From assembly GCA_027437055.1 (NCBI GenBank), contig DAIAOV010000030.1:1-32050 (forward strand): a stretch of DNA of 32,050 nucleotides, written 5' to 3'. The notes beneath the pieces were generated by a model. The model had not been told where the DNA came from and did not search any database. It saw only the letters and a list, made by a program, of their open reading frames with translations. Both the position numbers and the translations under genes were made by a program. Shown here in pieces: positions 1-32,050 of this stretch. The DNA is from Legionella sp. (GTDB lineage: Bacteria; Pseudomonadota; Gammaproteobacteria; Legionellales; Legionellaceae). How positions within the stretch are numbered: position 1 is the stretch's first letter; each line of letters begins with the position of its first letter.

Positions 1-2
1 CC

Positions 3-2027
3 ACCACCGAACGTATCCTTAAGCTCACCGGTAGAATCCACAGAATGGGTGAGGTTCACGAAGGTGAATCAACAACCGATTTCATGGAGCAGGAAGCGGA
101 GCGCGGTATTACCATCCAGTCAGCAGCGGTAAGTTGTTTCTGGAAAGGTACTCGCTTCAACGTAATCGATACCCCAGGACACGTTGATTTCACCGTAGAG
201 GTATATCGCTCATTGAAAGTTCTCGATGGCGGTATCGGTGTATTCTGTGGATCTGGCGGAGTTGAGCCTCAGTCAGAAACCAACTGGCGCTATGCGAACA
301 ACTCAAAAGTATCTCGTTTGATTTTCGTAAACAAACTTGACCGTATCGGCGCGAACTTCTTGAAAGTGACTGAGCAAATTAAAAAAGTATTGGGTGCAAA
401 TCCTTTAATTATGACTTTACCCATCGGCATTGAAGACAACTTCGTCGGTGTTGTCGATTTATTAACCCGTAAAGCATATGTTTGGGATGAAACAGGTCAG
501 CCAGAAAATTACAATATTACTGACGTACCAGCTGATATGGTTGAAGACGTTGAAATGTATCGCGGGCAATTAATTGAAACAGCACTTGAAATGGATGATG
601 AGCTGCTGATGGCTTATTTAGAAGGAGAGGAACCTTCAATAGAAGACATTAAGCGTTGCATCCGTAAAGGTACGCTTGAATTAGCTTTCTTCCCAACTTA
701 TTGCGGTTCGGCCTTTAAAAACAAAGGGATGCAGCTATTATTGGATGCAGTGGTTGACTATTTGCCTGCTCCCCATGAAGTTAATCCACAACCTTTGACC
801 AATGCTGAAGGTGAGCCAAATGGTCAATTCGCTATTGTTTCTCCTGATGAGCCGTTCCGTGCCTTGGCATTTAAAATCATGGATGACCGTTTTGGTGCTC
901 TAACGTTCGTACGTATTTATTCAGGAAGACTAAATAAAGGGGATACCATCCTTAACTCCTTTACTGGTAAAACTGAACGTGTTGGCCGTATGGTTGAGAT
1001 GCAGGCAAATGAGCGTAATGAATTGCAAAGCGCTGAAGCAGGGGACATTATAGCTATTGTAGGCATGAAAAACGTTCGAACAGGCCACACTCTTTGCGAT
1101 CCGAATCACGAATGTACACTTGAAGCGATGGTGTTCCCTGAGCCAGTGATCTCTATTGCAGTTTCACCAAAAGACAAAGGCTCCACTGAAAAAATGGGTA
1201 TTGCTATTGGTAAAATGGTTGCAGAAGATCCAACGTTTAGAGTGGAAACTGATGAAGATTCAGGTGAAACTATTCTTCGTGGTATGGGTGAATTGCATCT
1301 TGATATTAAAGTGGATATTCTGAAACGTACGTACGATGTTGAGTTAATAGTAGGCCAACCACAGGTTGCTTACCGCGAAACGATAACCAAATCGATTCAA
1401 GATAGCTATACTCATAAGAAACAATCTGGTGGTGCTGGTCAATACGGTAAAATTGACTACACTATCTCACCCGGCGAGCCAAACACTGGATTCACTTTCG
1501 TCACATCCGTTGTGGGTGGAAATGTCCCTAAAGAATATTTCCCTGCAATTGAGAAAGGGTTCCGCTCAATGATGGACACAGGTACTTTAGCTGGTTTCCC
1601 TGTATTGGACGTTGTTGTTAACCTCACCGATGGTGGTTTCCATCCCGTTGACTCTTCAGCAATTGCATTTGAAATTGCTGCAAAAGGCGCTTTTCGTCAA
1701 TCTATACCAAAAGCAGCGCCACAATTGCTTGAGCCAATCATGAAGGTTGATGTTTACAGTACAGAAGAGGATGTAGGTAATGTGATTGGTGACTTGAATC
1801 GTCGTCGCGGCATGATCTCTGGACAAGAGCCCAGTGCAGCTGGCGTCCGCATTAAGGCCGATGTTCCTCTTTCAGAAATGTTTGGTTACATCAGCACCTT
1901 GCGTACCCTTACCTCTGGTCGTGGTCAATTCTCAATGGAATTCTCTCATTACGCTCCTTGCCCAAATAGCGTAGCTGAAGTAGTGATTGCCAAAGAAAAA
2001 GAAAAGAAAGCCGCTGCTGCTAAGTAA
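3..2027 (+). CDS. fusA: Elongation factor G, second type (EF-G2/FusB-like), 5' end cut by window
   Basis: Translational GTPase that drives ribosome translocation in the cytoplasm. The reading frame is open from base 3, so the true start and most of the P-loop lie before the window; the first visible residues ([13 protein letters not shown]) follow the P-loop. The G3 motif DTPGHVDF and G4 motif NKLD are present, followed by domains II to V running to a Lys/Ala-rich end. Signatures such as [17 protein letters not shown] and [15 protein letters not shown] match my memory of the second EF-G paralogue of Vibrio and Shewanella (often called fusB or fusA2) rather than the EF-G of the str operon. No ribosomal-protein genes adjoin it, and it ends in its own terminator, so it is probably transcribed alone. 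EF-G identity is certain; paralogue assignment is by recall of the family. Confidence 0.95.
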
Positions 2028-2045
2028 GATAGTTTGCTAACACAT

Positions 2046-2085
2046 AAAAAAAGCTCCGTCAGTTTACTCTGATGGAGCTTTTTTA
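2046..2085 (+). terminator. Rho-independent terminator of the EF-G gene
   Basis: A GC-containing stem (GCTCCGTCAG with CTGATGGAGC, one G-T wobble) closes a 6-base loop at 2063-2068. It is preceded by an A-run and followed by a T-run. It begins about 20 bases after the EF-G stop. The A/T runs on both sides mean it could also work from the other strand. Confidence 0.9.
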
Positions 2086-2099
2086 ATTCCTTAACCAAC

Positions 2100-2427
2100 A
2101 CCGAGCGGTTTGTCCACATAAACGGTAACCGTTCACGGCCTATTCACCGAAAGGCTGTATTTGGCGCACCTTGCGCGAAAATAACACTTCGAAAGCCTCA
2201 CATATTGATGTATGCTTCGTTTCCTCAGCATTCTTTTCGTGCAACCTGCGCTCAAATCTAACCTTTCACCAAGAGTTAAGCATACCCCCTGAACGGATGC
2301 CATAAACGCTTGAAAGTAATGATCCGACGTATCCTGTGTTGATATAATTAGAGATTCTGCTACATAGTCTTGGGGATCTTTGAAATAGCCTTCGCCAAAT
2401 TCTTCACCATTTTAAGAGTACTCATTC
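2100..2427. other. Non-coding stretch, possibly an interspersed repeat
   Basis: No open frame of note. The part from about 2100 to 2290 is richer in G+C than what follows and contains small inverted repeats: AACGGTAACCGTT, and GCGCA/TGCGC around CCT. It resembles the kind of interspersed intergenic repeat found in Legionella genomes, but this is from memory of style, and only one copy is in the window. From about 2290 onward I see nothing recognisable. Confidence 0.3.
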
Positions 2428-2481
2428 ATGCTCATCTATAATAAAGAAATAATATATAAATCTTTATCCAGGAAAAATAAC

Positions 2482-3241
2482 ATGCGAAGTAAAAGTAGTG
2501 AAGCGAATGATATAAATGCAATGAAAGGGTTAATGTATAAAGAAATATCTGCTGCAGCTAAAAGAATGAAAAACAGCATAGAAAAAAATTGGAATTTGGC
2601 GAATAGTTAGATAAAAAACTACATAGAGCGTGTGGGCATCTTCAATTATTAAATAATGCTGACGAAATTGATAACAGTCCTTATTTTAACGACGAAGAAA
2701 GTTATGAAAGGCTTATTTTCAGCATAATTCTTAATGGGTTAGAAGCTTGCGCACAAAAATTTTCAGACGATAATGATCAAAGTGAAGCAGCAAGCTATTT
2801 CATCGCTCTTTTCTATAAAATATCCTCAAATTTCCAGAGTGATAAAAAAGTAATTAGGGGGCATGGAGAAAATGATAATGAGTATGCACCAAAGATTAAA
2901 AAATATAACGATGTAAGTTTCCGTCAATTTGCTGATTTTAAATTAGAGAATTCTGAAGAGAACAGAAGTTATTTTTTCTCCCAGTTATGATCAAATAAGC
3001 CTAATTTTAAAAGCGATCTTCTTTTTGGAAAAATTGGCAGAATATCTTTATTATCTAAACATTCCCTTACGCGGAGTAGGCCATTAATAATCTAGTAATG
3101 AAAATTGTCAAAAAGTATGAAGGAGAAAAAATCAGTCAAAATACAAGAGAGTTATTGGCGTTATTAACTGACTTAGTGAACTCAAAATATCCTCCTATTT
3201 ATACTGACCAGTACAAATTGGATGCGGTTGCTGCATTATAA
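2482..3241 (+). pseudogene. Unrecognised gene broken by several frameshifts
   Basis: Four successive open pieces on one strand read like one protein cut by shifts. The first is 2482-2610 (start chosen at the ATG preceded by AGGA about 8 bases upstream, inside a longer frame from 2428). The second is 2607-2990, open for 127 codons with no start. The third runs from about 2977 to 3087, entered near a run of six T. The fourth runs from about 3083 to 3241 and ends in DAVAAL. The joined product would be roughly 240 residues, acidic/polar and helix-rich, with no membrane segment or signal peptide. I do not recognise the family; an unplaced Legionella-type accessory or effector gene is a guess. At least three shifts make real decay more likely than sequencing error. 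Confidence 0.6.
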
Positions 3242-3371
3242 TGAATATAGTCAATATGATCGATTAAATAGCTTGTTTTGCGATTACACAATGCTTGGGT
3301 GAAAAAATAGGTTCCCCCTGCTAAGGAATTCCTTCGATATCGGACCACAGTATATACCTTGTTTACTGTTA

Positions 3372-4082
3372 TTATTGCTTTTTTTGCTCTCTAAGAAGGA
3401 TCTTACCATTAATTGATGAATTCCATAATCCACTTCGCTTCTTACGGCCTTCGCTTGCTTTATTCCTATATTTGAGACTAAAAAAGTGTAACACGCATCC
3501 ATAAATAGGAACAAAGGCTATCAGGCTAATTATAATTTTAAAACAGACATCAACGATGGCTATTTCCGGCCAATGTTGGCTTAAAAAAGGATGAGTACTG
3601 TGATAAAACGCAATAGAAAAAAACAAAAGGGTATCCATTATATTCCCTATTGTAGTTGAAAGAGCTGGAGCTACCCACCAAGATGAGCTATTGCGAAGAC
3701 GCTGAAAAATAAAAATATCCATAAACTGGCCAATGACATAGGCAACGAAGCATCCTAATGCAATACGTAAAGGCATATAGTGTATTACAAATAAACTATT
3801 CCAACTTAAGGCTCCAAGAGTTTCAATAGAGCTTGCTATAAAATAGGATATGAGCAATCCGGGAATCATACTATGAAAAATGATGCGTCGAGCCGTCCTG
3901 GCGTTAGAGAGTCTAGTAGTCAAATCGGTCAAAATAAAAATGAAAGGGTAAGTAAAAGCGCCCCAAGTAGTGTGATAACCAAAGAGCTCAAAAGGATATT
4001 GTACTAATATATTACTGATAGTTATTAAAAAAACATGTGCAACTGTAAGAAGTCTAAGCGTTGAAATTTTATTCTGAATCAA
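3372..4082 (-). CDS. Queuosine precursor transporter (YhhQ/QPTR, DUF165 family)
   Basis: An inner-membrane protein of 236 residues with about six hydrophobic segments. The family imports 7-deazaguanine precursors (preQ0/preQ1) for making queuosine in tRNA. Recognisable family features are the early FGYHTTWGAFTYPFIFILTDL stretch (about residues 34-54) with its conserved aromatic/Asp residues, and the later VIGQFMDIFIFQRLR segment (about 116-130). The C-terminus carries a Lys/Arg-rich tail of about 35 residues, a little longer than I expect for E. coli YhhQ. It stands alone; the next minus-strand gene upstream is about 280 bases away. I looked for a preQ1 riboswitch in that gap and saw none. 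No strong ribosome binding site precedes the start, so the exact N-terminus is uncertain. Confidence 0.85.
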   Translation of the reverse strand: MIQNKISTLRLLTVAHVFLITISNILVQYPFELFGYHTTWGAFTYPFIFILTDLTTRLSNARTARRIIFHSMIPGLLISYFIASSIETLGALSWNSLFVIHYMPLRIALGCFVAYVIGQFMDIFIFQRLRNSSSWWVAPALSTTIGNIMDTLLFFSIAFYHSTHPFLSQHWPEIAIVDVCFKIIISLIAFVPIYGCVLHFFSLKYRNKASEGRKKRSGLWNSSINGKILLREQKKQ

Positions 4083-4363
4083 AAAAGTAATCTCTAGTTT
4101 ATAAATCCAAAAGTTTGCACTCTATATAGGCTTTGTTATTTAACTCAAAGCTGCACGAATAGGTCTATAGGTGTACTGATGTTAAGATAAAATGCATTAA
4201 AATTCAACTATTGGTAGGTCCTATACCCAAAAATATCTAGAAGGGGGGATGTCTCGTAACAAAAATACAAGTTGGTCTGGTGTACGTAGATGCTATAAAT
4301 ATAGTTAAAAATGACAAAAACTTAAAATAAATATAAAAGTCTATAGTTTAGCAAGCGTAGCTA
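4083..4363. other. Intergenic region without recognisable features
   Basis: AT-rich spacer between the dehydrogenase and the queuosine-precursor transporter, both on the minus strand. It presumably carries the transporter promoter. I see no open frame, no strong terminator and no riboswitch-like structure. Confidence 0.4.
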
Positions 4364-5119
4364 TCAAATAGCATGCCCACCATCTATTTCAAATACTTTC
4401 CCTGTAATCCAGTCTGCTTTTTTTGATGCAAGGAATGAAACAAAATTTGCGATGTCATCTGGTTTTCCTGGTCTTTTTAAGGGTATGTTGCTTATATAGT
4501 ACTCCCATAATTGAGGATTACTAACAGCCGTATCTTCGTTCATTCCTGCTTCAATAACTCCTGGTGCGACAACGTTTACGCGGATGCCATATTGTGCCAA
4601 ATTAAGGGCCGCGTGTTTTGTCCATTTATTCAAGGCAGCTTTAGAGGCTCCATAACCGATACCTTTTGGCATAGTTACATTACCACTAATCGATGAAATG
4701 TTTATAATCGAACCCGCTATCTTGTTTTCAATCATATTTTGTGAACAAAGTTGCGTTAAATAAAGGGGGGATATAGTATTAACTTGAAATATTTGCTGCA
4801 TTTTTTCAGGGCTTAGTTCAAACAAGGTTTCGCGACAGAGCATCCCTGCATTGTTAATTAAAATATCCACATGTCCTAGATAATCAATTGCTTGTTTTGC
4901 AAAAAATGCGACCTGTTCCATTTGGGTAAAATCCGCATAAAAAGCTTCCGCAACACGTCCAGTGTCTTTTATCGCTTTAATTGTTTCTTCAGCCCCTTTT
5001 GCATCGCTGCGATAGCTAATGACTAGGTCAGCTCCTTGTTCAGCAAAGTTCTGCGCAATTTTTCGACCAATACTGCGGTTAGCTCCTGTAACAATTACTT
5101 TTTTGTCTTTAAATTCCAT
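4364..5119 (-). CDS. Short-chain dehydrogenase/reductase (FabG-like SDR)
   Basis: A classical 251-residue NAD(P)-dependent oxidoreductase with one Rossmann domain. The cofactor loop is T11-G12-A-N-R-S-I-G18, with serine where the usual third glycine would be in TGxxxGxG. NNAG lies at 89-92, and the catalytic set is N114, S143, Y156 and K160 (YGASK). The end, DWITGKVFEIDGG, is typical of FabG-like members. A good ribosome binding site (AGAGGT) sits just before the ATG. The substrate cannot be told: beta-ketoacyl-ACP reductases, glucose-1-dehydrogenase-like and antibiotic-modifying SDRs share these motifs, and no fatty-acid or polyketide genes adjoin it. It could be co-transcribed with the antiporter gene upstream (86-base gap). 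Confidence 0.9.
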   Translation of the reverse strand: MEFKDKKVIVTGANRSIGRKIAQNFAEQGADLVISYRSDAKGAEETIKAIKDTGRVAEAFYADFTQMEQVAFFAKQAIDYLGHVDILINNAGMLCRETLFELSPEKMQQIFQVNTISPLYLTQLCSQNMIENKIAGSIINISSISGNVTMPKGIGYGASKAALNKWTKHAALNLAQYGIRVNVVAPGVIEAGMNEDTAVSNPQLWEYYISNIPLKRPGKPDDIANFVSFLASKKADWITGKVFEIDGGHAI

Positions 5120-5205
5120 TACTACCTCTTGGCTATTTGATAAGAGATTTTACTGAGAACTTTTATACATATTATTTGTACTGGATCATCTAGGGAAGCC
5201 AATCA

Positions 5206-6588
5206 CTAAGCAAACTCAGATTTGCCTGAAAATTCAGATTGACGATACCTTGGATTGGCTTTCACATGCCAGAGTGGCAGCATCATGAATAATGGAATCA
5301 AGCAGCAAATAAACAATGTGAGGAAGAAATTATCCCAGCCGTAATTTTTGATAATTGCACCCAAAGGAGCACCAGCCAGAACAGCCCCTAAACAATAAGC
5401 AAAAAATCCGGCAAAGCCAGTTGCAGTCGCTGCTGCTTTTTTATGTGCTAACTCCGCACACGCCAAACCAACCATCATTTGTGGTCCAAAAATAAAAAAA
5501 CCAAAGAAAAAAAGAAGTAAAGAATCGATGAATGGTGTATATCCCCTGGCCAACGTAAATAGCAACAAAGTGGCAAATACACCTGCAGTAAAGAGAACAT
5601 TGATTGGATTGCGTTTACCTTGAAATATTTTATCAGAAAGCCAGCCGGCAACCAGACTTCCAAAAAAGCCACCAACCTCAAACCATATGACACAACTACC
5701 TGCTGTGATTAAGGAATAATCCTTCACTTCCGTTAAGTACAGCATGCTCCAATCATTAATGGCTGTTCGGACAATGTAAATAAACAAATAAGAAATGGAC
5801 AGTATCCAAATATACGGGTTACTTAACACATAATTCCAAAGAATTTCTTTGACTGAGAGTTCTGTTTTTTCTTGGTGGTGATTTGATACACCAGAAAAAT
5901 CTCCCTGATATTGCTCTATCGCAGGTAAACCAAGCGACTGCGGAGTATCTCTTAAACGATTGAGTAAAAAAACACCGCCTAAAATACAGATGATCCCAGG
6001 CACAAACATGGCTGAACGCCAGCCGAAATACTGCGCACACGTAGCAACTATCAATGGAATTAATGCCCCACCAACGTTATGTGATGTATTCCAAATACTC
6101 CACCAACGACCGCGTTCAGATTGAGAATACCAATGTGTTAATAATTTAGTACATCCTGGCCATCCCCACCCTTGAAACCAACCATTCAACCCCCAAAAAA
6201 TAGCAAATAACCACCAGGTGGAAGACAATCCAAATAAAATATTAAAAATACCTGTCAAAATTAGCCCAATCGCCATTAAATAACGAGGATTTGATTTATC
6301 GCCAAGAATTCCACTCAAAAATTTGCTGATGCCATAACTTAAGCTCAAAATGCTAGCAATCATTCCCAGTTCAGTTTTGGTCATCCCCAAGGCGCTTTGT
6401 AATGCAGGCATCACGAAGGTAAAACTTTTTCGCGTAAAATAAAACAAAGAATACCCTATATACATTGCATAAAAGGTGCGAATACGCCAATAACGATATT
6501 GCTGTTTAACAATGGATTTATCTTGAATTTCATTAAGATAAGGAGCAGGTTTTAGAAAATTCAAAAATGCCATGATGGTCCATATCAT
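5206..6588 (-). CDS. Sugar-phosphate:phosphate antiporter, GlpT/UhpC-type MFS protein
   Basis: A 460-residue major facilitator with about 12 membrane segments and a long loop near residues 210-245. The organophosphate:phosphate antiporter family exchanges hexose or glycerol phosphates for inorganic phosphate across the inner membrane. Family-typical features are the YFTRKSFTFVMPAL stretch (about 50-63), WGLNGWFQGWGWPGCTKLL (about 133-151) and ERGRWWSIWNTSHNVGGALIP (about 158-178), which hold the phosphate-binding arginines and the SHNxG element. It resembles UhpC-type proteins, which act as sensors in enterics but as transporters in intracellular bacteria. No uhpA/uhpB two-component genes are beside it, so transport is more likely than sensing. 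The start may instead be the ATG at 6573, which has a GGA nearby; the first ATG has no clear ribosome binding site. Confidence 0.88.
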   Translation of the reverse strand: MIWTIMAFLNFLKPAPYLNEIQDKSIVKQQYRYWRIRTFYAMYIGYSLFYFTRKSFTFVMPALQSALGMTKTELGMIASILSLSYGISKFLSGILGDKSNPRYLMAIGLILTGIFNILFGLSSTWWLFAIFWGLNGWFQGWGWPGCTKLLTHWYSQSERGRWWSIWNTSHNVGGALIPLIVATCAQYFGWRSAMFVPGIICILGGVFLLNRLRDTPQSLGLPAIEQYQGDFSGVSNHHQEKTELSVKEILWNYVLSNPYIWILSISYLFIYIVRTAINDWSMLYLTEVKDYSLITAGSCVIWFEVGGFFGSLVAGWLSDKIFQGKRNPINVLFTAGVFATLLLFTLARGYTPFIDSLLLFFFGFFIFGPQMMVGLACAELAHKKAAATATGFAGFFAYCLGAVLAGAPLGAIIKNYGWDNFFLTLFICCLIPLFMMLPLWHVKANPRYRQSEFSGKSEFA

Positions 6589-6753
6589 GATAAAAAAATA
6601 AGATTAGAATGTAACTTGCAAAGTATGTCAAATAATTTCTAATGAAAATGATAGCGGTATCATCCCTATTGATAATTAATTAAAAATTTAAATGGAATTC
6701 TTGTGAAATTATAAATAAGCTACATCCTTTGCATTAAAAAGGAATTTGTCGGA

Positions 6754-8412
6754 ATGAAAGAAATAATTAGTTTAGTAGAACAGGATCAAATCGATTTCGC
6801 TATTCATAAACGTCCTGACATCATAATGGTTTTAAAAAGAAAATTTCGTACCCAAAAAGATTGGATTATTGCTTCTTTCAACGAATATCAATTTACTGAA
6901 GAAGAATCGCAAAAAGTCCAACAAGCTATTCTAAATGGGGATCTTCGAATTACAGATATTCTGATACGTCCGTTTTCCCACTATTTTTGGAGTTTCCTTA
7001 CCTTTAAGTGGGGAGAGATACTTTCGGGTGGAAAAAGATTCTCTAAAGAAGAGGTCTTACAAATTGCTACTTACTCTTGCAATGGCCAAGAATTTGAAAG
7101 AACCCCCATTCAAAATAGGAATAGGCTGCTAAAAGGAGTCCCATTAGTTATTGGCAAAGTCGTTACTTCCATGGCGCTTTGTATGGTATTTTGCCTCGGA
7201 TTATTGAGTACTTTAGGAACTCCCTTTGGCGTTAGCCTCGGCTTAGCGATAGTACTTTCCTTATGTAATGGAACAGTTTGTTTATTAAGTCGTGGGCAAG
7301 CCATGCTTGATAGTGCTGGCTTTCAGCCTAAAAAACAAAAAACGTTTAAGACCCTTGAAGAAAATATGAGACAAAAAACGATATTCGATTGGGGTGAGAA
7401 ATTATTTTTTGGTATCGTGACATTGTTAGCATGTATTTCTGCGGGCATTTCTGGATATGCTGGTCTCGTAGGACGTCTCACTTTTTTGGGGGGAGGTATG
7501 CTCGCCTCTAACCCTCTAGTTTTGATAGTTACGATTGGGTTATCTGTGATTGCAGCTATCTCTTTTTATTCGTTTCAAGCTGTAGGCATACGTGAAAATT
7601 ATGCAAAATTTAAAAATCTTTTTATTGAAAATTATGAAAAACCCTATGGTCTTTTGCGATGTGCCTTATTAGGAATCGTAAGTACGGTCTTTTTAGCTGT
7701 TTATGCGACGCTAACTTGGTTTACTACCGTCTCGGGAGTTAATAAGCTGTTTAATGTTTTAGGCGTGGATCCTGATAACTTTTTAGCATATGTTATTTCT
7801 ATGATATGTACTTCGACAACCATGGTTGTTAATACTTTTTCACAAGTATATAAAGTCTTTAACCCGAAAACGTATGTCGACTTAAAAGAAAAATTTGAAT
7901 CAATACTTATTCCACTGGAAGAAAAGCAAACACTAGCAGAAAAGATAAAGTATGGAGCCATCAATATATTCAAATTATGTGCTTTGATAGGTGATTCTCT
8001 TGCTTATTCTGTTGCCGGTGGAATCCGAAGCGGAATTCATGTTGGTGAAACGCTGGGAGAAATGATAGGAGCAAAACTTGCATTAACCATTATCATGGCA
8101 GTATTGTCTCCAGTCATTTTAGTATTCGTATCTATAGCTTTTACTTGGCCTACTGTTTTTCATAGAGAAGAATCGACTCAATCTCCTTCACAGATGGAGG
8201 AGCCACTGATAGAAAAAGTGAGTCAAAGCCATATTCCAGATGCTCTTCAAAATAACACTCTATTACCAACATCAGAACAATCTCCCGAACCTAATAATTC
8301 TAAAATTAGGCAGGCTAGGCTAAGATTTTTTGATGCGAGGCCGGGTGAAGAGGATACCAATTGTAGCCCTACTTTAGAGAGAGAAGCAGTTGTGACATTC
8401 TGCTCGCCATAA
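6754..8412 (+). CDS. Unrecognised polytopic membrane protein, 552 residues
   Basis: I do not recognise a family. An N-terminal soluble part (about residues 1-125, charged, with a KRPDIIMVLKRKF stretch) is followed by roughly eight hydrophobic segments in pairs near 130-185, 215-280, 298-360 and 445-470. A polar C-terminal tail of about 80 residues is rich in Ser, Pro, Gln and Glu. The gene is intact, with GGAATTTGTCGGA just before the ATG, and it diverges from the antiporter gene with 165 bases between. The layout (unique to one lineage as far as I can tell, membrane core, polar tail with E-rich patches) is compatible with a secreted effector of a Legionella-type Dot/Icm system, but nothing in the sequence proves translocation. 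It could equally be an ordinary inner-membrane protein. Confidence 0.75.
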   Translation: MKEIISLVEQDQIDFAIHKRPDIIMVLKRKFRTQKDWIIASFNEYQFTEEESQKVQQAILNGDLRITDILIRPFSHYFWSFLTFKWGEILSGGKRFSKEEVLQIATYSCNGQEFERTPIQNRNRLLKGVPLVIGKVVTSMALCMVFCLGLLSTLGTPFGVSLGLAIVLSLCNGTVCLLSRGQAMLDSAGFQPKKQKTFKTLEENMRQKTIFDWGEKLFFGIVTLLACISAGISGYAGLVGRLTFLGGGMLASNPLVLIVTIGLSVIAAISFYSFQAVGIRENYAKFKNLFIENYEKPYGLLRCALLGIVSTVFLAVYATLTWFTTVSGVNKLFNVLGVDPDNFLAYVISMICTSTTMVVNTFSQVYKVFNPKTYVDLKEKFESILIPLEEKQTLAEKIKYGAINIFKLCALIGDSLAYSVAGGIRSGIHVGETLGEMIGAKLALTIIMAVLSPVILVFVSIAFTWPTVFHREESTQSPSQMEEPLIEKVSQSHIPDALQNNTLLPTSEQSPEPNNSKIRQARLRFFDARPGEEDTNCSPTLEREAVVTFCSP

Positions 8413-8419
8413 ATGATGT

Positions 8420-8478
8420 ATTGGAGGTGGGCAAGGCATTGCCCATATCATTGCTTACTGATTAATCCTAAACTTAGT
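8420..8478. other. Small hairpin downstream of the membrane protein gene
   Basis: TGGGCAA/TTGCCCA forms a 7-base-pair stem with a 4-base loop about 20 bases after the stop of the 552-residue protein gene. There is no following T-run, so it is only a weak candidate terminator. Confidence 0.3.
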
Positions 8479-8574
8479 CTATTGAAAAAATTGATAAATC
8501 AGGTTTTCTATAGGAATTGGATTATCCATTTGCACATGATGTCCGCCTTGAACGTCCTTTATTTTTAAATCATT
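8479..8574 (-). pseudogene. C-terminal relic of an alpha/beta hydrolase
   Basis: An open piece of 31 codons with no start, bounded by an upstream TGA, ends in a stop. It reads IKDVQGGHHVQMDNP followed by IPIENLIYQFFQ. The GGHHxxMDxP element is the catalytic-histidine segment at the end of many alpha/beta-fold hydrolases, followed by the usual last helix. The rest of the gene is absent, so this is the tail of a deleted gene. The match is to the general fold; substrate unknown. Confidence 0.6.
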
Positions 8575-8694
8575 TCAAATAGTGAGAATAGGGTACACTC
8601 TATTAATAGAGTTCTAAGGTCTCAAAGAACGACCATTCTCATTTGGTAAAAGATTTGAGGTAATAGAATAATAGAGCAAGGCATAAATAGAACG

Positions 8695-8718
8695 CTTATT
8701 GATCAATAAGATTTTTTT
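8695..8718. other. 16-base perfect palindrome followed by a T-run
   Basis: CTTATTGATCAATAAG is a perfect palindrome directly followed by ATTTTTTT. It may be a weak terminator for plus-strand transcripts or an operator for the gene starting at 8814. The remainder of 8575-8813 shows nothing else I recognise. Confidence 0.35.
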
Positions 8719-8813
8719 AATTATGATTAGGCCATTAAATTAACTTCTAATGAGTGCAATCCTGCATTTAAAAGAGGTATTGTACAGATTCTGCGAACAC
8801 AGGAGTTAAGACG

Positions 8814-9260
8814 ATGAAACCAGAGCGCTTGTTAGCAAAATATGGTCTATTTCAAAATGATACATTAGAAGAAAAATATATTAAAATGAAAGATGCTTTT
8901 GGTCTTTTATTAAATAGAACGGCAGAACGCTGCAGAAAATATTGCGAGCACAGGAATGATCAAGAACGATACGCTAATGTGTGCAGTGATGCTGTTCCCG
9001 GACTTATTGAAAGGAGAGCTATGATCAGCTCTTCAACAGATCGCGTGCTGCTTGAATTAAAAAAAATCGATGAACTTAACAGTGTTGATGAAAAGATTGC
9101 TGCCCTTAAAGCTTATGCAAAAGGATTGGCAGAAAGACAATTTAACGCATTATTTATGGTAATTTTGTCAGGTGAGTTAAAGAAGCGTTGGCTGCCCATT
9201 ACCGAAGAGCCAATTTCCGCTTCGGAATTTAATGCATCAAATGGTCTAAACATGTTTTGA
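8814..9260 (+). CDS. Unrecognised 148-residue protein
   Basis: A soluble, mostly helical, Lys/Glu-rich protein with no signal peptide or membrane segment and no motif I recognise. It has a good ribosome binding site (AGGAG, about 8 bases before the ATG) and a sizeable leader region. The C-terminus ends only three bases before the relic IS3 transposase frame on the other strand, so the original end of the gene may have been replaced by the insertion; the last residues (FNASNGLNMF) could be out of the original frame. It may be an accessory or effector-like gene of the host; this is a guess from context only. Confidence 0.6.
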   Translation: MKPERLLAKYGLFQNDTLEEKYIKMKDAFGLLLNRTAERCRKYCEHRNDQERYANVCSDAVPGLIERRAMISSSTDRVLLELKKIDELNSVDEKIAALKAYAKGLAERQFNALFMVILSGELKKRWLPITEEPISASEFNASNGLNMF

Positions 9261-9263
9261 AAA

Positions 9264-9554
9264 TCAGGCAAATAAGATCACGATCTTTCGTATCAATTTT
9301 TTTGATAACACATCCTTCATTGCCTCTAACTCCAGGAGCTTATCAGCCAATAGCTTTTTAAGATTCATATTCTCTGACTCAAGCTCAAGAAGACGTTTGG
9401 CTTCATTCACCTCAAGGCCTACATATTTGCTCCGCCAATTGTAAAACGTCCCTAACGAAATCACATAGTCGCGACAAATCTCTTCCACCTTTACACCAGC
9501 TTCATGCGATTTAATTACTTTGATAATTTGTTCTTCTGTATAACGCTTTTTCAT
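9264..9554 (-). mobile_element. IS3-family transposase OrfA, orphan
   Basis: A 96-residue frame with the HTH_Tnp_1 layout of IS3-family OrfA proteins. It starts with MKKRYTEEQIIKVIKSHEAG, then the helix-turn-helix (EEICRDYVISLGTFYNWRSKY), then a leucine-zipper-like stretch (about residues 52-84) ending near MKDVLSKK. The last ten residues after SKK do not fit the family, so the 3' end has been altered. No OrfB (DDE integrase part) follows: the sequence beyond is the 148-residue gene on the other strand. A good ribosome binding site (GAGGAG) precedes the ATG. The element cannot transpose by itself. Confidence 0.85.
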
Positions 9555-9628
9555 TTTGAGATCTCCTCTGATTCTAGTTTATCGGAAATCTCATCAATGT
9601 CATGATCTTATTTTGGGGGGATAAGTCA

Positions 9629-9878
9629 ATGGATGAAATTTACATCAAAGTGAAAGGCTAGTGAGTTTATTTATACCGGGCAGTTGAGAAGGAAGGAAAC
9701 ACCATAGATTTTATGCTATCAGAGAAACGGGATGAACCTGCTGCACGTACCTTTTTTGAGAAGGCCATTGACTCAAGTGACTGTTCTACAAATTAAATGC
9801 CTCAATAACCTTGTTGAACAGGACCATCGGTTTATCAAGAAAATCACCAAAGCAATGATGGGTTTTAATGCCTTTCAT
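9629..9878 (+). pseudogene. IS6-family transposase relic
   Basis: The plus strand reads MDEIYIKVKG, then two adjacent stops (TAG TGA), then VYLYRAVEKEG and DFMLSEKRDEPAA, as in IS6/IS26-type transposases. The two stops lie where the family has Lys-Trp, so each needs only one base change. After KAID the frame is lost and about 35 residues, including the middle catalytic Asp, are missing. The sequence then resumes in another frame with IKCLNNLVEQDHRFIKK and KAMMGFNAFH. Stops, deletion and frameshift show a dead element. It lies just beyond the last gene of the flagellar operon, in opposite orientation. Confidence 0.85.
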
Positions 9879-9952
9879 TAATTTGATTTCTGTTGAATCT
9901 AAAGCATTAAGTTCTTTATAAACTGACTTTTTTATTTCTACCTTTCTTGAGC

Positions 9953-10735
9953 TCAATGGAAACTCCCCACCAAAGCTTGAATAACTAAATCCCAACCATC
10001 TATTAAGACAAATAATAATATTTTAATAGGTAGGGAGATGGTCATTGGCGGCATCATCATCATGCCCATGGTCATTAAAATACCTGAAACAATTAAATCA
10101 ACTAATAAAAAGGGAAGAAATATCATAAAACCAATTTGAAAAGCGGTCTGTAATTCGCTTAATAAAAAAGCAGGGATCAACTGATATAACTTAATCGCTT
10201 CAGCAGAAGAGGGCATAGGCTCTTTAGCCAGTTGTAAGATCAACTGCATGTCTTTTTCACGAGTTTGTTTGACCATAAATAATTTCAATGGCTTTGTTGC
10301 CTTTTCCAATGCAGTTTCAGTATTAATTTGGTGGGCTTCATAGGGTTGATAGGAGTTCTTATAAATAGATTGTGCCACCGGCATCATGGTAAATAGGGTG
10401 AGGAATAAAGACAGACTAATGATTACTGTATTCGGGGGCGTTTGCTGCAATCCCAGAGCATTACGCAGCATGGATAGGACAACTACTATTCTGGTAAAAG
10501 AAGTTAGCATAATTAGAATACTGGGGGCCAGGCTTAAAACAGTAAGTACTGCAAAAGCCTGTAATGCTGGTGATAAATGATCTTGATCGAAATGAATAGG
10601 TCCTATATTGATTCCACCAGCTGCCATACAGATTGCAGGACAGCATAGCAGAAAAAATAAAGGTATTAGTCTATAGTTCTTTGTTCGCAGGGAAGGCTGA
10701 TAGTTAGGTATTTGGCTATTATTCATTATGCTCAT
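9953..10735 (-). CDS. fliP: Flagellar export gate protein FliP
   Basis: FliP forms, with FliQ and FliR, the inner-membrane core of the flagellar type III export gate. The 260-residue protein has an N-terminal signal sequence (hydrophobic 24-38, ending near MAAGG), then the family stretch ILIMLTSFTRIVVVLSMLRNALG (about 74-96), a periplasmic part, and the C-terminal membrane hairpin with GMMMMPP and PIKILLFVLIDGWDLV. Its length is normal for the family. Its start overlaps the end of fliO by four bases (ATGA). It is the last gene of the operon; normally fliQ and fliR follow directly, but here they are at the far end and IS relics lie downstream. Confidence 0.95.
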   Translation of the reverse strand: MSIMNNSQIPNYQPSLRTKNYRLIPLFFLLCCPAICMAAGGINIGPIHFDQDHLSPALQAFAVLTVLSLAPSILIMLTSFTRIVVVLSMLRNALGLQQTPPNTVIISLSLFLTLFTMMPVAQSIYKNSYQPYEAHQINTETALEKATKPLKLFMVKQTREKDMQLILQLAKEPMPSSAEAIKLYQLIPAFLLSELQTAFQIGFMIFLPFLLVDLIVSGILMTMGMMMMPPMTISLPIKILLFVLIDGWDLVIQALVGSFH

Positions 10736-11067
10736 GATTCTTCGGACGTATTTCTTAAGGCGTGAATTGCCACGGAGTTTTGATTATCGGCCACCAAGAA
10801 CTTTTGTTCTTGATAGGCAATAACGTAAACTTTAGTTTTATTGTGCACTGACAATTTTTCAACAACTCTGCATTGGGTGCTGTTATGGAGTAATTTTTTT
10901 GAGTGTTTAGCAAGCATGAGTAATGTAATCACTAAAATAACCAAAGTCATTCCATAAGGAAGCCAAGAGCTGGAAGCAACAAGTTCTTTTTTAAAGCTTA
11001 TTGTTTCTCCTGCATAGAGCTGATGACTAAAAAATAATAAAATAAATGCTGCAATACGATACATCAA
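10732..11067 (-). CDS. fliO: Flagellar export assembly protein FliO
   Basis: A 111-residue membrane protein with a signal-like N-terminus (residues 1-19), one membrane segment (about 36-54) and a basic cytoplasmic part with the FliO pattern V-E-K-L-S-V-x-x-K-T-K-V-Y-V-I. FliO helps assemble the FliP/FliR gate. Sequence conservation in this family is weak, so the call leans on its position between fliN and fliP and on topology. It overlaps both neighbours by four bases (ATGA). Confidence 0.85.
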   Translation of the reverse strand: MMYRIAAFILLFFSHQLYAGETISFKKELVASSSWLPYGMTLVILVITLLMLAKHSKKLLHNSTQCRVVEKLSVHNKTKVYVIAYQEQKFLVADNQNSVAIHALRNTSEES

Positions 11068-11366
11068 CCAGTAACCTCAGTGATTTGTAGTGCAAAATGA
11101 TCTCCATGACTCATTAACTCTCCTTTAGCGATTACTTTATTATTAAGAATCAATTCAACGGGTTCATGAGTTTTTTGCTCCAAGTGGAGTACTTGTTCCG
11201 ATTGCAGTTGTTTTAATTGGGCAATAGTCATATTTAAGGTACCTATTCGGACATTGCATTGCACTTCTATAGAGCCAACTAAGCCTAAATAGTCGTTATT
11301 AATTATCTGACCATCATTTTGTGATTGCTGTTCAGTTAAGGTTATTTTTTTTACATTGATACTCAT
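11064..11366 (-). CDS. fliN: Flagellar C-ring protein FliN
   Basis: A 100-residue SPOA-domain protein. FliN lines the base of the C ring and docks FliH with the export ATPase. The domain covers about residues 28-98 with the family pattern VQCNVRIGTLNMTIAQL, then VELILNNKVIAKGELM and a final LQITEV. The N-terminal lead is shorter than in E. coli FliN (about 137 residues). The gene overlaps fliM and fliO by four bases each. With the reduced FliM beside it, this could form a SctQ-like sorting platform rather than a full switch ring; that is inference. Confidence 0.92.
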   Translation of the reverse strand: MSINVKKITLTEQQSQNDGQIINNDYLGLVGSIEVQCNVRIGTLNMTIAQLKQLQSEQVLHLEQKTHEPVELILNNKVIAKGELMSHGDHFALQITEVTG

Positions 11367-12073
11367 GAAGACCTCTTTAGTAATATTGATTTTTGTTGTG
11401 TTGACTGCCCCAATTCGGCTTGTGCTAGTACCTGATCATGATGAGTGACTCGCAAAGGAGTTGCTAGAGGATGATCGGTAATCAGCACATCGCCAACCTG
11501 TATTGTCAACAATTGTTCTATAGGTAAACTAACAGGGAGTAGTGTCACTTCTATATTGAGTGTTTCTTCTGCCATGGCATCATCTAGAGAACTCAGATGA
11601 TGTTTTACTTTTTGATAAGGAGATAGATTTTGATAAACCCAATCAGGACTTAAAATTATCCTTACAGTATTTGGGCTGGCACCCAACGTTAAGAAAAGAC
11701 AGGTTGAGCCACGATAAAACCAATTTGGAGCTAACGGCTTGGTTTCAGTGAGGCAGCATTCTTCCATTTTTAATAAGCGATTTAACAAAATTAGCAGGAG
11801 CCCTTGGCTAATTGAATTAAAACACGATTTATTTTCACCGAATAAAATATGATTGAACACGTCGACGTAGTGTTTTTCAACTATGGCCAACTGATTATCT
11901 TCTCTACAAATAGTCAAACCCTCATGAAATATAAAATCATGTGGGGGGAGCTCAAGTTTGAAGACGAGATGCGTCATTGCATATTCTTGATTCCAATCAT
12001 CAATCACTTGCGTAAAATGCATATTTAGTTCTGTTAGCTCACTAGAACTAATTAATCGAAACGGTTTTATCAT
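11363..12073 (-). CDS. fliM: FliM-like C-ring protein, short and without CheY-binding peptide
   Basis: Start chosen at 12073, giving 236 residues, because it makes an ATGA overlap with the flgE stop; a longer frame from 12127 would run 54 bases into flgE. The last 75 residues are a SPOA (FliN/FliM C-terminal) domain: LNIEVTLLPVSLPIEQL, then VGDVLITDHP and RVTHHDQVLAQAELG. FliM is normally about 330 residues, with an N-terminal EIDxLL-type CheY-binding peptide and a CheC-like middle domain that contacts FliG. Here the N-terminus (MIKPFRLISSSELTELN) has no such peptide and the middle is shortened. It sits at the fliM position before fliN. It may act like the SctQ protein of type III secretion systems. 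Family placement is sound; the loss of switching function is inference. Confidence 0.8.
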   Translation of the reverse strand: MIKPFRLISSSELTELNMHFTQVIDDWNQEYAMTHLVFKLELPPHDFIFHEGLTICREDNQLAIVEKHYVDVFNHILFGENKSCFNSISQGLLLILLNRLLKMEECCLTETKPLAPNWFYRGSTCLFLTLGASPNTVRIILSPDWVYQNLSPYQKVKHHLSSLDDAMAEETLNIEVTLLPVSLPIEQLLTIQVGDVLITDHPLATPLRVTHHDQVLAQAELGQSTQQKSILLKRSS

Positions 12074-13338
12074 TTGGATTGAAGACCTTCTAATAGTTGT
12101 TTGTCTATATCCATAATTTGCGAACAAGCCTGAAACATTCTTTGTAAGATAACGATGTTGGCAAATTCGGTAGTTGAGTCCACATTGGATGTTTCGATTT
12201 GTTTGGATTTAATACTGCCAAATCCATCGTGATTGGCACGTCCTAGATGTATTCCTTGATCGCTTTTGGCTCTAAATAAGTTGTCTTTAGTTTGTACTAA
12301 GGTATGCTCTAAGTCATCAAAATGAGCTAAGCCAACATATATGCCTGTTATTGTTTGTCCGTTATCATAGTTATAGGCAATTTGACCGTTTTCATCGAAA
12401 GAAAAACTGATTTGTTTTCCTTCTCCATACCCGTCATTTTGTAGTGTTTCTATTTTCGTACCCTCTGGATTTAACTTAGGATCTTTTAGTTGTACTGAAT
12501 TATCTGTTCCATCCTTAAAGTTACCAAATCGCAATGCAATTTCTTGCATTCCATTTAAAGTAAAGCGAATAGTACTATGCTCCAGTTGTGCTCCTTGAGA
12601 CATGCCATTGAAGATAACTTTTTGATTGTAAGGGACAGAAATTTTAACTCCGTCACAAGTAATATCCACCAAATCCCAGCTATTGCCGTCATCAGGAATA
12701 TTAGTGCTATCACCATTCACTAAAACAGGCGAAGACTGAAATTGTAATTTTAACTCATGTGCCTTTCCTTGCTCATCATAGACATTGATGATGGAAAAAT
12801 TGATGTCTTGATATTTACTTTTAAATGGCCCTGGTTGATTTTTTTCTGAATCTGATTTTTCTTTAAGGATAAATTGACCTTTAAGAAAAATCTCATGAGT
12901 TGCCTTACCAGGCGAGTTTTTAGGACCTTTCTCATGAATAGGCACCAGATTACCTGCTTTATTATAGCCTTGAACCTGACCACCACTGTGCCTATCAATT
13001 AAAATGCCATCATTATTAAAACCAAACTCACCGTCTCGTGTATAAAGGAGTTCCCCCGTTTTTAGTCTGACAATGAAAAAGCCTTGCCCTATTACCGCCA
13101 AGTCGGAGGGATTACTGGTTTCCAAATATTTACCATCACTAAAGTTCGTTGTAGTTCCTCCAACACAAACTCCCGAGCCTAATCCTTCCTCACCACTGCC
13201 ATTTCCTAAAGAGGAATAAAATACATCGCTTCGTTTAAACCCAGGGCTTTGCATGTTGGCCACATTATTGGATGTATTTTGCAAACCATAACTTGCAGCA
13301 AGCATGCCTGACAGACTGGTATAATAGGTATTCGTCAT
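12070..13338 (-). CDS. flgE: Flagellar hook protein FlgE
   Basis: FlgE polymerises into the extracellular hook after export through the flagellar type III gate. The 422-residue protein has the N-terminal rod/hook signature (YYTSLSGMLAASYGLQNTSNNVANMQSPGFKRS, about residues 5-37, given here in outline: S-G-M, N-N-V-A-N, P-G-F-K-R) and the matching C-terminal helix (SNVDSTTEFANIVILQRMFQ). The FlgE/F/G core of beta domains lies between them. Length matches E. coli FlgE (about 400). One base separates it from the flgD stop. The hook has no junction (FlgK/L) or filament genes in this window to connect to. Confidence 0.93.
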   Translation of the reverse strand: MTNTYYTSLSGMLAASYGLQNTSNNVANMQSPGFKRSDVFYSSLGNGSGEEGLGSGVCVGGTTTNFSDGKYLETSNPSDLAVIGQGFFIVRLKTGELLYTRDGEFGFNNDGILIDRHSGGQVQGYNKAGNLVPIHEKGPKNSPGKATHEIFLKGQFILKEKSDSEKNQPGPFKSKYQDINFSIINVYDEQGKAHELKLQFQSSPVLVNGDSTNIPDDGNSWDLVDITCDGVKISVPYNQKVIFNGMSQGAQLEHSTIRFTLNGMQEIALRFGNFKDGTDNSVQLKDPKLNPEGTKIETLQNDGYGEGKQISFSFDENGQIAYNYDNGQTITGIYVGLAHFDDLEHTLVQTKDNLFRAKSDQGIHLGRANHDGFGSIKSKQIETSNVDSTTEFANIVILQRMFQACSQIMDIDKQLLEGLQSK

Positions 13339-13339
13339 C

Positions 13340-13711
13340 TTAATCCTTTACTTCAATAATTTGTCCTAGATCCACTTTAGGGATTTCACCATTATTCATG
13401 ATTACTGTAATTTGAGGTGGTTCTTTGTCATGGAATTCTACCGTTGATACTCGACCTTCACCTTCGACATTCTTAATTCTTACTTTTTTTCCTAATAAAT
13501 TCAGGCTTTGATTACCGCTAGTCATGCCCAGTAAACTTATTAAATGCTCATTGGTCGATCGTGCTTCTTGCAAAGAAGAAAATTGTGCCATTTGTGCCAT
13601 AAATTCTCGATTATCCACCGGTTTTAGCGGATCTTGATAAGTGAGTTCTTGCATGAACAGTTTTAAATAATCGGCTTGGTCTAGTCCAGTAGCATTGACA
13701 GGATCAGTCAT
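13340..13711 (-). CDS. flgD: Hook-cap protein FlgD, minimal form
   Basis: FlgD caps the growing hook. The conserved N-terminal export and assembly region is clear: ADYLKLFMQELTYQDPLKP, then DNREFMAQMAQFSSLQ and E-A-R-S-T-N (about residues 13-55). At 123 residues the protein is little more than half the usual length of about 220. A short beta-rich part follows, but the full Tudor-like/FnIII C-terminal domains cannot all fit. The frame ends naturally and the next gene starts one base later, so I see a compact protein rather than a recent truncation. It overlaps the upstream fliK-position gene by eight bases. Confidence 0.9.
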   Translation of the reverse strand: MTDPVNATGLDQADYLKLFMQELTYQDPLKPVDNREFMAQMAQFSSLQEARSTNEHLISLLGMTSGNQSLNLLGKKVRIKNVEGEGRVSTVEFHDKEPPQITVIMNNGEIPKVDLGQIIEVKD

Positions 13712-14354
13712 GTTTTACTCCATTAATAATTAGTTTATTCAGGGTAATTCCTTTATTTTTTAGGAGATGCTTTATCGTGTGAATGAGTTCTTTTTCCTCT
13801 TGTGCATTCATCTCATTATTGTTAAGGGGCAACTCAGCCTCTTGTGCTTGAATAAATAGGTGGTGATTCTTAAATGAATAGAGAGTTCCTGGGGCTTTAT
13901 TTGCTTTAATTTCTTCGAGCTGACCTCTATGACTTATATTAGACGAGGCATTACTTGGCGAATAGGGCATTACCATTGAGAACGACTTTTGTTCTGTTTG
14001 CATGGATATCTCGGGTTGCTCCGTGGCATTCAAACAAGGTTGATTTATTACTTCAGTTGGAACTTCATAGCGGCAGCTCTCTATTGGCATATCCATTTTT
14101 TCTGTTGTAGCCAATGGAGTTGTTAATTGAGATTGATTTGCCATTATATTCTTTTGTTGCCTCTGGTTGATCAAAAGTGGTGAATCAAATTGTAAATCAC
14201 ATTGCTGCAATTGCTCCTGATGTTGCCAATAATACTCATCGCCACTGCTTTGTTTCGTGGGCCTATTAAGCCATAGCTCAAAGCTCAAATTATCCTGTTG
14301 CTGCTTATTTGGTGTTTGAGGTGGCATCAATGTTAATGACTCATCGATTTTCAT
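13704..14354 (-). CDS. FliK-position protein (possible hook-length control)
   Basis: Start chosen at 14354, where an AAGGA lies six bases upstream; a longer frame from 14384 runs deeper into fliJ. The product is about 216 residues, hydrophilic, Gln/Asn/Ser-rich and mostly without predicted folds, with a helical C-terminal end (about 185-213). Low complexity and location between fliJ and flgD match FliK, which secretes itself and measures the hook. The characteristic FliK C-terminal motif (L-x-P-x-x-L-G-x-V-x-V) is not visible, and the length is about half the usual 400. I therefore give no symbol: FliK is the most likely role by position, not by motif. Confidence 0.6.
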   Translation of the reverse strand: MKIDESLTLMPPQTPNKQQQDNLSFELWLNRPTKQSSGDEYYWQHQEQLQQCDLQFDSPLLINQRQQKNIMANQSQLTTPLATTEKMDMPIESCRYEVPTEVINQPCLNATEQPEISMQTEQKSFSMVMPYSPSNASSNISHRGQLEEIKANKAPGTLYSFKNHHLFIQAQEAELPLNNNEMNAQEEKELIHTIKHLLKNKGITLNKLIINGVKHD

Positions 14355-14769
14355 AAGCATTCCTTCTTTGTATAACCCATTCATCCAACGTTTGTTCTTG
14401 GGTCTTTTCTTGTTGTTTGCGTTGATGGGCTTGTTCTTTTTCTAGATGTTTTTCTAACATATGCAGTTCGGTTTTAACGCGAAGTAATTTACCGTTTAAT
14501 TTAGTTGCCAAATCTTCTTGGTTTTTTAATAGTTTTGCTAACTCGTTCTTTTGATTGTGCAATTGAGTAATAAAGTTGAGTCGAGTCATTTCAAATTCAG
14601 GGTTAATTTCAACGGAATAGCGAGTGGACGATTGGCTGACTTTTTGCTCTATTTCCTCAAGTTGTTGTTTTACTTTTATAGATTCATCTTTCACTGCGAG
14701 TAAATGAGTTTGCAGCTCGTCGCGTTGCCAAACGAGTTTAGTTATTAATGCAGATAGAGCTGGACTCAT
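14341..14769 (-). CDS. fliJ: Flagellar export protein FliJ
   Basis: A 142-residue, highly charged protein predicted to be two long antiparallel coiled-coil helices (about 5-55 and 60-125), as in FliJ, the central stalk that couples the FliI ATPase to the FlhA gate. The family is poorly conserved, so the call rests on coiled-coil form, size (E. coli about 147) and its position after fliI, which it overlaps by four bases (ATGA). Confidence 0.82.
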   Translation of the reverse strand: MSPALSALITKLVWQRDELQTHLLAVKDESIKVKQQLEEIEQKVSQSSTRYSVEINPEFEMTRLNFITQLHNQKNELAKLLKNQEDLATKLNGKLLRVKTELHMLEKHLEKEQAHQRKQQEKTQEQTLDEWVIQRRNAYENR

Positions 14770-16058
14770 TGGATGATCTCCTTAAAACGATTCATGAGAT
14801 CAACAAAAGATAAAGTAGGGCCTTCGTTTTGAATTAGTACATTGTTAATCGCATTAATGCGATTTACTGCATTATCTAAATTAACATTAGAGCCAGACTT
14901 ATAGGCACCTAATTCAATTAGGTCTTTATTTTGTTGATAAATACTGAGTATGGAAATAATGTGTTGCACTATTTTTTGTTCTTCTGAGGACAAAAGGTGT
15001 TTGCTTAAACGAGAAACACTTTGCAGTATGGAAATCGCTGGATAATGGCCTCGTTGTGCTAGATCTCTAGTTAATACTATGTGTCCATCCAATAGGGCGC
15101 GCATGTGATCGGCTAGAGGCTCGTTAAAGTCATCTCCTTCAACTAAAACAGTATATAAGGCGGTAATGCTGCCTTGATTCTTAAAATTGCCGGTGCGTTC
15201 TATTATTCCTGGTAGGAGCGAAAAAACGCTGGGGGTGTAACCGCGAGCAGTAGGCGGTTCTCCTAAACTTAAACTAATTTCTCTTTGCGCCATAGCAAAA
15301 CGCGTAATAGAATCCATGAATAGCAGAACATTTTGGCCTTGCTGGCAAAAATGTTCTGCTATTGCCGTGGCAGTATACACAGCCTGACGTCTCATTAGCG
15401 CCGACTCATCACTGCAGGCAACGACTAAAATGGATTTTTCTCTTGTGGTTTCTGTTAAATAATGCGTAATAAATTCGTTGACTTCGCGTCCTCGTTCACC
15501 GACTAAAGCGATCACATTAATATCGCTGTTAATCTGTTGCGCTATTTTTCCTAGGAGCATACTTTTTCCTACACCACTGCCGGCAAAGATCCCTATTCTT
15601 TGTCCTTTACCTAAAGGAAGAAGGCCATCTATTGCATGAATTCCTGTGTGTAATCGCTCTGAAATAGATTCACGCTCAAAAGGATTAATTTTTTTATTAC
15701 GCGTCTGAATAGTGTGAGAACAATAAAGTCTAATGTTTTTATCTATAGGCTGAGCAAAGGCATCTACTATATGACCCAGTAAATTAGGGCCTACTGTAAT
15801 AGAAAGAGGGGCACTGGTCGCTCTAACTTGATAACCCATACGAATAGGTGCGCTGTCGTAGGGCATTAAATACACTTTACCTTGCTCAAATCCTACGACC
15901 TCGGCTTGCATTAGCTGCTGCGAGTTTTGATCTAAAATATCACAGATTTCTCCAATAAATGCTTGAGGAGGACCATTAGCAACCATTTTTAATCCGACGA
16001 ACTGCTCAATTTCTCCCAAGCGTTCAGTAGCTGACAGTTGTTTAATCCACGGGTGCAT
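14766..16058 (-). CDS. fliI: Flagellar export ATPase FliI
   Basis: A cytoplasmic F1-like hexameric ATPase that energises and unfolds export substrates. The 430-residue protein carries Walker A G160-SGVGKS166, the GERGRE element with catalytic E188, and Walker B LLFMD ending at D249. The GYTPSVFSLLPGIIERTGNF and VLVEGDDFNEPLADHMRALLDGHIVL signatures of this family are present (quoted in parts). Length is close to E. coli FliI (457) with a slightly short N-terminus. A strong AGGGGG ribosome binding site precedes the start, which overlaps fliH by 17 bases. All catalytic residues look intact. Confidence 0.96.
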   Translation of the reverse strand: MHPWIKQLSATERLGEIEQFVGLKMVANGPPQAFIGEICDILDQNSQQLMQAEVVGFEQGKVYLMPYDSAPIRMGYQVRATSAPLSITVGPNLLGHIVDAFAQPIDKNIRLYCSHTIQTRNKKINPFERESISERLHTGIHAIDGLLPLGKGQRIGIFAGSGVGKSMLLGKIAQQINSDINVIALVGERGREVNEFITHYLTETTREKSILVVACSDESALMRRQAVYTATAIAEHFCQQGQNVLLFMDSITRFAMAQREISLSLGEPPTARGYTPSVFSLLPGIIERTGNFKNQGSITALYTVLVEGDDFNEPLADHMRALLDGHIVLTRDLAQRGHYPAISILQSVSRLSKHLLSSEEQKIVQHIISILSIYQQNKDLIELGAYKSGSNVNLDNAVNRINAINNVLIQNEGPTLSFVDLMNRFKEIIQ

Positions 16059-16695
16059 GATGCCCCCTTTGTCTTAACTGTATTAGAAGTTCTTTTAATC
16101 TTTCTATTTGCTTCTCGATGCTGGCATCGAAAATGCCATGCTCTGTTTTAATAACATAGCCACCCAAAACTAAACTGTCATTCGCCTTTATTTTTAGGCC
16201 GTTTAAGTGTTGTGTATGAAGCTTGATTAATCCATTTTGTAACAATTCAATTTCATTAGGATGTAAATAAAGCTCTATAGATTGTTTGCTATTTAATTGT
16301 TTTAACAATTGGTTAATTTGTTGTGCCAAACTCTGAGGATTCGATTCTTTTTCAACAAAAAATTGTTGGATTATATGCAATACTATATCGGCTATTTCTT
16401 GGTTTAATGCCAAACGATTTTGTTCTATGGCTTGAGGTATTGCCGCTAAGGTTGTTTCAATTTGTTGCTTTAACTGGAGCATTTGCTGCTCTACTATGGC
16501 TTTACCTTCTTTTTTACCTAATCTATAACCTTCCTGGAATGCTTCATCTTTTAATACATCAACTTCCTCTTGGTTCCACACCAAGTCTAATAGGGGCTCA
16601 GGTTCAACCTCATAATTTACATCAGGCGTGGGGACGCTATTGGTGATATGCATTACTTCAGGACTAATTACTACGTTTTTCAAAATCTTAGCCAT
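16042..16695 (-). CDS. fliH: Flagellar export regulator FliH
   Basis: A 217-residue peripheral-stalk protein that holds FliI at the C ring. It shows the FliH pattern: a poorly ordered N-terminus, a glycine-containing helix (AFQEGYRLGKKEGKAIVEQQ, about 53-72, with GxxxG-type spacing), a long helical region, and a C-terminal domain with ELYLHPNEIELL and GGYVIKTEHGIFDASIEKQIERL (parts quoted). Size fits E. coli FliH (about 228). It overlaps fliI by 17 bases and the preceding gene by eight. Confidence 0.9.
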   Translation of the reverse strand: MAKILKNVVISPEVMHITNSVPTPDVNYEVEPEPLLDLVWNQEEVDVLKDEAFQEGYRLGKKEGKAIVEQQMLQLKQQIETTLAAIPQAIEQNRLALNQEIADIVLHIIQQFFVEKESNPQSLAQQINQLLKQLNSKQSIELYLHPNEIELLQNGLIKLHTQHLNGLKIKANDSLVLGGYVIKTEHGIFDASIEKQIERLKELLIQLRQRGHHAPVD

Positions 16696-17125
16696 GGAGA
16701 TGCTCCAACTGCTCTTTAAAGCTCAATTGGCTTTGCCATTGCTGAAAGACGCGAGCTTTAGTTGCTGGTTTAATAAAGCAGATTTTCTCGTCCGTGAGTT
16801 GCTTTATATACTCGCCTTGCTCATTGTGCTCCAGGAATTGTTTAGTCCAGGTGAAGTTCCCTTGAGCCAAAATAATGGCTATATAAAGCGGCTCCAGTTG
16901 CATTAACTCCTTACATAGCTCAGGTAGTTGTGGTGTCTGGCTAATTAAGGACAACTGGGAATAAGACAATTTACGAAATTGCCTGGCTTTATCTATTAAC
17001 GAAACTCCTTGTTGCTGGACAAACTGTTTTTGTTGACTAGGGGATAACTGAGTTAAAATCCAATTTTGATCTTTCAAAGGTAATTGGGCAATTTTTAGTA
17101 AAAGCTTTTTGAATTCTTTATTCAT
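16688..17125 (-). CDS. Unrecognised 145-residue protein in the fliG position
   Basis: It lies exactly where fliG is expected, between fliF and fliH, overlapping each by eight bases. FliG is normally about 330 residues with an N-terminal FliF-binding domain, a middle domain and a C-terminal torque domain with charged residues that meet MotA. This product is only 145 residues, soluble and all-helical, rich in Leu, Gln and Lys. The stretch from about 15 to 35 (QLPLKDQNWILTQLSPSQQ) loosely recalls one FliG armadillo-type repeat, but no charged torque helix is visible. It may be a drastically reduced FliG, an analogue of the SctK-type adaptor of injectisomes, or an unrelated replacement. The frame itself is intact and translationally embedded, so the gene is surely real. 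Confidence 0.75.
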   Translation of the reverse strand: MNKEFKKLLLKIAQLPLKDQNWILTQLSPSQQKQFVQQQGVSLIDKARQFRKLSYSQLSLISQTPQLPELCKELMQLEPLYIAIILAQGNFTWTKQFLEHNEQGEYIKQLTDEKICFIKPATKARVFQQWQSQLSFKEQLEHLHG

Positions 17126-18425
17126 GGTGAGTCAGCCATTGAGTTAATTCGACTAGAAGCAACTGACGTCTTTTTTGTCTTATTCTTTTTCTCACTAGAA
17201 CTACGGTAGTACTAATAAAAAGAAATAGAACTAAAAAATAAGACAATAAGTTTTTATTGATTTGAGGTGTTATTTGTTTAGAACTAATTGAGGCTGCTGG
17301 TGGGGCTGAATGAGGTTTTACAGCTATTAAGGCTTCTATACTGATTACATCGCCTCTTTGTGCATCAAATCCTACGGTGTTTTTTACTAGTCGTTCGACT
17401 TGAGCAATAGTTTTTTGATCGGTATTTCGTGGTAAAACAACACTAATGGATAAGCGTTCAATGGTGCCATTAGCACGTTTAAACAATTCTTTTTCACTGC
17501 CCAACTCATATGATTTTTCTAAAGTGATGTTTTGATTTGTTTTATCTTTTTCTGTTTTACCTGTAATCGAATGATTTATTTCTTTCTCATGAGAAATTTG
17601 CCCTTGGCTTTGTGGTTTAATCAATTCACGTTGTAGTTCATCATAATTAATCGTGGCATCTACTTTCACTGCAACTTGATTTTTAGGAAAAATTTTGTGA
17701 AGCATTTGGGCCACTTTATTGTTTAAATAGAGCTCTACATTTTTCTTGGTAGAAAATTGTGCTAGGGAATTATCTTCTTCGCTCGCGGAAAGAGTATTGC
17801 CATTTTGATCAACTATCACTACATTGTTGACGATTAAATGAGCAACACTGGCACTCACTAATTGTTGTATGCTTCTGACTTGTTTTGGAGTTAACGAATT
17901 TTTTAAATGCAACGTAATCGCAGCTTTAGGTTGATTATCTTCTTTATCAAAAAGATGACTTTCTGGAATGATTAAATGTACGCGGGCATGGCGTATTTCA
18001 TCAAGACTAGAAATAGTACGTTCCAATTCACCTTGTAAAGCACGTTGGTAGTTGATCTTTTGAGAAAAATCCGTCATGCCAAAATCACTTTTATCAAATA
18101 ATTCAAATCCCACACTACCGGTGAACTGCATGCCACTACTCATCACTTTAAGACGGGTTTTCGCAATAAGATTTTTATCGATTAAAATATCACTACCTCC
18201 ATTACGCAATTGGAAAGTGATATTGTCTTGTTCGAGCTGACCTAAAATCTTATTAGCATCTTGTTCATCTAGATGATTAAACAAGACAGCATAAGTGGGA
18301 GATAAGGCCCACCAGCTAAGGAGTATAGTGCTTAAAACAATACATCCTACAGATATGGATAGGGTGAGTTTACGTTGTAATGAAAGGGTATTAAACCAAT
18401 TTAGTATTTGTTGTATGTAATTCAC
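17118..18425 (-). CDS. fliF: Flagellar MS-ring protein FliF, short form
   Basis: FliF builds the inner-membrane MS ring around the export gate. The 435-residue protein has one membrane segment at about 21-42, ring-building domains with family signatures (SPTYAVLFNHLDEQDANKI about 42-60, FDKSDFGMTDFSQKINYQRALQGELERTI about 110-138 in parts, VHLIIPESHLF about 149-159) and a second membrane segment at about 393-411. E. coli FliF is about 550. The shortage is partly in the periplasmic region and partly in the cytoplasmic tail, which is only about 24 residues here, although the FliG-binding segment normally sits at the end of a tail of about 75-80. This matches the absence of a normal FliG. Ring and export functions look intact. 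Confidence 0.93.
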   Translation of the reverse strand: MNYIQQILNWFNTLSLQRKLTLSISVGCIVLSTILLSWWALSPTYAVLFNHLDEQDANKILGQLEQDNITFQLRNGGSDILIDKNLIAKTRLKVMSSGMQFTGSVGFELFDKSDFGMTDFSQKINYQRALQGELERTISSLDEIRHARVHLIIPESHLFDKEDNQPKAAITLHLKNSLTPKQVRSIQQLVSASVAHLIVNNVVIVDQNGNTLSASEEDNSLAQFSTKKNVELYLNNKVAQMLHKIFPKNQVAVKVDATINYDELQRELIKPQSQGQISHEKEINHSITGKTEKDKTNQNITLEKSYELGSEKELFKRANGTIERLSISVVLPRNTDQKTIAQVERLVKNTVGFDAQRGDVISIEALIAVKPHSAPPAASISSKQITPQINKNLLSYFLVLFLFISTTVVLVRKRIRQKRRQLLLVELTQWLTHHE

Positions 18426-18426
18426 T

Positions 18427-18720
18427 TTAGATTTGCTCTCTTAATAACTCTTGATAGGCACTCATTAATCGATTTCGGATTTGCTCCATGAATTGAAAAG
18501 AGAGCTTTGCTTCTTCTAGAAGAATCATCGTGTGATGTAAATTTTCTGTATGTCCACTGGCTAATTGATGGAGTGCCTGATCTGCTGCATTGAGCTGGTC
18601 ATTAGTAGAACTAATCTGTTCTGTTACCCAGTCACCAAATGACGCCTCTGGCGTTTTATTGAGTTCTACGGACTGCTTATTGGCAGTTAAAAAGTATTGG
18701 TTTAAGCCCTCTATTCTCAT
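18427..18720 (-). CDS. fliE: Flagellar MS ring-rod junction protein FliE
   Basis: A 97-residue helical protein that joins the MS ring to the rod and is the first export substrate. The family pattern is visible: ASFGDWVTEQISSTNDQLNAADQ (about 26-48, in part), then a C-terminal helix with EEAKLSFQFMEQIRNRLMSAYQE (about 68-90). Length equals that of known FliE proteins (about 104). It overlaps flgC by four bases and is one base from fliF. Confidence 0.92.
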   Translation of the reverse strand: MRIEGLNQYFLTANKQSVELNKTPEASFGDWVTEQISSTNDQLNAADQALHQLASGHTENLHHTMILLEEAKLSFQFMEQIRNRLMSAYQELLREQI

Positions 18721-19142
18721 CGTTCCTCACCTATACTTAAGGCCTGTAAATAAAGACAGTGGGCGGCATTGATAATTTTGATATTGGCTTCGTAAGCGCG
18801 CGATGCTCTAAGAAGGGTGGTCATTTCATCAACAGTGTTAATGCCGGGATAAGTCACATAGCCTTGTTGATCAGCCGAAGGATGATCGGGTTGATATACC
18901 TTATTAGGCGGTAGATTTTCCGTAACCAGCTCTACGGAATCTATACCGCCAAGATCTACTTTTCCATCCAAAAACTCTGTGAAAGGTTTTGCTGTTGTGA
19001 CGACTTGAGTGGCTTGGAAGAGATTACCATCCGTATTTTGGATGGAATGCTGATTGGCTATGTTATTAGCGACGACGTCTACGCGGAGTTTTTCAGCATT
19101 CATGCCTTGTATCGCTATGGCATATATTTGATCATACTTCAT
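18717..19142 (-). CDS. flgC: Flagellar proximal rod protein FlgC
   Basis: A 141-residue rod subunit. The N-terminal signature reads AIAIQGMNAEKLRVDVVANNIANQHS (about 8-33, in part). The C-terminal part has YVTYPGINTVDEMTTLLRASRAYEANIKIINAA, where FlgC typically has YPNVNxxxEMxxMIxASRxYEAN. Length is typical (about 134-138). It overlaps flgB by one base (TAATG) and fliE by four. It belongs to the rod set FlgB/C/F/G with FliE, all of which are present. Confidence 0.95.
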   Translation of the reverse strand: MKYDQIYAIAIQGMNAEKLRVDVVANNIANQHSIQNTDGNLFQATQVVTTAKPFTEFLDGKVDLGGIDSVELVTENLPPNKVYQPDHPSADQQGYVTYPGINTVDEMTTLLRASRAYEANIKIINAAHCLYLQALSIGEER

Positions 19143-19480
19143 TATTGATTCGTTCCTTGTAATGCTAATTTCATAATAGCTAGCTTTTGATTTAGCCCTT
19201 TAATTAATGCGCGGTAATGCGTCATGTTTTGCACATTTAAAGCCATTTGCTCGTCTATAGTGGATTGATGATCGCTCACTTGATAATGAGGATGGACAGA
19301 ACTTAATTTCTCCTGACTGATATTAAGAGGGAGATCCTGAACTTGCTGCTCAAAATTGACTTCTAGTGTTTGATAATTAACTGTATTGGCATTGGCAATA
19401 TTATTGGCAATAGCTGTTTGACGCATTAACGCTGCATCAAGTGCTAAACTCACTAGTTCTACGGTTGAGTCTGAGTTCAT
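19142..19480 (-). CDS. flgB: Flagellar proximal rod protein FlgB
   Basis: A 112-residue rod subunit with the N-terminal signature LALDAALMRQTAIANNIANANTVNY (about 12-36, in part) and the C-terminal helix pattern NVQNMTHYRALIKGLNQKLAIMKLAL. It is slightly shorter than E. coli FlgB (138), mainly in the middle loop. A 57-base gap separates it from flgI upstream, one of the larger gaps in the operon, though no promoter is evident there. Confidence 0.92.
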   Translation of the reverse strand: MNSDSTVELVSLALDAALMRQTAIANNIANANTVNYQTLEVNFEQQVQDLPLNISQEKLSSVHPHYQVSDHQSTIDEQMALNVQNMTHYRALIKGLNQKLAIMKLALQGTNQ

Positions 19481-19537
19481 AATATCCCTCTTAAATAGTT
19501 ATACCGGTTTCTTATACTGTAGGGTGTCGCAAGAAGT

Positions 19538-20652
19538 CTATTGGATGACCAATTCAGCATGTAGCGCTCCTGCCCTTTTTAAACTTTCTAAAATCGCAAT
19601 AATGTCGCGGGTAGATGTCTGTACTTTAGTTAACGCGGTTATTAAATCGGCAACAGTTGCATCTTTATGTAATTTAACCGTTTTAGCTACGGCCTCTTTG
19701 ACATTAATATTGGTTGACGGTGTCACCACAGTACGTACTTGCCTACCCATTTGCTGTATTAAAGTAGGTTGCGACACGTTGTATTCTGTGGATATGGCAA
19801 TTTGCAAATTACCATGGGAGATGGTGACCGCATCAATTTTTACGTCAGCTCCTGCGACGACTACACCAGTGCGTTCATTGACTACTACAGTTGGTAAATT
19901 ATCAGGCGTGATAACCACATTTTCGAGCTGACTAACAAAGCGTATAAAATGTTTTTTTGCTGGTAAGGGGGGATGAATTTCAATATCCTGCGCGGAACGA
20001 GCAAGAGCAGTATTTTCGCCAAATTGTTTATTGATGGCTGATTCAATATGATCTGCCGTAGTGAAATCAGGATGATTCAAAATGAGATGCAGATCACCAG
20101 TTTTATCCATTACATCATTATAAATAGTTTTTTCTACAACAGCCCCGCCAGATATTAAACCTGTAGTTGGATGGTTTTTTTGAATGACATTACCGTAGAG
20201 ATCATATTTAAACCCACCTATGGAAATAGGTCCTTGTGCCAGAGCATAAATCCTATTATCCGGGCCTCTAAGCGGAGTTACTAATAGGGTTCCACCTAAT
20301 AAACTTTTGGCATCTCCTAGTGAGGCAACATTAATGTCAATTTTATCTCCCTGATGTGCATAAGGGGGAGGGCGGTCGTGATAATCACTGTTGCCGTATT
20401 TCTGCTATTAATCTCATTAGGATTAATATTGACACCAAAACTGAGTAATAAGTTGGAAATGGCCTGAGTAGTGTCTTTATTTCGTCTTGAGTCTCCTGAG
20501 CCTGCTAATCCAATAACTAAGCCATATCCTGTGAGAGGGTTTTCCTGTAGACCAGAAAGTCTGGCTATAGATTTTAAGCGAATTGCAGAATATCCATTCT
20601 GTAGGAAAGCAATTTGGCTTAATATAAAAATGATCATTGTTAATTTTTTCAT
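19538..20652 (-). pseudogene. flgI: Flagellar P-ring protein FlgI, one frameshift
   Basis: The P ring is a periplasmic bushing around the rod. The first piece (20317-20652 frame) has a signal peptide and IRLKSIARLSGLQENPL, GYGLVIGLAGSGDS and NTATVIITTALP, all normal for FlgI, then runs out of frame. The correct continuation (YAHQGDKIDINVASLGDAKS, LLGGTLLVTPL, ALAQGPISIGGF) is in the next frame and stays open to 19538. The break lies in CTCCCCCTTAT near 20365-20375: five C where six would restore one frame of 371 codons, the usual FlgI length. The other residues look conserved, so the damage is either recent or a base-calling error in the homopolymer. Confidence 0.9.
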
Positions 20653-21230
20653 TACACTAACCCCACAAAGGATAGAATTTTATAGATGTAGTTATGATCT
20701 TGTGAGTTAGATACGGAGCCCCTTCCTGTATAAGTAATATGAGCGTCCGCTAAACGAGTAGATAAAATAGTGTTTTGTGTCGTAATGTCTTCAGCCCTGA
20801 CTACACCGCTCAGAAGAATTCGTTGTTGTTCTCCATTGATAGTAATGAGTTGTGCTCCCTCAACTAGATATTTATTGTCAGGAAATACTTCTTTAATTTG
20901 CACCGTAAGAGCTGCTTTTATTTTGCCATTACGACCAGTTTTAGCTGCTGCACGGCCTTTACCTTTTAGTCCGAATTGCACTTCATGATTGTCTTTATTG
21001 TATCCTACCTCCAGGGCTGTTTTGATGTCTTTGCTGGATGAAAGATCGGCGCTGGTTTGGGCATTAGATGTTTCAAGAACAATAACGGTTAGGACATCTC
21101 CTGGTAATGATGCTTTATGATCAGCAATAAGTGGTTTATAAACTTCTTCTGCAAATAAATTAATCGCCCAAGTAGGTTGAATAGTGCTGATTGAAAACAG
21201 CAAGAATGCGATAATGGGTTTCTTTTTCAT
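20652..21230 (-). CDS. flgH: Flagellar L-ring protein FlgH without lipobox cysteine
   Basis: The L ring sits in the outer membrane around the rod. The 192-residue protein shows the FlgH core: PGDVLTVIVLETSNAQTSADLSSSKD (about 44-69, in part), then GKGRAAAKTGRNGKIKAALTVQ, LVEGAQLITINGEQQRILLSGVVRAEDI and the end pattern STRLADAHITYTGRGSV (in parts). FlgH is normally a lipoprotein with an LxGC lipobox; this protein contains no cysteine at all and its signal peptide looks like a standard Ala-type cleavage (near TWA). It is about 40 residues shorter than enteric FlgH at the N-terminus. It starts with an ATGA overlap with flgA. Confidence 0.93.
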   Translation of the reverse strand: MKKKPIIAFLLFSISTIQPTWAINLFAEEVYKPLIADHKASLPGDVLTVIVLETSNAQTSADLSSSKDIKTALEVGYNKDNHEVQFGLKGKGRAAAKTGRNGKIKAALTVQIKEVFPDNKYLVEGAQLITINGEQQRILLSGVVRAEDITTQNTILSTRLADAHITYTGRGSVSNSQDHNYIYKILSFVGLV

Positions 21231-22165
21231 GAAGAAATCTCCGCTTGATTGGAGGATGTCACTACTGCTAGGAAATATTTGTTGGTTTGAATATTTTTCA
21301 TTCTAACGGCCTGACCTATATAACCGTCATTTTGAGCAATCGCTTCAGTAGTTAACGAAATTCCGCGATTGACTACTTTAATTTGTACTTTTTTCCCTCG
21401 GATGATAGCAGGGATGTCTGTCAAATATTGTGACGTAAGAATTTGATCCTCGTTCATCGTTTTTTGCAGCCACATAGATGCTGGTAATTGGCTGTATGGA
21501 GAGGCTTTTAAGCCAGCGATATTACGCTCCTTTAATGCAAAATCGCGGTTGTTGACTAGGGTATGAATTTTTATTTTATGCTTAGCAACCAGAACTTTTT
21601 TGTAAGCTTTTACTGCAAACCAAACGGGAATAGAATGTTTCTCATAATTTAGACGAACGCAAACTCTTTTGGTGCTAGGGTATTGATTCGCTATTTTTAT
21701 CTTAAATGCAGACAATGGGACTGCAGTGCCCCTTAGATTTGTTTTGGTTGCTAGCTCAAAGCGACTGTAATCTTGTGCCTCCAATTGTTTTGTTAATTCT
21801 TCTTGAGCTTTTTTGAGTAGGATTGCGCCAGAGGTCTTGATTCGTTGTCTGACTACCGTATTTTTTTTCCCTCGCCATTGATAACTAAATGGGCCTTTTT
21901 TATTTTTTATCCAGGTCATTATTTGTTTTTTAGTGATTTGCTGTCCCGCTTTTGGAGTACTGTCTAAAGGAAGGGCGGCCAAATTATTTTTATCATTGTT
22001 AATGAGCAACACGTCACCTAAATAATGCACATTAGTGGTGATATTAGGCCGAAACCTCATCGTGACTTGTGCATGATTCTGCTGGGTGATCATTAATGCG
22101 CAAATTATCAGACAGATTTTTCGCGCTATAGCGAATTTGGAAAAAAGTTTAATTGCGGATTTCAT
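21227..22165 (-). CDS. flgA: P-ring assembly chaperone FlgA, long form
   Basis: A periplasmic chaperone for FlgI. The 312-residue product has a basic N-terminus and signal segment (about 14-33, ending near NHAQ). The C-terminal half holds the SAF/ChapFlgA region: VLVAKHKIKIHTLVNNRDFALKERN (about 191-215, in part), QILTSQYLTDIPAIIRGKKVQIKVVNRGISLTTEAIAQNDG and GQAVRMKNIQTNKYFLAVV (in parts). E. coli FlgA has about 219 residues; the extra part lies in the N-terminal half, which I cannot assign to a domain. Its start lies inside the end of flgG (17-base overlap). Confidence 0.87.
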   Translation of the reverse strand: MKSAIKLFSKFAIARKICLIICALMITQQNHAQVTMRFRPNITTNVHYLGDVLLINNDKNNLAALPLDSTPKAGQQITKKQIMTWIKNKKGPFSYQWRGKKNTVVRQRIKTSGAILLKKAQEELTKQLEAQDYSRFELATKTNLRGTAVPLSAFKIKIANQYPSTKRVCVRLNYEKHSIPVWFAVKAYKKVLVAKHKIKIHTLVNNRDFALKERNIAGLKASPYSQLPASMWLQKTMNEDQILTSQYLTDIPAIIRGKKVQIKVVNRGISLTTEAIAQNDGYIGQAVRMKNIQTNKYFLAVVTSSNQAEISS

Positions 22166-22925
22166 TAGTTAATTTTTCCAGTTCATCAGCAATTTGCACC
22201 GCTTTAGCATTTAATTGATACACACGTTGCGCCATGGTTAGTTGCATTAAAGAGTTCACCATATCGACGTTAGATCCTTCTATTTGATTCTGCGCAAGAG
22301 ATCCTAAGCCACTACTACCCGGAATATCAGTAATGGGTTCACCTGATTCATCAGTCGTCGTGTAAAGCCCTGAGCCTATAGGGGTTAATGTTTCAGGATT
22401 CATGAATTTGGCTAATTGAATGGTACCTAGTAATTGCGGCTCTGGATCATCACTGACAATCACCTCTACATCTCCATTAGCCTGAATGGTTAGTTTGGTG
22501 AAATCATCAGGAATTTGAATATTATCTGCCAATCGTAAGCCGTCTTGAGTGGCCAGATAGCGGTCTGAGTCGATGCTTAGAGTGGAACTTCTGGTGTAAA
22601 CAATATTCCCGTCAGTATGAATAACTTGATAAAAGCCAGTGCCATTAATAGCGACATCATTCCAGTTATTTGTTGCTTTTAAAGGCCCAGTTGTAAAGTC
22701 TTTACTGGACTGGTGAACTGCGGTTCCTAAACCTAATTTAGCGCTAGGTTGATTATTGAATAGTGGATTCTCTCCGTTGATATTTTGATAGATCATATCT
22801 GCAAAGGATAATTTGCTGGCTTTATAATTAGGAGTGTTCAAATTAGCCAGGTCATTGGCAATCTTATCAATATAATATTCTTCCGCTTTAAGACCACTTG
22901 CAGCTATAGATAATGCATCAGACAT
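22149..22925 (-). CDS. flgG: Flagellar distal rod protein FlgG
   Basis: A 258-residue rod subunit. N-terminal signature: SIAASGLKAEEYYIDKIANDLANLNTPNYK (about 6-35, in part); middle GTGFYQV, a typical FlgE/F/G element; C-terminal EGSNVDMVNSLMQLTMAQRVYQLNAKAVQIADE (in part). The length equals that of E. coli FlgG (260), which separates it from the shorter FlgF next to it. It overlaps flgF by eight bases. Confidence 0.93.
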   Translation of the reverse strand: MSDALSIAASGLKAEEYYIDKIANDLANLNTPNYKASKLSFADMIYQNINGENPLFNNQPSAKLGLGTAVHQSSKDFTTGPLKATNNWNDVAINGTGFYQVIHTDGNIVYTRSSTLSIDSDRYLATQDGLRLADNIQIPDDFTKLTIQANGDVEVIVSDDPEPQLLGTIQLAKFMNPETLTPIGSGLYTTTDESGEPITDIPGSSGLGSLAQNQIEGSNVDMVNSLMQLTMAQRVYQLNAKAVQIADELEKLTNEIRN

Positions 22926-23631
22926 TTCCTTCTCCTAGTTGATTAATGGCAGTTGCCAACAAATTATCAGCGGTGCGCATTATTCTTTGACTTGCTTCAA
23001 AATGACGCGAAGTTTTTACCATATCCATCATTTCATCTATAGATTTCACATTGGATTGTTCAATAAATCCCTGCAAAATCCGCGTATTGTGATCTGTGGG
23101 GGTAGGGGACTCGTCGGTTTGATAGAGTCCATGGCCTATATAACTTAGTTGATGAGGATTATTAAATTTCACTATATTGAGTTGATCAATTTGACGATGA
23201 TCAATGAAGAGGCGACCTTGAGTGTCGACCGTAAAGGCAGCATCGTCGATTTTTATAGTACCTCCTTTCCCTAGAAGCACTTCGCCGGTGACCGTGGCTA
23301 ACTCCCCATGATTATTGATTTGAAAATCACCTCGTCGGGTATAGAAAATACCTTGCTCTCCTTGTACCTGAAAATAACCATCGCCAGATAAGGCGATATC
23401 GCTCATATTATGGGTGTGATTAAAAGTCCCCTGGGTTTTTATTTGAGATCTTTGTAGCTGTGGCATTACATTACTTACTTGGGGTTGCAGGTATTCGTCA
23501 AAGCCGTTGAATTCCACAAGTTGCTTTTTAAAGCCTAGGGTATTCATATTCGCTACATTTTGACTTATTGATTGTAATTTTAATTGGTCTACGTCCATAG
23601 CTAATTGTGTTGCAGTTATTGCATCAAACAT
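22918..23631 (-). CDS. flgF: Flagellar proximal rod protein FlgF
   Basis: A 237-residue rod subunit with the N-terminal pattern ATQLAMDVDQLKLQSISQNVANMNTLGFKK (about 6-35, in part), a central GDGYFQVQG element and a C-terminal QSNVKSIDEMMDMVKTSRHFEASQRIM stretch (in part). FlgF and FlgG are close paralogues; the assignment follows length and order (flgF then flgG is the universal order). It starts nine bases after the flhA stop. Confidence 0.88.
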   Translation of the reverse strand: MFDAITATQLAMDVDQLKLQSISQNVANMNTLGFKKQLVEFNGFDEYLQPQVSNVMPQLQRSQIKTQGTFNHTHNMSDIALSGDGYFQVQGEQGIFYTRRGDFQINNHGELATVTGEVLLGKGGTIKIDDAAFTVDTQGRLFIDHRQIDQLNIVKFNNPHQLSYIGHGLYQTDESPTPTDHNTRILQGFIEQSNVKSIDEMMDMVKTSRHFEASQRIMRTADNLLATAINQLGEGNV

Positions 23632-23640
23632 CTTTTTTCC

Positions 23641-25649
23641 TTATTTCACTACAGCAAAAGATTCCACCTGAATATTCACGGGTATTTCATTCATAGCCAA
23701 TACGGTGAGATGAGGAATTACCCTTTGGGTTAACTGTTTTATATGCCTTCTTAATAAAGAGGAACACAGAAGGATAGGGCGTTTTCGTTCACCTAGCATT
23801 TGTTCTACTTGCTGGGCTAATGAAGTGATCAGGCGTTCTGTTACACTGGGTTCTAGAGCAAAAAACTCTTTATTTGCTATATTTTGATTGAGTTTTTGTT
23901 CTAAAGAGGCTTCAAGAGTCAGTACATGTAGGCTATTTTGATTAGCGAGTAATTTTTGGCAGATTGACGTAGCTAAACCTGCCCTGACTAACTCAGTGAG
24001 TTGTGTGGGATCGGGAATTTTTTTCGCATGTTCTAGTAAGATTTCTACTATCTGCATTAAATGGCGAATAGAAACCTTTTCTCTGAGTAAGTTTTGTAAT
24101 ATGCGTTGCACATGACTTAAAGGTAAAAGGGCAGGTATCAGTTCTTCACTTAGCGTTTTAATACCTGACTGTAATAATAAACGCTCCGTTTCTTCTCGAG
24201 AAAGTAACTCCGCTATATGTGATTGTATTGCTTCATTAAGATGGGTCGTTAAAACCATAAGAGGGTCACAAACAGTCAATCCCTCGTTTAGCGCTAGGGA
24301 TTTATCTTCTAACCCTATCCAGGCGGCAGGAAGGCCATAGCTGGGATCGCGTACTGTTATTCCTTCTGGTAGGCTATTATTTTTTTCTGTTCATGTGGAG
24401 GATAAATTACTAGATGCTTATCAAGATGCAATTGATTGTTTCCTTCATAAGTACCTTGGATAGCAATATGATATAAGGGATACCCCAATTTTTTATCCGC
24501 CTTTATCTTTACTTCTGGTAACACAAAACCTAAATCAAAAGCCACCTTTTCTCTGAGCTGTTGGATGGATTCTAATAAAGAAGCTTCATACTGTTGTAAT
24601 GAATGGTACAGTTCTTTATTTAGATTTATTTCTATAGGATAAATACGTATCTTTTCATATAAATCTTCTTCTATTTCTTCGCTTTCGTCTTGGGGATTAG
24701 TCTTTAGGACAAACCAGGTGATAAGAAGAAACAAACCTAAAATAAACAATACAGGAATAGTGGGGATGCCTTTAAAAAACAGAAGGCTTACTAGTCCGCC
24801 GCATACCATAATGAGACTTTTAGGATAAGAGCTGATTTGTTTGGCAACTTCACTTCCTAAATGTGCATCTGTAGCTGCTCTAGTGACTATGATTCCCGTT
24901 GCTGTTGAAATAATCAAGGCGGGAATTTGGGTTACTAATCCATCGCCAACAGTTAGTAGGGTATAGGTATGGATGGATTCTGATAGGCTTAATCCTTTTT
25001 GCACCAGTCCTATAGCGAAACCACCAATGATATCTACTAGAATAATTAAAATACCGGCGATGGCATCTCCTTTAACAAACTTATTGGCGCCGTCCATAGC
25101 CCCATAAAAATTAGCTTCTTTTTCGATTTGTGCGCGTCTGCTTTTGGCTTCGGCTTGCGAGATACTGCCCATATTCAAATCAGCATCAATACTCATTTGC
25201 TTACCCGGCATGCTATCAAGAGTAAAACGGGCAGCTACTTCAGCGACACGCTGAGAACCATTGGTTACTACTATAAATTGCACAATAATAAGAATTAAAA
25301 ACACCACTAATCCCATGACGTAATTGCCGTGAATCACATAATTTCCCATGGCTTGTATTACTTTGCCCGCATTACCATCCGACAAGATAAGGCGGGTAGC
25401 AGAAATATTAAGTGCTAAGCGAAAGAGGGTAGAGATGAGCAATAATGCTGGGAACGTTGAAAAACTTAATGGCTTATCGGTATAAAAGGTTAAAAGCAAA
25501 ATGGTTAAAGCCCAGCTGAAATTGATGATAAGTAACAAATCGAGAAGTGCTGACGGAATGGGAATAAATAGAATGAATAGTATGCCAGTAGCAAAAGCTA
25601 TCATCACCAATTCACTACGATCACTAAACAAATTTACTTTATTATTCAT
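23641..25649 (-). pseudogene. flhA: Export gate protein FlhA, one frameshift
   Basis: FlhA is the nonameric export-gate motor with an N-terminal membrane part and a C-terminal chaperone-docking part. The first piece (stop at 24357) has about eight membrane segments and the FHIPEP signature (about residues 134-162: RVAEVAARFTLDSMPGK, then DADLNMGSI). Just before its stop the sequence reads PPHEQKK; the correct continuation (LPEGITVRDPSYGLPAAWIG, then LTVCDPLMV) is in the next frame and stays open to 23641. The shift coincides with a run of seven A in the coding strand (seven T at 24380-24386). Eight A would restore one frame of about 669 residues, the normal length. It may be a true null, slippage-rescued, or a sequencing error. 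Confidence 0.92.
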
Positions 25650-26698
25650 TGATTATTCCTACGTGCGTAAATTTCTCTAAAAATACTTGCTGCTATAGGA
25701 AATAAGTCTTTAGTTATCCAATGATTCAACTCTACAGAGCTGTGCAGAAGACGGGCAAAAATTTTATGCTCAACTATGGGAATACCCTTTTTTTTTGCAA
25801 TTTCTTTGACTTGAAAGACCATTTCTCCTTGGGCTTTGCAAATGACTTTGGGCGCGGGCATCGTATGACGATCATATTTTAAAGCGATAGCTAAATGGGT
25901 CGGATTAGTAATGATAACGTCTGCCGTTTTAACTTGTTTTAATGAGGCTGTTTTTTGTCGTAACTGATTTTGTAATTGCTTTATTTTACTTTTTATTTTG
26001 GGATCACCTTCTTTCTGTTTGTATTCGTCTTTAACCTCCTGTTTACTCATACGATTGTCTTTCTTGAATTTGTGTAAGGTATACAATTTGTCTATAAACG
26101 CTAAAATGGTCAGGATGATGAGAAGTTGAAAGGTGAGCTTTAATATAAAATGCATCATAAAGACTAGGGTTTGTTGCGGATGAACTAAAAGCAGTTGCAG
26201 AATATTAATTAATTGATGTTTAAAAACTAAAAACAATAACACTGAAGCTAATGTTAATTTGATAATACTTTTCACCGCCTCAAACATAGATTTGAGAGAA
26301 AACAGTTTTTTAAATCCTTGTACTATATGTAATCGTTTAAAATCAGGAATCAATGGAGTTGTTGACCAAACCAGACCTGTTTGCGCAACGGTACTTAAAA
26401 TAATGGCTAATCCGCTAGCTAGGGCAAAGGGGAGCCATAAGGTAATTAATTTAGTGAATATCAGCTGAAATAATTGACAGGTGGTGTCAGTACTCAATTG
26501 AAGATGAGCTATATTTTCCAGCAAATGTTGCAATAAAGTGCGAATTTCTTTTAGTTGTTTGGGCCATAAAGCGGTAATCATAGAAATCATAACCAATAAG
26601 GAGATACAGGTTGTTAATTCAATGCTTTTACTGACCTGTCCTTTTTCTTTAGCCTTTTGTAGTTTATAAGGTGTTGCTTTTTCTGTTTTTTCACTCAT
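25646..26698 (-). CDS. flhB: Flagellar export switch protein FlhB
   Basis: FlhB switches the export gate from rod/hook to filament substrates after self-cleavage. The 350-residue product has the usual start SEKTEKATPYKLQKAKEKGQVSKS, four membrane segments (between about 28 and 205) and the cytoplasmic domain with the autocleavage site N265-P-T-H268 (IITNPTHLAIALKYD). Length is like E. coli FlhB (382) with a short tail. The intact NPTH is notable because no late (filament) substrates are encoded in the window. It overlaps fliR and flhA by four bases each. Confidence 0.95.
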   Translation of the reverse strand: MSEKTEKATPYKLQKAKEKGQVSKSIELTTCISLLVMISMITALWPKQLKEIRTLLQHLLENIAHLQLSTDTTCQLFQLIFTKLITLWLPFALASGLAIILSTVAQTGLVWSTTPLIPDFKRLHIVQGFKKLFSLKSMFEAVKSIIKLTLASVLLFLVFKHQLINILQLLLVHPQQTLVFMMHFILKLTFQLLIILTILAFIDKLYTLHKFKKDNRMSKQEVKDEYKQKEGDPKIKSKIKQLQNQLRQKTASLKQVKTADVIITNPTHLAIALKYDRHTMPAPKVICKAQGEMVFQVKEIAKKKGIPIVEHKIFARLLHSSVELNHWITKDLFPIAASIFREIYARRNNQ

Positions 26699-27444
26699 GA
26701 CATCAACTCCTTCCAGGTATGAAAGCAGTATTCGAATACAGTATTAAGCTGCGGGCTAATGTAATTGAGCATGAACATAAATAAGATTAAGCCAAGCAAA
26801 ATTTTTATTGGTATGATGAGAAAATAGGTATTAATTTGCGACATATTGCGAGTAATGATTGCACCACACAGATCAACAGCTAATAAAGCAACAATTATTG
26901 GACTGGCTATCATGACGGCTAAGGTGAATGCGAAACCAAATTGTTTGATAACCGGCGCAAAGCCTGTAAATACAGCAATGGTTCCAGGGGGAATAATCGT
27001 AAAAGAAAATACTAATCCCTTAAATAACCAGAGATGTCCGTTCAGATTAAAAAAGAACAACACAGCGAACATAGATAAAAACTGGCTGGAGAACGGTTCT
27101 TGATGATGTTCTCCTGGGTTAAAGATAGCTAGTGTATTCAACCCCATCTCATTATCAATGAGCTGGCCAGCAATTTGAAAAATTGCAAATGCAGCATAGA
27201 TACTGGTCGCAAGAATTAAACCGTTAGACAACTCAGCAATACTGCCGATGAGAATAGTATTGTCATCAAGGAAATGTTGATAGGGTGTGTAATTAACAAT
27301 CAGCAAGCTGAATGAAAAAACCAGTATAAGTCGGGTAGGAATAGGTAATTGCCGAATCGCTTGAATTGGAGTGAATAATAAAACCGTACCAAGTCGAATT
27401 GTTATAAAAAATAAGCTAGTAATCCATGGCAGAGAAAAAGTCAT
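26695..27444 (-). CDS. fliR: Flagellar export gate protein FliR
   Basis: Start chosen at 27444 because it forms an ATGA overlap with the fliQ stop; a longer frame from 27513 would add 23 residues inside fliQ. The resulting 249-residue membrane protein has about six hydrophobic segments. FliR-typical parts are FITIRLGTVLLFTPI, the early RLxPxPTRLxL-type loop (QLPIPTRLILVFS), and the GQLIDNEMGLNTLAIFNPGEHHQEPF stretch (in part), where the family has GxQIGxxMGL.. and a P. Length fits FliR (about 260). Confidence 0.93.
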   Translation of the reverse strand: MTFSLPWITSLFFITIRLGTVLLFTPIQAIRQLPIPTRLILVFSFSLLIVNYTPYQHFLDDNTILIGSIAELSNGLILATSIYAAFAIFQIAGQLIDNEMGLNTLAIFNPGEHHQEPFSSQFLSMFAVLFFFNLNGHLWLFKGLVFSFTIIPPGTIAVFTGFAPVIKQFGFAFTLAVMIASPIIVALLAVDLCGAIITRNMSQINTYFLIIPIKILLGLILFMFMLNYISPQLNTVFEYCFHTWKELMS

Positions 27445-27713
27445 GGTCTTACTGTCCTGGGAATGTTTAACAATATACCTTGGGCAAATTCCATGAGTGA
27501 ATGCAACATCCATTCACCGCAGAGCATTAACATTAAGACTACGGCTAATATTTTAGGAACAAAACTTAAAGTAGAGTCTTGAATCTGGGTAACTGTTTGT
27601 ACTATTGAAATGATTAAACCCGTGATAAGAGACACAAATATGATGGGGGCAGCAATAAATAGGGCATGCCAAAGTAATTGTTTACTTAAATAAATTGCTA
27701 AATCGTTAGACAT
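27441..27713 (-). CDS. fliQ: Flagellar export gate protein FliQ; first gene of the operon
   Basis: A 90-residue protein of two membrane helices (about 14-40 and 52-75). The first is followed by GLIISIVQTVTQIQDSTLSFVPKILAVVL (in part), the FliQ signature (family: QAxTQIxExTLxFxPKxxAV). Its ATG is preceded by GGAAG with a spacing of seven bases. It heads the minus-strand operon; 357 bases separate it from the divergent gene at 28071, and the promoter must lie there. Confidence 0.95.
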   Translation of the reverse strand: MSNDLAIYLSKQLLWHALFIAAPIIFVSLITGLIISIVQTVTQIQDSTLSFVPKILAVVLMLMLCGEWMLHSLMEFAQGILLNIPRTVRP

Positions 27714-28070
27714 CGTACATCTTCCATTAACAGCTAACTTGCGTTCATCCGTTTTGTCTTTAACTAATCAAGACAATGCTTTTCTTTTCCATAGTAAGTG
27801 CTAATACAACAAACTAATTTAAAAGCAGCTGCCGAATTAAACCAAATTTAAAAGTCTGAAACAACCCTATGGATTAAAATTTTTTAATTATTAAGAACAA
27901 GTTAGGCATTAATAGTAATCTAGACTTTATACAAGTGAGATTTTTTCACAACATGTAGTAATATAACTTCTCAATAAATCTAGGTAGATTGTCATCTCGT
28001 AGTAATAGCTTTGCAAATACGAAAATATTAGTTAAAGTTAAGACTATATTTCAATTCAAAGGGAATTCAA
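27714..28070. promoter_or_regulatory. Divergent intergenic region carrying the flagellar operon promoter
   Basis: It lies between fliQ (minus) and the 105-residue protein gene (plus), so promoters for both must be here. I looked for a sigma-54 site (TGGCAC-N5-TTGC) and a FliA/sigma-28 site (TAAA-N15-GCCGATAA) on the minus strand and found neither. The region is very AT-rich; no confident sigma-70 boxes could be picked. No open frames or long repeats are visible. Confidence 0.4.
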
Positions 28071-28388
28071 ATGAAATTGATAGCTCATGTTATTTTTGGT
28101 TCTTTATTACTAAGCAACGCGCTTTATGCAGATAATGCACCATCATCTAGTCAACAAATCGAACAGTTAAATACAACGATCCAAGGACAGTTAAAAGCCT
28201 TACAAGCGCAGCAGCAACAACAGATCGCTACGTTAAATTCTCAGATACAAACTCAGCTAAAGCAAATGCAGGAAGACTTACAAAACCAGATGCAAACCCT
28301 TAACTCTCGAACCCAAGATCAGATGAAAGAGATACAAACCAACTTGCAGCAACAAATTGCTCAAGTACAACAGCAAATAAAACACTGA
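28071..28388 (+). CDS. Small exported Gln-rich coiled-coil protein
   Basis: A 105-residue product with a clear signal peptide (MKLIAHVIFGSLLLSNALYA, cleavage likely after A20). A mature part of about 85 residues follows, almost entirely Gln/Leu/Ile/Met heptad-like repeats (QLNTTIQGQLKALQAQQ, IQTQLKQMQEDLQNQMQ, and so on), so a long periplasmic or secreted coiled coil is expected. It has no cysteine, hence is not a lipoprotein, and no domain I recognise. AGGG lies about eight bases before the ATG. It is divergent from the flagellar-type operon and just upstream of two tRNA genes. A link to the export apparatus is possible but only by proximity. Confidence 0.85.
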   Translation: MKLIAHVIFGSLLLSNALYADNAPSSSQQIEQLNTTIQGQLKALQAQQQQQIATLNSQIQTQLKQMQEDLQNQMQTLNSRTQDQMKEIQTNLQQQIAQVQQQIKH

Positions 28389-28420
28389 TGATTAAATTTT
28401 TTAGAAAAATTAAAAATTAC

Positions 28421-28449
28421 TTGACAGTATTGAGGTAGCTCATTAAACT
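28421..28449 (+). promoter_or_regulatory. Sigma-70 promoter of the tRNA-Ala/tRNA-Glu unit
   Basis: A perfect -35 TTGACA (28421-28426), 17-base spacer and -10 TAAACT (28444-28449) lie 17 bases before tRNA-Ala. A GC-containing discriminator (GCGAAGC) follows, as in stable-RNA promoters under stringent control. Confidence 0.8.
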
Positions 28450-28466
28450 GCGAAGCTTATTGTTAT

Positions 28467-28542
<76 letters not shown>

Positions 28543-28568
28543 CCATCAACATCTTTGCATGTTGATGG
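28543..28568. other. Perfect 10-bp hairpin between the two tRNAs
   Basis: CCATCAACAT and ATGTTGATGG form a perfect 10-base-pair stem with a 6-base loop (CTTTGC), directly after the CCA of tRNA-Ala. It probably shapes the primary transcript and guides RNase processing. The weak A-rich follow-up (GAAAAAAG) and lack of a T-run argue against a terminator. Confidence 0.6.
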
Positions 28569-28582
28569 GAAAAAAGTTCCAG

Positions 28583-28658
28583 GTCCCCATCGTCTAGAGG
28601 CCTAGGACATTGCCCTTTCACGGCAGTAACGGGGGTTCGAATCCCCCTGGGGACGCCA
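28583..28658 (+). tRNA. tRNA-Glu (anticodon TTC)
   Basis: A 76-base cloverleaf with encoded CCA. The acceptor GTCCCCA pairs with TGGGGAC, the D-arm includes TCGTCTAGAGGCCTAGGACA, the anticodon stem TGCC/GGCA frames the loop with TTC, and the T-arm reads GGGGGTTCGAATCCCCC. The discriminator is G. It is co-transcribed with tRNA-Ala 40 bases upstream. Confidence 0.95.
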
Positions 28659-28730
28659 TTAGTTTATGGCTTAATTAGATTTCCCTTTCAGCTTATTCTC
28701 ACGGCTATTCTCCATTTTTGGGGACACTAA

Positions 28731-28874
28731 TCAAGAACACAAAACCTTAATCCTTAATCTGTAATTTTCAAAGTTTCTAAAGCCATAAGCCTGACGTTGG
28801 GTCAATTTCATTTTACGATGAAACCCTTCAGTAATGCCGTTGTTTTTAGTAAACCGCCACATTCTAACTATTTC
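28731..28874 (-). pseudogene. C-terminal relic of an ISL3-type transposase
   Basis: A piece of about 47 codons with a stop at each end. It reads RMWRFTKNNGITEGFHRKMK, then QAYGFRNFENYRLRIKVLCS. This is the end of DDE transposases of the ISL3/IS204-type group, in which ITEGFHxKMK contains the last catalytic Glu region. Nothing upstream continues the transposase. It lies about 70 bases after tRNA-Glu; the flanking bases to 28906 show nothing else. Confidence 0.8.
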
Positions 28875-28906
28875 TCACTGTAAATATAGCGGTAATTCGG
28901 CTCTTG

Positions 28907-29158
28907 TTAAACGCTGCAAGCAATCATTGCCGAGCCATCTGAATCAAAATCATCTTTTCTATTGCTCTCATCAAATTTTTCAGGCTTGCAGGATCTAGAG
29001 ACATTATTAAATGTTGTGCCAACTTTATTATATTTAGAGACCCTAATTTCTTCAGGAATTGATGCAATAATTGTGGGATCATCGGATACATTTCTATGTG
29101 CTAGTAATTGTTCTCGATCATAAATTCTTCTATCAGTAATTCTAGTAGCTCGTGGCAT
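28907..29158 (-). CDS. Unrecognised small protein, 83 residues
   Basis: Start placed at the ATG at 29158; a longer frame begins with TTG at 29203 but has no better support. The product is hydrophilic, with many Arg/Asp residues (PRATRITDRRIYDREQLL, and a C-terminal KDDFDSDGSA). No signal peptide, no membrane segment and no family that I recognise. It stands alone, with neighbours in other orientations. It may be a short accessory gene or the remnant of a larger one beside the transposase relic; confidence that it is expressed is moderate to low. Confidence 0.4.
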   Translation of the reverse strand: MPRATRITDRRIYDREQLLAHRNVSDDPTIIASIPEEIRVSKYNKVGTTFNNVSRSCKPEKFDESNRKDDFDSDGSAMIACSV

Positions 29159-29394
29159 ATTAATTTTTATCCAGTTAATTAAAAAAAGGGGCAATGATAA
29201 CAAAAAATGATGAAGTATTTAATAGGGAAACAAAAAATTATGTTCTTTATTTCATGTAAATAGTTTTATTAGCCATATAAAAATAAATTATTTCCTTAAC
29301 ATTAATTTTTTATATGCTAAATTTAGAGTAAACTTTTTCTAAAACTAGCTAATTTCCAAAAAAGTCTACTGATTAATTACATGGAGTGGCGCAC

Positions 29395-30375
29395 ATGAAG
29401 CAGGTTGCTTTAGGCTCTCAAGGACTTAACGTGTCGCGTATAGGCCTAGGTTGTATGGGGATGTCTGAGTTCTATAAAGGTGGGACAGAAAAAGAGTCAA
29501 TCGCCACACTACATAGAGCTATCGAGCGAGGAATCAATTTCTTAGATACGTCAGATATTTATGGTCCTTTTACCAATGAAGTATTGGTTGGAAAATGTAT
29601 TCGTAATCAAAGAAAACACATTGTTTTAGCAACTAAATTTGGAATTGTACGAGACAATAGCGGTACTTATCTCGGAGTTAATGGACGCCCGGAATATGTT
29701 ATTAAAGCATGTAATGACTCTCTAAAACGTCTCGGAGTAGAATATATTGACTTATATTATCAACATCGAGTTGATCCAAATATACCAATTGAGGAAACAT
29801 TAGGTGCTATGGCCGAACTGGTACAACAAGGAAAAGTTCATTATTTAGGCTTATCTGAAGCAAAACCTGAAACCATACGCCGAGCACATCAAATACATCC
29901 CATCACGGCATTACAAACAGAGTATTCTTTATGGAGCCGTGAGCCTGAAGATATGCTTTTGCAAACTACGAGAGATCTAGGCATAGGTTTTGTCGCGTAT
30001 AGCCCTTTAGGGAGAGGCTTTTTAACGGGCGCATTTAAACGGCCTGAAGATATTCCTGCGGATGATTACCGTAGTGCTTCACCTCGTTTTCAAGGAGAGA
30101 ATTTTTATAAGAATTTAGAAATAGTTAAATTGGTTGAGGAATTGGCTAAAAAGAAACGAGTCACCACTGCTCAATTAGCTCTTGCCTGGGTTCTTGCTCA
30201 AGGCGAAGACATAATACCTATTCCCGGAACAAAACGATTAGACAAACTCGAAGAAAACATAACAGCTACTGAAATCAAACTTTCAAGTGATGAGCTGGCA
30301 ATGCTTGAGCATATTGCTCCTAAAGGGATAGCCACAGGCATGAGATATGCTGATATGAGTAGGATAAATTATTGA
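29395..30375 (+). CDS. Aldo/keto reductase
   Basis: An NADPH-dependent oxidoreductase with a TIM-barrel fold, 326 residues from the ATG at 29395. This start was chosen because GGAG lies eight bases before it; a GTG at 29386 would add three residues. The catalytic set is complete: D51, Y56 (FLDTSDIYG), K81 (ATKFG) and H124 (YYQHRVD). The late [14 protein letters not shown] stretch is the cofactor phosphate-binding region. It belongs to the group of AKRs related to YajO/AKR13-like enzymes, with the LGLSEA motif. The substrate is not predictable: short-chain aldehydes and ketones are typical. It is transcribed alone and converges on the dGTPase gene. Confidence 0.92.
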
Positions 30376-30451
30376 TTATGGATATGATGTTAATTTAAAA
30401 AGTAGCGACTGCCTTACATTAACGTGTGCGTGTGCCCGAAGAAGCCCGTGC

Positions 30452-30532
30452 CATCGTAGGTTGGATCTAGGCCCAACAAAAAAATATTGAACAGTTACGA
30501 TCAATGTTGAGCTGAAGATTCAACCTACAATG
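30452..30532. repeat. Long imperfect inverted repeat (REP/MITE-like hairpin) between convergent genes
   Basis: The two ends CATCGTAGGTTG and CAACCTACAATG pair with one mismatch. Inward, GATCT/AGATT and GCCCAACA/TGTTGAGC continue the stem with few mismatches, and ATTGA/TCAAT closes a loop around ACAGTTACGA. Almost the whole 81 bases can fold into one hairpin. The CGTAGGTTGG...CCCAAC core looks like dispersed REP-type elements of gammaproteobacteria. Its place between two converging genes would let it serve as a two-way terminator. Only one copy is in the window. Confidence 0.65.
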
Positions 30533-30552
30533 ATATTACAATGTGAACAATT

Positions 30553-31938
30553 TTACAGTCTTTCAAAAATTGTTCGAGTATTAAATCCAAACAACCGTTC
30601 ATGCATTCTATAAGCATATTCATCGGTCATATTAGCCAAGTAATCACAAACAACTCTATATGCGGCCGTTTCATTTTCTGCTTGTTTAAATAATTCTCTA
30701 TTTTTATTATCTAATAAGCTGGCTGGATTGGAGCTAATGGCTTCAAATAATCTTAAGACTACCGTTTGTCCACCATATTCAAAGGTGCGTGCTTCTTGTG
30801 AGTCAATAACATTGGTATAAATACATTGCATTAAATAATTTAGAAGAGCATCCGCCTCCTGAATTAAAGCGATGTTATATTTGAGTAAATTATTTTCAAA
30901 ATTTTCATTAGTTACTATAACTTGGGTTGATGTAATAAAATAATTCACCATTTCACCAATAGCCTGTTTTCTTAAATGCAGTTCTTGGGAAAATAAAAAA
31001 TCAATAATACGTTCTTGATGTTCTGCTAACGCCGTATTATTGAATAATTGTCGTAATTCTGGTGTATCTAATTGAGATGGATTAATAAGCCTTAAATGAA
31101 TTGCATCTTCTAAATCATGAACGCCATAGGCTATATCGTCTGCTGTATTCATAATAGAACAGTCAAAATTATGATAAGCTGCCTTGCCGGATTGAGTATC
31201 TTGTGGATGTTTTGATAGCGACTGAAAGAGCGTTCTATCATTATCCGAGAAAGGGGCTAATAGCCAATCTATGTCGGGTTGCTCACAATCAAAATAAGAT
31301 TTCGGAGGAAGCCAGTCATTAACTTTAATGGTTTTATGAATGGATTCATGAATAGGGGGTTGCTTTTTAGCTACTACACTAGAGCGTTTCACTGGATACT
31401 TTAAAATGCCAAGCAGAGAACGTCGAGTTAAATCCAAGCCATAAGCGCCATAACTATTTTCTACTTTAGTCAATAATCTTAAGGTTTGTGCATTACCTTC
31501 AAAGCCTCCACGGTTACGCATCATATAGTTGAGAGCGACTTCTCCTCCATGACCAAAGGGAGGGTGTCCTATGTCATGTAATAAGCAAATGACACTAATC
31601 AGATCATCATTGGGTAATAAGCCGGCTAATAACGTAGGATGATTTTGGTTGGTAATTAGATTATGTACTATGCTTCTGCCTATGGAATCTACTTCTAAAG
31701 AGTGGGTCAGGCGAGTGCGATGAAAATCACCTTCATCAGTACCTAGAATTTGAGTTTTCCTTTGTAATCGTCTAAATGCAGGGCAGTGAATAACGCGTGT
31801 TCTATCGCGTTCATAAGGATCTCTGTGATCGTGAGCGCCTCTTTGATTCGTTTGACCAGATCGTCTATGTGTCCACATAATTTTCGCCACAACTAACAAA
31901 ATGAATAATGTAAGCGATTGTTTATTGTGAAACAACAT
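30553..31938 (-). CDS. dgt: dGTPase-type HD phosphohydrolase
   Basis: Hydrolyses dGTP (or other dNTPs) to the deoxynucleoside and triphosphate in the cytoplasm, shaping nucleotide pools. The 461-residue frame has the family start RDPYERDRTRVIHCPAFRRLQRKTQ and the metal-binding HD domain: H79 (TRLTHSLEV), H121-D122 (LLHDIGHPPFGHGGE) and a later Asp (NTADDIAYGVHDLEDA). The first 20 residues are hydrophobic and unlike the family; an ATG at 31878 (MWTHRRSGQT) gives a more typical start of 441 residues, although neither start has a strong ribosome binding site. The length fits the dGTPase-like type 2 group. The remaining 31939-32050 shows no gene. Confidence 0.9.
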   Translation of the reverse strand: MLFHNKQSLTLFILLVVAKIMWTHRRSGQTNQRGAHDHRDPYERDRTRVIHCPAFRRLQRKTQILGTDEGDFHRTRLTHSLEVDSIGRSIVHNLITNQNHPTLLAGLLPNDDLISVICLLHDIGHPPFGHGGEVALNYMMRNRGGFEGNAQTLRLLTKVENSYGAYGLDLTRRSLLGILKYPVKRSSVVAKKQPPIHESIHKTIKVNDWLPPKSYFDCEQPDIDWLLAPFSDNDRTLFQSLSKHPQDTQSGKAAYHNFDCSIMNTADDIAYGVHDLEDAIHLRLINPSQLDTPELRQLFNNTALAEHQERIIDFLFSQELHLRKQAIGEMVNYFITSTQVIVTNENFENNLLKYNIALIQEADALLNYLMQCIYTNVIDSQEARTFEYGGQTVVLRLFEAISSNPASLLDNKNRELFKQAENETAAYRVVCDYLANMTDEYAYRMHERLFGFNTRTIFERL

Positions 31939-32050
31939 AAGTTTCTAAAGTTTCCTATAATTAATATGAGTTTAATAATTATAAAGGTCATAAAAGAACA
32001 ACGGATAAATAGATTACTTCGGAAACCTGGGCTCCCAAGTAGTCTATTAG

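What the first reader, a model, noticed from the sequence alone, without database searches (positions are those of the whole stretch)
9953..27713. Filament-less, motor-less flagellar-type operon
About 24 contiguous same-strand genes give a complete-looking export gate, ATPase complex, MS ring, rod, P/L rings and hook. No flagellin (fliC), cap (fliD), chaperone (fliS), junction (flgK/flgL), stator (motA/B), flhF/flhG, fliA, flgM or chemotaxis gene is present. Nearly all junctions overlap, so the set behaves as one unit. Such a parts list fits a hook-basal-body used for protein export (as proposed for Buchnera basal bodies) rather than swimming. It may be an extra system next to, or a relic of, a normal flagellum elsewhere in the genome.
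Basis: partly seen in the sequence, partly recalled or inferred. Interest (0 to 1): 0.85.

Follow-up and report, generated by a model that had tools for sequence, protein, structure and literature searches.

The report
Motor-less flagellum-like export operon
A bacterium with a normal flagellum elsewhere in its genome also carries a second, flagellum-like gene set that has no motor or filament parts, is probably a protein-export machine rather than a propeller, and has two broken genes in this copy.

Summary
Window 9953-27713 (-) is a 24-gene flagellar-type operon in a Legionella genome: export gate, ATPase complex, MS ring, rod, P/L rings, hook, but no filament, junction or stator genes. The genome also has a separate canonical flagellum. 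Legionella's "second putative flagellar system" was already in print. New here: (1) the FliG slot holds a 145-aa protein which, through Pseudomonas homologues, is FliG N+M without the torque domain. (2) The same order occurs in Pseudomonas, Hahella, a Moraxellaceae MAG and two further gammaproteobacteria; their FlhA forms a clade apart from canonical flagella. (3) RHS-repeat giants (about 2800-4800 aa) occur in 8 of 10 Legionella genomes with the operon and 1 of 26 without, and lie beside it in 7 of 11 non-Legionella carriers. Best reading: a non-rotating, flagellum-derived secretion machine, possibly for these giants. Intact copies show purifying selection. Here flhA and flgI are frame-broken and no giant was found, so this copy is probably decaying or mis-assembled. 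Secretion is inferred, not shown.

The parts
27441..27713 (-). fliQ, export gate (operon start)
   Evidence: PF01313 E 1e-27
26695..27513 (-). fliR, export gate
   Evidence: PF01311 E 6e-47
25646..26698 (-). flhB, export switch
   Evidence: PF01312 E 2e-102; NCBIfam flhB 318 bits vs SctU 290 bits, both below their cut-offs
24357..25649 (-). flhA, 5' piece (gene broken by loss of frame)
   Evidence: PF00771 profile positions 1-417; intact flhA median 668 aa in relatives
23641..24279 (-). flhA, 3' piece in another frame
   Evidence: PF00771 profile positions 448-656
22918..23631 (-). flgF, rod
   Evidence: PF06429, PF22692
22149..22925 (-). flgG, rod
   Evidence: PF22692, PF06429
21227..22165 (-). 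flgA, P-ring chaperone
   Evidence: PF13144 E 2e-20
20652..21230 (-). flgH, L ring
   Evidence: PF02107 E 7e-39
20317..20652 (-). flgI, 5' piece (gene broken by loss of frame)
   Evidence: PF02119 positions 1-75; intact flgI median 371 aa in relatives
19538..20110 (-). flgI, 3' piece in another frame
   Evidence: PF02119 positions 161-343
19142..19480 (-). flgB, rod
   Evidence: PF00460
18717..19142 (-). flgC, rod
   Evidence: PF06429, PF00460
18427..18720 (-). fliE, MS ring-rod adaptor
   Evidence: PF02049 E 4e-21
17118..18425 (-). fliF, MS ring (435 aa)
   Evidence: PF01514 E 2e-57, PF08345; NCBIfam fliF 224 bits (over cut-off) vs SctJ 56
16688..17125 (-). FliG slot: 145-aa FliG N+M-like protein without the C-terminal torque domain
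   Evidence: 68 homologues; profile link to the Pseudomonas FliG-slot protein E 4e-6, and from that to FliG profile columns 14-195 E 7e-6 to 2e-5; folds
16042..16695 (-). fliH
   Evidence: PF02108 E 2e-15
14766..16058 (-). fliI, export ATPase
   Evidence: PF00006 E 2e-86; NCBIfam FliI_clade1 537 bits vs SctN 486, both below their cut-offs
14341..14769 (-). fliJ
   Evidence: weak: TIGR02473 E 1e-4, below cut-off; position
13704..14384 (-). FliK slot (226 aa), hook-length/switch protein by position
   Evidence: no useful family match; in place in relatives at 29-38% identity
13340..13711 (-). flgD, hook cap, short
   Evidence: PF03963 E 8e-17
12070..13338 (-). flgE, hook
   Evidence: TIGR03506 E 2e-65
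11363..12127 (-). fliM-like (254 aa by longest frame); only the C-terminal SPOA domain is recognised
   Evidence: PF01052; no FliM middle-domain family reached E 0.01; TIGR01397 matches residues 172-251 only
11064..11366 (-). fliN
   Evidence: PF01052 E 2e-18
10732..11067 (-). fliO
   Evidence: PF04347 E 4e-4, just below cut-off
9953..10735 (-). fliP, export gate (operon end)
   Evidence: PF00813 E 9e-79

Best explanation
The operon belongs to a distinct lineage of flagellum-derived type III machines that build a basal body with MS ring, rod, P and L rings and hook but cannot rotate. FliG is reduced to its FliF-binding N domain and its FliM-binding middle domain, so it can still join the MS ring to a small FliM/FliN platform for the export ATPase, but it lacks the C-terminal domain on which stators act. 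With no stator, junction, filament or cap genes of its own, the hook most likely stays an open conduit across both membranes (the L ring in place of an injectisome secretin), and the machine exports proteins. The best cargo candidate is a family of giant RHS/YD-repeat proteins with variable C-terminal parts that follows the operon across genomes. Shown: gene content, synteny, truncated FliG, separate ancestry, purifying selection in one species trio, co-occurrence with giant RHS genes. Inferred: non-rotation, open hook, secretion, cargo identity. The window's own copy is probably non-functional (flhA and flgI broken, no RHS gene found in an 88% complete assembly).
Confidence: 0.72

Rival explanations
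1. A second motile flagellum that borrows FliG, stators, flagellin and cap from the canonical set.
For: Most carriers have a canonical set: flagellin in 7 of 8 same-genus carriers scanned (G023 and G029 not scanned there) and in 11 of 11 non-Legionella carriers.
Against: The FliG of the system is truncated and FlhA is a separate lineage. One carrier MAG (G003, 87% complete) has no flagellin, FliG_C or canonical FlhA match but all 24 operon genes open. No junction genes in the operon.
Confidence: 0.08
2. The whole system is a relic of a lost flagellum, kept by chance.
For: In the window flhA and flgI are broken; L. norrlandica (L058 = G029) has broken flhA and flgG; two MAGs lack the front genes at the locus.
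Against: Gene order kept across families, and dN/dS of 0.01-0.21 in the intact copies measured. For the window copy alone, relic is likely.
Confidence: 0.1
3. A hook-basal body used for attachment, sensing or another non-export surface role.
For: Hook and L/P rings are kept; no needle or translocon family was seen in the operon.
Against: It does not explain the RHS co-occurrence. The export apparatus is kept, though assembly alone would also need it.
Confidence: 0.12
4. The giant RHS proteins are unrelated to the machine and share a habitat or mobile element with it (for example delivered by T6SS).
For: RHS genes are common in the Pseudomonas, Hahella and other hosts, several per genome here. 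T6SS was not looked for.
Against: Within Legionella they track the operon after tree correction. In five different arrangements they lie beside the operon. No PAAR domain was reported for the one giant scanned in full.
Confidence: 0.4

Closest known systems
Second putative flagellar system (PFS2) of Legionella (Gomez-Valero 2014 PMC4256840, passages read; Appelt and Heuner 2017 PMC5655016, section 6 and passages read)
   Same: Same genus, same parts list: basal body, secretion genes, hook, no flaA or fliD; function left open between T3SS and second flagellum. Very likely this operon: the FliG-slot search found L. fallonii at 74%.
   Different: The parts read do not mention the truncated FliG, spread outside Legionella, RHS link or broken copies.
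Buchnera hook-basal bodies (recalled, not read here)
   Same: Basal body and hook without filament; export role proposed.
   Different: Derived from the enterobacterial flagellum in a symbiont (recalled); this one is a separate lineage, usually beside a canonical flagellum.
Myxococcales 'Myxo' NF-T3SS (Abby and Rocha 2012, PMC3459982, passages read, part of the abstract among them)
   Same: Type III system lacking motility parts and secretin, argued to be a translocation machine.
   Different: Lies on the injectisome branch; this one keeps flagellar rod, hook and P/L rings, and its ATPase, FlhB and FliF score higher with flagellar than with Sct models.
Enterobacterales flag-2 to flag-5 (PMC7526173, passages read)
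   Same: Extra flagellar loci next to a primary one.
   Different: In the passages read, flag-3 codes for 46 of 47 flag-1 proteins and has fliC; not a stripped set.

Membership tests
Rotary flagellum | FliG with C-terminal torque domain in the system | tested here: not met
   FliG slot aligns to FliG N+M only; in 8 same-genus carriers FliG_C was found once (7) or not at all (G003), never at the operon
Rotary flagellum | Own stator, filament, cap and junction genes | tested here: not met
   None among the 24 genes; 7 of 8 same-genus carriers have 2 flagellin-family matches over the cut-off, the same number as flagellated non-carriers, and G003 none
Rotary flagellum | MS ring, rod, P/L rings, hook, export gate | tested here: met
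   in the window two of these genes are broken
Non-flagellar T3SS (injectisome) | Secretin and needle protein in the locus | tested here: not met
   No such family among the 24 genes
Non-flagellar T3SS (injectisome) | Core proteins closer to Sct than to flagellar families | tested here: not met
   FliI, FlhB, FliF score higher with flagellar NCBIfam models, FliI and FlhB below the equivalog cut-offs
PFS2 of Legionella | Basal body, export and hook genes without flaA/fliD in a Legionella | tested here: met
   figure data of PMC5655016 not seen
Flagellar-type secretion machine | Exports non-structural proteins | not testable with these tools
   Needs secretome with gene removals
RHS polymorphic toxin (the co-occurring giants) | RHS/YD repeats with variable C-terminal region | tested here: met
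   15 RHS stretches and a Scabin-like end in P. uvaldensis; similarity stops before the last 360-390 residues in 5 giants
RHS polymorphic toxin (the co-occurring giants) | Cognate immunity gene | not tested
   A 136-aa ORF without family match follows the P. uvaldensis giant

The most novel reading that the evidence does not exclude
A widely scattered but overlooked secretion system: a non-rotating flagellar hook-basal body, with FliG cut back to its adaptor domains and the L ring as outer-membrane exit, that exports giant RHS-repeat polymorphic proteins. It would be a second, independent conversion of the flagellum into a secretion machine, separate from the injectisome.
Probability: 0.4. Interest if true: 0.93.

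Novelty: new variant of a known kind. Interest (0 to 1): 0.8.

Why it matters
How flagella become secretion machines has rested mainly on the injectisome. This lineage suggests another path, caught with rod, hook and rings intact but the rotor amputated, and usually living beside a normal flagellum in the same genome. It makes a precise prediction (cargo, exit route, missing torque domain) that gene removals can test. It would also explain annotations of a 'second flagellum' that cannot drive motility.
Full report
What is in the window. The stretch 9953-27713 on the minus strand holds 24 flagellar-type genes with 19 of 23 junctions overlapping. Read from the promoter side the order is fliQ, fliR, flhB, flhA, flgF, flgG, flgA, flgH, flgI, flgB, flgC, fliE, fliF, a 145-aa ORF where fliG normally sits, fliH, fliI, fliJ, a FliK-slot ORF, flgD, flgE, fliM, fliN, fliO, fliP. 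No stator, flagellin, cap, chaperone, junction, flhF/G, fliA, flgM or chemotaxis family was reported for the 38 window ORFs scanned. Two genes are broken: flhA and flgI are each split into two open pieces lying in different frames. By eye both breaks lie near runs of one base, so sequencing or assembly error is possible; the assembly is a draft (290 contigs, 88% complete). Intact copies exist in relatives.

Organism and context. The same-genus genomes are Legionella: contigs of several have the exact lengths of named Legionella contigs, and homologues carry Legionella names. The window's genome itself is unnamed. It has a separate canonical set: FlhA and a MotA match on contig C15, flagellin on C22, FliG_C on C110. 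Judged by FlhA score, 10 of the 36 genus genomes examined, own included, carry the second set; a FliG-slot search found it in the same 10 among 20 genomes tried. In 7 of 10 the operon sits beside a tRNA-Ala(GGC)/tRNA-Glu(TTC) group, including the divergent G003. I infer an old locus with repeated loss rather than a recent island.

Prior knowledge. Gomez-Valero et al. 2014 (PMC4256840, passages read) reported a fourth flagellar region in L. fallonii and L. micdadei. Appelt and Heuner 2017 (PMC5655016, section 6 and passages read) called it a second putative flagellar system without flaA or fliD, present in further species, and left open whether it is a T3SS or a flagellum. So the existence of the operon in Legionella is not new. 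The searches and 102 of the held open-access library listed no paper that I recognised as reporting the truncated FliG, the spread to other families, or the RHS link. I read only the listings, and passages or sections of five papers, so this is no proof of absence.

A distinct lineage. Of 25 loci found by FliF, 24 titled Legionella, Tatlockia or Legionellaceae and one only 'Proteobacteria', 23 keep the order as far as their contigs reach; two MAGs (L063, L065) have other genes where the front part would be. None of the 8 named non-Legionella loci has a canonical FliG hit, while 44 of the 47 other flagellar loci of that scan do (10 of the 12 query FliGs came from those loci). In FlhA phylogeny 33 type-2 tips form one clade with support 1.0, apart from 30 canonical gammaproteobacterial tips (the window genome's canonical FlhA included) and 25 others. 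It is rare: a FliG-slot profile hit 5 of 369 class genomes, own included, one of the five weak (E 7e-4); a type-2-like FlhA, judged by a score gap, appeared in 3 of 397 other phylum genomes. A sigma-factor gene follows fliP in G413 and G375 (Pfam) and, by BLAST to those, in six Pseudomonas/Moraxellaceae loci; none was seen in the Legionella loci.

Function. dN/dS is 0.01-0.21 for 17 genes in the three pairs of one trio of close Legionella species (G010, G013, G023), so these copies are maintained. Non-rotation is inferred from the missing torque domain and missing stators. G003 carries all 24 genes open but no flagellin, FliG_C or canonical FlhA match, and its single MotA/ExbB match scores like those in non-flagellated relatives; it is only 87% complete. 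Together these argue for a role other than swimming.

Candidate cargo. Next to the operon in P. uvaldensis lies a 3941-aa protein with 15 RHS stretches, a LysM and a Scabin-like end. Related giants lie beside the operon in Pseudomonas GM48, P. japonica and MRCP1333 (each cut by a contig end at 2100-2540 aa), in G413 (a 624-aa contig-end fragment similar to the part after the repeats), in G347 (two in tandem) and in G375 (4781-aa frame, 1.5 kb from fliQ): 7 of 11 non-Legionella carriers. The other four, SJZ074, both Hahella and the Moraxellaceae MAG, have RHS frames of 2800-3900 aa elsewhere, and their flanks were examined only in part. Similarity among five giants stops 360-390 residues before their ends, the polymorphic-toxin pattern. 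Within Legionella, RHS-rich genes (23-30 matches; frames of 3028-3777 aa in the six whose length was listed) occur in 8 of 10 carriers, and one (G028) in 26 non-carriers: Fisher p 1.3e-5. On a tree of two EF-G genes of the 36 genomes, 33 genomes match and 0 of 5000 simulations of independent evolution reach that (7 changes of the operon state, 6 of RHS). The giants of G003, G017, G013 and G028 are 44-59% identical to each other over about 3400 aa; the first three align with the P. uvaldensis protein at 25-28%, G003 over nearly the whole length, the others in pieces. By simple hydropathy the four Legionella giants and the P. uvaldensis one show no Sec-like N-terminal segment, the G347 one is borderline; true starts are not known. 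The exceptions are telling: G028 (giant, no operon) is sister in that tree to the window's G000 (broken operon, no RHS match), as expected of a lineage losing the system (support not inspected); G002 is an 82% complete assembly.

Limits. No expression, structure or secretion data. Passage of a 4000-aa chain through a flagellar gate would be unprecedented to my knowledge. In Legionella giant and operon are not neighbours where positions were listed. T6SS was not searched. The association could reflect shared ecology.

Verdict. I rate it a new variant of a known kind.

Noticed in passing
window 27714-28070: The region upstream of fliQ is conserved across the 10 Legionella loci aligned; by eye it has a sigma-70-like pair of hexamers and ATGGAA and GCAAGT blocks near the start, also in the window's damaged copy.
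   Followed up: partly
window 28071-28388 (+): Short Gln-rich repetitive ORF divergent from fliQ; an ORF 55% identical over 67 aa lies just downstream of fliP in L. norrlandica (L046).
   Followed up: no
window 9264-9554 (-): Transposase-type HTH ORF just past the operon's 3' end.
   Followed up: no
window 28467-28658 (+): tRNA-Ala and tRNA-Glu pair; the operon lies beside this tRNA group in 7 of 10 genomes, six of which have an extra tRNA-Glu.
   Followed up: partly
window 45-2027 (+): A second EF-G-type gene, found at 93% identity or more in 32 of 36 genus genomes and only as the 52-54% paralogue in G001, G014, G022 and G029.
   Followed up: no
window 6754-8412 (+): 552-aa ORF without Pfam match.
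   Followed up: no
L032, L038 near the operon end: Ras-GEF plus ankyrin proteins of about 1000 aa downstream of the operon in L. worsleiensis (two) and L. quateirensis (one); a gene downstream in six Legionella loci, TPR by Pfam in the one scanned.
   Followed up: no
L218:11887-13563, L219:5756-7510, L257:7220-9007: A conserved 558-595-aa gene, Ig-like by Pfam (weak in L219), lies directly upstream of the giant RHS gene in three of four Legionella genomes looked at.
   Followed up: partly
L166:5280-6659, L170:12500-13874: Outside Legionella a sigma-factor gene and, in G413, G375 and both Hahella loci, a TPR-type gene follow fliP, suggesting own regulation.
   Followed up: partly
L063:1-4692, L065:1-7027: In two Legionellaceae MAGs the front genes of the operon are replaced by unrelated frames.
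   Followed up: partly
whole operon order: From recall, the order equals a delta-proteobacterial/Firmicute-like flagellar cluster opened between fliP and fliQ, as if circularly permuted; not tested here.
   Followed up: no
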